64,000 nt of DNA. It comes from Isoptericola halotolerans. Its GTDB lineage: Bacteria > Actinomycetota > Actinomycetes > Actinomycetales > Cellulomonadaceae. Under the pieces are notes generated by a model that was not told the origin of the DNA, did not search any database, and saw nothing but the letters and a program-made list of their open reading frames with translations. The DNA is taken from NCBI RefSeq assembly GCF_003003075.1, contig NZ_PVTX01000003.1:62001-126000 (forward strand), read 5' to 3'. Positions 1 through 64,000 of this stretch are shown in pieces. A program made the translations under genes and the position numbers. The stretch's first letter is position 1. Each line of letters starts with the position of its first letter.

Positions 1-47
1 TGGCGGCGCACCAGAAGGAGCGCACCGGGCAGCGGCGCCGGTCCTGA
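1..47 (+). CDS. C-terminal end of an upstream gene (partial)
   Basis: One plus-strand frame is open from the window edge to a TGA at 45-47 and would encode a basic, hydrophilic tail ending in RRRS. No family can be named from about 14 residues. It is plausible as a gene end because the next gene has its own promoter-like hexamer downstream, but the reading frame could be chance. Confidence 0.3.
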   Translation, partial: AAHQKERTGQRRRS

Positions 48-122
48 CGTCCACGGGGTCGTGCGGCACCACCGCGAGGGGCCCCGCGTGCGGGCACCGC
101 ACATCCGCCGCACGGTGGTCGG

Positions 123-1118
123 GTGACCAGATTCGGATACACCCTGATGACCGAGCAGTCCGGTCCGCGGAGCCTCGTCGACTACGCGGTCCGGGCTGAG
201 GACGCCGGCTTCGAGTTCGAGGTGATGAGCGACCACTACTTCCCCTGGCTCGACACCCAGGGCCACTCCCCGTACGCGTGGAGCGTGCTGGGGGCCGTCT
301 CCCAGGCGACGCAGCGGGTCGGGCTCATGTCGTACGTGACATGCCCGACGCTGCGCTACCACCCCGCCGTCGTCGCCCAGAAGGCCGCCACCGTGGGTCT
401 GCTGTCCGAGGGACGCTTCACGCTGGGCCTCGGCGCGGGCGAGAACCTCAACGAGCACGTCGTGGGCGCCGGCTGGCCGGCCGTCGACGAACGCCACGAG
501 ATGCTCTCCGAGGCGGTCCAGATCATCGCGGCGCTGTTCGAGGGCAACCTGCTCAGCTTCCGCGGCGACCACTTCCAGGTGGACTCGGCGCGGCTGTGGG
601 ACCTGCCGGACGACCCCGTGGAGATCGGTGTCGCCGTCTCCGGCGAGCAGTCGGTGGGGACCTTCGCCACTCTCGCGGACCACCTGATCTCGACCGAGCC
701 GAAGCAGGGCCTGCTGCACCAGTGGGACTCCGCGCGCGCGGACGCGGACCTGCCGGCCTCGCGGAAGGTCGCGCAGATGCCGATCTCCTGGGACCCGGAC
801 CCCGATGCGGCCGTGCAGCGGGCCCACGAGCAGTTCCGCTGGTTCGGCCTGGGCTGGCCCGTGAACGCCAACCTGCCCACCACGGAGGCGTTCGACCACG
901 CCAGCGCGTTCGTGCGGCCGGAGGACGTCGCGGAGTCGATCCCCTGCGGGCCGGACCTCGACGCGATCGTCGAGGCGGCGTCGGCCTTCTGGGAGGCCGG
1001 GTACACCGACCTGGCGCTGCACCAGATCGGCGATGCCAAGCAGGAGGAGTTCCTCGGCACGGCCGCCGGGCCGCTGCTCGAGAAGCTCCGTGCGGCCGCG
1101 CCCGAGGCCACGGACTGA
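123..1118 (+). CDS. F420-dependent LLM-class oxidoreductase (TIGR03557-like)
   Basis: A 331-residue luciferase-like (TIM-barrel) monooxygenase-fold protein. The N-terminus (FGYTLMTEQ), the GLGAGE stretch near residue 103 and the NEHVVG segment fit the actinobacterial subgroup that uses reduced F420 rather than FMN; the natural substrate is unknown. It should be a cytosolic redox enzyme. Start is GTG at 123: a -10-like CACGGT at 111-116 lies six bases upstream and there is no Shine-Dalgarno sequence, suggesting a leaderless mRNA. It converges on the HxlR gene, separated by a strong hairpin. A second F420-type protein at 44.7 kb supports F420 use by this organism. Confidence 0.85.
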   Translation: MTRFGYTLMTEQSGPRSLVDYAVRAEDAGFEFEVMSDHYFPWLDTQGHSPYAWSVLGAVSQATQRVGLMSYVTCPTLRYHPAVVAQKAATVGLLSEGRFTLGLGAGENLNEHVVGAGWPAVDERHEMLSEAVQIIAALFEGNLLSFRGDHFQVDSARLWDLPDDPVEIGVAVSGEQSVGTFATLADHLISTEPKQGLLHQWDSARADADLPASRKVAQMPISWDPDPDAAVQRAHEQFRWFGLGWPVNANLPTTEAFDHASAFVRPEDVAESIPCGPDLDAIVEAASAFWEAGYTDLALHQIGDAKQEEFLGTAAGPLLEKLRAAAPEATD

Positions 1119-1124
1119 CCGACC

Positions 1125-1158
1125 GCGTCAGGGCGGAGCGACCGCTCCGCCCTGACGC
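1125..1158. terminator. Bidirectional hairpin between converging genes
   Basis: A perfect 15-bp GC-rich stem (GCGTCAGGGCGGAGC and its complement) with a GACC loop lies between the oxidoreductase and the HxlR gene and covers the last codons of the latter. No clear T-tract follows, as is common for actinobacterial terminators. Confidence 0.65.
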
Positions 1159-1475
1159 ACCGAGTTGATCTCGACCATCCGTTCCTCGCCCCAGTCCCCG
1201 AGCGGGCGCAGCGCCCGGTCCAGCGCGACGCCGTCGTCCGTGAGGCTGTAGACGACCTTGGGCGGCACCTGATCGTGCACCTCGCGGCGTACCACGCCGT
1301 CACGCTCCAGCTCACGGAGCTGCTGGACCAAGACCTTCTCGGAGACCCCGGTCAGCTCGCGACGCAGCTCACCGGTACGCCGCGGCCGCACCGACAGCGC
1401 CCACAGGATCAACGGCTTCCACTTGCCGCCGACGACGGCGACCGCCGCGTCGAGCCCGCACAGGAACTCTGCCAT
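1128..1475 (-). CDS. HxlR-family winged-helix transcriptional regulator
   Basis: A 115-residue protein with the HxlR-type core: an N-terminal Cys in the FLCGLDAAVAVVGGKWK segment, RRTGELRRELTGVSEKVL as recognition region, then QLRELERDGVV and PPKVVYSLTDDG. Such regulators are dimeric DNA-binding proteins, often sensing electrophiles or oxidants through the N-terminal Cys. It is divergent from the dehydrogenase at 1572, and a palindrome in the shared upstream region is the likely operator. It probably represses that neighbour and itself; the inducer is unknown. Confidence 0.9.
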   Translation of the reverse strand: MAEFLCGLDAAVAVVGGKWKPLILWALSVRPRRTGELRRELTGVSEKVLVQQLRELERDGVVRREVHDQVPPKVVYSLTDDGVALDRALRPLGDWGEERMVEINSVRQGGAVAPP

Positions 1476-1514
1476 GCCGCTTCCTCTCGCCGGTGGACAC
1501 GCACCTCGAGGTGG

Positions 1515-1536
1515 GTACGTACTTCAAAGTAGGTAC
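1515..1536. promoter_or_regulatory. Candidate HxlR operator
   Basis: An imperfect 22-bp palindrome, GTAC-N2-ACTT-CA-AAGT-N2-GTAC, lies between the divergent regulator and dehydrogenase. It contains a perfect TACTTCAAAGTA (1520-1531), and a further TACTTC follows at 1534-1539. HxlR/YodB-type regulators bind TACTT/AAGTA palindromes. It sits about where the -35 region of the dehydrogenase should be, as expected for repression. Confidence 0.65.
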
Positions 1537-1571
1537 TTCACCCCTGGGGCGGTTGCGCTCAGACTCACTGT

Positions 1572-2480
1572 ATGACCACCGAGCGGGCAACACCCGCGAG
1601 CACCACCGCCGTCGTCGGCCTCGGCCCCATGGGGAGCGCGCTCGCGCGAGCCCTGCTGGCCGCCGGGCCGCCGCCCGTCGTCTGGAACCGGACGCGCTCG
1701 CGGGCGACGGACCTCGCCGCCGAGGGCGCCGTGTCCGCCTCCGACCTGTCTGACGCCGTGGCCTCGGCCGACCTGGTGATCAGCTGCCTGCGCGACCACG
1801 CGACGACGCGCTCCGTCCTGGCCACGGTGCCGCACGAGACGCTGCGCGGACGGACCGTCGTGATCCTCGCCTCGGCGACACCCGACGAGGCGCGCGCCAC
1901 GCACGCCTGGGCGGTCGCCCGCGGCCTGACGGTGCTGGTCGGATCGATCATGGTGCCCGTCCCGCTGGTCGGCACGCCCGAGGCCCAGATCCTCTACGCG
2001 GGCGACCCTGCGCTCGTCGAGCGGCACCGCGACGTCCTCGAACGGTTGGCCGGCCGCACCGACCACGTCGGCGAGGACCCCGGGCACGCGTCCCTGCTGG
2101 ACACCGCCATGCTCGAGGTCTACTTCGCCGGCATGACGGCGTTCCTGCACGGGGCCGCGATGGCCGCCCGCGAGGGGATCGACGCCACGACGTTCGCCGC
2201 CTACGCCCGCGACGTGCTGGCGTTGCTGCCGGACACGGTGGACGGGCTCGCGGCGGACGTCGACGCCGGGCGGCACCCGGGCCACGAGGACACCATCGCC
2301 ATGGAGCTGGCCGCGCTGGAGCACATGGTCGCCACCAGCGAGGCGACCGGCGTCGACCCCTCGCTGCCGGTGCTCATGCGCCGGCTCGCCCACGACGCGG
2401 TGGCGGCCGGGCACGGCGGCGACTCCTGGTCCCGCGTGGTGGACGTGCTGCGCGGGACGGTCCGCACGCCGGCGGCGTAG
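1572..2480 (+). CDS. NAD(P)-dependent beta-hydroxyacid dehydrogenase / imine-reductase-like protein
   Basis: A 302-residue Rossmann protein. The dinucleotide motif VVGLGPMGSALARAL is at residues 14-28, and the C-terminal helical part (VYFAGMTAFLHGAAMA) resembles the imine reductase branch of the 6-phosphogluconate-dehydrogenase superfamily. The substrate cannot be read from sequence. ATG at 1572 follows CAGACT (1560-1565) by six bases, so it may be leaderless. The divergent HxlR gene and the palindrome between them suggest induction by a reactive small molecule. Confidence 0.8.
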   Translation: MTTERATPASTTAVVGLGPMGSALARALLAAGPPPVVWNRTRSRATDLAAEGAVSASDLSDAVASADLVISCLRDHATTRSVLATVPHETLRGRTVVILASATPDEARATHAWAVARGLTVLVGSIMVPVPLVGTPEAQILYAGDPALVERHRDVLERLAGRTDHVGEDPGHASLLDTAMLEVYFAGMTAFLHGAAMAAREGIDATTFAAYARDVLALLPDTVDGLAADVDAGRHPGHEDTIAMELAALEHMVATSEATGVDPSLPVLMRRLAHDAVAAGHGGDSWSRVVDVLRGTVRTPAA

Positions 2481-2518
2481 CCAGGGCAGAACTCTCGGCG
2501 ACGCCCTACGGTGCACTC

Positions 2519-3754
2519 ATGCCCGATGACGGCGGTACGCCACCGCACGTGCCCGACGACGACGCCCCGGACGGCGGCACCCGCCCCGTGCTGCACGACT
2601 CCGCCCGCCCGCCGCGGTGGGTGCCCCGCGTCCTCGTGATGGGTGCGGTGGCCGTGTTCGTCGCGGCCTGGACGTGGACGGCCCTCGGCCAGCTCACCAC
2701 CCTGTTCGTCTACCTGCTGATCGCGTTCTTTCTCACGCTGGCGCTGGAGCCGGTCGTCACCTGGCTGGTGCGGCACGGGTGGCGGCGCGGGCTCGCCGCG
2801 GGCACGGCGTTCTTCGGCTCGGTGATCGTGGCCCTCGTGGTGCTGGCCCTGTTCGGCAACCTGTTCATCCAGCAGCTCGTGCAGCTCGTCGGCGTCCTGC
2901 CGGAGCTGTACGTGGCGGCGAGCGGGAGGATCCAGGAGACCTTCGACGTCGAGCTGCCCGCGTCCGACGACCTGCTGGCCCAGCTCGTCACCGAGTACGG
3001 CACCGACGTCGCCACCGGGACGATCGCCGTGGGGACCACGGTGGTCGGGCTCGTCTTCGCGGCGCTGACGATCGGCCTGGTCACCTACTACCTCATGGCC
3101 GCCGGGCCCCAGTTCCGGGCCGCGGTGTGCCGGTGGCTCAGCCCCGGCCGCCAGACCGAGGTGCTGCGCCTGTGGGAGATCACCCAGGTCAAGGTGTCCG
3201 ACTTCATCAGCTCGCGCATCGTGCTCGCCGCGCTCTCGGCCGCCTTCACCGCGGTGTTCCTGGTGATCGTGGGCACGCCGTACGCGCTGCCCCTGGCGCT
3301 GTTCACCGGCATCGTCTCGCAGTTCATCCCGACGATCGGCACCTACATCGGCGGTGCGCTGCCCGTGGCGGTCGCCCTGACGTCCCAGGGGGTGCCGCAG
3401 GCCGTCGCGGTGCTGGCGTTCATCATCGCCTACCAGCAGCTCGAGAACCTCTACTTCTCGCCGAAGGTCTCGGCCCGCGCGCTGGAGATGAACCCGGCGA
3501 TGAGCTTCGTCGCGGTGCTCGCGTTCGGTGCCGTGTTCGGGGCGCTCGGAGCGTTCCTGGCCCTGCCGATCGCCGCCACGATCCAGGCGGTGGCGAACAC
3601 CTACCTGCAGCGGCACGAGCTGATCGACTCCGAGCTGCTCCGCGACCCGGAACGTGCGCCGTCGCGCAAGGGCTCGCGCCGGGCGCGCAACGCGCGGGCC
3701 GCCCGGGAGGCGGCGAGGACCGTGGACCAGCGCCGCGCCGACGGTCTCGAGTGA
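2519..3754 (+). CDS. AI-2E family membrane transporter
   Basis: A 411-residue polytopic inner-membrane protein with about eight hydrophobic segments and the family hallmark region near residues 255-300 (FTGIVSQFIPTIGTYIGG, then IAYQQLENLYFSPKV). Members export autoinducer-2 in E. coli (TqsA) or act as ion/H+ antiporters; the substrate here is not determinable. The N-terminus is Asp/Pro-rich and the C-terminus basic, both probably cytosolic. TACGGT (2507-2512) ends six bases before the ATG, fitting a leaderless transcript. Confidence 0.85.
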   Translation: MPDDGGTPPHVPDDDAPDGGTRPVLHDSARPPRWVPRVLVMGAVAVFVAAWTWTALGQLTTLFVYLLIAFFLTLALEPVVTWLVRHGWRRGLAAGTAFFGSVIVALVVLALFGNLFIQQLVQLVGVLPELYVAASGRIQETFDVELPASDDLLAQLVTEYGTDVATGTIAVGTTVVGLVFAALTIGLVTYYLMAAGPQFRAAVCRWLSPGRQTEVLRLWEITQVKVSDFISSRIVLAALSAAFTAVFLVIVGTPYALPLALFTGIVSQFIPTIGTYIGGALPVAVALTSQGVPQAVAVLAFIIAYQQLENLYFSPKVSARALEMNPAMSFVAVLAFGAVFGALGAFLALPIAATIQAVANTYLQRHELIDSELLRDPERAPSRKGSRRARNARAAREAARTVDQRRADGLE

Positions 3755-3825
3755 ACCCGCCGGACTGACCGACGCGGTCAACGTCACCCGGCGCGGGATT
3801 GCGCGGTGCCCGCACGCGCGGAACG

Positions 3826-5976
3826 ATGCAGACCGTGATCCCGTCTACCCAGGCCACGCGGCGACGCGTGGCCCTCCTCGCCCCTCGGACGCTGCTGCTC
3901 ACGGTCGCGCTGCCGGTGCTGCTCGCCCTCACGGCCACCACCGCGCACGCCGAGCCCCCGCTGCGCGAGCTGGACGGCGACGTGACGGACGTCGCCGGGG
4001 TGCTCAGCGAGGACGAGGTCGCCGAGGTGCAGGACGCCCTCGACACCCTCGCGGAGGACAGCTCGTACCAGCTCTTCGTCGTCTACGCGGAGAGCTTCGA
4101 CGGCACCGACGGGCGCAGCTGGGCGGACGCCACCGCGACCAACGCCCAGCTCGGCCCCGACGACTTGCTGCTCGCCGTCGCCACCGAGGACCGCCTCTAC
4201 GGGCTGAGCTGGGACAACAACATCGACCTGTCGGACGAGCAGCTCGACGCCGTCCGCGACGCCACGGTCGACGAGCTGCGCGACGACGACTGGGCCGGCG
4301 CCACGGTCGCCGCCGTCGACGCCACGCTGGCGGTCACCGGCTCCGGCGACGCCTCCACCACCGGTGTCGCGGACGACGGCGACTCCTCCGGCGGGCTCCC
4401 GGTGCCCGGGCCGCTGCTGGTCGGCGGGATCGCCGTCGTCGCCGCCGGCGGCGTCTTCCTGTGGTCCCGCTCGCGGCGGGACAAGGACCTGACCCGTCGC
4501 GGCGCCGCCGCGGCCGCCGCCCGCACGGGGGCCGGCGGCCCGGACCCCGACCCGCTCGCCAACATCACCACCACCGAGCTCGCCCAGCGTGCCGGCAGCG
4601 CCCTGGTCGCCGTCGACGACGCGATCAAGACGTCCGAGCAGGAGCTCGGCTTCGCGCAGGCGGAGTTCGGGCTCGAGGCGACCCGGGAGTTCACCGCGGC
4701 GCTGGAGGAGGCCCGCGCGGACGTCGCCGAGGCCTTCCGGCTGCGCCAGGGGCTCGAGGACAGCGTCCCGCCGGGTGGTTCCCTCGGCGACGCGCCGCCG
4801 TCGGACGCCGCCCGGCAGCGCGCCGTGCTGGCCGACGTCATCCGGCGCTGCGAGGCCGCGGCGGCCACCCTCGACGCCCAGGCCGACTCCTTCGACGACC
4901 TGCGCCGCCTGCAGTCCCGCGCGCCGCAGGTGCTCGACGAGACCGAGCAGCGCGCCGGTGAGATCGAGGCGCGGATCGAGGTCGCCCGCAGCACCCTCGC
5001 CGGGCTGACCGCCACCTACCCCGCGTCGGCGCTGGCGTCCGTGCGCGACAACCCGGACCAGGTGGCAGCGCTCGTCACCAACGCCCGCGAGGCGGTCGCG
5101 GCCGGGCGGACCGCCGTCCAGAAGCGCAAGAAGGCGGTCGCAGTCGCCGAGGCCCGGGCGGCGCAGAACGCGCTCGGGCAAGCTGTCACCCTGCTCGACG
5201 AGGTCGCGAGCGCCGGCGACGACCTCGCGTCCGCCGCGACCAACCTCGACAAGGGCATCGCGTCGATCACGCAGGACATCGTCGACGCCGAGCGCCTCGC
5301 GTCCGGCGACCTGGCCGCGCAGGGCGCCGCCGCCGAGGCGCGGTCCGCTGCCGAGCAGGCCCGCAGCGCCCGCGACGGCGGCGACCCGCTGGCCGCGCTC
5401 GCCCGCCTGACCTCCGCGGAGGCCGCCCTCGACGCCGCCCTCGCACCCGCCCGGCAGCAGGCCGAGTCCGACGCCCGCGCCAAGGCGCTGCTGCGCGACG
5501 TCCTCGGTCGTGTCGAGTCCCAGCTCCGCGCGACGCAGAGCTTCGTCACCACCCGTCGCGGCGCCGTCGGCCCCGACGCCCGCACCCGGCTGGCCGAGGC
5601 CGAGCGCCTCGCCGCCGAGGCCCGGTCGCTGCAGGCCACCGACCCGCACGCGGCGCTCGCGACGGCGCAGCAGGCCGAGCGCTACGTCCAGCAGGCGACC
5701 CAGATGGCGCAGACCGACACCTCCGGCTGGGACATGCGGCAGGGAGGGTTCGCCGGTCCCGGTCGCCGCTCCTCCGACGTGGGCGGCATGATCCTCGGAG
5801 GGATCGTCCTCGACTCGGTCCTGCGCGGCTCCGGGCGCGGCCGACGGCGGGGCCGCGGCTACGGCGGCGGGTTCGGCGGGGGCTTCGGTGGCGGGTTCGG
5901 CGGCGGTTCCCGCGGCGGTTTCGGGGGTGGTTTCGGCGGGGGAGGCGGCCGGGGCGGCGCCGGTGGCCGCTTCTGA
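3826..5976 (+). CDS. Secreted/anchored TPM-domain protein with coiled coil and Gly-rich tail
   Basis: About 716 residues from ATG 3826; an in-frame TTG at 3799 is less likely because the signal peptide fits the ATG. Order: Arg-rich n-region, hydrophobic core and AHA cleavage site; TPM domain (DVAGVLSEDEVAEVQDALD onward); a transmembrane segment around residues 200-220; a long Ala/Glu-rich coiled coil; and a Gly-rich tail of GGGF repeats. TPM domains occur in envelope and photosystem-repair proteins. The next gene is pspA, so an envelope-stress role is likely. The long reading frame on the opposite strand is a codon-bias shadow. Confidence 0.8.
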   Translation: MQTVIPSTQATRRRVALLAPRTLLLTVALPVLLALTATTAHAEPPLRELDGDVTDVAGVLSEDEVAEVQDALDTLAEDSSYQLFVVYAESFDGTDGRSWADATATNAQLGPDDLLLAVATEDRLYGLSWDNNIDLSDEQLDAVRDATVDELRDDDWAGATVAAVDATLAVTGSGDASTTGVADDGDSSGGLPVPGPLLVGGIAVVAAGGVFLWSRSRRDKDLTRRGAAAAAARTGAGGPDPDPLANITTTELAQRAGSALVAVDDAIKTSEQELGFAQAEFGLEATREFTAALEEARADVAEAFRLRQGLEDSVPPGGSLGDAPPSDAARQRAVLADVIRRCEAAAATLDAQADSFDDLRRLQSRAPQVLDETEQRAGEIEARIEVARSTLAGLTATYPASALASVRDNPDQVAALVTNAREAVAAGRTAVQKRKKAVAVAEARAAQNALGQAVTLLDEVASAGDDLASAATNLDKGIASITQDIVDAERLASGDLAAQGAAAEARSAAEQARSARDGGDPLAALARLTSAEAALDAALAPARQQAESDARAKALLRDVLGRVESQLRATQSFVTTRRGAVGPDARTRLAEAERLAAEARSLQATDPHAALATAQQAERYVQQATQMAQTDTSGWDMRQGGFAGPGRRSSDVGGMILGGIVLDSVLRGSGRGRRRGRGYGGGFGGGFGGGFGGGSRGGFGGGFGGGGGRGGAGGRF

Positions 5977-6064
5977 CGTCGACGCGCCGGGAACCACGGA
6001 GCCTCCGCCGTCGTCCTAGTCATCAACACCAACCAGCGGGAATCACGGACCAGGAAGGCACGTC

Positions 6065-6802
6065 ATGACGCAGAAGCAGAGCATCCTCGGGCGCATCAGC
6101 CAGCTCGCGAAGGCCAACATCAACGCGATGCTGGACCGTGCCGAGGACCCGGCCAAGATGATCGACCAGCTGATCCGTGACTACACGAACAACATCGCGG
6201 AGGCCGAGCAGGCGATCGCCCAGACGATCGGCAACCTGCGGCTGGCCGAGCAGGACTACCACGAGGACGTGCAGTCCGTGCAGGAGTGGGGCGCCAAGGC
6301 GCTGGCCGCCTCCCGCAAGGCCGACGAGCGACGCAGCGCGGGCGACACCGTCAACGCCGACAAGTTCGACCAGCTCGCCAAGGTGGCGCTGCGCAAGCAG
6401 CTCGACGCCGAGAACGAGGTCACGACGTCCCGGCCGATGATCGAGCAGCAGCAGGTCACGGTCGAGAAGCTGAAGACCGGTCTGGCCCAGATGAAGGACC
6501 GGCTCGTCGAGCTGAAGTCGAAGCGCGACCAGCTCGTCGCCCGGCAGAAGGCCGCCGAGGCGCAGCAGACCGTGCAGGGCGCGATCAGCTCCATCAACAT
6601 CATGGACCCGACCAGCGAGCTCTCGCGGTTCGAAGAGGCGGTGCGCCGCGAGGAGGCGCAGGCCATGGGTCAGGCGGAGATCGCGGCGTCCTCCCTGGAG
6701 TCGCAGTTCTCCGAGCTCGAGGGGTCGATGGAGGACCTCGAGCTGGAGGCCCGCCTCGCCGCGCTCAAGGCGGGCACCCCGCAGAACCAGATCGAGTCCT
6801 GA
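6065..6802 (+). CDS. pspA: PspA/IM30 family phage-shock protein
   Basis: A 245-residue, largely coiled-coil protein beginning QKQSILGRISQLAKANINAMLDRAEDP, the canonical PspA/Vipp1 amphipathic start, followed by MIDQLIRDYTNNIAEAEQAIAQ. PspA binds stressed cytoplasmic membrane and maintains the proton-motive force. AGGAAGG lies upstream of the ATG. It follows the TPM gene by 88 bases and is probably co-transcribed. A repeat array starts two bases after its stop codon. Confidence 0.9.
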   Translation: MTQKQSILGRISQLAKANINAMLDRAEDPAKMIDQLIRDYTNNIAEAEQAIAQTIGNLRLAEQDYHEDVQSVQEWGAKALAASRKADERRSAGDTVNADKFDQLAKVALRKQLDAENEVTTSRPMIEQQQVTVEKLKTGLAQMKDRLVELKSKRDQLVARQKAAEAQQTVQGAISSINIMDPTSELSRFEEAVRREEAQAMGQAEIAASSLESQFSELEGSMEDLELEARLAALKAGTPQNQIES

Positions 6803-6803
6803 C

Positions 6804-6910
6804 GAGGTAGGGGCGCCGAGGCCGAGGTAGTAGCGGCGTCGCCGAGGTAGTAGCGCTGGCGCGCTACCTCGGCCGGCGCGCTACTACCTCGGCGAGGCCC
6901 GCACTACCTC
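6804..6910. repeat. GAGGTAG repeat array A (3 forward + 3 reverse)
   Basis: GAGGTAG cores start at 6804, 6824 and 6844. Reverse-complement cores (CTACCTC) occupy 6864-6870, 6884-6890 and 6904-6910. Every step within each set is exactly 20 bp. The forward set follows pspA and the reverse set follows the amidotransferase gene, which converge here. The two sets can pair, for example GCCGAGGTAGTAGCGC at 6841 with the downstream inverted copies. Confidence 0.9.
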
Positions 6911-6916
6911 GGGGTG

Positions 6917-7708
6917 CTAGCCGGCTGCGGCGAGCGCGACCTCGTCCGGGCCGTCGACGGCGCCGCGCACCTGCTCGAGGAACGCCTGGGCGAGCAGGTC
7001 GCCCGTCCGCGCCAGACCGTCGTCGTGCGCGGTCACCTGGGCATGGACGGCGGCCGTGTCGACGTCGACCTCCCCGAGCGCCCAGCGCACCGCCAGGGAC
7101 GGGCTCGCCTCCGGGTGGAACTGCACACCCAGCGCGGAGCCCCAGCGGAACGCCTGGTACGGGTACATGTCGGACCAGCCGAGCCACTGGGCGCCCGCGG
7201 GCAGCTCGATGATCGCGTCGGAGTGCATCGAGACCACCGGGGTCACGCAGCCAGGCGTCTCGACGTCGTCGGAACACGTCGCGCCGGCGGACCGGACGAG
7301 CGGTGCGAGGACCGGGTCCTCCAGCGCCTCGGCACGCCAGTGCACGTCGACGACGCCGGCCTCCCGCCCGGGCGGGGCGGCCACCTGCACCGCTCCCCCG
7401 CCGGCGACGGCGAGCAGCTGGGCACCGAGACAGATGCCGAGCGTGGGCAGCCCGTCGACGGCGGCGCGCGCCAGGAGCGAGCGCACCGCGGGGAGCCAGG
7501 GGGCGTCGTCGTCCGCGTAGGCGTGCATCTGCCCGCCGAGGACGATCAGGCCGTCACCGCACTCCTCGAGCGACGGCACCGGGTCCCCGGCGAAGGGTCG
7601 GACGACGCGGGCTCCCGGGAACGTCCGGGCGTACCGGTCGAGCGGCACGTCGGAGCCGTGCTGCAGGACGGTCACCTGCGGGTGGTCGGAGCGTGTGAAG
7701 TCGGGCAC
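6917..7708 (-). CDS. Class I glutamine amidotransferase-like protein
   Basis: A 263-residue GATase1 protein with the nucleophile motif GICLGAQLLA and the His-Glu motif VQFHPEAS, so the Cys-His-Glu triad is intact. Stand-alone enzymes of this type (GMP-synthase-like) hydrolyse glutamine or gamma-glutamyl compounds; the acceptor is unknown. Start GTG 7708 is preceded on its strand by TAATCT (7722-7717) with eight bases between, suggesting a leaderless mRNA divergent from the NYN gene. Its 3' end faces array A. Confidence 0.82.
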   Translation of the reverse strand: MPDFTRSDHPQVTVLQHGSDVPLDRYARTFPGARVVRPFAGDPVPSLEECGDGLIVLGGQMHAYADDDAPWLPAVRSLLARAAVDGLPTLGICLGAQLLAVAGGGAVQVAAPPGREAGVVDVHWRAEALEDPVLAPLVRSAGATCSDDVETPGCVTPVVSMHSDAIIELPAGAQWLGWSDMYPYQAFRWGSALGVQFHPEASPSLAVRWALGEVDVDTAAVHAQVTAHDDGLARTGDLLAQAFLEQVRGAVDGPDEVALAAAG

Positions 7709-7788
7709 GGCCGCTGAGATTACTCCGACCTGTCGCCGCGGTCCATGCTCGACCGCCGGAGCGACGACGGCCCGCGTACCCTGGGCGC

Positions 7789-8418
7789 ATGGTCTCCCCC
7801 TTCTCCGCGCCGATCACCTCGCCTGCGCCGTCGCCGAGCCCGGCGTCGCCGAACGAGCCGACCCGCACCACGTACCTCCTGGTCGACGGCGAGAACATCG
7901 ACGCCACGCTCGGCATGAACGTGCTGAACCGCCGCCCCAACCCCGAGGAGCGGCCGCGCTGGGACCGGATCACCAAGTTCGCGAGCAAGGTGTGGGGCTC
8001 CGACGTCGTCCCGCTGTTCTTCCTCAACGCGACCAGCGGCCAGATGCCGATGTCGTTCGTGCAGGCGCTGCTCGCGATGGGCTACCGGCCCATCCCGCTG
8101 GCGGCGAACGGTGACGAGAAGGTCGTCGACCTCGGTATCCAGCGCACCCTGGAGGCCATCGCCGGGCGCGAGGGCGACGTCCTGCTCGCGAGCCACGACG
8201 GCGACTTCCTGCCCCAGATCGAGCGCCTCCTGGCCGACGACGGCCGGCGGGTCGGGCTGCTGGCCTTCCGCGAGTTCGTCAACGGCCAGCTCACCTCGCT
8301 GACCGAGGAGGGGCTGGAGATCTTCGACCTGGAGGGCGACGTCGACGCCTTCACCAGCCCGCTGCCGCGCGTGCGGATCATCCCGATCGACGAGTTCGAC
8401 CCGCTGCGCTACCTCTGA
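7789..8418 (+). CDS. NYN-domain (PIN-like) putative ribonuclease
   Basis: A 209-residue protein with a Pro/Ser-rich N-terminus of about 25 residues, then a NYN fold: LLVDGEN (Asp33-Asn36) and, near residue 145, LLASHDGDFLPQIERLL with the conserved acidic residues. NYN proteins are metal-dependent nucleases acting on RNA; the target is unknown. TACCCT (7777-7782) ends six bases before ATG, consistent with a leaderless mRNA. Its stop lies three bases from the end of the converging membrane-protein gene. Confidence 0.82.
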   Translation: MVSPFSAPITSPAPSPSPASPNEPTRTTYLLVDGENIDATLGMNVLNRRPNPEERPRWDRITKFASKVWGSDVVPLFFLNATSGQMPMSFVQALLAMGYRPIPLAANGDEKVVDLGIQRTLEAIAGREGDVLLASHDGDFLPQIERLLADDGRRVGLLAFREFVNGQLTSLTEEGLEIFDLEGDVDAFTSPLPRVRIIPIDEFDPLRYL

Positions 8419-8421
8419 CGC

Positions 8422-9807
8422 TCAGGGGGTGGGGGTGGGCGTCGAGCGACGCCCACCCGGCACGTCGGCGATGCGCTGCGCCACCGAGATGCCCACCAGG
8501 CTGCCCACGAGCGCCAGCGACACGAGCACCAGGGCGACCCAGCTGAACCCGGTGACCACGACGACCAGCACGGACAGGCCGACCGCCACGAACCGCAGGG
8601 CGTCGGCGTGCTCGGCGACCCGCCGTGGCAACCTGCCGTCCTGGCCGCTCACCGTGCCGACCCAGGGCCACCGGTCCGCGGCGCGTCCGAGCCAGGCCGG
8701 ACGTCCCAGCAGCAGCGCGACGACGGCGGCCACGACGGCGATGATCCCGATCAGCCACAGGATCTCGTGCAGCCCTCCGGACACCGCGTCGAACAGCACG
8801 CCGGCGACCCGCTCGCCGTCCGGGGTGCGGGCGGCCTCCACGACGAGGCCTCGCAGCTGCGCGACGAGGGCGGCCGCGATCACCAGGCCGGCAGCCACGC
8901 CGATCGCGAGCTGGATCGCACCACGCCGGCGGTCGGGCGCCACGAGGACGGTCGCGACGATGAGCAGCACGGTGACCACCACCAGCGCCCACACGACGCG
9001 GTCCACGGTCCTGACGGTCCCCTGCACCATGTCGAACGTCTCGCGGTCGAGGAGGGCCACCTGGCCGAAGTCGTCCGGCAGCCGCGCACCGAGCGCCTCG
9101 CCGAGCTGGGCGCGCGCCTGCGGCGCGTTCTCCGTGACGGCGTCGGGCAGCGTCACACCGGGCAGCATGTCACCGACGCTCCCGAGCGCCTCGCGGAGCG
9201 CCTCGGCGATCAGCGGCGTCGTGTCGAGCATGACGGCGTCGTCGGTCAGGTAGACGTTCGGGTGGTCCTCGACGTCGGCGCGCGCGAGCGCGATCGCCCC
9301 GGTGTGCGCTCGTTCGACCAGCCGGGGCAGCCGCTCCCGGAACGCCTCGGACGTCACGAGGCGGTCCACGACCTTCTCCACCCGCTCCTCGAGGCGGTCG
9401 ACCACCACGGGCGTCAGCGCGGCGAGCGTCGGCCGGTCGACGCGGGTGCCGAGCGCCTCCAGCAACGGCCCCGGCTCGACCTCGAGCCGCTCGACGAGGG
9501 CGAGCGCCAGCACCTCGTCGAGCTCGGTGAGCCGGGCGGAGACGCGGGTGTCGAGGTCCAGGGCCAGCAGCGTCTGCTCGGTCACGTTGTCCGCGAGGGC
9601 GTCGTAGAACGCCGGGTCGTCCAGCACCGGCCCGACGGTGTCCATGAAGTCGTCGGTGTCGAACACCGTGCGGTGCGCCCACACCGCCACCGACGACGCG
9701 ACGACGAGCAGGGTGGTCACGACCACCAGGACGGCGGCGACCCACCGGCGCACGGCGTCACCACGAGAGCGGAGGGGGACGGTCTCGGCGGAGGTCACAC
9801 ACCGCAT
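8422..9807 (-). CDS. Integral membrane protein of unknown function
   Basis: A 461-residue protein I cannot assign to a named family. It has one N-terminal transmembrane segment (about 20-43), a roughly 225-residue Asp/Glu-rich extracytoplasmic region beginning with VFDTDDFMDTVGPVLDDPAFYDALADNV in two adjacent stretches, then about five C-terminal membrane segments (271-290, 297-317, 346-368, 403-421, 423-443). ATG 9807 or in-frame GTG 9798 could be the start; CAGGAT seven bases before the GTG favours the latter as leaderless. It is divergent from the two-component regulator at 9888. Confidence 0.7.
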   Translation of the reverse strand: MRCVTSAETVPLRSRGDAVRRWVAAVLVVVTTLLVVASSVAVWAHRTVFDTDDFMDTVGPVLDDPAFYDALADNVTEQTLLALDLDTRVSARLTELDEVLALALVERLEVEPGPLLEALGTRVDRPTLAALTPVVVDRLEERVEKVVDRLVTSEAFRERLPRLVERAHTGAIALARADVEDHPNVYLTDDAVMLDTTPLIAEALREALGSVGDMLPGVTLPDAVTENAPQARAQLGEALGARLPDDFGQVALLDRETFDMVQGTVRTVDRVVWALVVVTVLLIVATVLVAPDRRRGAIQLAIGVAAGLVIAAALVAQLRGLVVEAARTPDGERVAGVLFDAVSGGLHEILWLIGIIAVVAAVVALLLGRPAWLGRAADRWPWVGTVSGQDGRLPRRVAEHADALRFVAVGLSVLVVVVTGFSWVALVLVSLALVGSLVGISVAQRIADVPGGRRSTPTPTP

Positions 9808-9849
9808 CCTGGGTGCTGGGAGGAGTCCGCGCGACTCGTACGCCGCACG

Positions 9850-9866
9850 TTCAGGAAACCTTCAGG
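9850..9866. promoter_or_regulatory. Direct-repeat site for the adjacent response regulator
   Basis: TTCAGG occurs at 9850-9855 and again at 9861-9866, an 11-bp direct repeat. This is the geometry bound by tandem OmpR/PhoB-type regulators. It sits 22-38 bases upstream of the response-regulator ATG, near the -35 region, so it is a candidate autoregulatory site and might also act on the divergent membrane-protein gene. Confidence 0.5.
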
Positions 9867-9887
9867 GATGCGGCGCACACTGGACCC

Positions 9888-10631
9888 ATGGCCGCATCCA
9901 CCGACGCCCCCGAAGCACGGCTCGTCGTCGTCGACGACGAGCCGAACATCCGCGAGCTGCTCTCCACGTCCCTGCGCTTCGCCGGCTTCGAGGTGCACGC
10001 CGCGGCCGACGGCACGAGCGCGCTGCAGCTCGTGCGCGACACGGAGCCGGACCTCGTGGTGCTCGACGTGATGCTGCCCGACATGGACGGCTTCACCGTC
10101 ACCCGCCGGATGCGTGCCACCGGCCGGCACACGCCGGTGCTCTTCCTGACCGCTCGTGACGACACCCAGGACAAGATCCAGGGCCTCACGGTGGGCGGCG
10201 ACGACTACGTCACCAAGCCGTTCAGCCTCGAGGAGGTCGTGGCCCGGATCCGTGCCGTGCTGCGGCGCACCGCCGGCGGCGAGCCCGAGGACGACGCCGT
10301 GGTGCGCGTCGGCGACCTCGCCCTGGACGAGGACAGCCACGAGGTGCACCGCGCCGGCGTCGAGATCGAGCTCTCCCCCACCGAGTTCAAGCTGCTGCGC
10401 TACCTCATGCTCAACGCAGGCCGCGTCCTGTCCAAGGCGCAGATCCTCGACCACGTGTGGCAGTACGACTGGGGCGGCGACGCGAACATCGTGGAGTCCT
10501 ACATCTCCTACCTGCGCCGCAAGATCGACCACGTGACGGTCCCCGGGCCGGACGGCGCGGACGTCGAGCTCCCGCCGCTCATCCACACCAAGCGCGGTGT
10601 CGGCTACCTCCTGCGGGCACCGCAGCGATGA
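9888..10631 (+). CDS. OmpR/PhoB-family response regulator
   Basis: A 247-residue regulator from ATG 9888. The receiver domain has VVVDDEPNIRELL near residue 13, phospho-acceptor Asp60 in LVVLDVMLPDMDG, and conserved Thr and Lys in FLTARDD and YVTKPFSLEE. A winged-helix DNA-binding domain follows (SPTEFKLLRYLMLNAGRVLS, then YLRRKIDH). CACACT (9876-9881) is six bases before the ATG. It overlaps the kinase gene by ATGA and forms a cognate pair with it; the stimulus is unknown. Confidence 0.92.
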   Translation: MAASTDAPEARLVVVDDEPNIRELLSTSLRFAGFEVHAAADGTSALQLVRDTEPDLVVLDVMLPDMDGFTVTRRMRATGRHTPVLFLTARDDTQDKIQGLTVGGDDYVTKPFSLEEVVARIRAVLRRTAGGEPEDDAVVRVGDLALDEDSHEVHRAGVEIELSPTEFKLLRYLMLNAGRVLSKAQILDHVWQYDWGGDANIVESYISYLRRKIDHVTVPGPDGADVELPPLIHTKRGVGYLLRAPQR

Positions 10632-12235
10632 CCCCCCGCGACCGCCCCGACGGCATCGAGCCGACCTTCGCCGCACCGGAGGCTCCCGGAGCGGCGAGCG
10701 CGGCCGAGGCACCGCCGTCGGGCACGGACGCACCCGGGCCGACGGCGGAACCCGCCCCGAGCACGCCGGGCGAGCGGCGCTGGAGCTGGCTCAGCCGGGT
10801 GCCGCTGCGCGTGCGCCTGGTCGCGATCATCGTGCTGCTGCTGGGGGCGGGCATGGTCTTCGCGGGGATCGCGACCCGCACCGTGGTCTCGAACTACCTC
10901 GTGGACCAGCTCGACTCGCAGCTCAAGCAGTCGGCGCAGAACGTCGCGGAGATGACGGTCCGGGGCCCGGACGAGACCGGGCCCCGCATCCCCAGCGACT
11001 ACTCCGTCGCGCTGGTCAGCTGCAACGGCTACGACGAAGCGCCGATCGGCTGGCCCCAGACGCTCGACACGTTCGGCGAACCGGCGATCCCCGACGAGTC
11101 CCTGACGAGCGTGGTCGAGCGGGGCCTCGAGCCCTTCACCGTGGACTCCACGGGCGGCTCGGCCCCGTCCCAGTGGCGCGTCGTGTCCATCCCCTGCAGC
11201 CCCGACCACGGGAACACCCTCGACGGCGCCGCCTACGTCGCGCTGCCCCTGGCCGCCGTCGACAAGACGACCGCCTACCTGTCGAGCTCCCTGCTGTGGT
11301 CGGGCATCGGGATCGTCCTGCTCGGCGGCGCGCTCGCGTTCTGGCTGGTGCAGCACTCCCTGCGGCCGCTGCGCCGCATCGAGGCCACCGCTGCCGCCAT
11401 CGCGGAGGGCGACCTGTCCCAGCGCGTGCCCGAGCAGCCCTCCTCGACGGAGGTCGGCTCGCTGTCGCGCTCGCTCAACGTGATGCTCACGCAGATCGAG
11501 TCGGCGTTCGCCGTCCAGGAGGCCTCCGAGCAGCGCATGCGCCGGTTCGTCTCCGACGCGAGCCACGAGCTGCGCACGCCGCTCGCCACGGTGCGCGGGT
11601 ACGGCGAGCTGTACCGGATGGGCGCGCTGGACACGGACGAGAAGGTCGACGACACGATGGTCCGCATCGAGGACTCGGCCCGCCGGATGGGCACGCTCGT
11701 CAACGACCTGCTCGTCCTCGCCCGCCTCGACGAGGGCCGCCCCATGCGGCACGAGGTCGTCGACCTCGCGGCGCTCGCCCACGACACCGCTCAGGACCTG
11801 CACGCCCTCGACCCGACGCGCGCCGTCGCGGTCACAGGGCTGCGGCCCGGCGAGGCGCCGCCGGCCGCCCTGCACACCGTCGGTGACGCCGACCGGCTGC
11901 GGCAGGTCCTGACCAACCTCGTGGGGAACGTCGCCCGGCACACGCCGGCGGGGTCGCCCGCCGAGCTCGCCCTCGGGACGGTGGCCGAGGGCGTCGTCGT
12001 CGAGGTGCGCGACCACGGACCCGGCGTCTCGGACGAGCAGGCCGGGCGGATCTTCGAGCGTTTCTACCGCGCCGACTCCTCGCGCAACCGGGAGTCCGGC
12101 GGATCCGGCCTGGGTCTGGCGATCGTCGCGGCGATCCTGGGGGCGCACGGCGGCTCCGCAGCTGTGGCGCAGACGCCCGGCGGTGGACTGACCGTGCGGG
12201 TTCTCCTCCCGCCCGCGGGCCGCTACGCTGCGTGA
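10628..12235 (+). CDS. Membrane sensor histidine kinase
   Basis: A 535-residue kinase whose ATG overlaps the regulator's TGA. Order: Pro/Ala-rich N-terminus; TM1 at about 62-84; extracytoplasmic sensor of roughly 130 residues containing two Cys (SCNGYD and IPCSPDH) that might form a disulfide; TM2 at 219-241; HAMP; HisKA with His313 in SDASHELRTPLATVRGYGE; HATPase with GPGVSDEQ and GSGLGLAIV. It phosphorylates the regulator encoded just upstream. The architecture resembles actinobacterial PrrB/TcrY-like kinases. Confidence 0.92.
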   Translation: MTPRDRPDGIEPTFAAPEAPGAASAAEAPPSGTDAPGPTAEPAPSTPGERRWSWLSRVPLRVRLVAIIVLLLGAGMVFAGIATRTVVSNYLVDQLDSQLKQSAQNVAEMTVRGPDETGPRIPSDYSVALVSCNGYDEAPIGWPQTLDTFGEPAIPDESLTSVVERGLEPFTVDSTGGSAPSQWRVVSIPCSPDHGNTLDGAAYVALPLAAVDKTTAYLSSSLLWSGIGIVLLGGALAFWLVQHSLRPLRRIEATAAAIAEGDLSQRVPEQPSSTEVGSLSRSLNVMLTQIESAFAVQEASEQRMRRFVSDASHELRTPLATVRGYGELYRMGALDTDEKVDDTMVRIEDSARRMGTLVNDLLVLARLDEGRPMRHEVVDLAALAHDTAQDLHALDPTRAVAVTGLRPGEAPPAALHTVGDADRLRQVLTNLVGNVARHTPAGSPAELALGTVAEGVVVEVRDHGPGVSDEQAGRIFERFYRADSSRNRESGGSGLGLAIVAAILGAHGGSAAVAQTPGGGLTVRVLLPPAGRYAA

Positions 12236-12339
12236 CGGCCCCGTCGGCGCAGACGGCCGCACCGATCACGATTGTCGGTCGGCGGTCGTAGGCTGGCAGG
12301 GAGACAGAGAACGATCTCCGAGCGAAGGTCTTGATAGCG

Positions 12340-13068
12340 ATGGGCGTCCTGAGCGCCAGCGCGCCGCAGTGGTTCCTCTCGGCGTTCGTCCGCACCTGTC
12401 GAGGGGCGGGCGCCACGAAGCCCGAGGACTCGATCCGCTCGGTGGGTGAAGAGCTCATCGAGCGCTGGTCCGGGCCGGGCCGCCACTTCCACAACCTGCG
12501 TCACCTGGCCGCCGTCCTGCACCGGGTCGACGAGCTCGCTCACGAGACCCACGAGCCCGATCTCGTCCGGCTCGCCGCCTGGTACCACGGAGCGGTCTTC
12601 GACGCGGACCGCAAGGTCGCCTACGCGACCCGCGGCGGGGAGCAGACCACGCTCAGCGCGGAGCTCGCGCGCACGCAGCTTGTCGAGCTCGGCGTGCCCG
12701 TCGATTCGGCGGACCGGGTCGGCGAGCTCGTCGACACGCTCGCCCGGCACAAGGCGGCGGCCGGCGACTTCGACTCGGCGGTGCTCAACGACGCGGACCT
12801 GGGCATGCTCGCCGCGGAGCCGCAGCGCTACAAGGAGTACGTCGCGGAGATCCGGGCCGAGTACGCCCACATCCCGCTGTCCGACTACCTCGACGCGCGG
12901 ATCAAGGTCCTGACCAAGCTGCTGGGCCGCTCGAGGCTCTACGTGAGCCCGCTCGGCGCCACGTGGGAGGAGCCCGCCCGGCAGAACCTCGACGCCGAGC
13001 TCCACCGGCTCGTCAAGGAGCGCCGCAAGCTCGGCCTGGAGGCGACGGCGGGCCCGGCCCGCCAGTAG
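12340..13068 (+). CDS. HD-superfamily metal-dependent phosphohydrolase-like protein (COG4339 type)
   Basis: About 242 residues. ATG 12340 is preferred over TTG 12331 because GAAGG at 12324-12328 is correctly spaced for the ATG. The motif HFHNLRHLAAVLHRVDEL and then AAWYHGAVFD match predicted HD phosphohydrolases, but the usual His-Asp pair reads His-Gly here, so catalysis is uncertain. The C-terminal half is helical and basic. The substrate is unknown. Array B follows its stop codon. Confidence 0.75.
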   Translation: MGVLSASAPQWFLSAFVRTCRGAGATKPEDSIRSVGEELIERWSGPGRHFHNLRHLAAVLHRVDELAHETHEPDLVRLAAWYHGAVFDADRKVAYATRGGEQTTLSAELARTQLVELGVPVDSADRVGELVDTLARHKAAAGDFDSAVLNDADLGMLAAEPQRYKEYVAEIRAEYAHIPLSDYLDARIKVLTKLLGRSRLYVSPLGATWEEPARQNLDAELHRLVKERRKLGLEATAGPARQ

Positions 13069-13079
13069 CCCACCCCCCC

Positions 13080-13239
13080 GCCGAGGTAGTGGCCCACCCG
13101 CCGAGGTAGCGCCCCGCCCGCCGAGGTAGCGCCCCGCCCGGCGAGGTAGGGCCTCGCCCGCCGAGGTAGTGGCCCACCCGGCGAGGTAGGGCCTCGCCCG
13201 CCGAGGTAGTGGCCCACCCGGCGAGGTAGACGGTCGTCC
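13080..13239 (+). repeat. GAGGTAG repeat array B (8 forward)
   Basis: Eight consecutive 20-bp units begin at 13080, 13100, 13120, 13140, 13160, 13180, 13200 and 13220. Each starts with GCCGAGGTAG or GGCGAGGTAG followed by about ten variable bases (such as TGGCCCACCC, CGCCCCGCCC or GGCCTCGCCC, each recurring). All read in the direction of the preceding HD gene. The next gene is co-oriented, and no reverse copies are present. Confidence 0.95.
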
Positions 13240-13330
13240 ACAGGTTGTGGACGACGGCGGCGCGCGCCTCTCGCTGAGCCCTACCGTCGTGCTCAGCCCG
13301 GTCCACCGGGACGACGACGGAGGAGACAGC

Positions 13331-13618
13331 ATGCGGTACGAGGTCGACAGCGAGCGGGTGGCGCAGGCGAGCGCCGCCGTGAACGGTTCCGTGGGAGCCA
13401 TCCGGGCCGAGGTCGGCGCGATGATGCGCCACCTGCACGATCTGCAGTCGAGCTGGCACGGCAGCGCCGCGACGTCGTTCGCGGGGGTCATGACGCAGTG
13501 GCAGTCGGCGCAGACGCAGGTCGAGGCTGCCCTCGACTCCGTGACGGCGGCGCTGCAGTCCGCCTCGACCACCTATGCGGACGCGGAGAGCCAGGCCGCC
13601 CGCCTCTTCGCCCGCTGA
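13331..13618 (+). CDS. WXG100-family (ESAT-6-like) protein
   Basis: A 95-residue helical-hairpin protein with the central turn Trp42-His43-Gly44 (SSWHGSAA) in place of W-x-G and heptad-like helices either side, matching WXG100 proteins secreted by type VII (ESX) systems. The ATG has a strong GGAGGAGA site. No ESX ATPase, EccB-E or partner WXG gene is nearby, so it is an orphan; its secretion apparatus, if any, is elsewhere. It may also act inside the cell. Confidence 0.85.
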   Translation: MRYEVDSERVAQASAAVNGSVGAIRAEVGAMMRHLHDLQSSWHGSAATSFAGVMTQWQSAQTQVEAALDSVTAALQSASTTYADAESQAARLFAR

Positions 13619-13628
13619 CCCGGTAGGC

Positions 13629-13700
13629 GTTGTGGGCGCGATTTCTGGGCTCGATTGATGCCCATACCGGGCAATACGGGCCAGAAATCGCGCCCACAAC
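13629..13700. repeat. 72-bp hairpin element, copy 1
   Basis: Perfect 20-bp inverted arms GTTGTGGGCGCGATTTCTGG (13629-13648) and its complement (13681-13700) flank a 32-base middle that starts GCTCGAT, ends CGGG and holds a small inner stem TGCCC/GGGCA. The same arms and spacing recur at 18911-18982. It lies between the converging WXG100 and groEL genes, so it could serve as a bidirectional terminator. Confidence 0.9.
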
Positions 13701-13716
13701 CACGAATGCAGTGCAA

Positions 13717-13765
13717 GACGGCGGCCGGTCGCCCCGGGGACTTCCCAGGACGACCGGCCGCCGTC
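13717..13765 (-). terminator. groEL terminator hairpin
   Basis: A perfect 15-bp stem (GACGGCGGCCGGTCG with its complement at 13751-13765) around a 19-base loop, just downstream of the groEL stop codon. Confidence 0.65.
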
Positions 13766-13802
13766 GTGCGTGGCGCGGGCTACCGCGCCGAGCGGACGTG
13801 GA

Positions 13803-15515
<1,713 letters not shown>

Positions 15516-15582
15516 TCACGGGCGTGGGCGTGCCTCACCTTTCGACCAAGGTTGTTCACCCCGGCTGTCACTCGACGGCCGA

Positions 15583-15625
15583 GAGTGCTAACCCATTATT
15601 GGCACTCTCCCCCCGAGAGTGCAAG
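15583..15625 (-). promoter_or_regulatory. CIRCE element with overlapping groEL promoter
   Basis: TTGGCACTC (15599-15607), nine bases, then GAGTGCAAG (15617-15625) form a CIRCE operator, the HrcA site (consensus TTAGCACTC-N9-GAGTGCTAA). A further perfect half-site GAGTGCTAA occurs at 15583-15591. On the minus strand TTGCAC (15624-15619), 18 bases and AATAAT (15600-15595) read as a promoter embedded in the operator. The rest of the 350-base gap between groEL and cspA holds only the cspA terminator and no gene. Confidence 0.88.
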
Positions 15626-15712
15626 ACGTTCCGCCGCCAGCGCACCGTGGCGCTCCAGTGGCGCCCGGTCCGGCCAGGTCAGCGCCCGACGGCGGGACCC
15701 GGACACGACGAA

Positions 15713-15755
15713 GGCCGGCGCCCCCGACGCATCGATGCGCCGTCGGACGCCGGCC
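15713..15755 (-). terminator. cspA terminator hairpin
   Basis: GGCCGGCG (15713-15720) pairs with CGCCGGCC (15748-15755), and an inner CCGACG/CGTCGG stem extends it. It lies downstream of the cold-shock gene and before the groEL promoter. Confidence 0.65.
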
Positions 15756-15787
15756 CTCGCCGACGCTGCACGTCTAGGTCAGCACGA

Positions 15788-15991
15788 TCAGAGCGGGCGG
15801 ACCTGCTCCGCCTGCGGGCCCTTCTGGCCCTGGCCGACCTCGAACTCCACCTGCTGCCCCTCGTCGAGGGTGCGGTACCCGTCTGCCTGGATCGAGCTGA
15901 AGTGGACGAACAGGTCCTGTCCGCCGTCGGCCGGCGTGACGAAGCCGTACCCCTTCTCGGCGTTGAACCACTTGACGGTGCCCTGGGCCAT
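15788..15991 (-). CDS. cspA: Cold-shock protein (CspA family)
   Basis: A 67-residue single OB-fold protein with both RNA-binding motifs: RNP1 in KGYGFVTP and RNP2 in LFVHFSSI. It binds single-stranded RNA/DNA and acts as an RNA chaperone. Length and composition match actinobacterial CspA-like proteins. The ATG has an AGGAGA site. It is followed by its own hairpin and is probably monocistronic. Confidence 0.95.
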
Positions 15992-16118
15992 CTACTTCTC
16001 CTCATCGTTCTGGCACACGGGGCCGGCGCCCCGCAGTGGACAGGAGACTAGTGGCGGAGGTCACTCGAAGGGAAGCATCCGAATCCAGGGTGTCGCGATC
16101 CCCGCGGACCGCGCCGGT

Positions 16119-16853
16119 TCAGCCGACGGGCTCCTTGATGATCACCCAGACGGCATCGGTCGGGCTGTTCGTGAGGTCGTCGGACAGCTGCACGTTCGCC
16201 GGGGCGGCGCCCACCGCCTCCGCGACCGCGGTCGCCGTGTCCGCTCGCCCGTCGGCGAACAGGACCGTGGTCTCGTCGTAGACGCCCGCGAGCGTGACCG
16301 GCGCCGCCGGTGCATCGAGAGCGCCGACGTCGGCGAATCCGGCACCCGTGACGAGATCGGCCGTCGCACCGGCCTGCCCGGCGGCCTCCGCCCCCGAGAT
16401 GTCGTTCCAGACCACGACGCGCGCCGACAGGTCAGCCGCCGCCGGGTCGCCCGGCATCTCGGCGGCATCGTCGCTCGGCTCCTCGGACGGCTCCTCGGTC
16501 TCGTCGCCCTCGGCGCCCTCGCCCTCGTCACCCTCGTCGCCCGAGCCGTCGGTGGGCTCCTCGCCGGACCCTTCGCCCTCGGAGCCCCCGCCCTCGCCCT
16601 CGCCCTCGCCAGAACCCTCTGCGGAGGCGGACTGCTCGGACGCCACGGGCGGGTTGTCCGTGGGCGTGTCGCCGCCGTCGGACAGGAAGGAGATGATCCC
16701 GACGCCCAGGCCGGCGAAGACCACGGCGACGAGCAGGAACGGCCAGACCGAGCTCCACCCGCTCCGGGGCTCGCGGTGGACACCCACCGGCGCGCCCTCC
16801 GGACCGCGGACGTCGAACTCGTCGGGCGGGAACGGGTACTGGCTCTTGGTCAC
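16119..16853 (-). CDS. Membrane-anchored LytR_C-domain protein
   Basis: A 244-residue protein: cytosolic N-terminus of about 32 residues, one transmembrane helix (roughly 33-58), a very acidic Gly/Glu/Ser-rich linker of about 80 residues, and a C-terminal LytR_C domain ([19 protein letters not shown] to the end). This domain occurs in actinobacterial envelope proteins, with or without the LytR-CpsA-Psr catalytic domain; here that domain is absent. Start GTG 16853 is preceded by TACCCT (16866-16861) with seven bases between, so it is likely leaderless. Confidence 0.82.
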
Positions 16854-16920
16854 GCCGGACAGGGTAGCGGTTCCCCGCGCCGAGACCTACAGCCCTTGTT
16901 CAGTATCGCGCCACCGCAGG

Positions 16921-17241
16921 TCAGCCGGTCGTGCCGTCGAGTCGGCGAGCCGTGCGCGCCCGCTGCCGGGTGGCCCGCATCCGGCGGAGGCGCTTGACCA
17001 GCATCGGGTCGTGCTCGAGCGCCGCGGGCGTGTCGAGCAGCGCGTTGAGCACCTGGTAGTACCGGGTGGCCGACATGTCGAAGAGCTCGCGCACGGCCTG
17101 CTCCTTCGAGCCGGCGTACTTCCACCACTGCTTCTCGAAGGCGAGGATCTCGCGCTCCCGGTCGGTCAGCGCACCGGCTCCGGTGGCCGACGACGGCGCC
17201 TCCGTCGTGGTGTCGATGTCCTGGACCAGCATCTCGCTCAT
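16921..17241 (-). CDS. DUF3263 (helix-turn-helix-like) protein
   Basis: A 106-residue protein from ATG 17241. The segment [23 protein letters not shown] followed by [19 protein letters not shown] is the actinobacterial DUF3263 signature and looks like a sigma-region-4-type helix-turn-helix. Function is unknown; DNA binding is an inference from the fold. CATACT (17254-17249) lies seven bases before the ATG, suggesting leaderless expression. It neighbours the LytR_C gene on the same strand and is divergent from ung. Confidence 0.85.
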
Positions 17242-17319
17242 AGCGGCCAGTATGGGGCACCTCGGGCGCTGTCCCGGGCATCCTGGGCCGCGCGTCGCGA
17301 GTGCGCTAGCGTCGCGTGC

Positions 17320-18012
17320 GTGGACTCCCCGACGACGACGCGCCCCGCCCTGGACACCGTGATGGCACCGGACTGGGCGGCGGCGCTCGCCGACGTCGAG
17401 CCCCAGATCCACGCGATGGGCGACTTCCTGCGCGCCGAGGTGGCGGCCGGGCGCACGTACCTGCCGGCACCGGGCGACGTCTTCGCCGCGTTCCGCCGTC
17501 CGCTGGCCGACGTGCGCGTCCTAGTGGTCGGCCAGGACCCGTACCCGACGCCGGGTCACCCGATGGGCCTGTCCTTCTCCGTCCAGCCGGACGTCCGCCC
17601 GGTCCCCAAGTCCCTGGCGAACATCTACACGGAGCTGGCCGACGACGTCGGCGCGCCCCCGCCGTCGTCGGGCGACCTGAGCCCGTGGGCGGACCAGGGC
17701 GTGATGATGCTCAACCGGGTCCTCACGGTGCGGCCGGGGGAACCGGCGTCGCACCGCGGCAAGGGCTGGGAGCAGGTGACGGAGGCCGCGATCAAGACGC
17801 TCGTGGCCCGCGGCGGGCCGCTCGTCGCGATCCTGTGGGGGCGCGACGCCGCCTCGCTGACGCCGTGGCTGGGCGCGACCCCCACGGTGGAGTCCGCGCA
17901 CCCGAGCCCGTTGGCCGCCTACCGGGGGTTCTTCGGCTCCAAGCCGTTCTCCCGCGTCAACGCGCTGCTGGAGGCACAGGGGGCCGCACCCGTGGACTGG
18001 CGCTTGCCCTGA
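17320..18012 (+). CDS. ung: Uracil-DNA glycosylase
   Basis: A 230-residue family-1 UDG that excises uracil from DNA to start base-excision repair. Motifs present: the water-activating loop [10 protein letters not shown] with catalytic Asp73, the uracil-binding [15 protein letters not shown] segment, and the DNA-intercalating [10 protein letters not shown] with His194. GTG 17320 is favoured as start because TAGCGT (17307-17312) lies seven bases upstream; ATG 17362 is an alternative. Confidence 0.93.
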
Positions 18013-18034
18013 GCGACGGGTGCAAGATGGGGGC

Positions 18035-18871
18035 GTGACATCGCCCTCGACACCCACCCCGCGCTGGTCCCGCTACGTCGCGATCGGCGACTCGTTCTCC
18101 GAAGGCCTGTGGGACCCGTACCCGCACACCGACGGCACCCCCGTGGCGGCCGGCACCGCGTCCGACGGCGTGCAGCGCGGCTGGACCGACCGGCTCGCCG
18201 ACCACCTCGCCGAGCGCCGCGGGGACGCGCCGTTCGAGTACGCGAACCTGGCGATCCGGGGGCGCAAGCTGCGCCAGATCATCGCCGCCCAGGTGCCCGA
18301 GGCCCTCGCCATGGAACCGGACCTGGTGTCGCTGGTGGGTGGGGGCAACGACATCCTGCGCCCTCAGGTGGACCCGCACGGGCTCTCGGCCGTGCTCGAG
18401 CGCGCGGTGGTGCAGATCCGCTCCACCGGGGCGGACGTCCTGCTGGCCACCGGGTTCCGCACGGCGGGCGCCCTGAACTGGACGCAGGGTCGGGTCGGCA
18501 TCTACAACGCGAACATCTGGTCGATCGCACGGCGGCACGGCGCGTTCGTGCTGGACACCTGGGGTCTGCACGGGCTGCAGGACTGGCGGATGTGGTCCGA
18601 CGACCGCATCCACCTCACCGACGAGGGGCACCGCCGGGTCGCGAACGCCGCGCTGGTCGGCCTGGGGCTCGAGCCGGACGACCCGGCGTTCGACGCGCCG
18701 CTGGACGCCGCGCCGTCGCCGCGGTTGCGGCAACGGCTCCAGGCGGACGCGCAGTGGGCGCGGGTGCACGTGGCCCCCTGGGTCCGACGGCGCATCACCG
18801 GCACGTCCAGCGGTGACGGCCGGCTGGCGAAGTGGGCCGAGCCGACGGTCTGGCCGCCGTCGGAGCGCTGA
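18035..18871 (+). CDS. SGNH/GDSL-family hydrolase
   Basis: A 278-residue hydrolase with block I GDSFSEG (nucleophile Ser20), block III GGGND and block V DDRIHLTDEGH carrying the Asp-His pair, so the catalytic set is complete. It lacks a signal peptide and is probably a cytosolic esterase or lipase; the substrate is unknown. GTG 18035 follows CAAGAT (18023-18028) by six bases and is chosen over GTG 18020. It lies 22 bases after ung. Confidence 0.85.
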   Translation: MTSPSTPTPRWSRYVAIGDSFSEGLWDPYPHTDGTPVAAGTASDGVQRGWTDRLADHLAERRGDAPFEYANLAIRGRKLRQIIAAQVPEALAMEPDLVSLVGGGNDILRPQVDPHGLSAVLERAVVQIRSTGADVLLATGFRTAGALNWTQGRVGIYNANIWSIARRHGAFVLDTWGLHGLQDWRMWSDDRIHLTDEGHRRVANAALVGLGLEPDDPAFDAPLDAAPSPRLRQRLQADAQWARVHVAPWVRRRITGTSSGDGRLAKWAEPTVWPPSER

Positions 18872-18910
18872 CCGAGCCGGACGCCGACCCGACCCAGCCG
18901 CGGCGCGAAC

Positions 18911-18982
18911 GTTGTGGGCGCGATTTCTGGGCTCGATATCGTCCCGAAGGGGACGAATCGGGCCAGAAATCGCGCCCACAAC
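18911..18982. repeat. 72-bp hairpin element, copy 2
   Basis: The same 20-bp arms as copy 1 (18911-18930 and 18963-18982) and the same 32-base middle length, starting GCTCGAT and ending CGGG. The inner stem is now CGTCCC/GGGACG with a GAAG loop, different in sequence from copy 1 but equally paired. It separates the SGNH gene from the converging tRNA-Thr gene. Confidence 0.9.
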
Positions 18983-18992
18983 CGGCGACAGG

Positions 18993-19068
18993 TGGAGCCG
19001 CCTGTCGGATTCGAACCGACGACCTTCCGTTTACAAGACGGGAGCTCTACCAGCTGAGCTAAGGCGGC
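18993..19068 (-). tRNA. tRNA-Thr (anticodon UGU)
   Basis: Read on the minus strand: acceptor GCCGCCT paired with AGGCGGC, D-arm GCTC...GAGC, anticodon loop CTTGTAA with TGT, and T-arm with GGTTCGAATCC. The CCA end is encoded (18993-18995). The anticodon stem has one unpaired top position (C-A). It decodes ACA and, by wobble, other Thr codons. Confidence 0.96.
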
Positions 19069-19119
19069 GGGAGCGGGGACCAGCCTACCGCGCAGCGGCA
19101 GCCGGCCCCCGCCGGGGCG

Positions 19120-19989
19120 TCAGCCCTCCGAGGACTCCTCCTCGGCCGAGTCCTCCTCGGCCGCGGGGGCGCCGCCCTGCACGGCCGCGAGCAGCGCACC
19201 GGGCTGGTTCCAGCCCTCGAAGCGCTCGCCGTCGACGACGATCGTCGGCGTGCCGAAGCCGCCGTCGGCGTTCACCAGCGCCTCGTTCGCCGTGGCCTCG
19301 TTGGTCAGGGAGTACACGTACTGACCGAAGGTCTCCCGAGCGGTACCGTCCGCGATGCCGGCCGCGACGTCCGCCGGCGCTCCGGCACCCTCCGCGAGGT
19401 CGGCGATCGCCTCGTCGTCGAGGCCCTCCGTCCCCTCCTCCGGCTGGTTCGCGAACAGCGCCTCGTTGAAGTCGAAGAACGCCTCGGGAGCACGGTCGGC
19501 CACCCAGTAGGCCGCCGAGGCCGCGCGGGTCGAGTACTCCTCACCGTTCGAGGCGCGGTCCAGGATCGACACCGGGTGGAAGACGACGGTGGCGTCACCG
19601 GACGTGAGCATCGTCTCGACGTCGGCGCCGTTGATCTGCTCGAACTGACCGCACACGGGGCACATGTAGTCGAGGTACTCGTCGACCACGGGCGCACCCT
19701 CGTTCTCGGTGCCGGCGACCAGGTCGGCGCCCACGGGGATGCCGCCACCCTCCGTCGCCGTCGAGGGCACGTCGGTGACCTCGGCCAGCGGGATGTCCTC
19801 GACGTTCTTCTTGGCGCCCTCGTTGACGAGGATGAACGCGGCGACGGCGACCAGCGCGGCGATCGCGACGCCGAGCCCCCCGAAGACGAGGATGCGGTTG
19901 CGCTTGTCGCGCTGCGCCTGCTTCTTCTGCCGCGCGAGCGCCTCCTGGCGCGCCTCCTCGCGGAGCTGGGCCTTGTTCTTGTTCGACAT
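19120..19989 (-). CDS. DsbA-like membrane-tethered thioredoxin-fold protein
   Basis: A 289-residue protein: highly charged cytosolic N-terminus (about 30 residues of Lys/Arg/Gln/Glu), one transmembrane segment (33-55), then an extracytoplasmic DsbA-type thioredoxin fold with active site Cys110-Pro-Val-Cys113, an inserted helical domain and the cis-Pro loop FGTPTIVVDG. It should be an oxidoreductase for exported proteins. The C-terminus is Glu/Ser-rich. It lies downstream of the kinase gene on the same strand, 120 bases away. Confidence 0.9.
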   Translation of the reverse strand: MSNKNKAQLREEARQEALARQKKQAQRDKRNRILVFGGLGVAIAALVAVAAFILVNEGAKKNVEDIPLAEVTDVPSTATEGGGIPVGADLVAGTENEGAPVVDEYLDYMCPVCGQFEQINGADVETMLTSGDATVVFHPVSILDRASNGEEYSTRAASAAYWVADRAPEAFFDFNEALFANQPEEGTEGLDDEAIADLAEGAGAPADVAAGIADGTARETFGQYVYSLTNEATANEALVNADGGFGTPTIVVDGERFEGWNQPGALLAAVQGGAPAAEEDSAEEESSEG

Positions 19990-20089
19990 CTCGGTAGAGG
20001 TCCTTCGGGTCGTGGGTTCCGGGCGGCAGATCCGCGCGCCAGCCTACCGGCGCGGACACCTCCGCCCGCGTGAACCTATCGACGAAGCC

Positions 20090-20112
20090 TGAGCGCTACC
20101 TGTGAGCGCTCA
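20090..20112 (-). terminator. Small hairpin at the kinase gene end
   Basis: TGAGCGCT, seven bases, then AGCGCTCA; the stem includes the stop codon of the kinase gene. Short for a terminator, so a weak attenuator at best. Confidence 0.35.
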
Positions 20113-22056
20113 GAAGAACGACGGCGGCCCACCCATGGGCCACCACTCGATCGGGTGCGGGTCGCCGCTGAGCTGCGTGTACAGGATCCACGACCCGACG
20201 AGGCACACCGCCACCACGATCACCGCGCCGAGCAGGCCTGGCGCGAGGTTCGCGAGGATCGTCCGCGCACCGTCGCGCGCCGTGCGACCCGCCGGCCCGA
20301 ACCAGGTCGCCAGCACCACCGCGACCATCGCCCCGGCCAGCACGAGCCCGAAGACGACCGGCGCGTTGCGGCCGCCGACCGACCGGGAGGCGACGTCCTC
20401 CAGCGGCATGACGATGAGGTTGCCGTCGCCGAACAGCCAGTAGCCGCCCATGACCGCCAGGAGTCCCACGCACCCGCCGACCAGCGCGGCGGGCACGATC
20501 CCGAGCGCACCGACGACGGCGTGGTACGGGAAGAGGAGGGTCGCCACCAGCCCGTCGGACCGGTTCACGCCCTTGCGCTCGCGCCGCTCGTGGAAGCGCT
20601 GACCCGAGGTCCCGACGATGCGGCACAGCACGGTGAGGCCGCAGAGCACGCCGAACGCGATCAGCGGGTAGAACGCGGCCAGCACGACGACCGGCAGGCC
20701 CAGCGCCAGCACGCTCCCCCACCGGCGCGGGTGCACGGGTGCCACGTACGGGCCCGCGGGCTGCTCAGGTTCCGGGTCCGGGTCGGGCGTCGCGTCCGCC
20801 AGCTCCTCGTAGCTGCGGTACCGGACGTCCCCGACCGGCAGGATCTGGGTGCCGCCGTCCTGCGCCATCGCCCGCTCGCGCTCGTCGGCGGGCATCGCAC
20901 GCCGGGCGTCCTGCGGGGGCGGCGGGGGTACGGGCGGCCCGACGACGGCGGTCTCGTCCCCGGCGCGCGCCGCGGCCACCTCCCGGGTCGCCCCGCCCGG
21001 GGCCGTGCCGTCACCACCCGTCTCCGCGCCGGGTGCCGTGCCGTCGTCGTCCGCCGACTCCCCGGAGACCGCGGTGTCGGCGCCGGCCCGGCCCGCGGCG
21101 GACGCTCCCGCGAGCGCCGCCGTCGCCGCACCCGCGGCGACCACGATGCGCTGGGTGGCCTGCGGGTCGTCCGGGACGCCGACGACGTCGCTCGCCCCCG
21201 CCTCCAGGTCGCGGCGGACGGCGCGCACCACGTCGGTGGGGCCCCAGCGCCGGGCGGGGTCGGCGTGCAGCGCGCCCGCGAGCGCCCGCCCGGTGCGGGC
21301 CGGGACGCCGACCAGGTCGGCCCGGCCCTCCCGCGACCGGCGGAGCACGAGGTCGGTCGGGCGCACGCCGAACGGCGACCGCCCGGTCGCGGCGAAGGCC
21401 AGCAGCGCGGCCCAGCTCCACCAGTCGGTCTCGGGCACCGGGTCGCCGCCGTCCAGCAGCTCGGGCGCGATGTACCCGGGGGTGCCCATCACGAACCCGG
21501 TCATGGTGGTGCGGGCGTCCTCGGTGCTCTGCGCGATCCCGAAGTCGATCAGCGAGGGCCCGGCGCCGGTGACCATGACGTTGGAGGGCTTGAGGTCCCG
21601 GTGCACCACCCCGGCGGCGTGCACGGACTCCAGGGCGTCGGCGAGCTGGTCGGCCAGCGAGAAGAGGTCGGCGACGTCGAGGGGGCCGCGCGCGTCGACC
21701 TCCTCCTCGAGCGTGAGTCCCTCGATCAGCTCGGTGACGACGAACGCCTGGGGACCCTCGAACTCCGCGTCGAGCACCTGCGCGACGGCGGGGTGGCGCA
21801 GGCGCTGCAGGGCCGCGACCTCGCGGCGCAGCCGCTGCCGGCCGGCAGGGTTCGCGTCCACGTGCGCGTGCAGCACCTTGAGCGCGACGCGCTGCCCACC
21901 GCCGTCGACCGCCTCGTAGACGGCGCCCATCGCGCCGCGGCCGAGCAGGGACACGACGGAGTAGCCCCCGATGTCGGACCCCGCAGGCAACGTCCCGTCG
22001 GCTCCGGACGCCGGGGCACCCGCCGTCATCACCTGTGCCTCGTCGCCCTCTCCCAT
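20110..22056 (-). CDS. Serine/threonine protein kinase with C-terminal membrane domain
   Basis: A 648-residue PknB-type kinase. Catalytic elements: Gly-loop LLGRGAMGAVYEA, ATP-anchoring Lys60, HRDLKPSN (152-159), DFG (171-173) and APE (197-199). After an Ala/Gly/Thr-rich linker come about four to five membrane segments near the C-terminus (roughly 455-645), with no extracellular PASTA or sensor domain. It is probably a Hanks-type signalling kinase held at the membrane. ATG 22056 is preceded by TACGGT (22069-22064) with seven bases between, so it is likely leaderless; an upstream ATG at 22110 would add a poor N-terminus. Confidence 0.9.
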   Translation of the reverse strand: MGEGDEAQVMTAGAPASGADGTLPAGSDIGGYSVVSLLGRGAMGAVYEAVDGGGQRVALKVLHAHVDANPAGRQRLRREVAALQRLRHPAVAQVLDAEFEGPQAFVVTELIEGLTLEEEVDARGPLDVADLFSLADQLADALESVHAAGVVHRDLKPSNVMVTGAGPSLIDFGIAQSTEDARTTMTGFVMGTPGYIAPELLDGGDPVPETDWWSWAALLAFAATGRSPFGVRPTDLVLRRSREGRADLVGVPARTGRALAGALHADPARRWGPTDVVRAVRRDLEAGASDVVGVPDDPQATQRIVVAAGAATAALAGASAAGRAGADTAVSGESADDDGTAPGAETGGDGTAPGGATREVAAARAGDETAVVGPPVPPPPPQDARRAMPADERERAMAQDGGTQILPVGDVRYRSYEELADATPDPDPEPEQPAGPYVAPVHPRRWGSVLALGLPVVVLAAFYPLIAFGVLCGLTVLCRIVGTSGQRFHERRERKGVNRSDGLVATLLFPYHAVVGALGIVPAALVGGCVGLLAVMGGYWLFGDGNLIVMPLEDVASRSVGGRNAPVVFGLVLAGAMVAVVLATWFGPAGRTARDGARTILANLAPGLLGAVIVVAVCLVGSWILYTQLSGDPHPIEWWPMGGPPSFF

Positions 22057-22230
22057 GGGCCACACCGTAGCGCCGGGGCGGGGGTCCGCGCGCTCGCACC
22101 GCGCGGGCACGCGTCCCGCGACACCGGTGGCCGAGCAGCCAGGGGCCCCGCTCGGTAAGGTTCGCCGTGGGCGTCTGGCTACCCTGTCAAGTCAGTGCGG
22201 GGGGCCACCAACCTGGGGAGAGAACAACCT

Positions 22231-23680
<1,450 letters not shown>

Positions 23681-23688
<8 letters not shown>

Positions 23689-24526
23689 GGCGATCGCCCC
23701 CTCCCTCGCCACCGCCCTGGAGCAGCTCGTGGCCGACGACGGCGCCGCGGTGCTCGTCGCGCTCGACTTCGACGGGGTGCTCGCCCCGCTCGTGGACGAC
23801 CCGACCGCGTCCCGCATGACGGCGGCCACCCGCGCGGCCGTGGACCGGCTGGGGGCGCACGTGCGCGGCGACGGGCCCGCGGACGCCGGGGCCGCGGCCG
23901 GGCGTGCCCGGCTCGCCTTCGTCTCCGGCCGTGACCTCGAGGACCTGGCGCAGCGCTCCGTCCCGCCGGTCGGCGCGTACCTGGTGGGCAGCCACGGCGC
24001 GCAGACCGGCCACGCGACCACCGCGGGGCTCGACGCGGTGCCGTTCGAGCTCACCGCCGAGCAGGCCGACGTCCTGGCCGAGCTCACGGCGGCGCTCGAC
24101 GCCGCCGTCGTGGGCCGGGACGGGGCGTGGGTGCAGCGCAAGCCGAGCGCCGCCGTCCTGCACACGCGCACGGCCGGGCCCGCGGACACGGCCGCCGCCG
24201 TCGAGGCGGCCGACGCCGCGGCGGCACGGCTCGGGCTGGACGCGATGCACGGCAAGGACGTGGTCGAGATCGCCGTGCTGCACACGACCAAGGGCGAGGC
24301 GCTCGAACGGCTGCGCACCGTCGTCGCGCAGGATGCCGGCGCCTCGGCCACGCGCGTCCTGTACGCGGGCGACGACACCACGGACGAGAAGGCCTTCGCC
24401 GTGCTCGGCGCGGGCGACGTGACCATCAAGGTGGGGCCCGGCGAGACCCTGGCCGCGCACCGCGTCGCGGACAGCGACGCCGTGGCCGCCGTCCTCGACC
24501 GGATCACGGACCTCCTCGCCGTGTGA
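23681..24526 (+). CDS. otsB: Trehalose-6-phosphate phosphatase
   Basis: A 281-residue HAD-superfamily phosphatase releasing trehalose from trehalose 6-phosphate. The nucleophile motif is DFDG (Asp29/Asp31), FVSGR is motif II, and YAGDDTTDEKAF is the acidic metal-binding motif IV. Its start overlaps otsA by eight bases, implying coupled translation and an OtsAB operon for osmolyte and stress-protectant synthesis. Confidence 0.94.
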
Positions 24527-24644
24527 GGCGGACCGCTGCACGAACGTGACCAGGGACATGGCGTGATCCCGGTCACGGCCATGTACTATCGAGCAGCGCC
24601 AATCCCCGGGACGGACCGGGGCCGGGCGCGTCGAACAACAGAAT

Positions 24645-24660
24645 GTGTCACCGCTGACAC
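24645..24660. promoter_or_regulatory. Inverted repeat upstream of the sugar-importer ATPase
   Basis: GTGTCA-CCGC-TGACAC, a perfect 6-bp inverted repeat about 72 bases before the ATG. A -10-like TACTAT lies upstream near 24583. The repeat could be an operator for a carbohydrate regulator or a weak mRNA hairpin. Confidence 0.35.
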
Positions 24661-24732
24661 GCCAGTCGTGAACGCAAGACACCCGACCACAACGGATCGT
24701 CCGGCACGTACCTGCCGGTGGAGGGAATCACC

Positions 24733-25848
<1,116 letters not shown>

Positions 25849-25864
25849 ACCACGCCTAGCGTCT

Positions 25865-25900
25865 GACGGGCGGGTCCGGCTTCGGCCGGGCCCGCCCGTC
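25865..25900 (+). terminator. Terminator after the sugar-importer ATPase gene
   Basis: GACGGGCGGG pairs with CCCGCCCGTC around a GGCTTCGGCC-type tip. It lies between the ATPase stop codon and the promoter of the DUF4032 gene. Confidence 0.75.
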
Positions 25901-25920
25901 GTCGTCTACGCTGACACCCG

Positions 25921-27198
25921 ATGGAACAGCTGCAGATCACCTCGGCGACGCCGAACTCGGCGCTGCTCGACCTGCCCTGGCGGCAACCGCTCGCCGAGTG
26001 GCCGGCCGACGTGCTGGCCGCCCTGCCCCGCGGTATCTCCCGGCACGTGGTGCGGTTCGTGCGCCTCGACGGCCGCGTGCTCGCGATCAAGGAGATCAGC
26101 GAGTCGATCGCGTTCCGCGAGTACGAGATGCTGCGCCAGCTGCGCAAGCTCGAGGTGCCCGCCGTGAAGCCGGTCGGCGTCGTCACGGGCCGCCGGTCCG
26201 ACGCGGGCGAGCCGCTCGAGGCCGCGCTCGTCACCGAGCACCTCGCGTTCTCGCTGCCGTACCGCTCCGTGTTCAGCCAGGCGCTGCGCGACGAGACGGT
26301 GAACCGGCTCATCGACGCCCTCACCGTGCTCCTGGTCCGCCTGCACCTGACCGGGTTCTTCTGGGGCGACGTGTCGCTGTCCAACACGCTGTTCCGCCGC
26401 GACGCCGAGCAGTTCGCCGCGTACCTCGTCGACGCGGAGACCGGCGCCCTGCACCGCGAGCTCACCCGCGGACAGCGGGAGTACGACGTCGACCTGGCGC
26501 GCACCAACATCATCGGTGAGCTGATGGACCTCACCGCCGGCGAGCTCCTCGACGAGGAGATCGACGAGATCGCGATCGGCGACTCGCTCGTCGAGCGGTA
26601 CACGGAGCTCTGGCAGGCGCTCACCGGCGTCGAGGCCTTCCACGCCGACGAGCGCTGGCGTGTCGCCGCGCGCATCGAGCGTCTCAACGAGCTCGGCTTC
26701 GACGTCGGCGAGCTGTCCATCACCACCGACATCGACGGCACCACCGTGCAGATCCAGCCCCAGGTGGTGGACGCGGGGCACCACTCGCGGCGGCTGCTCA
26801 AGCTCACCGGCCTGGACGTGCAGGACAACCAGGCCCGCCGACTGCTCAACGACCTCGACTCCTACCAGGCGGCGACGGAGCGCCAGGAGGAGGACGAGCA
26901 GCTCGTGGCGCACGACTGGCTGCAGAACGTCTTCCGGCCGACGATCCGCGCCGTGCCCCGCGAGCTCCGGCGCAAGCTCGAGCCCGCGCAGCTCTACCAC
27001 GAGATCCTCGACCACCGGTGGTTCATCTCCGAGCAGGCGCAGCGCGACGTGCCGATGCCCGAGACCGTGGCGTCCTACGTGGAGAACGTGCTCCAGCACC
27101 GTCCCGACGAGAAGGCCATCCTCGGCCTCGCCCCCGGGGAGGCGCCTGAAGAGGGCCCCGAGTCGGACTACTTCCACTACGCGTCGGCGGACGGCTGA
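25921..27198 (+). CDS. DUF4032 protein with a kinase-like fold
   Basis: A 425-residue protein. The first 230 residues resemble a lipopolysaccharide-kinase/aminoglycoside-phosphotransferase-like fold (RLDGRVLAIKEISES with a likely ATP-binding Lys; then FFWGDVSLSNTLF and YLVDAETGAL in place of HxDxxxxN and DxD). The rest is the DUF4032 domain. Function is unknown; it may be a pseudokinase or a kinase of unknown target. TACGCT (25907-25912) lies eight bases before ATG, implying leaderless mRNA. Array C follows. Confidence 0.85.
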   Translation: MEQLQITSATPNSALLDLPWRQPLAEWPADVLAALPRGISRHVVRFVRLDGRVLAIKEISESIAFREYEMLRQLRKLEVPAVKPVGVVTGRRSDAGEPLEAALVTEHLAFSLPYRSVFSQALRDETVNRLIDALTVLLVRLHLTGFFWGDVSLSNTLFRRDAEQFAAYLVDAETGALHRELTRGQREYDVDLARTNIIGELMDLTAGELLDEEIDEIAIGDSLVERYTELWQALTGVEAFHADERWRVAARIERLNELGFDVGELSITTDIDGTTVQIQPQVVDAGHHSRRLLKLTGLDVQDNQARRLLNDLDSYQAATERQEEDEQLVAHDWLQNVFRPTIRAVPRELRRKLEPAQLYHEILDHRWFISEQAQRDVPMPETVASYVENVLQHRPDEKAILGLAPGEAPEEGPESDYFHYASADG

Positions 27199-27224
27199 GC
27201 CCCACCGTCCGCCCGCCCCCCGCC

Positions 27225-27541
27225 GAGGTAGTGGCGGTCCCGCCGAGGTAGTAGAGGTTCCGGCCGAGGTAGTAGCGATTGCCGCGAGGTAGCACAGTTC
27301 TCGCTGAGGTAGCCCGACGCCGCGAGGAGACGCCGGGGCGGCGAGCGTCGGAGCCGGGTGGCGGAGGCCCGTGGACGCGCGTCACTCCGGACGGCGACCC
27401 GCCGGACGCCCCTCTACCCGCCGCCGTCGGCCACTACCTCGGCGCGAGCGCTACTACCTCGGCCGGAACCTCTACTACCTCGGCGTATGTGCCACTACCT
27501 CGGCCGAGCCGCTACTACCTCGGCGGAGATGTGCCTACCTC
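27225..27541. repeat. GAGGTAG repeat array C (5 forward + 6 reverse)
   Basis: Forward GAGG cores start at 27225, 27245, 27266, 27286 and 27306. Reverse CTACCTC cores end at 27440, 27460, 27481, 27501, 27521 and 27541. Steps are 20 or 21 bp. Forward units follow the DUF4032 gene and reverse units follow rlmB, which converge here. The central ~120 bases (27313-27432) are GC-rich with no gene or clear terminator that I can see. This accounts for the whole 347-base gap. Confidence 0.93.
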
Positions 27542-27545
27542 GCGG

Positions 27546-28538
27546 TCAGGCAGTGGCGGCGGCTCGGGCCTGAGCCACCTCGTACAGCGAGATGCCCGCG
27601 GCGACACCGGCGTTGAGCGACTCCACCGACGAGGCGATGGGGATCGACGCCACCGCGTCGCAGGTCTCGCGGACCAGCCGCGAGAGCCCCTTGCCCTCGG
27701 AGCCGACCACGATGACGAGCGGGTCGGTCGCGAACGGCAGGTCCCGGATCGCGGTGTCCCCGCCGGCGTCGAGCCCGACGACGAACACGCCCGACTTCTT
27801 CAGCTCGGTCAGCGTGCGCGCCAGGTTGGTCTCCTTGGCGACCGGCACCCGCGCCGCGGCACCGGCCGAGACCTTCCACGCCGACGCCGTCACGGAGGCC
27901 GAGCGCCGGGAGGGCACAAGCACGCCGTGCGCGCCGAACGCGCCGGCCGACCGGAGCACGGCGCCCAGGTTGCGGGGGTCGGTGACCGAGTCGAGCGCGA
28001 CGATGAGCGGCGGCTCCCCGGCGTCCGCCGCGGCGTCGAGCAGGTCCTCGACGTCCTTGTACTCGTAGGGCGGCACCTCGAGGGCCACGCCCTGGTGCAC
28101 GGAGCCCTCGGTGAGCTGGTCCAGCGCCCCGCGCGACGACTCGAGCAGGCGCGCCCCGCGCATCGAGGCGAGCTCGAGGATCTCGCGGGTGCGGTCGTCG
28201 TGGTCGATGCGCTCGGCGATGTGCACGGCCGTGACCGGGGCCTGCGTGCGCAGCGCCTCCAGCACCGCGTTGCGGCCGGCCACCACCTCGGCACCGCCGG
28301 TCGCCTTGCGCGTGCCGCGGGAGACGCCCTTGCGCGCTCCCTGCGCGCTCTGCGACTCCTGGCGCTTCTCGGCGGCCACCTTCTTCTTGTGCGCCGGGTG
28401 GTAGGTGCGGTCCTCCGCGCGCGGCGTCGGCCCCTTGCCCTGCAGCGCCTTGCGGCTGTGGCCGCCGGTGCCGACCTGTGCGCCCTTCTTGGTGCTTCCC
28501 TTGCGCTTCGCGCCGGGTCGCTGCGAGTTGCCCGCCAT
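27546..28538 (-). CDS. rlmB: 23S rRNA (guanosine-2'-O-)-methyltransferase RlmB
   Basis: A 330-residue SpoU/TrmH methyltransferase. After a ~75-residue Lys/Arg-rich tail and the L30e-like substrate domain (EVVAGRNAVLEALR onward), the three knotted-fold motifs appear: NLGAVLRSAGAFG, VIVVGSEGKGLS and SIPIASSVESLNAGVAAGI. It methylates G2251 (E. coli numbering) in the peptidyl-transferase centre. The ATG overlaps the cysS stop by one base, as in other actinobacteria where the two are paired. Confidence 0.93.
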   Translation of the reverse strand: MAGNSQRPGAKRKGSTKKGAQVGTGGHSRKALQGKGPTPRAEDRTYHPAHKKKVAAEKRQESQSAQGARKGVSRGTRKATGGAEVVAGRNAVLEALRTQAPVTAVHIAERIDHDDRTREILELASMRGARLLESSRGALDQLTEGSVHQGVALEVPPYEYKDVEDLLDAAADAGEPPLIVALDSVTDPRNLGAVLRSAGAFGAHGVLVPSRRSASVTASAWKVSAGAAARVPVAKETNLARTLTELKKSGVFVVGLDAGGDTAIRDLPFATDPLVIVVGSEGKGLSRLVRETCDAVASIPIASSVESLNAGVAAGISLYEVAQARAAATA

Positions 28539-29971
28539 CAGCTGTTCTCCTCCGTGGTGGACAACGCCCAACGGGCGCCGTCCGGTGAGTCCTGCACGAC
28601 GACGCCGGCCGCGGCGAGGCGGTCCCGGATCGCGTCGCTGGTGGCCCAGTCCTTCGCGGCACGGGCAGCGGCCCGCGCCTCGAGCTCCGCGCGCACGACG
28701 GCGTCCAGCGCGTCGGCCACCTTGGTGTCTGCTTCCGCGGCCCAGAGCGGGTCGGCGGGGTCGAGGCCGAGCACGTCGAGCATGCCCCGCAGCGCGACCA
28801 GCGCCCGGCGGGCGCCGTCGTCGTCGGCCGCGGCGAGCGCCGTGTTCCCGGACCGCAAGGTCTCGTGCACGACGGCGAGGGCGGCCGGGACGTTGAGGTC
28901 GTCGTCCATCGCGGCCTCGAAGGCCGGCGGCAGCGCCGAGGTGGCGACCTCCGCCCGGGAGACGTCGCCGACGCGCTCGGTGGCGCGTGCCACGAACCCG
29001 ACGAGGCGCTCCCAGGTGTTGCGGGCCTCGTCGAGCGTGTCCGGGCCCCACTCGAGCATCGAGCGGTACTGGACCGCTGCCAGGGCGTAGCGCACGACCG
29101 GCGCTGGCGCCTTGGCGAGGACCTCGCTCATGAGCAGCCCGTTGCCGAGCGACTTGCTCATCTTCACGCCCTGCTGGGTCACCCAGGCGGAGTGCATCCA
29201 CCGGTCGGCGAACCCGTAGCCCGCGGCACGGGACTGGGCCTGCTCGTTCTCGTGGTGCGGGAACCGCAGGTCGAGGCCGCCGCCGTGGATGTCGAAGGAC
29301 TCGCCCAGGTACCGGTGCGCCATCGCCGAGCACTCGAGGTGCCAGCCAGGCCGGCCGCGGCCGAACGGGGTGTCCCACGCGGCGGTCTCCGGCTCACCGG
29401 GTCGCGACGCCTTCCACAGCGCGAAGTCGTGCGGGTCGCGCTTCTCGGTCGTAGCGGCGTCGTCCGTCGACTCGGGGTTGAGGTCCTCGAGCCGCTGCGT
29501 GGTCAGCTCGCCGTAGGCGGGCCAGGACCGGACGTCGAACCAGACGTTGCCGGGGCCGGTGGCATAGGCGTGCCCCGACTCGACGAGACGTTCCATCAGA
29601 TCGATCATCTGCGGCACGTGGCCGGTGGCACGCGGCTCGTAGGTGGGCGGCAGGACGCCCAGCGCGTCGTACGCGGCGGTGAACTCCCGCTCGTGCACAG
29701 CGGCGTGCGCCCACCACTCGACCCCGGCCGCGGCGGCCTTGGTGAGGATCTTGTCGTCGATGTCCGTGACGTTGCGGATCAGCGTCACGTCCAGCCCCTT
29801 GCGCCGCAGCCAGCGGCGCAGCACGTCGAACGCGACGGCGGGTCGCAGGTGGCCGACGTGCGGCGAGGACTGCACGGTGGCGCCACAGAGGTAGATGCCG
29901 ACCTTGCCCGGGGTGCGTGGGACGAGCTCGCGCACGGTGCGCGTGGCGGTGTCATACAGGTGCAAGGTCAC
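28538..29971 (-). CDS. cysS: Cysteinyl-tRNA synthetase
   Basis: A 477-residue class I synthetase charging tRNA-Cys. Seen: zinc ligand region [18 protein letters not shown] with the HIGH-type motif (HVGH), [28 protein letters not shown], and KMSKSLGNG. Start GTG 29971 overlaps the LtrA stop by four bases; the open frame upstream has no homology. MshC, the paralogous mycothiol enzyme, differs; the length and the HHENE segment here fit CysS proper. Confidence 0.94.
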
Positions 29972-31281
29972 CGGTCCAGGGTACCGGCCTGGTCGCCGCC
30001 GGTCGGCGCGGCCGGCCTGCGCTCGCCGGTGGCCTCCGCGTCGGCGTCGAGCATCGCCGTCAGGCGCCGGTGGCCGCCCGTCTCGTGGACGACCACGGTC
30101 ACGGCCGGGGCGAGCATCACGAGCAGCAGCGCCACCGGCGTCGTGCCGCCCGCGGCGACGACCGCGACCGCTGCCGCCAGGAGGGCCACCGCGGCTCCGA
30201 GCAGCAGCAGGCGCACCGGGTCGGCACGCCCCACGAGGTAGACGTGCAGGACGACGTCCGTCACCAGGAAGACCAGCACGGGCACGGCGACGGCGAGCAG
30301 CGCACCGACGTCGGACAGGTGGGCCTCTCCTTCCAGCCAGTAGGCCACCACGTGCAGCCCGGCACCCACCGCGGCGAGGGACCCGAACACGACCAGGTGG
30401 CCGTAGCCCCACCCGAACGAGCGGCCCCGGTGCCGGGCCAGGAGATCGCCGGCCGGGGTGAGGAAGTACGTCCACCACAGGCCGAACGTGAGGGCGACGC
30501 CGGCGACGCAGACGAGGACGGCGTCCACGCTCCAACCGGAGTGCTCGACGACGGCGGACAACGAGGCCACCGTGCCGATCACACCCTCGCCGAGGGTGAT
30601 GATGACCAGCAGCCCGTACCGCTCGGCCACGTGGTGCGGGTGCCAGGGGGTGCCGCGCCGCCCGGACGCGTCGGCGACCGGCCTGCGCTCCCCGATCACC
30701 GGCCCGGCGGTCTCGACGAGCACCATGCCGGCCCCGAGGAGGAAGAACTGGCCCACGGACACGGGCAGCACCGCCAGGAGCACCCAGCCGAGCTGCGCGA
30801 CCACCAGCGCGGTGGCGTAGACGAGCGCGACGGGCCGGTAGGTCGGCGACTGCCGGGCGACCCGCAGCCACTGGGCCAGCATCGCGAGGCGCATCACCAC
30901 GTACCCGGCGACCATGACCTCGTTGTCCACCTGCTGGCCGCCGTCGATCGAGCGGAACATCTCCGGCAGGCCGAGGGCCAGGACGACGACGCCGATCATC
31001 TGGACCATCGTGGTCAGGCGGTAGAGCCAGTCGTCGGTGTCGAACGCGGAAGCGAACCAGGTGAAGTTGATCCACGCCCACACGATCGCGAAGACCGCGA
31101 AGGCGAAGCCGATCACGCCGGCGGGCACGTGGCCCTCGGCGATCAGGTGCGCCGCCTGCTCACCCGCGACGGCGAACGCCACCACGAACACCAGGTCGAA
31201 GAGCAGCTCCAGCGGTGTCGCGGCGCGGTGCGTCTGGGCGGGGTCGCGACCGAACATCCGGCGCAGTCGGTCGTGGCTCAT
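29968..31281 (-). CDS. LtrA-family (low temperature requirement) membrane protein
   Basis: A 437-residue polytopic protein with about 11-12 hydrophobic segments and the LtrA hallmark [18 protein letters not shown] near residue 20. The family was named for a Listeria low-temperature phenotype; its biochemical role is unknown. It overlaps cysS by four bases and follows the racemase-fold gene by 19 bases, giving a likely four-gene minus-strand unit ending in rlmB. Confidence 0.88.
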
Positions 31282-31300
31282 GCGGCCAGCGAACCAGACG

Positions 31301-32494
31301 TCAGCCGAAAGTGCGACCCTCCCCGCGGTAGGTGGGCACCGTGCCGACCACCTCGTCGCCGCGCACGAGGTGCACGGCGGCGAACCGCTCCATCAGCTCG
31401 CCCGCCTTGGCGTGGCGGAACCACACCCTGTCCCCCACGTGCAGGGGTCGCCCGCCGCGCAGCCGGAGCGGGGTCTGCACCTCGCCCGCGGCCTCCTGCC
31501 GGGTGAGCGACCAGCCGGGCGTGACCAGCCGCGGCAGCCGGGACGCGCCGGCGGGCCCGGACGCGACGTACCCGCCGCCGAACGCCGTCGCCCAGCCGGG
31601 GCCGGGGTTCCGCACCACGTCGAGCCCGAAGAACGCCGACGGACGCTGCGTCACGGTGCGCATCCCGTCGAAGGTGCCGGGGACGAACAGCCCGGAGCCC
31701 GAGGTCACCTCGGTCACGCCGGACCCGGCCGCGGACGTCTCCAGCGACCCGGTGCCACCGGCGTTGACCAGCTCGACCTCGTGCCCGACGGCGGCACGGA
31801 CGGCCGCGAGGATGCCGCGGCGGCGCCGGTCGACGTCCGGCACGGACAGCGCCTTGACCACCCGGACCGCCGGGGTGTCGGGCAGGCCCGCGACCTGCGC
31901 CTCGTAGAACATCAGCCCGCGCAGCCGCAGGCCGTCGGCACGGTCCACCTCGGCAGCCAGCGCGGCCACCTGCTCGGGGCTGCGCAGCGGCGACCGGCGC
32001 GTGCCGAGGTGCAGACGGAGCGGACCCACACCCACCCGGAGCGAGGAGTCCACGTCGAGGCACACCGCGACCTCCGGGAGCGCGGCCTCCTCCCCCGGCG
32101 CGGCGTGCCCGGCGAGGGCGGACCGCACGAGCGCGAGCTGGGCGACGTCGTCGACCATGAGGGTGATCTCGCGCCGGGCGACCCGGTCGCCGGCGAGGCG
32201 GTCGAGCGCCCCCGCGTCGACCGTGGGGTACCCGACGAGCACGTCGCGCACTCCCGTCCCGACCAGCCACAGGGCCTCTTCGAGGGAGTACGCCATGACG
32301 CCCGCGAACCCGGCGTCCAGGGCACGCTCGACGAGGGAGCGCACCCGCACGGACTTCGCGGCGACCCGGACCGGGGTGCCGCCGGCCCGGCGGAGCAGGC
32401 TCGCGGCGTTGGCGTCGAACACGTCGAGGTCGACGACGGCGAGCGGCGCGGGCAGACCGGTCGTCGCCCTGGTCAGCCGCTCGGTCACGCCCAT
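31301..32494 (-). CDS. Alanine-racemase-fold PLP enzyme (D-threonine-aldolase-like)
   Basis: A 397-residue fold-type III PLP protein. LAVVDLDVFDANA and VRVAAKSVRVRSL (Lys47 the likely Schiff-base residue) open the barrel, and the C-terminal part (LHVGDRVWFRHAKAGELMERF) resembles the D-threonine aldolase/D-serine dehydratase metal-binding domain. The exact reaction is not determinable. ATG 32494 is chosen because TACCGT (32506-32501) lies six bases before it. It is divergent from the oxidase gene. Confidence 0.8.
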   Translation of the reverse strand: MGVTERLTRATTGLPAPLAVVDLDVFDANAASLLRRAGGTPVRVAAKSVRVRSLVERALDAGFAGVMAYSLEEALWLVGTGVRDVLVGYPTVDAGALDRLAGDRVARREITLMVDDVAQLALVRSALAGHAAPGEEAALPEVAVCLDVDSSLRVGVGPLRLHLGTRRSPLRSPEQVAALAAEVDRADGLRLRGLMFYEAQVAGLPDTPAVRVVKALSVPDVDRRRRGILAAVRAAVGHEVELVNAGGTGSLETSAAGSGVTEVTSGSGLFVPGTFDGMRTVTQRPSAFFGLDVVRNPGPGWATAFGGGYVASGPAGASRLPRLVTPGWSLTRQEAAGEVQTPLRLRGGRPLHVGDRVWFRHAKAGELMERFAAVHLVRGDEVVGTVPTYRGEGRTFG

Positions 32495-32538
32495 GCAGGC
32501 ACGGTACACCGGCGCCCCGGCGTGGCAGAGTGTCCGCC

Positions 32539-33903
32539 GTGACGTTCACCACCTGGGGGCGGACCTTCACCGCCGAGCCCGCACAGCAGGCGACACCCCG
32601 CGACGAGGCGGCGCTCCGGGCGCTGGTCGCCCGCGCCGCGAGCGACGGGCTGCGGGTGCGTGCCGTCGGTGCGGGGCACTCGTTCACCGACGCCGCCGTG
32701 ACCGACGGGCTGCTCCTCAGCCTGGACCACCTGCGCGGGCTGGAGTCCGTGCAGCGGCTGCCCTCCGGCAGCGCCCGGGTCACGGTCGGGGCCGGCACCC
32801 GGCTGCACGAGCTGAACCGGACCCTGGCGTCGCACGGCCTGGCGATGCGCAACCTCGGCGACATCGACCGGCAGTCGGTCGCCGGGGCGATCTCCACCGG
32901 TACGCACGGCACCGGTGCGCGGCTCGGCGGGCTGGCGACGCAGGTTCGCGGGGTGCGGCTGGTGCTGGCCGACGGCTCGGTGCGGACGGTCACCGACGAC
33001 GACCCGCCCGGCTCGCCGGAGCGGGTGCTGTTCGAGGTGGCACGCCTCGGCCTGGGCACCGTGGGCGTGCTCGCCGCGGTGACCCTCGAGGTCGTGCCGG
33101 CCTACCTGCTCCGCTCGACGGAGACCGTGCGGCCTTGGCGTGAGGTCGTGGACGGCTACGACGCGCTGGTCGACCGGCACGAGCGGGTCGACGCCTACTG
33201 GTTCCCCGGCACGGACCGCATGCTCACGTGGTGCAACGACCCCCTCGACCGCGACGAGGCAGTCGCCCACGCCGAGCGGCAGGAGGGCCTGCCCGGCGCC
33301 CTGCGTCGCCTCGGCGCCGGCGCCCGCACCGTGCTCGACGAGGAGGTCCTGGCCAACGGCGTCCTCGGCGCCGCCATGCACGTGGCGGCCGCGACCCCCC
33401 GCTGGGTGCCGCGGATCAACCGGATGAGCGCGGCCGCGCTCGGTGACCGCACGTACGTGGCGCCGTCGGACCAGGTCCTGGTGACACGGCGGCGGGTGCG
33501 CTTCGCGGAGATGGAGTACGCGGTGCCCCGCGACGCCCTGCGCGAGGTGCTGACCGACCTGGCAGCCTGGCTGCGGACGTCCGGCGAGCCGGTGCCGTTC
33601 CCCGTGGAGGTGCGCTGCGCGGCGGCGGACGACGTGTGGCTGTCCACGGCACGCGACCGGGACACGGCGTACGTGGCCGTGCACCAGTACCACCGGATGC
33701 CTCGCGAGCGGTACTTCGCCGCGGCGGAGGAGATCTTCGTCGCGGCCGGAGGACGGCCGCACTGGGGCAAGCTGCACACCCGTACGGCCGACGACCTGGC
33801 CGAGCACTACCCGCTCGACGACGTCGCGAGCGTGCGTGCCGTCGTCGACCCCGGTGGCACCTTCCGGAACGCCTACACGGACCGGGTCCTCGGCACCCCG
33901 TAG
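32539..33903 (+). CDS. FAD-linked aldonolactone oxidase (D-arabinono-1,4-lactone / L-gulonolactone oxidase family)
   Basis: A 454-residue VAO-type flavoprotein: N-terminal FAD domain (RAVGAGHSFTDAAVTDG; SVAGAISTGTHGTG) and C-terminal ALO domain ending with the hallmark HWGKLHTR. It oxidises sugar lactones to ascorbate-type products in characterised relatives; the substrate here is unknown. GTG 32539 follows CAGAGT (32526-32531) by seven bases; GTG 32530 is an alternative. It converges on ispF. Confidence 0.87.
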   Translation: MTFTTWGRTFTAEPAQQATPRDEAALRALVARAASDGLRVRAVGAGHSFTDAAVTDGLLLSLDHLRGLESVQRLPSGSARVTVGAGTRLHELNRTLASHGLAMRNLGDIDRQSVAGAISTGTHGTGARLGGLATQVRGVRLVLADGSVRTVTDDDPPGSPERVLFEVARLGLGTVGVLAAVTLEVVPAYLLRSTETVRPWREVVDGYDALVDRHERVDAYWFPGTDRMLTWCNDPLDRDEAVAHAERQEGLPGALRRLGAGARTVLDEEVLANGVLGAAMHVAAATPRWVPRINRMSAAALGDRTYVAPSDQVLVTRRRVRFAEMEYAVPRDALREVLTDLAAWLRTSGEPVPFPVEVRCAAADDVWLSTARDRDTAYVAVHQYHRMPRERYFAAAEEIFVAAGGRPHWGKLHTRTADDLAEHYPLDDVASVRAVVDPGGTFRNAYTDRVLGTP

Positions 33904-33940
33904 ACGTCGGGGCGGTTCGGGGAGCGGGTCGAGGCCGGAG

Positions 33941-34432
33941 CTACCGGGCGGTCGGGGCGACCAGGGCCGTGGCGATCGCCGCGACGCCCTCGCCGCGACC
34001 CGTGAGCCCCAGGCCGTCGGACGTCGTCGCGCTCAGCGAGACCGGGGCGCCGGCCGCCTCCGACAGCGCCGCCTCGGCCTCCGCCCGGCGCGGCCCGACC
34101 TTGGGCCGGTTCCCGATCACCTGGACCGCGACGTTGCCGATCTCGAAGCCCGCCGAGCGCACGCGGCGCGCTGCCTCGGCGAGCAGGGTGACGCCGCTCG
34201 CTCCGGCCCACTCGGGCTGTCCGGTGCCGAAGTGCGACCCGAGGTCGCCGATGCCCGCCGCCGAGAACAGCGCGTCGGCCGCGGCGTGCGCCGCGACGTC
34301 CGCGTCCGAGTGGCCGGCGAGCCCGCGCTCCCCCGGCCAGCGCAGGCCACCGAGCCACAGCTCGCGGTCCGACCCCTCGGGAGCGAACGCGTGGACGTCC
34401 ACGCCGACGCCGGTCCGCGGCAGGGCGCTCAT
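33941..34432 (-). CDS. ispF: 2-C-methyl-D-erythritol 2,4-cyclodiphosphate synthase
   Basis: A 163-residue trimeric enzyme of the MEP isoprenoid pathway. Metal ligands appear in GVGVDVHAF (Asp and His) and [19 protein letters not shown], followed by GIGDLGSHF. It converts CDP-ME 2-phosphate to MEcPP. Its ATG overlaps the ispD stop by four bases, so the two are co-translated. Size is normal for the family. Confidence 0.95.
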
Positions 34433-35166
34433 CGTTCCTCCAGCAGCAGGGTGGCGACGGCGAGGTCGCGCTCGGTGGTGATCTTCAGGGCCGCGGCGTC
34501 GCCCGCGACCACGTGCACCGGCTCGCCGAGCGCCTCGACCAGGCCCGCGTCGTCGGTGGCGGCCAGGTGCTCGGCGGCCGCCCGGGACGCACCCTCGGCG
34601 TGCGCCCGGACCAGCAGCTCGCGCTCGAAGCCCTGCGGGGTCTGCACGGCCCGCAGGGTGCTGCGGTCGGGGGTCTCGACCACGCGCTCGACCACGGGCG
34701 CGCCGGCGGCGGACCGCTCGACCGGGGCGCCGTCGTCGGGCGCCACCCGTTTGATGGTGTCGGTGACCGGCAGCCCGGGGACGACGGCGGGGTGCCCGCT
34801 GCGCACGGCCGCCACGACACGCCGGACCAGCGCGGGCGGGGTGAGCGGCCGGGCGGCGTCGTGCACGAGGACGACGTCGGTGCCGGGCTCGGCGCGGGCG
34901 AGCCCGGCCGCGACCGACGCCTGGCGCGTGACGCCGCCGTCGACGACCTGCAGCTCGAGGTCCAGGGGGCCGACGGCGGCACGCATCTCCGCGCTACGAC
35001 CTGGTGGCGCGGTGATGACGAGGAGGTCCACCACGCCGGAGTCCGCCAGAGCCCGTGCGGCATGGGCGATCATCGGCAGGCCGCCGACGTCGACCAACGC
35101 CTTGGGGACATCCCGCCCGAGCCGCATGCCGGAACCGGCCGCGGTGAGGATCGCGAGCGTCGTCAG
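34429..35166 (-). CDS. ispD: 2-C-methyl-D-erythritol 4-phosphate cytidylyltransferase, CTG start
   Basis: A 245-residue IspD that transfers CMP to MEP. The nucleotide-binding loop [13 protein letters not shown] and [10 protein letters not shown] are intact. The first in-frame ATG (35127) falls inside that essential loop, and no GTG or TTG lies in frame just upstream. CTG 35166, which overlaps the carD stop (CTGA), has a GAGG eight to ten bases before it, so CTG with translational coupling is the best start. It overlaps ispF by four bases. Confidence 0.85.
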
Positions 35167-35645
35167 GAGGCGAGCACCTCGTCGATGATGGCGCCGGCCT
35201 TCTCCTCGTCGACACCCTCGGCGAGGGCGACCTCGGACTCGAGGATCTGACGGGCCTTGGCCAGCATGCGCTTCTCGCCCGCGCTCAGGCCACGGTCCGC
35301 GTCACGGCGGGAGAGGTCGCGCACGACCTCGCCGACCTTGATCACGTCGCCGGACGCGAGCTTCTCGAGGTTCGCCTTGTAACGCCGCGACCAGTTGGTC
35401 GGCTCCTCGGTGTACGGGGCGCGCAACACGTCGAAGACCCTGTCGAGGCCTTCCTGGTCGACCACGTCTCGCACGCCGACGAGGTCGACGTTCTCGGCCG
35501 GGACCTCGATCGTCAGGTCGCCCTGGGCGACCTTGAGCTTGAGGTACATCTTCTCTTCACCACGGATCTTGCGCGTCTTGACCTCTTCGATCAGCGCGGC
35601 CCCGTGATGCGGGTAGACAACCGTCTCGCCTACTGTGAACGTCAT
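35163..35645 (-). CDS. carD: CarD-family RNA-polymerase-binding regulator
   Basis: A 160-residue protein: N-terminal Tudor-like RNAP-interaction domain ([20 protein letters not shown] onward) and a C-terminal helical DNA-binding domain ([18 protein letters not shown]). CarD binds RNAP beta and stabilises open complexes at rRNA and many other promoters; it is essential in mycobacteria. AAAGGGG precedes the ATG. It leads the carD-ispD-ispF unit. Confidence 0.96.
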
Positions 35646-35894
35646 CTGTAGATGTCCCCTTTCCCAGTGGCCGAGTCTATCACGGGCAAGGGCTTCCTCC
35701 CCGTGCCCGCACGGCTTCCCAGCAGGCCTCGACAGGGCATCGCCGCAGGTCAGAGGCCTGCGCGGTGCCTCGGTGGATGTAGGTCGCCGGACCCCACTAG
35801 GATGGCGCCGGGCGCACTGCGTCCTCCCATCCAGTGACACAACGCGTGCACAAGACCTGCCGTCGGCACGCACGCTCCAGCCGAAGGAGAGCAC

Positions 35895-36362
35895 GTGGCC
35901 CGCTCCGCCCGTCCTGCCCGAACCACCCTCGCCGTCGCGGGCGCCGCCGTCGGAGCGCTGCTGCTGGGCGCGTGCGCGCCGGTCACCACACAGCTGCCCT
36001 ACGCCCCCTCGGACGGCACGCGCGTGGACTTCGCCGACGCCCAGGTGCGCGGGCTCAACCTGGTGGTCATCGCGGCCGAGGAGAACGCGCCGGGGAACCT
36101 GCTCGGCGCGCTGGCGAACAACTCGGACGAGGACGTCGTCTTCGAGCTCGAGACGCCGGGGGCGGCCCCGGTGTCGGTGCCCGTGGCCGCCGGCGAGACG
36201 GCCTACCTGGGCGCCGACGGCACGGAGACGCTCATCGACAACGTCGCCGCCATCCCCGGCGCCAACCTCGAGGCGACGCTCTCCGCGGCCGGCGAGACCG
36301 AGGAGTTCTTCCTGCCCGTGCTCGACGGCACGCTGCCGGAGTACGCCGACTACCTGCCCTGA
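35895..36362 (+). CDS. Small lipoprotein (positional equivalent of LpqE)
   Basis: A 155-residue lipoprotein: Arg-rich n-region, hydrophobic core and lipobox LLLGAC with Cys27-type acylation. The mature part is an acidic, beta-rich domain with [26 protein letters not shown]. In Mycobacterium the gene divergent from carD encodes LpqE, and this protein occupies the same place; a copper-chaperone-like fold is possible but it lacks an obvious Met/His cluster. GTG 35895 has GAAGGAGA upstream. Confidence 0.8.
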
Positions 36363-36371
36363 CCCACCGCC

Positions 36372-36621
36372 GAGGTAGCGCTGGCCCGGCCGAGGTAGTG
36401 GCTCATCCGCCGAGGTAGCGCTGGCCCGGCCGAGGTAGTGGCTCATCCGCCGAGGTAGCGCTGGCCCGGCCGAGGTAGCAGCGAAAGGCCCCTCCCGCTC
36501 GAGCGGGAGGGGCCTTTCGTCGCGGTGCGCGCTACTACCTCGGCGTCTGCACCACTACCTCGGCGTCTGCGTTTCTACCTCGGCGGGTGAGCCACTACCT
36601 CGGCGGGCGCGGCACTACCTC
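36372..36621. repeat. GAGGTAG repeat array D (6 forward + 5 reverse)
   Basis: Forward GAGGTAG starts at 36372, 36392, 36412, 36432, 36452 and 36472. Reverse CTACCTC ends at 36541, 36561, 36581, 36601 and 36621. All steps are exactly 20 bp. The forward spacers alternate between two sequences, forming three 40-bp dimers. Forward units follow the lipoprotein gene, reverse units follow pstB, and a strong hairpin terminator sits in the centre. Confidence 0.95.
36481..36523. terminator. Bidirectional terminator within array D
   Basis: GAAAGGCCCCTCCCGCTCGA pairs with the complementary right half ending CCTTTC, an 18-bp-plus stem with a minimal TCGA tip, flanked by A-rich and T-rich ends. It serves the converging lipoprotein gene and the pst operon. 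Confidence 0.88.
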
Positions 36622-36641
36622 GGCAACGTCGCGCGGGGGGA

Positions 36642-37421
36642 TCAGCCGAAGCGGCCCGAGACGTAGTCCTCGGTGGACTTCTCCGACGGCGACGAGAAGA
36701 TCGTCGAGGTCTCGTCCATCTCGATCAGCTTGCCCGGCTTGCCGGTGCCCGCGATGTTGAAGAACGCCGTGCGGTCGCTCACGCGCGCTGCCTGCTGCAT
36801 GTTGTGCGTGACGATCACGATCGTGTACTCGCTCTTGAGCTCACCGATCAGGTCCTCGATCGCGATCGTCGAGATCGGGTCGAGGGCCGAGCACGGCTCG
36901 TCCATGAGCAGGACCTGCGGCTTCACCGCGATGGCGCGGGCGATGCAGAGCCGCTGCTGCTGACCGCCCGACAGGCCCGACCCCGGCTTCTCCAGGCGGT
37001 CCTTCACCTCGTTCCAGAGGTTGGCGCCGTGCAGCGAGGACTCGACCATGTCGTCCGCGTCGGCCTTGGAGATCCGCTTGTTGTTGAGCTTGACGCCCGC
37101 CAGCACGTTGTCACGGATCGACATCGTCGGGAACGGGTTCGGCCGCTGGAACACCATGCCCACGTTGCGGCGCACGGCGACCGGGTCGACGTCCGAGCCG
37201 TAGAGGTCGACGCCCTCCATCTCGACGGTGCCCTCGACACGGGCGTTGGGAATGACCTCGTGCATGCGGTTCAGGGTGCGCAGGAACGTCGACTTGCCGC
37301 AGCCGGACGGCCCGATGAGGGCGGTCACCGACTTCGGCTCGATCGTCATCGTGATGTCCTGCACGGCGAGGAAGTCGCCGTAGTAGATGTTGAGATCCTT
37401 CACATCGATGCGCTGAGCCAT
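36642..37421 (-). CDS. pstB: Phosphate ABC importer ATPase PstB
   Basis: A 259-residue ATPase of the high-affinity phosphate importer. Walker [10 protein letters not shown] (37-45), Q-loop [12 protein letters not shown], signature [15 protein letters not shown], Walker [14 protein letters not shown] and [13 protein letters not shown] are the PstB-specific forms. It is the last gene of pstSCAB, 47 bases after pstA. Confidence 0.97.
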
Positions 37422-37468
37422 CGTTGTCTCCTTCGTATGAGCTGCGTGTGCAGAAGCGGTTCTGCGCG

Positions 37469-38431
37469 TCAGCGCAGCTTCGGGGAGAACCAGCGGTTCA
37501 CCAGCCGACCGATGATGTTGAGCAAGAGCACCAGCACGATGAGCACGAGCGCCGCACCCCACGCGTTCTGGAGCGCGATGTCCGGGATGCACGTCGCCGA
37601 CTCGCCGCCCGGGCACGTGGCCAGGCCCTGGCTGTACTGCCGGTAGGCGAACACCGGCAGTGTCATCATGCGCCCCTCGAACGGGTTCGTGTTGATCGAG
37701 TCCGTGACACCCACGGCGACCAGCAGCGGGGCGGTCTCGCCGATGACGCGGGCGATCGCCAGCAGCACGCCCGTCGTGAGGCCCGCCACGGAGGTGCGCA
37801 GCACGACCTTGACGATCGTCAGCCACTTCGGGACGCCGAGCGCGTAGGCCGCCTCGCGCAGCTCGTTCGGCACCAGCTTGAGCATCTCCTCGCAGGAGCG
37901 CACGACCACGGGGATCATCAGCACCGACAGCGCGACCGCGCCGATCAGGCCGAACCGTGCGGCCGGCCCGAGGATGAGCGTGAACAGCGCCACGGCGAAC
38001 AGACCGGCCACGATCGAGGGGATGCCCGTCATGACGTCGACGAAGAACGTCACGGACCGGGCCAGTGCGCCGCGGCCGTACTCGACGAGGTAGATCGCGG
38101 TCAGCACGCCGATCGGCACCGAGATCAGCGTGGCCAGGCCGGTGATGATGAGCGTGCCCATGATGGCGTGGTAGATGCCACCGGTCGGGTCGCCGCCGAA
38201 GATGTTGCGCATCGACAGCGTCAGGAAGTCCATGCTGATCCGCCCGATGCCGTTGGACGTGACGGTCCACAGCAGGGAGATCAGCGGCACCATGGCGAGC
38301 GCGAAGGCTCCCCAGACCAGCACCGTCATCGTGCGGTCGACGCGCTTGCGGCCCGGGTGGGCCGCCGTCAGCATGCTGCGCACGCGTTCGGTGCTCTCGG
38401 CCGTCGGCGGGTGTGCGGTGGTCGCGCTCAT
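37469..38431 (-). CDS. pstA: Phosphate ABC importer permease PstA
   Basis: A 320-residue inner-membrane permease with about six transmembrane segments. [17 protein letters not shown]-type sequence (here [20 protein letters not shown]) is the cytoplasmic coupling loop touching PstB. A short Cys-containing loop ([12 protein letters not shown]) lies between the last two helices on the outside and may be disulfide-bonded. Its ATG shares one base with the pstC stop. Confidence 0.95.
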
Positions 38432-39408
38432 CAGTTGGCCCCCGAGAATTCCTTGCGCCGCGCCACGATCGCGCGCGCTCCCATGTTGACGGCCAGCGTG
38501 ATGACGAACAGCACGAGGCCGGTGGCGATCAGCGTGTTGACCGCCAGCCCGCTGGCTTCCGGGAAGTCGAGGGCGATGTAGGCGGCGATGGTCTGGTGCT
38601 GGGCGCTGTCGAGGATGTGGAACGAGTAGAGGAACCCGGGCGAGAGGATCATCAGGACCGCCATGGTCTCGCCGAGCGCGCGACCCAGCCCCAGCATCGC
38701 CGCGGAGATGATGCCCGAGCGACCGAACGGCAGCACGGCGGTCCGTACCAGCTCCCAGCGCGTGGCGCCGAGGGCGAGCGCGGCCTCCTCGTGCAGCTTC
38801 GGCGTCTGGAGGAAGACCTCGCGCGAGACGGCGGTGATGATCGGCAGGATCATCACCGCGAGCACGATGGCGACGGTCGCGAGCACGCGGCCCGTCGGCG
38901 AGGCCTCGCCGGCGAACAGCGGGAACCAGCCGAGGTACTCGTTGAGCCACGACCAGATCGGCACGACGAACGGGGCGAGGACGAAGAAGCCCCACAGGCC
39001 GTAGATCACCGACGGCACCGCGGCGAGCAGGTCCACCAGGTAGCCGAGCACCTGGGACAGCCGGCGGGGCGCGTAGTGCGAGATGAACAGCGCGATGCCG
39101 ATCGCGAGCGGCGTGGCGATCGCCAGCGCCAGGATCGCGGCGAGCAGCGTGCCGAAGACCAGCGGGCCGACGTACGCGACGAACGACGTGTCCTCCGGGT
39201 AGCGCGGCACGGCGGTGGCGAGCTCGTCGCTCCCTGCGGTGAGCGCCGGCCACGCCTGCCACAGGAGGAACAGCGCGACGGCGGCCAGGACCGCCAGGAT
39301 CAGGACGCCCGAGCCCACGGCGATCCAGCGGAAGACGCGGTTGAAACCGCGGTCGGACCCGCGACGGCGGGTCGCTCGGGCTCTGGCCCGGGGCGGACTG
39401 TCGGTCAT
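38431..39408 (-). CDS. pstC: Phosphate ABC importer permease PstC
   Basis: A 325-residue permease, six transmembrane segments after an Arg-rich cytosolic N-terminus. The coupling motif [15 protein letters not shown] is present. ATG 39408 is chosen over an in-frame start 33 bases upstream because the family N-terminus begins there. It forms the channel with PstA. Confidence 0.95.
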
Positions 39409-39474
39409 GCTCACTTCGATTCCTCGTTCGTGCTTGGGCACTGCGGCCGCCTCTGCTTCAAGAGGCCGACGCCG

Positions 39475-39526
39475 GGCCCGGTGGCCGGGTGCACCCCCTC
39501 GGGGCGCTGCACCCGGCCACCGGGCC
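39475..39526 (-). terminator. Hairpin between pstS and pstC
   Basis: A perfect 19-bp stem, GGCCCGGTGGCCGGGTGCA (39475-39493) with its complement at 39508-39526, lies just downstream of pstS. It probably stops or stabilises most transcripts so that the binding protein is made in excess over PstCAB. Confidence 0.75.
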
Positions 39527-39550
39527 GACGTCGACCTGCGGGTGAGTCGG

Positions 39551-40684
39551 TCAGCCCGCGGAGATCGACTCGATGCCCGGCATGACGGCCTGGCGGATCG
39601 TGTCGGAGAGCGGGGCGGAACCGGCGGCGTCGGCCGCAGCCTGCTGACCCTCCTCGCTGGCGAGGTAGGTCAGGAAGCCCTTGACGAGACCGGCGGTCTC
39701 CTCGTCGGCGTAGGTCGTGCAGGCGAGGGAGTAGGAGACCAGGACGATCGGGTAGGTGCCCGCGATGTCGCGCTCCAGGTCGATCGTGTAGACGTACTCG
39801 CTGGTGCCCTCGGTGCGCGGGGACTGGGCCACGACCTCGGCGGCGGCCTCGGCCGAGTACGGGACGAACTCGTCACCGACGCCGACGGCGACGGTGCCCA
39901 GGTCGGCGATCTGGGAGGCGTCGGCGTACGTGATGGTGCCCTCACCGGCCTGCGCGGCCCCGACGACGCCGGAGGTGCCCTGCGCGGACTCCTGGCCCTC
40001 GACCGGCCACACGCCGGACGGCTCCTCCGTCCAGATGTCGGGGGCCACCGAGTAGAGGTACTCCTCGAAGTTCTCCGTGGTGCCCGACTCGTCGGAACGG
40101 TGCACCACGGTGATCGCGGTGTCGGGGAGCTCGGCGTCGGGGTTGTCCGCCGCGATCGCCTCGTCGTTCCACTGGGTGATCTCGCCGAGGAAGATGCTGG
40201 CGATGGTCTCCGGCTGGAGGTTCAGCGAGTCGACGCCCTCGAGGTTGAAGGCCACCGCGACCGGGCTGACGTAGCCGGGGAACTCGATGACGCCACCCGG
40301 GCCGCACTGGGCCTCGGCCGCGGCGAGCTCCTCCTCGTCCAGGGCGGCGTCGGAGCCCGCGAAGGCGTACGAGCCGTCGCCGAAGCCGGTCCGACCGCCA
40401 CCCGAGCCGACGGGGTCGTAGTTCACGGTCGCGTCCGGGTTCATCTGCTGGAACCCGGCGCGCCAGGCGTTCATCGCCGCCTCCTGCGAGGAGGCGCCGC
40501 CGCCGGAGAGCTGCCCGGAGAGCGACTCCATGTCCTCGGCGGAGCCGGTCTCCGTCGAGTCCGCGGTGTCGTCACCCGCCGCGGTGTCCGCGGGCTCCGG
40601 GTCCGAGCCGCACGCGGCGAGGCTCAGAGCGAGCACGCCGACGGCGACGGCAGATCCTGCACGAGTGAATCGGCTGAGGTTCAC
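39551..40684 (-). CDS. pstS: Phosphate-binding lipoprotein PstS
   Basis: A 377-residue lipoprotein from GTG 40684, with GAAGGA a proper distance upstream. Signal peptide with lipobox LSLAAC; mature protein is the two-lobed phosphate receptor (SGGGASSQEAAMNAW, YAFAGSDAAL, VVHRSDESGTTENFEEYL). It captures phosphate for PstCAB. A PHO box lies about 90-110 bases upstream of the start. Confidence 0.96.
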   Translation of the reverse strand: MNLSRFTRAGSAVAVGVLALSLAACGSDPEPADTAAGDDTADSTETGSAEDMESLSGQLSGGGASSQEAAMNAWRAGFQQMNPDATVNYDPVGSGGGRTGFGDGSYAFAGSDAALDEEELAAAEAQCGPGGVIEFPGYVSPVAVAFNLEGVDSLNLQPETIASIFLGEITQWNDEAIAADNPDAELPDTAITVVHRSDESGTTENFEEYLYSVAPDIWTEEPSGVWPVEGQESAQGTSGVVGAAQAGEGTITYADASQIADLGTVAVGVGDEFVPYSAEAAAEVVAQSPRTEGTSEYVYTIDLERDIAGTYPIVLVSYSLACTTYADEETAGLVKGFLTYLASEEGQQAAADAAGSAPLSDTIRQAVMPGIESISAG

Positions 40685-40774
40685 GAGTCGTCCATCCTTC
40701 ACGCATGTGGTGGCACCGGCGGCCGCCGGCGTTCGACTGGAACGCTAGGGAGGCCAGGTGGCCCGGCAGCCAGG

Positions 40775-40796
40775 AGCAGGTGAACGACGCATGAAC
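40775..40796 (-). promoter_or_regulatory. PHO box upstream of pstS
   Basis: On the minus strand GTTCATGCGTC is followed at once by GTTCACCTGCT, two 11-bp direct repeats. This matches the actinobacterial PhoP binding unit (GTTCACC-type repeats every 11 bp) and implies induction of pstSCAB under phosphate limitation. Confidence 0.8.
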
Positions 40797-40825
40797 AACC
40801 GACGGCCTGTTGGCGCGCCGGCCTC

Positions 40826-41542
40826 TCAGGACTCGTCGTCGGCCAGCTTGTACCCCAGTCCGCGCACCGTCAGGAGGAGGGCCGGCGACCCGGGATCGGC
40901 CTCGATCTTGGAGCGGATGCGCTTCACGTGGACGTCCAGCGTCTTGGTGTCACCGACGTAGTCCGCGCCCCACACGCGGTCGATCAGCTGCCCGCGGGTG
41001 AGCACGCGTCCGGCGTTGCGCAGCAGCAGCTCGAGCAGGTCGAACTCCTTGAGGGGCAGCGAGACCGTCTCGCCGCCCACGGCCACCGTGTGCCGCTCCA
41101 CGTCCATGCGCACCGGACCGACCTCGAGGACGGACTCGCCGTCGTCGTCGTGCCCGTTGGCGCCGCTGTCGGCGCCGGCCGCACCGCGCCGGCGCATCAC
41201 CGCGCGCATGCGCGCCAGCAGCTCGCGGAAGGAGTACGGCTTGGTGACGTAGTCGTCGGCCCCGAGCTCCAGCCCCACCACCTTGTCGATCTCCGAGTCC
41301 TTGGCGGTGAGCATGATGATGGGCACGTCCCCCCGCTGCCGCAGCTCCCGGCACACCTCCGTGCCGCTGAGGCCCGGGAGCATGAGGTCGAGCAGCACGA
41401 GGTCCGCACCGCCGTCGTCGTACCTGTCCAGCGCGTCGTTGCCGTTCGACGTCGCCACGACCTCGTAACCCTCGCGGGTCAGCTGGTACGTCAGCGGGTC
41501 GCGGTAGGACTCCTCGTCCTCGACCACCAGGATGCGCGTCAC
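40826..41542 (-). CDS. phoP: PhoP/RegX3-type response regulator
   Basis: A 238-residue OmpR-family regulator: receiver with Asp52 in LVLLDLMLPGLSG and TKPYSFRELLARMRAVMRRR, an Ala/Gly/Asp-rich linker, then a winged helix ending VKRIRSKIEADPGSPALLLTVRGLGYKL. Position beside phoU, its kinase and pstSCAB, plus PHO boxes, identifies it as the phosphate-starvation regulator (PhoP in Streptomyces, RegX3 in mycobacteria). It overlaps the kinase gene by ATGA. Confidence 0.93.
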   Translation of the reverse strand: MTRILVVEDEESYRDPLTYQLTREGYEVVATSNGNDALDRYDDGGADLVLLDLMLPGLSGTEVCRELRQRGDVPIIMLTAKDSEIDKVVGLELGADDYVTKPYSFRELLARMRAVMRRRGAAGADSGANGHDDDGESVLEVGPVRMDVERHTVAVGGETVSLPLKEFDLLELLLRNAGRVLTRGQLIDRVWGADYVGDTKTLDVHVKRIRSKIEADPGSPALLLTVRGLGYKLADDES

Positions 41543-42822
41543 GCGCCTACCTCCTCGTTCGTCGGGCCTTCCGGCCCGTGCTCATGGTCACCGCCGCGTC
41601 CCGCCCTCGGGGACGCGTGCGAGTCGTGGGTCACGCCGTCGGTCTCGTCGTCGGGGCTGCCCGACGACCCGGTCGTCAGCTCGCCGGCCGGCAGGTCCGC
41701 GGCAGGTATCCGCAGGGTGAACGTCGAGCCCTTGCCCGGCTCGGACCACACCCGCACGTCCCCGCCGTGGTCGGCGGCGACGTGCTTGACGATGCTCAGT
41801 CCGAGGCCGGTGCCGCCGGTGTCCCGCGATCGCGCGGGGTCCACCCGGTAGAAGCGCTCGAACACCCGCTCCTGCACCTCCGCGGAGATGCCGATGCCCT
41901 GGTCGACGACGTCGATCTCGACCAGCCCGCCGCGCTCGTGCACGCCGACGCCCACCCGGGTGTTCTCCCCCGAGTAGGACACGGCGTTGTCCAGCAGGTT
42001 GCGCACCGCCGTGACGAGCAGGTTGTGGTCACCGAAGACGACGCAGTCCGCCGAGCCGCCCACCGTGATGGTGATGTTCTTGCCCTGCGCCGTCGTCCGG
42101 GCACGGTCGACGGCCTCGTCGACGACGTCGCGGACCGGGACCGGACGGACCTTCTGCAGCGCGCCCGCCACCTGGAGGCGGGAGAGCTCGATGATCTCGT
42201 GCACCAGGGCGGACAACCGGTGCGCCTCGGACTGCATCCGTTCGGTGAACCGGCGCACGGCCACCGGGTCGTCCGCGGCGTCCTGCACCGTCTCCGCGAG
42301 GAGGGCGAGCGCGCCGACCGGCGTCTTCAGCTCGTGCGAGACGTTGACGACGAAGTCGCGGCGGATGGCCTCGACCCGCCGCGCCTCGGTGCGGTCCTCG
42401 GCCAGCACGAGGAGGTTGTCGAGCCCCAGCGCGGCGACGCGCACCTGCAGCAGCACGGTGCCGGAGCCGATCGGGCCGCGCGGCAGCTCCAGCTCCTCCT
42501 CGCGGATGACGCCGTCACGACGCACACCGTGCACCATGTCCACGATCGCCGGGTGCACCAGCGCGTCGTTGCGCACGATGCCCAGGGCGTAGGCGGGCGG
42601 GGACGCGCGGATGACCTCGTCGTCGTCCCCGATCACGACCGCTGCGGAGCGCAGCACCGACAGCACGCGCACCAGACCGCCGTCGAGCTCCGACGTCCCG
42701 GCGTCCGCGTCACGGCGCTGGTTGCGGTCCGAGAAGCGGAAGGCGAGGGCAGCGACCAGCCCGACGACGACGCCGAGCACGCCGGCGACGACGGCGGTCG
42801 CACCCTGGATGATTCCCTCCAC
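41539..42822 (-). CDS. phoR: PhoR/SenX3-type sensor histidine kinase
   Basis: A 427-residue kinase: one N-terminal membrane segment (about 7-29), a PAS-like domain, HisKA with His163 in NVSHELKTPVGALALLAE, and HATPase with NLLDNAVSYSG, DQGIGIS and GTGLGLSIVKH. It lacks a large extracytoplasmic sensor, typical of this family, which senses the PstSCAB-PhoU state. The C-terminal ~45 residues are low-complexity. It is divergent from phoU. Confidence 0.94.
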   Translation of the reverse strand: MEGIIQGATAVVAGVLGVVVGLVAALAFRFSDRNQRRDADAGTSELDGGLVRVLSVLRSAAVVIGDDDEVIRASPPAYALGIVRNDALVHPAIVDMVHGVRRDGVIREEELELPRGPIGSGTVLLQVRVAALGLDNLLVLAEDRTEARRVEAIRRDFVVNVSHELKTPVGALALLAETVQDAADDPVAVRRFTERMQSEAHRLSALVHEIIELSRLQVAGALQKVRPVPVRDVVDEAVDRARTTAQGKNITITVGGSADCVVFGDHNLLVTAVRNLLDNAVSYSGENTRVGVGVHERGGLVEIDVVDQGIGISAEVQERVFERFYRVDPARSRDTGGTGLGLSIVKHVAADHGGDVRVWSEPGKGSTFTLRIPAADLPAGELTTGSSGSPDDETDGVTHDSHASPRAGRGGDHEHGPEGPTNEEVGA

Positions 42823-42894
42823 GCCCTCAGCCTAGGTCGCGGCGACGCCCTCGCCGTGCCGGTGCGCCGTCTGCTTCCTGACGTGTCGTCCACT

Positions 42895-42927
42895 GTTCAC
42901 CTGTGGACCTCGTGACGTTCACCTGGG
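42895..42927. promoter_or_regulatory. PHO box between phoR and phoU
   Basis: GTTCACCTGTG (42895), a degenerate unit GACCTCGTGAC, and GTTCACCTGGG (42917) make three 11-bp steps with consensus outer units. It sits in the divergent promoter region, so PhoP can control both phoU and its own phoRP operon, as in Streptomyces. Confidence 0.82.
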
Positions 42928-42978
42928 AGTCTGGGCCGGCTGCGAGAGTTGCTCAGCACCAGAATCGAGAGGACACCC

Positions 42979-43647
42979 ATGCGAGAGATCTTCGACGCCG
43001 AGCTGCAGCAGATCGGTGAGGGACTGGTCGAGATGAGCCGGCTGGTCGAGTCCGCGATCACGCGGGCCGGCGCCGCGCTGCTCGACGGCGAGCACCAGCT
43101 CGCACAGGACGTCATCGCCGCCGATCACGAGATCGACCGGCTCGAGAAGGACCTGGACGAACGCTGCGTCCACCTGCTCGCCCAGCAGGCCCCCGTGGCG
43201 ACGGACCTGCGGATCGTCATCAGCGCCCTGCGCATCAGCGCCACGCTGGAGCGGATGGGCGACCTCGCCCAGCACGTCGCCGAGGTGGCCCGCGGGCGGT
43301 ACCCGGCGCCGGCCGTTCCGGACCTGGCGCGAGAGACGTTCGTGGGCATGAACGAGGCCGCGACGCTCGTGGCCCGCCGCACCACCGAGCTCCTGGCGAC
43401 CCGCGACATCGCGCTGGCCGTGGAGATCGAGCAGGGTGACGACGCCCTCGACCAGCTGCACCAGGACACGTTCGCCGCCACCCTCTCCCCGGGCTGGACG
43501 GGCACCGCGCAGGAGACCGTGGACGTCACGCTGCTGGGTCGCTACTACGAGCGGTTCGGCGACCACGGCGTCTCCGTGGCACGGCGCATCACGTTCCTCG
43601 TGACGGGCGACTTCGACGCGGAGCGCCCCGCCGTCACCGAGGCCTGA
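42979..43647 (+). CDS. phoU: PhoU phosphate-signalling protein
   Basis: A 222-residue all-helical protein with two PhoU three-helix repeats and the metal-binding E/DxxxD motifs (DHEIDRLEKDLD and, in the second half, EQGDDALDQLHQD). It links PstB to the sensor kinase and keeps the regulon off when phosphate is plentiful. ATG 42979 has AGAGGA upstream. A terminator follows. Confidence 0.95.
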   Translation: MREIFDAELQQIGEGLVEMSRLVESAITRAGAALLDGEHQLAQDVIAADHEIDRLEKDLDERCVHLLAQQAPVATDLRIVISALRISATLERMGDLAQHVAEVARGRYPAPAVPDLARETFVGMNEAATLVARRTTELLATRDIALAVEIEQGDDALDQLHQDTFAATLSPGWTGTAQETVDVTLLGRYYERFGDHGVSVARRITFLVTGDFDAERPAVTEA

Positions 43648-43666
43648 GCAGCGCAGCACCGCTGCC

Positions 43667-43697
43667 GGCCCGCAGGTTCACGCCGAACCTGCGGGCC
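43667..43697 (+). terminator. phoU terminator
   Basis: GGCCCGCAGGTT, a seven-base loop, then AACCTGCGGGCC: a perfect 12-bp stem 20 bases after the phoU stop codon. Confidence 0.8.
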
Positions 43698-43767
43698 GCA
43701 GTGCGTTCGAGGCGCGCACGCGGCGCTGCGGGTCCGTGAGGACGTCGACATCGGGGACAGGACCGAC

Positions 43768-43809
43768 GACGACGGCGACGCGCCCGCCGTGGGGTGCGTC
43801 GCCGTCGTC
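43768..43809 (-). terminator. gpmA terminator
   Basis: GACGACGGCGACGC (43768-43781) pairs with GCGTCGCCGTCGTC (43796-43809) around 14 bases, just downstream of the gpmA stop codon on the minus strand. Confidence 0.65.
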
Positions 43810-43840
43810 CGGGTCGTCCGGGTGGTGCCGGTGTGCCGGC

Positions 43841-44581
43841 CTACTTGCCCTGGTTGGCCACGGCCGCGATGGCGTCCTTCGCGGCCTCCGGGTCGAGGTA
43901 GGTGCCGCCCGGGTTGGTCGGCTCGAGCGTCTCCTCGTCGAGCTCGTAGAGCAGCGGGATGCCCGTCGGGACGTTGAGCCCGGCGATGGTCTCGTCGTCG
44001 ACGCCGTCGAGGTGCTTGATGATCGCGCGCAGCGAGTTGCCGTGCGCGGCCACCAGGACCGTCTTGCCGGCCTGCAGGTCGGGGACGATCTCGCCGTCCC
44101 AGTAGGGCAGGGCCCGCTCCAGCACCTGCTTGAGCGCCTCGCTGCGCGGGATCGGCTCGCCCGCGTAGCGGACGTCGGAGTCCTGCGAGAACTCCGAGCC
44201 GAGCTCGATCTCGGGCGGCGGCACGTCGTACGAGCGACGCCAGAGCATGAACTGCTCCTCGCCGTACTGGTCGCGGACCTGCTTCTTGTCCTTGCCCTGG
44301 AGGTCGCCGTAGTGGCGCTCGTTGAGGCGCCAGCTGCGCTTGACCGGGATCCAGTGGCGGTCCGCGGCGTCGAGGGCGTAGTTCGCCGTCATGATGGCGC
44401 GGCGCAGCAGGGAGGTGTGCAGCACGTCGGGCGTGACGCCCGCCTCCTTCAGGAGGGTGCCGCCGCGCTTCGCCTCCCCGATGCCCTTGTCCGACAGCGG
44501 GACGTCGACCCAGCCGGTGAAGAGGTTCTTGGCGTTCCACTCGCTCTCGCCGTGGCGGAGCAGCACGAGGGTGTAGGTCAT
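43841..44581 (-). CDS. gpmA: 2,3-bisphosphoglycerate-dependent phosphoglycerate mutase
   Basis: A 246-residue dPGM interconverting 3- and 2-phosphoglycerate in glycolysis. The phosphohistidine motif [10 protein letters not shown] (His10), [11 protein letters not shown] and [17 protein letters not shown] are intact. A GGAGG site precedes the ATG, and CAGGAT overlaps it as a possible -10. Confidence 0.96.
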
Positions 44582-44675
44582 GCCTCCATCCTGCCCTGCC
44601 CCCCGGGCCGGACGCACCATCCGGCCGGATCGCGGACGCCGACCGTCCGTCGTCCCGCCGTCGGGCCACCCGCCG

Positions 44676-45149
44676 TCAGGCGTCCGCGCGCTCCAGGACG
44701 AAGACGGGGATCTCGCGGTCCGTCTTCTGCTGGTACTCGGCGTAGTCGGGCCAGGCCTCGACCGCGCGCTCCCACCACGCCGACTTCTCCTCGCCGGTGA
44801 CCTCACGGGCGACGTAGTCGTGCTTCTCGGTGCCGTCCTGCAGCTCGACCTGCGGGTTCGCCACGATGTTGAAGTACCAGACGGGGTGCTTCGGCGCACC
44901 GCCGAGCGAGGCGACGACGGCGTAGGCGCCGTCGTGCTCCACGCGCATCAGCGGGGTCTTGCGCACCTTGCCGCTCTTGGCGCCGATCGTCGTCAGGATG
45001 ACGACCGGCTTGCCCCGCAGCGTGGTGGCCTCGGTGCCGCCCGAGGACTCGTACTTGTCGACCTGGTCGGCGGCCCAGGTGGACGGGCTGGGAACGTACT
45101 CTCCGGTGATAGGCATGTCCGCGGCAACGCCGTCGTGCGGGTCGGGCAT
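44676..45149 (-). CDS. F420H2-dependent nitroreductase-family (Ddn/FDOR-A) protein
   Basis: A 157-residue split-barrel protein of the deazaflavin-dependent nitroreductase family ([20 protein letters not shown], the F420-phosphate-binding Lys/Arg region; [16 protein letters not shown]). Members reduce quinones and nitro-compounds with F420H2; the substrate is unknown. ATG 45116 is a possible later start. Two GAGGTAG units lie between mshA and this gene. Confidence 0.85.
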
Positions 45150-45159
45150 TCCCGGCGCC

Positions 45160-45186
45160 CTACCTCGGCGCGGGCGGCACTACCTC
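45160..45186 (-). repeat. GAGGTAG repeat array E (2 copies) at the mshA stop
   Basis: CTACCTC at 45160-45166 and 45180-45186, 20 bp apart, reading GAGGTAG in the mshA direction. The TAG of the upstream unit (45182-45180) is the mshA stop codon. Confidence 0.85.
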
Positions 45187-46484
45187 GCGCGGCGGACCTT
45201 GCCGGCCTGCTCGTACACGTCGAGCATCGCCGCGGCGGCACGGTCCCAGGAGAACCGCTCGCTCGCCCGGCGCGCACCGGCCGCGAGCCGGGTGAGCCGT
45301 GGCTCGTCCGCGAGCAGCGCGGTCAGCTCCCGCGCCCACGTCCACGGGCTGTGGTCGCCCACCAGCACCCCCGAGACGTCGTCGACCACCACGGTCTGCA
45401 GCCCGCCCACCGCCGCGGCCACGACGGGCGTCCCGCAGGCCTGTGCCTCCGCCGCCACCAGGCCGAAGGACTCGTTGTGCGACGGCACCGCGACGACGTC
45501 GGCCGCCCGGTACCAGTCGGCGAGCTCGTCGCGCGGCACCGGCGGGCGCACGTCCACGTGCTCGGTGACCCCTACCTGGTGGGCCAGGGCCTCGAGCTCG
45601 CGCACCGCCGTCGGGCGCCCGCTCGCACCGCCCAGCACCACGAGGCACGGCAGCGCGCCGTCGTCTCGTGCGCCCGCCGGGTCCGCATGGTCCGCCATGA
45701 CCCCGAGCGCGCGCACCAGGACGTCCGGGCCCTTGAGCAGCTGTACCCGCCCGGCGAAGAGCACCACCGGCCGGTCCGTGGGCAGGCCGAGCCGCTCGCG
45801 CAGCGCGCGCCGGGCCTGCGCCGTCGTCCCCGCGGCGGGCGCCGACGGCGCGAACTCCTCCAGGTCGACGCCCGGGGCCACCACGTGCACCCGGTCCGGG
45901 TCCGCGCCGCAGTAGCGGACCAGGTCGTCGGCCTCCTCCCGCGTCGACGCGACGAGCGCGTCCGAGGCCTCGACCACCTGCTCCTCACCGATGACCCGCC
46001 CCTGCGGCTCCGGGACGTCGCCCGGCGCGAGCGCCGCGTTCTTCACGTGCGCCATCGTGTGCATGGTGTGCACCAGCGGGACGTCCCACCGCTCGGCGGC
46101 CAGCCACCCGACCTGCCCCGAGAGCCAGTAGTGCGAGTGCACGACGTCGTACCAGTCGGCCGGGCGGTGCGCCTCGGCCCGCAGCACCCCGGCCGTGAAC
46201 GCGCAGAGCTGCCCGGGCAGGTCGTTCTTGTCGAGCCCCTCGTACGGCCCCGCCGCGACGTGCACCACCCGGATGCCCGGCTCCACCTCGACCACCTTCG
46301 GCTGGGCCGACGTCGTCGCACGGGTGTAGATCTCCACCTCGGCCCCGCGTCGGGCCAGCGCCCGCGACAGCTCCAGGACGTAGACGTTCATCCCGCCCGC
46401 GTCCCCCGCACCCGGCTGGTCCAGCGGCGAGGTGTGGACCGAGAGCATCGCGACGCGCGGACCGGGCCGGGCCGGGGTGGTCAT
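45180..46484 (-). CDS. mshA: D-inositol-3-phosphate glycosyltransferase (mycothiol biosynthesis)
   Basis: A 434-residue GT4 enzyme joining GlcNAc from UDP-GlcNAc to inositol 3-phosphate, the first mycothiol step. Hallmarks: [53 protein letters not shown] and [25 protein letters not shown] 46484 overlaps the lactonase stop by four bases. The C-terminus ends at a TAG that lies within a repeat unit. Confidence 0.95.
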
Positions 46485-47548
46485 CGTGCCACCACGACGC
46501 ATGCCGGCGGCGTCGCCCACGGCACGCGGGAGACGACCTCGCCCGCACCGGAACCGGCGTCCAGCCGCACCGCGGCCAGCTCGCTGGACCCCTGCAGCGC
46601 CACGACCACCAGCTCGGTGCCGTCCTCGGCCAGGACCTCGTGGTGCCGGGGCCAGCCGCCGTCCCCGAGCGGGGTGTCCGCGAGGTGCGTGAGCTCCGGT
46701 GCGGCGCCGTCGGCCACCGCGTGGACCGCGAGGACGTCGGGCCCCCGCACCCCCAGGTGCAGCCGCGTCCCGTCCGCGCTCAGCGTCAGGTGCCCGCCGA
46801 ACTCCTCGCCGGCGACGGCGCCCGGCCGGACCGGCACGGCACCCGCGTGCTCCCAGCCGTCACCCGACGGGACCAGCACGTGGAGGCGCGCGTCGAGCTC
46901 ACCGACCACCACCAGCGCACCGCTCGGCAGGACGACGAGGTGGCGAGGACCGGTGCCAGCGGGGAGTCGGGCGGCCACGTCGTCCTCCGCCGGGGTGCGG
47001 CCCGGGTCGGCATCGACCGGGTAGCGCCGGATCAGGTCGGCGCCGAGATCGGTGACCAGCACGTGGTCGCCCACGGCCGTGACCTGGTGGGCGTGCGGCC
47101 CCGCCTGCCGGTCCGCGACCGGGCCGGTGCCCTCGCCGACGTGGACCGCACGGTGGTCCGCCGCCGGGGCGCCGTCGTCGGCCACCGCGACCGCTGCTGC
47201 GGCGCCGTCGCCGTAGTTGGCGACCCACACGGTGCGGGGCGTCGCCACGACGTGGCACGGGTCGTCGCCGCCGGAGGCCAGGCCCCCGAGCGGTGCGAGG
47301 CCGTCGTCGCCGGACACCTGCAGGGCCGTCAGGCGGCCGGGCGCCGTCTCCGAGACGGCGTAGAGCGCCGGCACCTGCGGGTGCAGCGCGAGGAACGAGG
47401 GCGCTGCGACCTCGGCGGCGAGCGTCGGGGTGCCGAAGGCTCCGGTGCCCGGGTCGACGTCGATCCGCCACACGCCCTCGCCGGTGCCCGGCGTGCTGCC
47501 GGCGGGATAGGTGCCGATCCACAGGTTCCGGGAGCTCGAGGAGATCAT
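46481..47548 (-). CDS. Lactonase-family (6-phosphogluconolactonase-like) beta-propeller protein
   Basis: A 355-residue seven-bladed propeller of the YbhE/Lactonase family ([20 protein letters not shown] at the start, [30 protein letters not shown]). E. coli YbhE hydrolyses 6-phosphogluconolactone; that activity is plausible but untested here. ATG 47548 follows TACGCT (47560-47555) by six bases, so it is likely leaderless. It precedes and overlaps mshA. Confidence 0.85.
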
Positions 47549-47628
47549 GGGTCAAGCGTAGGCTCCGGCGGCAGCGCCGGCGGGCCGGGGACGACGCCGG
47601 CCGACGGCGGCGGGGCCCGGACAGCACC

Positions 47629-47660
47629 GCGCCCCGGCGGGGCTGATCCGACCGGGGCGC
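47629..47660 (-). terminator. lsr2 terminator
   Basis: GCGCCCCGG, 14 bases, CCGGGGCGC: a perfect 9-bp stem 20 bases downstream of the lsr2 stop codon. Confidence 0.6.
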
Positions 47661-47679
47661 AGGCTGGTTGTGGTGCGGG

Positions 47680-48015
47680 TCAGTGCGCGGCCTCGTAGGC
47701 CTCCAGGACGCGACCCGGGATGCGGCCACGGTCGTTGACCGTGTGGCCGTTGTCGCGAGCCCACTCGCGGATCTTCTGCAGCTGCTCGCGGTCGGTGCGA
47801 CCGCGGCGCGAGGATGTCGCGGCGCGGGGGGCGGTCTTCGCCGCCGTCTTGCGTCCGTGCCCGATCCACTGGGACAGGGACTCGCGGAGCTCGGCAGCGT
47901 GCGCTGCAGAGAGGTCGATCTCGTACGACACGCCGTCCAGCGCAAAGGTGACCGTCTCGTCACCCTCGCTGCCGTCGATGTCGTCGATCAGCACGACCTG
48001 TGTCTTCTGAACCAC
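47680..48015 (-). CDS. lsr2: Nucleoid-associated xenogeneic silencer Lsr2
   Basis: A 111-residue Lsr2: N-terminal oligomerisation domain ([20 protein letters not shown], with [17 protein letters not shown]), basic linker with repeated Arg/Lys, and the C-terminal AT-hook-like domain ([19 protein letters not shown]). It binds AT-rich DNA and silences acquired genes. GTG 48015 has GGAGG eight to nine bases upstream; an ATG 45 bases further upstream would add a non-homologous leader. Confidence 0.95.
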
Positions 48016-48033
48016 GCTGTCACCCTCCGGTGC

Positions 48034-48085
48034 CTCGAATTGATTGAGCGATTCGAGCATGCACGAGCAGGGAATGAAAAGTCAA
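48034..48085 (-). promoter_or_regulatory. lsr2 promoter and adjacent inverted repeat
   Basis: On the minus strand TTGACT (48085-48080), 18 bases, CATGCT (48061-48056) read as a good sigma-70-type promoter. Immediately downstream, CTCGAAT (48034-48040) and ATTCGAG (48051-48057) form an inverted repeat covering the expected transcription start, a possible operator. The leader is about 34 bases. Confidence 0.6.
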
Positions 48086-48127
48086 CTCAACACGACGAGT
48101 CCCGACTTCTTCATTGCCGCGGCCGAG

Positions 48128-48298
48128 TCATTCCCGGAATTGCTTCTCCGCCGCAGCCCGCGCCTCGGCATCATGGAGCTCGAGTGCCGCGCGCTCGTTC
48201 CGGTCGGCCCGCACGATCTTTCGCATCACCAACCAGAAGAGCAAGCCGACCCCCACGGAGGGGACGAGTCCTGCGAGCACCGCCCAGAACGTATCCAT
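48128..48298 (-). CDS. Small single-pass membrane protein downstream of lysS
   Basis: A 56-residue protein, MDTFWAVLAG at the N-terminus, with one hydrophobic helix (about 5-26) and a charged C-terminal helix rich in Arg, Glu and Ala ending KQFRE. The ATG has AAGG at a good distance, and it begins 12 bases after lysS, so it is probably the second gene of that operon. Family unknown; small proteins at this position occur in related genomes. Confidence 0.72.
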   Translation of the reverse strand: MDTFWAVLAGLVPSVGVGLLFWLVMRKIVRADRNERAALELHDAEARAAAEKQFRE

Positions 48299-48309
48299 GG
48301 CCTGCCTTC

Positions 48310-49836
48310 TCAGTGCGTCGGCTTGACGAGCGGGAACAGAATGGTCTCGCGGATTCCCGCACCGGTGAGTGCCATGAGCAACCGATCGATACCCATCCCC
48401 ATTCCTCCGGCCGGGGGCATCGCAAACTCCATCGCCATCAGGAAGTCGTCGTCGAGACGCATGGCCTCGTCGTCGCCGGCCGCCGCCAGCCGCGCCTGCG
48501 CCTCGAAGCGCTGCCGCTGGATCACCGGGTCGACGAGCTCAGAATAGGCCGTGGCGAGCTCGAACCCGCGCACGTAGAGGTCCCACTTCTCGACCTGCCC
48601 CGGCACGCTGCGGTGGTCGCGAGTGAGCGGGGACGTCTCGACAGGAAAGTCCCGCACGAAGGTCGGTGCGTGGAGATGGTCACCGACGTGGTGCTCCCAC
48701 AGCTCTTCGACGAGCTTTCCGTGATTGGCCTTCTTCGGGTCGACCGCGATCTCGACCTTGTCGGCGAGAGCCGTGAGGTGCTCCACCGACGTCTCGGGCG
48801 TGATCTCCTCACCCACGGCGGCCGAGAGGGAGTCGTACATCTTGATGTCCGCCCACTCGCCACCGAGGTCGTACTCCTCGCCGTCGGCCAGCGTGACCAG
48901 CGTGGTACCGAGGACGTCCTCGGCAGCCTGTTGCACGAGATTCTTGGTGAGCGCGGCCATGGTGTCGTAGTCACCGTAGGACTCGTACGCCTCGACCATC
49001 GCGAACTCGGGCGAGTGCGAGGAGTCCGCGCCCTCGTTGCGGAAGTTGCGATTGATCTCGAAGACGCGCTCGACGCCGCCGACCACGGCCTTCTTGAGGA
49101 ACAGCTCCGGCGCGATCCGCAGGAACAGCTCCATGTCGTAGGCGTTCATGTGCGTCTCGAACGGCCGCGCGGTGGCGCCCGAGGCGACCGTCTGCAGCAT
49201 CGGCGTCTCGACCTCGAGAAAGTCGCGCCGGTGGAAGTTCTCGCGCAGCGAGCGCACGACGCCCGCGCGGACCCGCACCATGTCACGCGCCGCGGGGCGC
49301 GCGATGAGGTCCACGTACCGCTGGCGGACGCGCGCCTCCTCCGACAGCTCCTTGTGCAGCACCGGCAGCGGGCGCAGCGCCTTCGCCGCCATCTTCCACT
49401 CGTCCGCGAAGATGCTCAGCTCGCCCCGGCGGGACGCCCCGACACGCCCGTGGACGAACAGGTGGTCACCGAGGTCGACGTCGGCCTTGAACGCCGCCAG
49501 CGACTCCTCGCCGACGACCTTCTGGCTGAGCATCGCCTGGAGCCGGTTCCCCTCGCCGTCCTGCAGCGAGACGAAGCAGAGCTTGCCCGTGTTGCGCAGG
49601 AACACGACGCGACCCGCGACCCCGACGAGGTCGTCCGTCTCGACACCGGGCTCGAGGTGGCCGTAGCCGTCGCGGACCGCGGCGATCGTGGTGGTGATCG
49701 GCAGGCTGACGGGATACGCCTCGCCGCCCTCGGCGATGATGCGGTCGCGCTTCTCGAGGCGCACTCGCAGCTGCTCGGGGAGGTCGTCGGGCAGGTCGTC
49801 GGGCACAGGTGAGCCGGGATTCGCGGGGGTCGTCAC
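48310..49836 (-). CDS. lysS: Lysyl-tRNA synthetase, class II
   Basis: A 508-residue synthetase: N-terminal OB-fold anticodon domain ([24 protein letters not shown]) and class II core with motif 2 region [21 protein letters not shown] and motif 3 [15 protein letters not shown]. There is no N-terminal membrane MprF-like domain, so this is the housekeeping enzyme, not LysX. It is divergent from nadC. Confidence 0.96.
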
Positions 49837-49876
49837 CGTTCGATTCTACGGCCCGACCGAACCTCTCCCCCCACGT

Positions 49877-49934
49877 TGTGGGTGCACGACACGCCGTCGG
49901 CAGGATCAGTCGAGCGGCGTGTCGTGCACCCACA
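49877..49934. repeat. 20-bp-stem inverted repeat between lysS and nadC
   Basis: TGTGGGTGCACGACACGCCG (49877-49896) and its exact complement (49915-49934) flank 18 bases. The outer flanks CCCC/GGGG extend the pairing with mismatches. The genes on each side diverge, so a terminator role is not obvious. It shares a TTGTGGG head with the 72-bp elements but otherwise differs. Confidence 0.85.
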
Positions 49935-49976
49935 GCGGGGTGGGGGGCGGGGCGACGGCGGCGGTACCGTTCGGGT

Positions 49977-50912
49977 GTGACCACGCCCGACAGCACCCCG
50001 GACCACGCCCCCGCCGCCGTCACGCCCGGCCTCGACGCCGCATGGATCGCGCGCACGGTCGAGACGGCGCTCGACGAGGACCTCGGCCCCGCGCCCGGCC
50101 GGGACGTCACCACCCAGGCCACGGTGCCGCCGTCGGCCACCGGGACCGCCGACCTGGTCGCCCGCGAGGAAGGCACCGTCGCCGGGCTGGTGACGGTGAC
50201 CGAGACGCTCCGCCAGACGGCCCGCCGGCTCGGCCTGCCCGAACCCGAGGTGACCTTCCACGCCCAGGACGGCTCCGCCGTCGTGCCCGGGCAGGTGCTG
50301 GCCACCCTGACCGGCAGCACGCAGGTGCTGCTCGTCGCGGAGCGGACCCTGCTCAACCTGGCCTCTCGTGCCTCCGGCGTGGCCAGCGCGGCCGCCGCGT
50401 TCAGCCGCGAGCTCGCCGGGACCGGCGCCCAGGTGCTCGACACCCGCAAGACCACGCCGGGGCTGCGGGCGCTGGACAAGTACGCGGTGCGCGCGGGCGG
50501 CGGGACCAACAAGCGCATGGGGCTGTACGACGTCGCGATGGTCAAGGACAACCACGTGGTCGCCGCCGGCGGGGTGGGCGCCGCGATCCGGGCCGTGCGC
50601 GCCACGTTCCCCGACGTGCTCGTGCAGGTGGAGGCCGACACGACCGCCCAGGCCATGGAGGCGCTCGACGCGGGCGCCGACTTCCTGCTCCTGGACAACA
50701 TGCCCACCGCGGTGCTCGCCGCGACCGTCGCCGCCGTCCGCGAGCGCCAGGGGCGCGACGGCGTGGCGGAGCACGTCGAGCTGGAGGCTACGGGCAACCT
50801 CACCCTCGACCGGGCGCGGGAGGTGGCCTCGACCGGGGTGGACTACCTGTCGGTCGGGGCGCTCACGCACTCCGCGCCGATCCTCGACCTCGCCCTCGAC
50901 CTGCGGGCCTAG
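49977..50912 (+). CDS. nadC: Quinolinate phosphoribosyltransferase (carboxylating)
   Basis: A 311-residue NadC converting quinolinate and PRPP to nicotinate mononucleotide in de novo NAD synthesis. Seen: NLASRASGVASAAAAF, TRKTTPGLRALDKYAVRAGG, KDNHVVAAGG and EADTTAQAMEALDAGADFLLLDN. GTG 49977 is supported by TACCGT (49965-49970) six bases upstream (leaderless). It converges on nadB, its pathway partner, across array F. Confidence 0.95.
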   Translation: MTTPDSTPDHAPAAVTPGLDAAWIARTVETALDEDLGPAPGRDVTTQATVPPSATGTADLVAREEGTVAGLVTVTETLRQTARRLGLPEPEVTFHAQDGSAVVPGQVLATLTGSTQVLLVAERTLLNLASRASGVASAAAAFSRELAGTGAQVLDTRKTTPGLRALDKYAVRAGGGTNKRMGLYDVAMVKDNHVVAAGGVGAAIRAVRATFPDVLVQVEADTTAQAMEALDAGADFLLLDNMPTAVLAATVAAVRERQGRDGVAEHVELEATGNLTLDRAREVASTGVDYLSVGALTHSAPILDLALDLRA

Positions 50913-50915
50913 CCA

Positions 50916-51062
50916 CTACCTCAGCGCGAGCCGCACTACCTCGGCGCGCCGGGCACTACCTCGGCGCGCCGGGCACTACCTCGGCGCGCCGGGCACTACC
51001 TCGGCGCGAGCCGTACTACCTCGGCGCGCGGGGCACTACCTCGGCACGCGGGGCACTACCTC
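50916..51062 (-). repeat. GAGGTAG repeat array F (8 copies) after nadB
   Basis: CTACCTC cores end at 50922, 50942, 50962, 50982, 51002, 51022, 51042 and 51062, all exactly 20 bp apart. The first-listed core reads CTACCTCAGC, a one-base variant of the flank. Several adjacent units are identical (GGCGCGCCGGGCACTACCTC). All read GAGGTAG in the nadB direction, none in that of the converging nadC. The TAG of the unit nearest nadB (51058-51056) is the nadB stop codon. Confidence 0.95.
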
Positions 51063-52732
51063 GCGAGGAGGGTGCCGTCGGCGTCGAGCGAGACGGTGAC
51101 CCGCCGTTCCCAGGCCGGGTCGCGGTCCGGGAAGTCCGTGCGGAAGTGCCCGCCACGGCTCTCGGCCCGCACCCACGCCGCGCGCATCAGCGCCCGCGCG
51201 ACCTGGTGGACGTTCGTGGTCTCCCACTCCGCGGTCTGCGGCGCCGCCACCACGTCCGCCTCCCGGTGGGCCGACGTCGTCACACCGGCCAGGGCGGCGT
51301 CCGCGCGTTCCAGCGACGCGGCAGAACGGACCGGGCCCGCGCCGTCGGACGCCGCCCGCTGTACCCGCGAGCGGGCCGCCGCCGCGACGAGCGCCGCGTC
51401 GCCCGGACGGTCGACCACCTCCGGCGCGTCGCGCAGCTCGCCCGCCTCGAACCGCCGCACCACGTCGGCCGCGGCGCGGTGCGCGAACACCAGGCCCTCG
51501 AGCAGCGAGTTGGACGCGAGCCGGTTGGCACCGTGCACGCCGGTGCACGCCACCTCGCCGACGGCGTACAGCCCCGGCACCGACGTGCGGCCGTGCAGGT
51601 CGGTGACGACGCCGCCGGAGTGGTAGTGCTGGGCCGGGGCGACGGGCACCGGCTCCTCGGTCCAGTCGATCCCGGCCTCCAGCAGGCGGGCGGTGATGCC
51701 CGGGAACCGGCGGCGCAGGAAGTCGGCACCCAGCGCGCGGGCGTCCAGCAGCACGTGGTCGGCGGAGGTCGCCGCCATCTGCCGCACGATGGCGTGCGCC
51801 ACGACGTCGCGCGGGGCGAGCTCCGCCATCGGGTGCGCGTCCGGCATGAACCGCTGCCCCGCGACGTCGAGCAGCAGCGCACCCTCGCCGCGGACGGCCT
51901 CGCTGATGAGCGGCAGCTGGCCGCGCGCCCCGGCGCCGAGCCACAGCACCGTGGGGTGGAACTGCACGAACTCCAGGTCGCCGAGCTCGGCACCGGCCCG
52001 CAGCGCCGCCGCGATGCCGTCCGCCGTCGCGCCGGGCGGGTTCGTCGAGGAGCGGAACACCTGGCCCACTCCCCCGGTCGCGAGGACGACCGTCGGCGCG
52101 AGGACCGCCCCGACGCCGTCGCGCGATCCCTCCCCGCGCACGTGCAGGGTCACGCCGGCCACGGGCCCGGGCCCGCCCGACGACGGCGCCCCGGTCAGGA
52201 CGTCCAGCACCAGGGCGTTCTCGATCACCTCGATGCCGGGGTCGTGCTGGACGGCCTCGATCTGCGCGACCAGCGCGCGGGAGATCTCCGCCCCCGTGGC
52301 GTCACCGCCGGCGTGGGCGATCCGGTCGGCGCGGTGACCGCCCTCGCGGGTGAGCGCGATGCCGCCGTCGGCCCCGCGGTCGAACGTCGCGCCACGGGCC
52401 ACGAGCTCGCGCACGCGGTCCGGCCCCTCGGTGACGAGCACCTCGACGGCCGCGGGGTCGCTCAGCCCGCCGCCCGCCACGAGGGTGTCGTGCTGGTGCG
52501 CCGCCGGGGTGTCGTCGGGGTGCAGCACCGCGGCGATCCCGCCCTGGGCCCACACGGTCGACCCGGAGGACAGCTCCGCCTTGGTCACGAGCAGCACGCG
52601 CGGCACGCGGGTGCGCAGCTCGAGCGCGGCGGTGAGCCCGGCGATCCCGGACCCGACGACGACGGCGTCGGCGCGCGTCGTCCAGCCCGGTGCGGGGGCG
52701 GCGAGGGAACGGGCGAGCCGGGCGGGCCTCAC
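51056..52732 (-). CDS. nadB: L-aspartate oxidase
   Basis: A 558-residue flavoprotein oxidising aspartate to iminoaspartate for NAD synthesis. FAD motif [17 protein letters not shown] near residue 24, [24 protein letters not shown]-type segment [11 protein letters not shown] and [23 protein letters not shown] are all present. GTG start overlaps the panD stop (GTGA). nadA is not in the window. The C-terminal residues run into array F. Confidence 0.94.
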
Positions 52733-53226
52733 CGGGCCGCGAGCGGGATGCCGGAGCTGACCAGCCCGAAGCCGTCCGGCACCTGACCCGGGTCGTCGTC
52801 GACCTGGACGATCCGGTTCTCGCCGTCCACGAACACGACGTGCGGCAGGAAGCTGCGTGCGTCGGCGTCGGAGAGCATGCCGTAGGCGATGATGATCACG
52901 GTGTCGCCCGGGTGGACCAGGTGCGCGGCGGCGCCGTTGATGCTGATCTGCCCCGACCCGGCCTCGCCGGGGATGACGTAGGTGGTGAGCCGGGCGCCGT
53001 TGTCGACGTCCACGACGTCGACCTGCTGGCCGGGGATCAGGTCCGCCGCCTCGAGCAGGTCGTTGTCGACCGTGATGGATCCCACATAGTGCAGGTCCGC
53101 CTGGGTGACCGTGGCGCGGTGGATCTTGCCGATCATCATCGGGCGCTGCAGCGAGGCCGGGCGGCGCGGGGGCGCGCTCGGCACGGGGGCGTGCGAGCCA
53201 ACGGACGAAGCAGTCTGGTCAGTCAC
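52729..53226 (-). CDS. panD: Aspartate 1-decarboxylase (pyruvoyl-dependent)
   Basis: A proenzyme that self-cleaves at Gly49-Ser50 ([10 protein letters not shown]) to form the pyruvoyl cofactor and makes beta-alanine for pantothenate. From GTG 53226 it has 165 residues, with a ~29-residue Pro/Ser/Ala-rich extension before the family start [18 protein letters not shown] 53139 would give the usual length but has no ribosome site, whereas the GTG overlaps panC by eight bases. Confidence 0.94.
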
Positions 53227-54181
53227 GAGATGCCTCCTGGCCTGGGGTTTCGCTGCCGTCGGAAGGCGCGACGACGTCCACGGCCTGGTTGTCGATCAGT
53301 CGGGTGGTCCCCACGCGCGCCGCGACGAGCAGGAGCGCGGGTCCGGTGTGCTCGGCGGGAACCTCCTCCACGGTATCCGGGTCGACGAGCGCGAGGTAGT
53401 CCACCACAACGTCGGTGGCCTCGTTGAGGATTCCCGAGGCCGTCGCCCGGACCGCCGCGGCACCCGCGCCTTCGGCCGCACGCTCCGCCCCGGCCCGCAG
53501 CGCGCGGGACAGCGCCAGCGCGGAGCGGCGCTCGGCGTCGGACAGGTACGCGTTGCGGGAGGAGAGCGCGAGGCCGTCCTCGTCCCGGCGGGTCGCGACG
53601 CCGACGATCTCCACGTCGAGGTCCAGGTCGCGCACCATGCGCCGCACCGCCAGGAGCTGCTGGGCGTCCTTCTGGCCGAACAGCGCGACGTCCGGGCGCG
53701 TGGCGTGCAGGAGCTTGAGGACCACCGTCAGGACCCCGTCGAGGTGCCCGGGCCGGAACGCACCCTCGAGCACCTCGCCGATCCGGCCCGCGCTGACGCG
53801 CACGATCGGGTCGCCGTCGGGGTAGACGACGTCGGGCGTCGGCGCGTAGACGACGTCGGCCCCCGCGCCGGCGAGCAGCGCGACGTCCCGCTCGAGGTCG
53901 CGCGGGTAGCTGTCCAGGTCCTCGCCGGCACCGAACTGCAGCGGGTTGACGAAGATCGTCACCAGCACCTGGCCGCCCGGCCCGGCCTCGGCCCGGGCCC
54001 GGCGCACCAGGTCGAGGTGACCCTCGTGCAGCGCACCCATCGTCATGACGACGGCGCGCCGGTCGGTGACCTCGGGCGCGGTGAGCGCCCACGTGGCCAG
54101 GGCGTCCTGCAGCCGGGACCGGGTCTCGACGACCACCGGGCGCCGGGGCTCGTCGCTCGCGTCGTGGGCGGGGGCGGTCAT
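53219..54181 (-). CDS. panC: Pantothenate synthetase
   Basis: A 320-residue enzyme condensing pantoate with beta-alanine using ATP. Signature [15 protein letters not shown] (HIGH-like), [22 protein letters not shown] and [11 protein letters not shown] are intact. It overlaps the DUF2520 gene by four bases and panD by eight, so pantothenate genes are translationally linked. panB is not seen here. Confidence 0.96.
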
Positions 54182-55155
54182 TCGTGCTCCTTGCGAGGTT
54201 CGTCGAGGGCGTCGAGCAGCGCCCGGGCCGCGACGTCGTCGATCCGGTGGCTCGCCAGCGCGCGGCGCGTGGCGCCCCGGGCGAGCTCCGTGTAGGTGGC
54301 CGGGACGTCGGTCGCCCCGGTCCGTGCCGCGAGGTCCCCGAGGACCTCGAGGTGGGTGGCCACCGTGCCCGCGTCGCCGCGGGACACCGGGCCGGTGAGT
54401 GCGGAGATCGCGCCGGGGCCGACGCCGTCACGCACGTCGGCGGAGCGGGTCGCGCCGTCGAGGGCCGCGCCCAGCAGCGGCGCCAGGACCCGGCCGGGAT
54501 GCTCGATCCCGGCGGCCTCCAGCGCCTGGGCGGCCTGCGCGACCAGCACCACCAGGTGGTTCGACCCGTGCGCCAGCGCCGCGTGGTAGAGCCCGCGTGC
54601 CGCCTCGTCGACGACGACGGGCTCCCCGCCGATCTCGACGACCAGCGCCTGGCCGATGGGCAGCACCGCTCCCGGGCCCGTCACGGCGAACGTGCAGCCG
54701 GTGAGGCGGGCGAGGTCGAGCGAGGTGCCGGTGAACGTCATCGCCGGGTGGACCGCCAGCGGGATGGCGCCGGCACGCTGGGCCGGGGCGAGCACGTCGG
54801 TGCCGTAGCGGCCCGAGGTGTGCACCACGATCTGCCCGCCCTGCCAGGCGCCGACCTCCGCGAGCCCGGCGACCAGGCCGGCCAGGGCGTCGTCGGGCAC
54901 CGCCATCAGGACGAGCTCCGCCCGTTCGACGACGTCGGGGATCTCGAGGTTCGCCACGCCCGGCAGGAGCGTCTCGATGCGTTCGCGGGAGTCGTCGGAC
55001 ACGCCGCTCGCCCCGACCACCGCGTGCCCCACCGAGCGCAGCGCGCTGCCGAGCACCGCGCCCACGCGGCCCGCGCCGACGACGCCCACGCCGAGACGGC
55101 CCGGTCGGGTGGTGGCCGCCGGGTCCGGCGGGCCCGACGGCGGCACGGCAGTCAC
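54178..55155 (-). CDS. Rossmann-fold DUF2520 protein
   Basis: A 325-residue protein: NAD(P)-binding N-terminus GVVGAGRVGAVLGSALRSVGH and C-terminal DUF2520 helical domain (GLYHAALAHGSNHLVVLVAQA). In actinobacteria it regularly precedes panC, as here (Rv3603c in M. tuberculosis). A role like ketopantoate reductase has been suggested by context but is not established. Confidence 0.86.
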   Translation of the reverse strand: MTAVPPSGPPDPAATTRPGRLGVGVVGAGRVGAVLGSALRSVGHAVVGASGVSDDSRERIETLLPGVANLEIPDVVERAELVLMAVPDDALAGLVAGLAEVGAWQGGQIVVHTSGRYGTDVLAPAQRAGAIPLAVHPAMTFTGTSLDLARLTGCTFAVTGPGAVLPIGQALVVEIGGEPVVVDEAARGLYHAALAHGSNHLVVLVAQAAQALEAAGIEHPGRVLAPLLGAALDGATRSADVRDGVGPGAISALTGPVSRGDAGTVATHLEVLGDLAARTGATDVPATYTELARGATRRALASHRIDDVAARALLDALDEPRKEHE

Positions 55156-56834
55156 GCGTCGCCCTCGGGTCGCGTCGGCCCCGCGTCAGGCTGCGTGTCG
55201 GGCTCCGTGTCGGGCTGTGCGTCCGACTGCGCGGCGGCCACCGCGGCCACCGTCTCCATCCAGCGCTCCGGCGTCTGCTGCGCACGGGCGGTACGGGCGC
55301 GCACCGCCTGCTCCGCGATGAGCCGCGCCGCGTCCGGGGCGTCCAGGTGGTGGACGGCCGGGCTGATCGGGCCCGGCGTCGAGTGCACGGTGAACGAGGC
55401 CACGCCCCGGCGTCGCTGCCACGGGCCCTGCCCGAGACCGAGCGACTGGGTGCGCTCGTGCGGCACCACCGCGAGGCGCCGGGTCAGGCGCCCGCCGCGC
55501 AGCAGCAGCGCACGGTCGGTGACCACGAAGCCGTTGCGGCGCCACGTCAGCGGGTCGAGGATCCGGGCCCGGCGCGGGCTCGTCGTGAAGCTCACGTCCG
55601 TGCGGGCGTCGCCCGTCAGCCCCTCGTCGACGAGCGCGGCCGGGTCCTGCGTGCCGAGGTCCGGGAGCACGAGCCACAAGGCGGTGAGTGCCTCCTGGCG
55701 CGGGCCCACCGGCAGCAGCACGCTCTGCGTGTCCGTGCCCTCGACGCCGTACCCGGCGACGTTGACCTTGATGCGCCACCAGTCCTTGCCGCGCCACCAG
55801 ATGCCCTGGGTGAGCTCGATGGCCTGCACCCGGCCCGGCGGGATGGTCTGCGCACGGGTCTCGAGGAGCCCGTGGCGCAGCCGGATGCCGTCCGGCGAGA
55901 CCGCCGCCCGGAAGCCGAACTCCCCGGCGAACCGGTTGAACAGGAACGTCCCCACGCCCAGCAGGGCCGGCAGCAGCGAGAACAGGATCCCGAAGTTGCG
56001 GGTGGCGGCCACGCCCACCCCGACCGCGATGAGGACGGCCAGGATGATCCAGACCACGGGCAGACGGACCAGCGAGGCCACCAGCCGGCCCGGCGGCACC
56101 TCGTAGACCTGGTTCTCGGGGGCCTCGGCCGGGACGGTGGCCCCGAGCATCGCGGGGTCCGGGGCGTCGGCGGCCACGACGGACCCTCGCGGCGCCTCGG
56201 CCTCGGCGTCCGCCGCCGGCGCGGTGGCGGTGCCGGCGTCGTCGGTGGCCACCGCAGGGGCCGTCGTCCCGGCGGTCCCCGCGCCGGCGCGACGGGCCTT
56301 CACCCCGGCAGCTCTCGCGAGCAGGTCCGCGCGCAGCTCGGTCGCGTCGTCGAGACGCAGGAACCCGATCGCCACCGCGGAGTCCGTGCCGCCCGCGACC
56401 TCCAGCGTCAGCTCCGCCAGCCCGAAGATCCGGGCCAGGAGGGGCTGGCGCACGTCCACCGCCTGCAGCCGGTCGAGCCGGGCGTGCCGCTGCTGGCGGA
56501 ACAGGATGCCCTTGCGCAGGTGCGCGGCGTCGTCGTCGACCGCGTAGCTCGTCATGCGCCAGGCGAGCGCGGCGTACCCGAAGACGATCGAGAGCACGAC
56601 CAGCACACCGAGGGCGAAGACCCACCACAGCCTCGCCAGGTCGTCGACGATCTCGCCGTACGGGACGCCGTCGAAGCTCTGCTGCGCCACCACGAAGAGC
56701 AGGGCGACGATCACCGCCCAGCCCCGGACGAACGGCGTGACCGGGTGGACCCGCCGCCACTGCTGCTGCGCCGGAGGCTCCGGGCTCTGCGCCGGGCGCG
56801 ACGCCGAGGAGGGCACCGGGCCGCTGTCGCTCAC
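55152..56834 (-). CDS. Membrane protein with bacterial PH domains (YdbT-like)
   Basis: A 560-residue protein with four to five membrane segments interleaved with repeated bPH2 domains; recognisable pieces are RKGILFRQQRHARLDRLQAVDVRQPLLARIFGLAELTLEVAGG (spanning residues about 107-150, split here by its Arg-rich turn) and RHGLLETRAQTIPPGRVQAIELTQGI. It pairs with the smaller PH protein upstream, a couple homologous to Bacillus YdbT/YdbS, which affect bacteriocin resistance. Overlaps both neighbours by four bases. Confidence 0.85.
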   Translation of the reverse strand: MSDSGPVPSSASRPAQSPEPPAQQQWRRVHPVTPFVRGWAVIVALLFVVAQQSFDGVPYGEIVDDLARLWWVFALGVLVVLSIVFGYAALAWRMTSYAVDDDAAHLRKGILFRQQRHARLDRLQAVDVRQPLLARIFGLAELTLEVAGGTDSAVAIGFLRLDDATELRADLLARAAGVKARRAGAGTAGTTAPAVATDDAGTATAPAADAEAEAPRGSVVAADAPDPAMLGATVPAEAPENQVYEVPPGRLVASLVRLPVVWIILAVLIAVGVGVAATRNFGILFSLLPALLGVGTFLFNRFAGEFGFRAAVSPDGIRLRHGLLETRAQTIPPGRVQAIELTQGIWWRGKDWWRIKVNVAGYGVEGTDTQSVLLPVGPRQEALTALWLVLPDLGTQDPAALVDEGLTGDARTDVSFTTSPRRARILDPLTWRRNGFVVTDRALLLRGGRLTRRLAVVPHERTQSLGLGQGPWQRRRGVASFTVHSTPGPISPAVHHLDAPDAARLIAEQAVRARTARAQQTPERWMETVAAVAAAQSDAQPDTEPDTQPDAGPTRPEGDA

Positions 56835-57340
56835 AGACCCGCCAGCCTTGCCTCACCGCGCGCGGTGAGACGGTCACGGAGTCGCTCGGCCTCGTCCGGG
56901 GCGAGGCCCGGGATGACGGCGTCGGTGCTGGCGGCCGCCGTGTGCAGCTGGACCTTGGCGATGTCGAGCTTGCGGTCCAGCGGTCCCGCCTCGACGTCGA
57001 CGAACTGCATGCGTCCGTAGGGCACCACGACGAGCTGGCGGAACAGGATGCCCTTGCGGATCAGGAGGTCGTCGTCGCGCTCGGCGTACCCCATGGCCCG
57101 GACCTGCCGGGGCACGAGCAGCACCGTCCACAGCAGCAGCGCCGCCAGGACGCCGGCGGGGATCCACACCCACGGCGTCACGAGCGCCGCCACGACGGCG
57201 CAGGCGACGAGCGGGAGGCCGAACGTCAGGGCGAGGACGACGAGCCGGGCCGTGATCAGCCGGGGCGAGACGCGGTCCCAGGTGACACCGGGCGGGTCGA
57301 ACGGGCCCGCGGGCTGCGCGGCAGGATCGATCGAGGTCAT
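56831..57340 (-). CDS. PH-domain membrane protein (YdbS-like)
   Basis: A 169-residue protein with two adjacent membrane helices (roughly 31-75) followed by one bPH2 domain (LLIRKGILFRQLVVVPYGRMQFVD, split by family convention, then GPLDRKLDIAKVQLHT). Partner of the larger PH protein downstream, with which it overlaps by four bases. Molecular function unknown. Confidence 0.86.
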   Translation of the reverse strand: MTSIDPAAQPAGPFDPPGVTWDRVSPRLITARLVVLALTFGLPLVACAVVAALVTPWVWIPAGVLAALLLWTVLLVPRQVRAMGYAERDDDLLIRKGILFRQLVVVPYGRMQFVDVEAGPLDRKLDIAKVQLHTAAASTDAVIPGLAPDEAERLRDRLTARGEARLAGL

Positions 57341-57365
57341 ACGTTCATCCTGCCATCCCGCGCGG

Positions 57366-57839
57366 TCAGGACGTGATCGCCTCGGCCTTGCCGTCGTCGT
57401 CCTCCGGCGGCGGGACCTCGCAGAACTTCTCCACGACGAGCCCCACCACGCTCAGCGCCACCGCCGCGAGGGCCGCGACGCCGGACACGACGGCCTGGTC
57501 CCGCCGGGCCTCGACCTCGAGCTCCGGCAGCACGACGAGCACGTGCGCCACGTACCGGCCGGTGAGCAGCGCACCGGTGTAGGCCGCCGCCTTGGCCATC
57601 GCGAAGGTGCGCGCGGCCCGCAGACCGGACAGGTCCGGCCGGTCACCCCGCAGGTAGGCGCGCACCGACCAGCCGGCACCGAAGATCAGCCCGGCCAGCA
57701 GCAGGATCGCGAGGACCTCGACCCACGCGGCCCCCGGCAGGTAGACGCGCCGCGACTCCAGCAGCCGCAGCAGCAGCGCACCGACGACCGCGACGACGGC
57801 CGCGACCGCCGCCAGGGTGCGCAGGCGGGTGCGGCGCAC
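57366..57839 (-). CDS. DUF3180 membrane protein
   Basis: A 157-residue protein with four predicted membrane segments. The middle motif GLRAARTFAMAKAAAYTGALL is typical of DUF3180, found next to folK across actinobacteria (Rv3605c in M. tuberculosis). Function unknown. GTG start lies one base after the folBK stop. Confidence 0.87.
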   Translation of the reverse strand: MRRTRLRTLAAVAAVVAVVGALLLRLLESRRVYLPGAAWVEVLAILLLAGLIFGAGWSVRAYLRGDRPDLSGLRAARTFAMAKAAAYTGALLTGRYVAHVLVVLPELEVEARRDQAVVSGVAALAAVALSVVGLVVEKFCEVPPPEDDDGKAEAITS

Positions 57840-57840
57840 G

Positions 57841-59817
57841 TCAGGGGCGTCCGGGGTCGGCGTCCGGCGCGGGCGGGATCGGAGCGTGCTGGTGCGGCGC
57901 CGGGACCGTCGCCTGCTCGACGTGCCCGGAGTACGGCGCGGGCGGGTTCGCGGGGGCCGGGCTCACCGACGGCGGGGCCACCGTGCGGTGCGGCTCGGCG
58001 TAGACCGGCTGCGGCCGGGTGCTCTGGACGGGCGGCTCCGGCGGGTAGTCCGCCTGCGGCGCGTAGTCCGGCTGCGGCGCATAGTCCGCCTGCGGTGCAT
58101 AGTCCGCCTGCGGCGCATAGTCCGCCTGCGGTGCGTACCCGGGCTGCGGTTCGTACCCGAGCTGCGGGGCGTAGTGCGGGTACTGCTCGGACGGGCGCTC
58201 GGGCGCGTGCTCCGGACGTTGCTCGGCGGCGGGCGTCGGCTCCGGCGCCTCGTACGAGGTCGGCTCCTGGGCGGCGGGGACGAACGCCGGCGGCTCCTGG
58301 CGCTCCGGCACCTGCTCCGGCTCGTAGACCCAGGCGGCCTGCGCCGTCGGACCCGTCGACGGCGGGCCGTCCTGACGCGGCACGGGAACGGACGGGGGCA
58401 TCGGCCCGGGCGCGGGCGGCAGGGGCTGCGGCACCGCCGGGTCGCCCTGCGCCGGGGTGTACGGACCGGCGGGCGGCTGTGCGTCGCGGACCGGCAGCGC
58501 AGCATGCTGCTCCTGCTCCGGCTGCTCCGCGTACTCCGCGGGCTCCGGCTCGGCCGCCGCCTGGGGCTGCGCGGCGACCGCGCCGGTCGTGGCCGGCTCG
58601 GTGAGCCAGTCCAGCGCCAGCCAGCGGATGCCCGGCCGGTCCGGTGCCGTCGCGGCAAGCTGCGCCACGGGGCCGCCACCGAGGCCGCCCAGCACCGCGT
58701 CCGGGTCGACCTCGGCCCACGGGACCAGCACGAACGCCCGCTCGCGCGCCCGCGGGTGCGGCAGCTCGAGGTCCTCGGCGCTCGCCACGAGCCCGTCGTA
58801 CTGCACCAGGTCCACGTCCAGGGTGCGTGGGCCCCACCGCTCCTCGCGGACGCGGCCGTGCATCAGCTCGACCTCCTGGCACGCGCCGAGCAGGTCGCGC
58901 GGCGGCAACGTGGTCCGCACGATCAGCACGGCGTTGAGGAAGTCCGGCTGCTCCGGGCCGACGGCGGCGGTCCGGGCCAGCGGGGAGACCTCCATGACCT
59001 GCAGCCCGGGGATGCGGTCGATGTCGGTCACCGCGGCGCGCAGCGTGCCCTGGGGGTCGCCGAGGTTGGAGCCCAGGGCGAGGACCGCCTCGACCGGACC
59101 GGACGGCGCGGCGTCCAGCGGGTCGGCCGGCGCGGCTGCGGCCGGCTCGGGCTCCGGGGCGGACTCGGGCCCCGGCGTCGGGTCCGGCTCGGAGGCGGAC
59201 GCGGCTGCGGGGGTGGGCTCGGGCGCCGGGACAGGCGCGAGCTCCACCGGGATCGCGGAGATCATCGTCTCGCCGGTGTCCGGGACGTGCGCCGACTGCT
59301 CGGCCACCGCGACCGGTACCGGGCCGGACGGCGCGGGCACCGGGGCCGGCGGCACCGGCGGCGGCTCGGGAGCGGTGGCCGGTTCCTGCGCGGCGGGCAC
59401 GCTGACCGCCGGCATCCGTTCGCGGTCGCGGCGCACCACGATCTCGACGTCGTCGAACGGCACGCTGATGGGCGCCTGCGGCTTGTGCACACGGACGTCC
59501 ACGGCCTGCACGGGGCCCCGCTCGAGCACCACCGCGGCGATCCGCTCGGCGACGGTCTCGACGAGGTCCGCGGGCGAGCCGGCGAGCACGTCGTGCACGT
59601 CCTCGGCGACCTCCGCATAGCTCACCGTGGCGGCCAGGTCGTCGGAGCTCGCCGCGGCGCGGGTGTCCAGGTGCAGCACGACGTCGGCGCGGAACGTCTG
59701 CCCCTCGGCACGCTCCTCGGGGAGCACGCCGTGGTGCCCCGTCGCGGTCACGCCCGACAGCCGGATCTGGTCGAGGGGCTGCCCGTCCGGGCCGGGTACG
59801 GCATCGGCAAACGTCAC
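57841..59817 (-). CDS. folBK: Bifunctional dihydroneopterin aldolase / HPPK with low-complexity linker and tail
   Basis: A 658-residue fusion. FolB (about 15-131): LSGVTATGHHGVLPEERAEG, SYAEVAEDVHDVL and VHKPQAPI. A Pro/Ala/Glu linker (about 135-240). FolK (about 242-405): AVLALGSNLGDPQGTLRAAV, GPEQPDFLNAV, RWGPRTLDVDLV and LPHPRARERAFVLVPW. A Pro/Gln/Glu-rich tail of ~250 residues follows, with hexapeptide YAPQAD repeats. The two enzymes act in successive folate steps. GTG start overlaps folP (GTGA). Confidence 0.93.
   Translation of the reverse strand: MTFADAVPGPDGQPLDQIRLSGVTATGHHGVLPEERAEGQTFRADVVLHLDTRAAASSDDLAATVSYAEVAEDVHDVLAGSPADLVETVAERIAAVVLERGPVQAVDVRVHKPQAPISVPFDDVEIVVRRDRERMPAVSVPAAQEPATAPEPPPVPPAPVPAPSGPVPVAVAEQSAHVPDTGETMISAIPVELAPVPAPEPTPAAASASEPDPTPGPESAPEPEPAAAAPADPLDAAPSGPVEAVLALGSNLGDPQGTLRAAVTDIDRIPGLQVMEVSPLARTAAVGPEQPDFLNAVLIVRTTLPPRDLLGACQEVELMHGRVREERWGPRTLDVDLVQYDGLVASAEDLELPHPRARERAFVLVPWAEVDPDAVLGGLGGGPVAQLAATAPDRPGIRWLALDWLTEPATTGAVAAQPQAAAEPEPAEYAEQPEQEQHAALPVRDAQPPAGPYTPAQGDPAVPQPLPPAPGPMPPSVPVPRQDGPPSTGPTAQAAWVYEPEQVPERQEPPAFVPAAQEPTSYEAPEPTPAAEQRPEHAPERPSEQYPHYAPQLGYEPQPGYAPQADYAPQADYAPQADYAPQPDYAPQADYPPEPPVQSTRPQPVYAEPHRTVAPPSVSPAPANPPAPYSGHVEQATVPAPHQHAPIPPAPDADPGRP
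58048..58173 (-). repeat. 18-bp tandem repeats encoding YAPQAD
   Basis: Seven consecutive hexapeptides of the form Y-A/E-P-Q-x-D/G (residues 549-590 of the FolB-FolK fusion) are encoded by near-identical 18-bp units. The number of units is likely to vary between strains. Confidence 0.9.
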
Positions 59818-60749
59818 GGGGTGGCCTCCGTCTCGTGGTCCGGCGACGCGACGTGGTCGCGCCCCGGAAAGGTCTTCTCCTGGGTGGTGCGGGCTGCGTC
59901 CCAGGCGGCTGCGACGCGCACGGCGTCAACGCTCGCACGCGCGGCATGCACGCGCATGCACCATGCCCCGGCGTGTGCGGCCAGCGCGGAGATGGCCGCG
60001 GTGGCGTCGTCGCGGGCCAGCGGGGGTGCCGGTTCACCGGCGTCGGTCGCGAGCAGGTGCCCCAGGAACCGCTTGCGGGACGCCCCGACCAGCACCGGCC
60101 GGCCGAGAGCGTGCAGCGCGTCGAGGTGTGCCAGCAGGGGCCAGTTCAGGGCTCCGGCCTTCGCGAACCCGAGGCCCGGGTCGAGGACGATCTGCTCGGG
60201 CGCCACCCCGGCGTCGTGCAGGGCCGCCAGGCGCTCGCCGAGCTCTGCACGGACGTCGACGACGACGTCGTCGTACGTCTCGAGGTCGTCCATGACGTCG
60301 GCGTGGCCGCGCCAGTGCATGGCGACGTAGGCGGCGCCCGTCGAGGCGACGGCGTCCGCCATCGCCGGGTCGGCGAGGCCGCCGGACACGTCGTTGACGA
60401 TCCGGGCGCCCGCGGCGACGGCACGCTCGGCGACCGCCGCCCGCGTCGTGTCGACGGAGACGACCGCCCCGGCCGCGGCGAGCCGCCCGATGACGGGGAT
60501 GACGCGCTGCAGCTCCTCGGCCTCGCTGACGCGCGCGGCCCCGGGCCGGGTCGACTCGCCGCCGACGTCCAGGATGTCCGCACCCTCCGCGAGCAGGTCC
60601 AGGCCGTGCTGCACGCCGGCGTCCGGCTCGAACCACTCGCCGCCGTCGGAGAACGAGTCGGGGGTGATGTTGACGACCCCCATGACGAGGCAGCGTCCGG
60701 TCGCGGTGAGCTCGGGGAGCCCGGCGACCACGGCGTCGCGTCCAGCCAT
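59814..60749 (-). CDS. folP: Dihydropteroate synthase
   Basis: A 311-residue TIM-barrel enzyme, the sulfonamide target, joining pterin pyrophosphate and p-aminobenzoate. VMGVVNITPDSFSDGG, DVGGESTRPGA, NDVSGG and GASRKRFLG are canonical. ATG 60749 gives the usual N-terminus. The C-terminal ~20 residues extend past the barrel. It lies between folE (five bases) and folBK (overlap of four). Confidence 0.95.
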   Translation of the reverse strand: MAGRDAVVAGLPELTATGRCLVMGVVNITPDSFSDGGEWFEPDAGVQHGLDLLAEGADILDVGGESTRPGAARVSEAEELQRVIPVIGRLAAAGAVVSVDTTRAAVAERAVAAGARIVNDVSGGLADPAMADAVASTGAAYVAMHWRGHADVMDDLETYDDVVVDVRAELGERLAALHDAGVAPEQIVLDPGLGFAKAGALNWPLLAHLDALHALGRPVLVGASRKRFLGHLLATDAGEPAPPLARDDATAAISALAAHAGAWCMRVHAARASVDAVRVAAAWDAARTTQEKTFPGRDHVASPDHETEATP

Positions 60750-60754
60750 GCGGA

Positions 60755-61380
60755 CTACCGTCCCAGGATGAGGCTCATCGCCTCGGCACGGGTCGCGGCG
60801 TTCTGCATGGCGCCCCGCACCGCCGAGGTCACGGTCCGCGACCCGGGCTTGCGCACGCCGCGCATCGACATGCACAGGTGCTCGCACTCGACGACGACGA
60901 TGACGCCCCGAGGTTCCAGGATGCGCACCAGGGCGTCGGCGACCTGCGTGGTCAGCCGCTCCTGCACCTGGGGCCGCCGGGCGTAGACCTCGACCAGGCG
61001 GGCGAGCTTGGACAGCCCAGTGATCCGGCCGTCGGCGCTGGGGATGTAGCCCACGTGGGCGACGCCGTGGAACGGCACCAGGTGGTGCTCGCAGGTGGAG
61101 TACACCTCGATGTCCTTGACCAGCACCATCTCCTCGTGACCGAGGTCGAACGTGGTGGTCAGGACGTCCTCGGGGTCCTGGCGCAGCCCGGCGAAGATCT
61201 CCCGGTAGGCGCGGGCGACCCGGGCCGGGGTGTCCACCAGGCCCTCGCGGTCGGGGTCCTCGCCGACGGCGACGAGCAGCTCACGGACGGCGGCCTCGGC
61301 GCGCTCGGCGTCGTAGGCCGGCACGTCGGCGGCAGGCCGCACCCCGATGGACACCGCGGTCAGCGGCAGGTCCTCGTCGC

Positions 61381-61384
<4 letters not shown>
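60755..61384 (-). CDS. folE: GTP cyclohydrolase I
   Basis: A 209-residue enzyme making dihydroneopterin triphosphate from GTP, first step of folate synthesis. Zinc ligands are in [12 protein letters not shown] and [21 protein letters not shown] and [10 protein letters not shown] are standard. GTG 61384 overlaps the ftsH stop (GTGA), coupling it to ftsH. Confidence 0.96.
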
Positions 61385-63486
<2,102 letters not shown>

Positions 63487-63596
63487 CCGTGACGGGGCGC
63501 TGCCCCGCTTCCCTTCGTCCGGGCGGTGGTTCGATAGGCGAAACTACACGGCCGTCCTGAGAGTTCCCGGTGTGTTCGCGCAGGGCTCAGCGCACG

Positions 63597-64000
63597 TCAG
63601 GCGTAGACGTGCGGTGCGAGCGTCCCGATGAACGGCAGGTTGCGGTACTTCTCGGCGTAGTCGAGGCCGTAGCCGACCACGAACTCGTTGGGGATGTCGA
63701 AGCCGACGTACTTCACGTCGACCTCCACCTTCGCGGCGTCCGGCTTGCGGAGCATCGTCGCGATCTCGACCGACTCCGGGCCGCGGGAGCGCAGGTTCTG
63801 CACCAGCCAGGACAGGGTGAGACCCGAGTCGATGATGTCCTCGGCGATCAGGACGTTGCGCCCCGACAGGTCGGTGTCGAGGTCCTTGAGGATCCGCACC
63901 ACCCCGGACGACTTGGTCCCGGAGCCGTAGGAGGACACGGCCATCCAGTCCATCGAGACCGGGTGGTGGAGGCGGCGCGAGAGGTCGGCCATGACCATGA
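63597..64000 (-). CDS. hpt: Hypoxanthine phosphoribosyltransferase (N-terminus cut by window end)
   Basis: The last ~134 residues of a purine-salvage PRTase. [19 protein letters not shown] and the PRPP-binding loop [17 protein letters not shown] are present, as is [18 protein letters not shown] near the C-terminus. The frame continues beyond base 64000, and about 50 N-terminal residues are missing. It lies 110 bases before ftsH on the same strand. Confidence 0.92.

Follow-up and report, generated by a model that had tools for sequence, protein, structure and literature searches.

Small arrays of a 20-base repeat are numerous at gene ends in soil bacteria related to Isoptericola. Six such arrays (A to F) lie in the window analysed here, by which we mean the whole 64,000-nucleotide stretch of Isoptericola halotolerans DNA, and the invariant part of their unit is the 7-mer GAGGTAG (units were located by this exact core). 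A recount bears out the 46 copies in six places given in the initial annotation (A 6, B 8, C 11, D 11, E 2 and F 8) among 60 in the window; the remaining 14 matches stand isolated, outside the arrays. The 20-bp step is equally as annotated, including its two exceptions of 21 bp, both within array C. The shared core stands as far as the seven bases are concerned, while the T that follows them is merely preferred (74% of 136 units in the organism's own genome). Arrays A, C and D are pairs of arms laid head-to-head (3+3, 5+6 and 6+5 units), B runs on the + strand only, and E and F on the - strand only. The features are as follows.

6804..6850, + strand: forward arm of array A, 3 units, starting 1 bp past the TGA of the gene at 6065-6802 (PspA/IM30)
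6864..6910, - strand: reverse arm of array A, 3 units, separated by 6 bp from the stop of the - strand gene at 6917-7708
13083..13229, + strand: array B, 8 units, 3' of the gene at 12340-13068
27225..27312, + strand: forward arm of array C, 5 units, 3' of a DUF4032 gene
27434..27541, - strand: reverse arm of array C, 6 units, separated by 4 bp from the stop of a SpoU-family methylase gene (RlmB-like is a label given here)
36372..36478, + strand: forward arm of array D, 6 units, with a higher-order period of 40 bp
36482..36519, no strand: central palindrome of array D, a terminator-like hairpin between both arms
36535..36621, - strand: reverse arm of array D, 5 units, 3' of an ABC ATPase gene
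45160..45186, - strand: array E, 2 units, the first core containing the TAG stop of the glycosyltransferase gene at 45180-46520 (- strand)
49878..49933, no strand: the hairpin GTGGGTGCACGAC, one dispersed copy of another repeat, copies of which flank a different gene (L405)
50916..51062, - strand: array F, 8 units, the first core containing the TAG stop of the gene at 51056-52732 (- strand)

The gene at 51056-52732 (FAD-binding; NadB-like is again our label) is convergent at array F with a QRPTase (NadC-like) gene; gene calls, including this one and that at 45180-46520, come from our own codon-usage caller. The intergenic location that had been annotated needs correcting for E and F, in which the TAG of the outermost core is the stop codon of a gene. 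The 60 copies of GAGGTAG compare with a mean of 3.0 and a maximum of 7 in dinucleotide shuffles, a twentyfold over-representation. Searched against Rfam, the window returned only tRNA and msiK, the arrays matching no curated RNA family, and across ten array-bearing loci msiK alone exceeded its gathering score, other matches being weak.

The periodicity extends to the whole genome, which holds 239 GAGGTAG-N12-14-GAGGTAG pairs (145+94) against 0+0 for the reversed pattern. When the window was combined with 17 further stretches of the same genome and 93 loci of relatives, both sets chosen for holding arrays (at least 103 loci were listed, of which 10 from other taxa were dropped), 532 of the 541 steps between adjacent cores were exactly 20 bp. 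Neighbouring 13-bp spacers nevertheless differ at a mean of 4.0 of their 13 positions, with five or more differences in 160 of 354 pairs. Since the step length is fixed and adjacent spacers have diverged, the spacing is therefore maintained while the spacer drifts, which supports the original proposal that these are recognition sites set at a fixed period, with a core that is short and a spacer that is free. Exact sharing of spacers between loci of the own genome is marginal (3 pairs, against a mean of 0.6 and a maximum of 3 in shuffles), a point against the reading preferred below.

The search among relatives suggested in the initial annotation confirms that the element is genus-wide, with species "dialects" of core and period. 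Tandem GAGGTAG triples are present in 11 of 18 genus genomes, and at least one pair in 20 of the 38 genomes comprising the own genome and its relatives, the pairs outside the genus numbering at most 3 per genome, about the control level. Among the matches listed in a scan of named genomes, most belong to Isoptericola and Krasilnikoviella flava, with few loci of Oerskovia flava and Cellulosimicrobium and single oddities. Pairs in inverted arrangement (GAGGTAG-N3-30-CTACCTC) were detected in 40 of the family's 81 genomes and in 18 of its 25 genera; many of these counts are close to the control level, some genomes holding 20 to 50. In G019 and G057 such pairs are for the most part hairpins of 35 nt, and where examples from other genera were viewed, they sit mainly downstream of genes. 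A phage or plasmid origin of the arrays was rejected: array B gave no blastn match in phage, viral and plasmid collections, and the 11 viral pattern matches are of a different kind, ten being repeats with a 10-bp step and one (L365, G+C 0.45) a perfect 20-bp repeat without spacer variation.

Each species favours a triplet of its own directly behind the core: TGC or TGG for the own genome, GCA in I. chiayiensis and AK164, CGC in the RH59 MAGs, TTC in K. flava and TAC in QY 916. At orthologous gene ends (those of the RlmB-like and NadC-like genes, and junction B), sister species without GAGGTAG arrays at these sites carry arrays of other cores: GAGTCAG in G009 and G012 and G[AG]GTCAG in G002, all with a 20-bp period, and GAGATAG with a 22-bp period in G005 and G010. 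Genome-wide, GAGTCAG pairs number 239 in G009, 282 in G012 and 64 in G002, with none in the other 15 genomes, and GAGATAG pairs 89 in G005, 74 in G010, 49 in G006 and 12 in G004, with at most 2 elsewhere; the reversed-pattern control was uninformative in this survey because GAGATAGAG contains the reversed core. At junction B an array is found in 8 of 15 genomes, with GAGGTAG, GAGTCAG or GGGTCAG as its core. In a two-protein tree, several nodes of which are weak, the same dialect reappears in species that are not sisters. An apparent one-strand bias of the G012 arrays was rejected as a listing effect, as the same stretches hold reverse arms; the GAGTCAG stretches were drawn from among the matches listed.

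A short core, species dialects and inverted pairs at gene ends are also properties of the DNA uptake sequences of Neisseriaceae, and one could speculate that the arrays are species-specific uptake sequences spread by biased transformation, the inverted pairs lying between convergent genes. Fixed-period tandem arrays are, to our knowledge, not a feature of uptake sequences; here the arrays are locked to a period, and G004, G006 and G010 each harbour two dialects with different periods. Uptake would further leave unexplained the linked nuclease-type gene described below, and we regard this explanation as very improbable.

With respect to genes, arrays favour convergent junctions and shun promoters: syntenic regions of 12 array-bearing genomes have them in 25 of their 92 junctions between convergent genes, in 16 of 446 between tandem genes and in 1 of 88 between divergent ones. 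Positions relative to stop codons, which the initial annotation had proposed to tabulate, show that the TAG of the first core is the stop codon itself in 41 of the 124 arrays having a same-strand stop within 200 bp. Such stop-overlapping arrays are almost all in the sense orientation for GAGGTAG (47 sense, 1 antisense) and mostly antisense for GAGTCAG (2 sense, 6 antisense), whose stop (TGA) sits on the other strand. Clear of stops, GAGGTAG arrays at tandem junctions split into 29 sense and 22 antisense. The overlap with genes thus follows the need for a stop codon, and there is otherwise little sense bias at tandem junctions; the excess at convergent junctions (42 sense, 6 antisense relative to the nearer gene, again clear of stops) arises because the arms are laid out head-to-head.

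These counts bear on whether the sites act on DNA or on RNA, both of which had been proposed. A sense model at the RNA level was at first favoured, all 16 tandem arrays of the syntenic set being sense; it was dropped on the 29:22 split of the larger set, and is also contradicted by the reversed bias of stop-overlapping GAGTCAG arrays. The stop-supplying orientation and the nearly even tandem split argue against an RNA-sense function. An array of Shine-Dalgarno-like or stop-codon elements was likewise rejected, as sense GAGTCAG contains neither. Folded singly, 112 arms reach a mean z of -0.95 in the sense and -0.77 in the antisense direction relative to shuffles, with 27 of the 112 under -2. 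A DNA-level rather than an RNA-level role is favoured, because single arms fold little better than shuffles and the tandem sense bias comes largely from stop-overlapping arrays.

The same distribution could suggest a host element of 3' ends, be it a terminator, an insulator of convergent genes or a platform for proteins on the 3' UTR, to which any enzyme gene nearby would be an incidental neighbour. The convergent placement, the 42:6 orientation, the strict spacing, the conservation of array positions across dialects and the palindromes on which head-to-head arms are frequently centred all agree with this. Tandem, oriented sites behind genes are indeed known from the Sal-box/TTF-I and Reb1 roadblock terminators of eukaryotes, for which we know of neither dialect turnover nor a linked nuclease. 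The palindromic centres may resemble intrinsic terminators; at junction D, however, the hairpin is separate from the array and occurs in species with and without arrays there. All three array types are missing from the close relative G008, which is sister to G011 and the own genome and has short junctions; GAGTCAG arrays are found in divergent junctions too (6 of 55); and the tandem split and the weak structure of single arms likewise speak against such an element. We consider a purely host-encoded 3'-end function unlikely, also in view of the gene that follows.

Two of six genes viewed between two inward-facing arrays, L161 in the own genome (on contig C2, near 207.8-208.9 kb and thus not in the window) and L076, are of the AbiEi/MTES_1575 type. 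This gene, X, encodes a predicted AbiEi-like winged-helix DNA-binding region followed by a predicted Vsr/homing-endonuclease-like nuclease domain, with the fold and catalytic residues of the Vsr/EDxHD superfamily. The PADLOC AbiEi models match four X proteins (best E 8.2e-16, 7.5e-14, 7.9e-9 and 1.9e-9), and Pfam AbiEi_1 is above its cut-off in one (L356). Scores against PF18741 (19.9-29.5 bits) fall below the curated cut-off of 38.2 bits, and a PDB sequence search gave no match under E 0.7. In 18 genomes the PF18741 search yielded 63 matches, 44 of them in small proteins, of which the array-flanked ones fall within one subclade (support 0.98). It missed the X genes of G005, G006 (type II), G009, G012 and G017, which were added by sequence comparison together with picks based on position or geometry; of four new stretches picked by geometry, two held X (L445 and L446, not L447 and L448), and stretch L356 contained one as well.

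At locus I, all 10 genomes in which X was located have an inward-facing array to either side of it, always in the genome's own core and period, and at locus II the same is true of all 4 located genes, with 22-bp arrays of the own dialect. As each locus is a single syntenic site passed on by descent, the associations that count as independent amount to a handful rather than fourteen. Among other genes in unselected stretches, 1 of 613 was doubly flanked, and among 418 further genes X alone was, giving 1 of 1,029 non-X genes overall. In stretches chosen for their arrays, non-X genes also lie between inward arrays, as the host-element explanation would have it (at least L051, L069 and L344 (NUDIX), L070 and G001 (NadC-like), L110 (SpoU-type methylase), L163, L447 and L448), but that explanation does not account for flanking of X in the matching dialect. 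X types pair with distinct cores and periods, firmly for 20 and 22 bp and in one case each for 19 and 21 bp, and X diverges much faster in sequence than its neighbours, the winged-helix region most of all. The matching X was not located in array-bearing G002, G011 and G016, nor X-I in G010, which retains 17 GAGGTAG pairs; these misses are no proof of absence, because the PF18741 search missed known X genes elsewhere, but they leave gaps in the pairing. G003, G008 and G013 carry no arrays, and locus I was not found in 280 kb of G013. In K. flava (G004) the X genes look broken, yet 160 GAGGTAG pairs are present.

The association reaches beyond these two loci. L317, a stretch of another genus chosen solely because of its repeats, contains a homologue of X with GAGGTAG units of 21 bp to either side (the flank comparison, which used 420-bp flanks, recovered fewer left-side units than the wider view). 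A third X type, L330 in G001, is bordered by 19-bp arrays at one end and by single inverted units at the other, and the subclade members L412, L428 and L444 have one- or two-unit repeats of 19 or 20 bp, with other cores, on both sides. More distant members viewed are flanked by single long hairpins such as GTGGGTGCACGAC and GTTGTGGGCGCGAT; dispersed copies exist for some, including the one at 49878-49933 of the window; GTGGGTGCACGAC copies flank L405, an AbiEi-DUF559-type gene of the own genome. Stretches around 40 of the 44 small PF18741 genes were compared, the other four being L161 (G000 C2, flanked), two of G007 and one of G015. A 12-mer common to both flanks was present in 31 of the 40, against 29 of 773 controls, or 17 of the 261 controls with both flanks of at least 150 bases. 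Among the nine misses, L415 and L417 have arrays with diverged spacers, and the flank of L435 is incomplete in its stretch.

We therefore read the arrays, with reasonable though far from complete confidence, as the dispersed repeats of a two-part system whose second part is gene X and whose enzyme spreads them, a role that we infer. Each unit would be the footprint of one X protein, which would bind the core and nick or cut next to it. Slippage during repair, or the use of another array as the template, would then duplicate units in register and seed new arrays, in the way that the target of a homing enzyme is spread by the enzyme itself. Arrays would persist where they are least harmful, behind genes and off promoters, entering genes only where the core supplies the stop. 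A change in the specificity of X would turn the arrays over to a new dialect, and loss of X would let them decay. Individual arrays may also have a host function. Their recurrence at the same junctions across species (8 of 15 genomes for junction B) is as compatible with a local role as with hot spots.

One could instead suppose that X is a defence nuclease and that the arrays are decoy, self-marking or autoregulatory sites restraining it. AbiEi models of a defence library do match X (E 8e-16), and giant MTES_1575 proteins with a Vsr domain have a proposed role in conflict systems (PMC3710099). The hundreds of core pairs at gene ends would, however, probably exceed what titration or autoregulation needs, and this alternative seems to us distinctly unlikely. 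X also differs from the homing endonuclease I-Bth0305I and from Vsr-type nucleases, both in its full-length architecture and in having at its flanks arrays that are also scattered over the host genome; no X was noticed within an intron or intein.

The closest parallel to the preferred two-part system is REP/RAYT. As two papers describe it (PMC6006769, PMC3733652), short repeats are dispersed behind genes, mostly beside convergent or unidirectional ones; a genome has several families, with one enzyme gene per family that is often flanked by its own repeats. On those descriptions, the likeness to a REPtron covers the one repeat-flanked enzyme gene per family, the several families per genome and the position behind genes, the flanked enzyme here being a different one, X (10/10, 4/4 and 31/40 family genes). 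The arrays could thus be thought to be REP/BIME elements moved by a Y1 (RAYT) transposase, given the GTAG within the core, the hairpins, the 3' positions and the flanked enzyme gene. Yet PF01797, the Y1 HUH transposase, is found at E 0.001 in none of the 18 genus genomes, the same search being positive in 5 of 14 control genomes, and the GAGTCAG dialect lacks GTAG. This candidate was rejected on its defining enzyme, and we give it next to no credence. The unit is moreover a direct repeat with a fixed period of 19-22 bp, a free spacer and little structure in single arms (mean z -0.95), as opposed to the REP hairpin with its GT[AG]G foot, and the enzyme is AbiEi-like with a Vsr-like nuclease domain. 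The comparison with REP/BIME that had been suggested thus ends without membership: the arrays and X work like REP/RAYT, but do not belong to it, because the enzyme is of another kind and the Y1 transposase is absent.

X and its genome-wide repeats point to a so far undescribed partnership of enzyme and repeat; the literature consulted, whose coverage leaves out preprints and most subscription journals, contained no description of the pairing in the text accessible. We hold it to be an even question whether the solitary AbiEi-DUF559 genes of actinobacteria make up a second, HUH-independent class of REPtron, in which the winged helix of a homing-like nuclease would read and amplify its own repeat in register, so that period and core would reflect the footprint and specificity of the enzyme, with tandem arrays as one branch and single long hairpins as the other. 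If true, an orphan protein type, the solitary AbiEi-DUF559, would gain a function, the origin of many repeats dispersed at actinobacterial gene ends would be explained, and there would be an enzyme that spreads repeats by other than HUH chemistry. It would also caution against taking every hairpin behind a gene of this family for an ordinary terminator. As several types of the enzyme coexist, each matched by its own core and period, the family would therefore offer a natural experiment in the joint change of a DNA-binding domain and hundreds of its sites.

Between the array arms at several junctions lie stretches near-identical to CGAAGTGGAGnGCnCCCnGnGnCCCGTGAACGCGA, the conserved stretch of a second dispersed element. 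With up to two mismatches allowed, this element was found in all 18 genomes of the genus, reaching a maximum of 26 copies per genome. Its places, together with the RNA motif and the palindrome discussed below, are as follows.

Own genome, contig C3, position 184956: CGAAGTGGAGnGCnCCCnGnGnCCCGTGAACGCGA element, which also occurs on contigs C5, C6 and C2 and in stretch L237 and others
Window 24674-24733: msiK RNA motif (Rfam match, 60.5 bits)
Window about 13230-13255: palindrome around GTCCACAGG/TGTGGAC, directly after array B

In species that prefer CGC as the three bases following the GAGGTAG core, the arms are separated by a conserved central stretch, GAATGAATCGGTCGCTGCGCTCC... (L108, L123, L181, L182 and L184). 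At the array B junction, a palindrome like the GTCCACAGG/TGTGGAC one is kept in several species, whether the array is present or missing. Across the whole window, Rfam matched only the msiK motif and a tRNA.

In K. flava (G004), both genes for the AbiEi-like protein with a Vsr/homing-endonuclease-like domain (L415, L417) look broken, yet GAGGTAG arrays are many; relics or a third enzyme might be involved.

Isolated 20-bp arrays with the same anatomy were seen in Nonomuraea wenchangensis (L079, 4463-4509), where the array lies right behind a likely stop codon, and on an Anaerolineales MAG contig (L148). Another genus carries GGTGGTTGAGCC-GTCGAAACCACC repeats at the same gene end as arrays of the Isoptericola genus, several per junction (L209, L212), and these possibly constitute another family in the class of such gene-end repeats.
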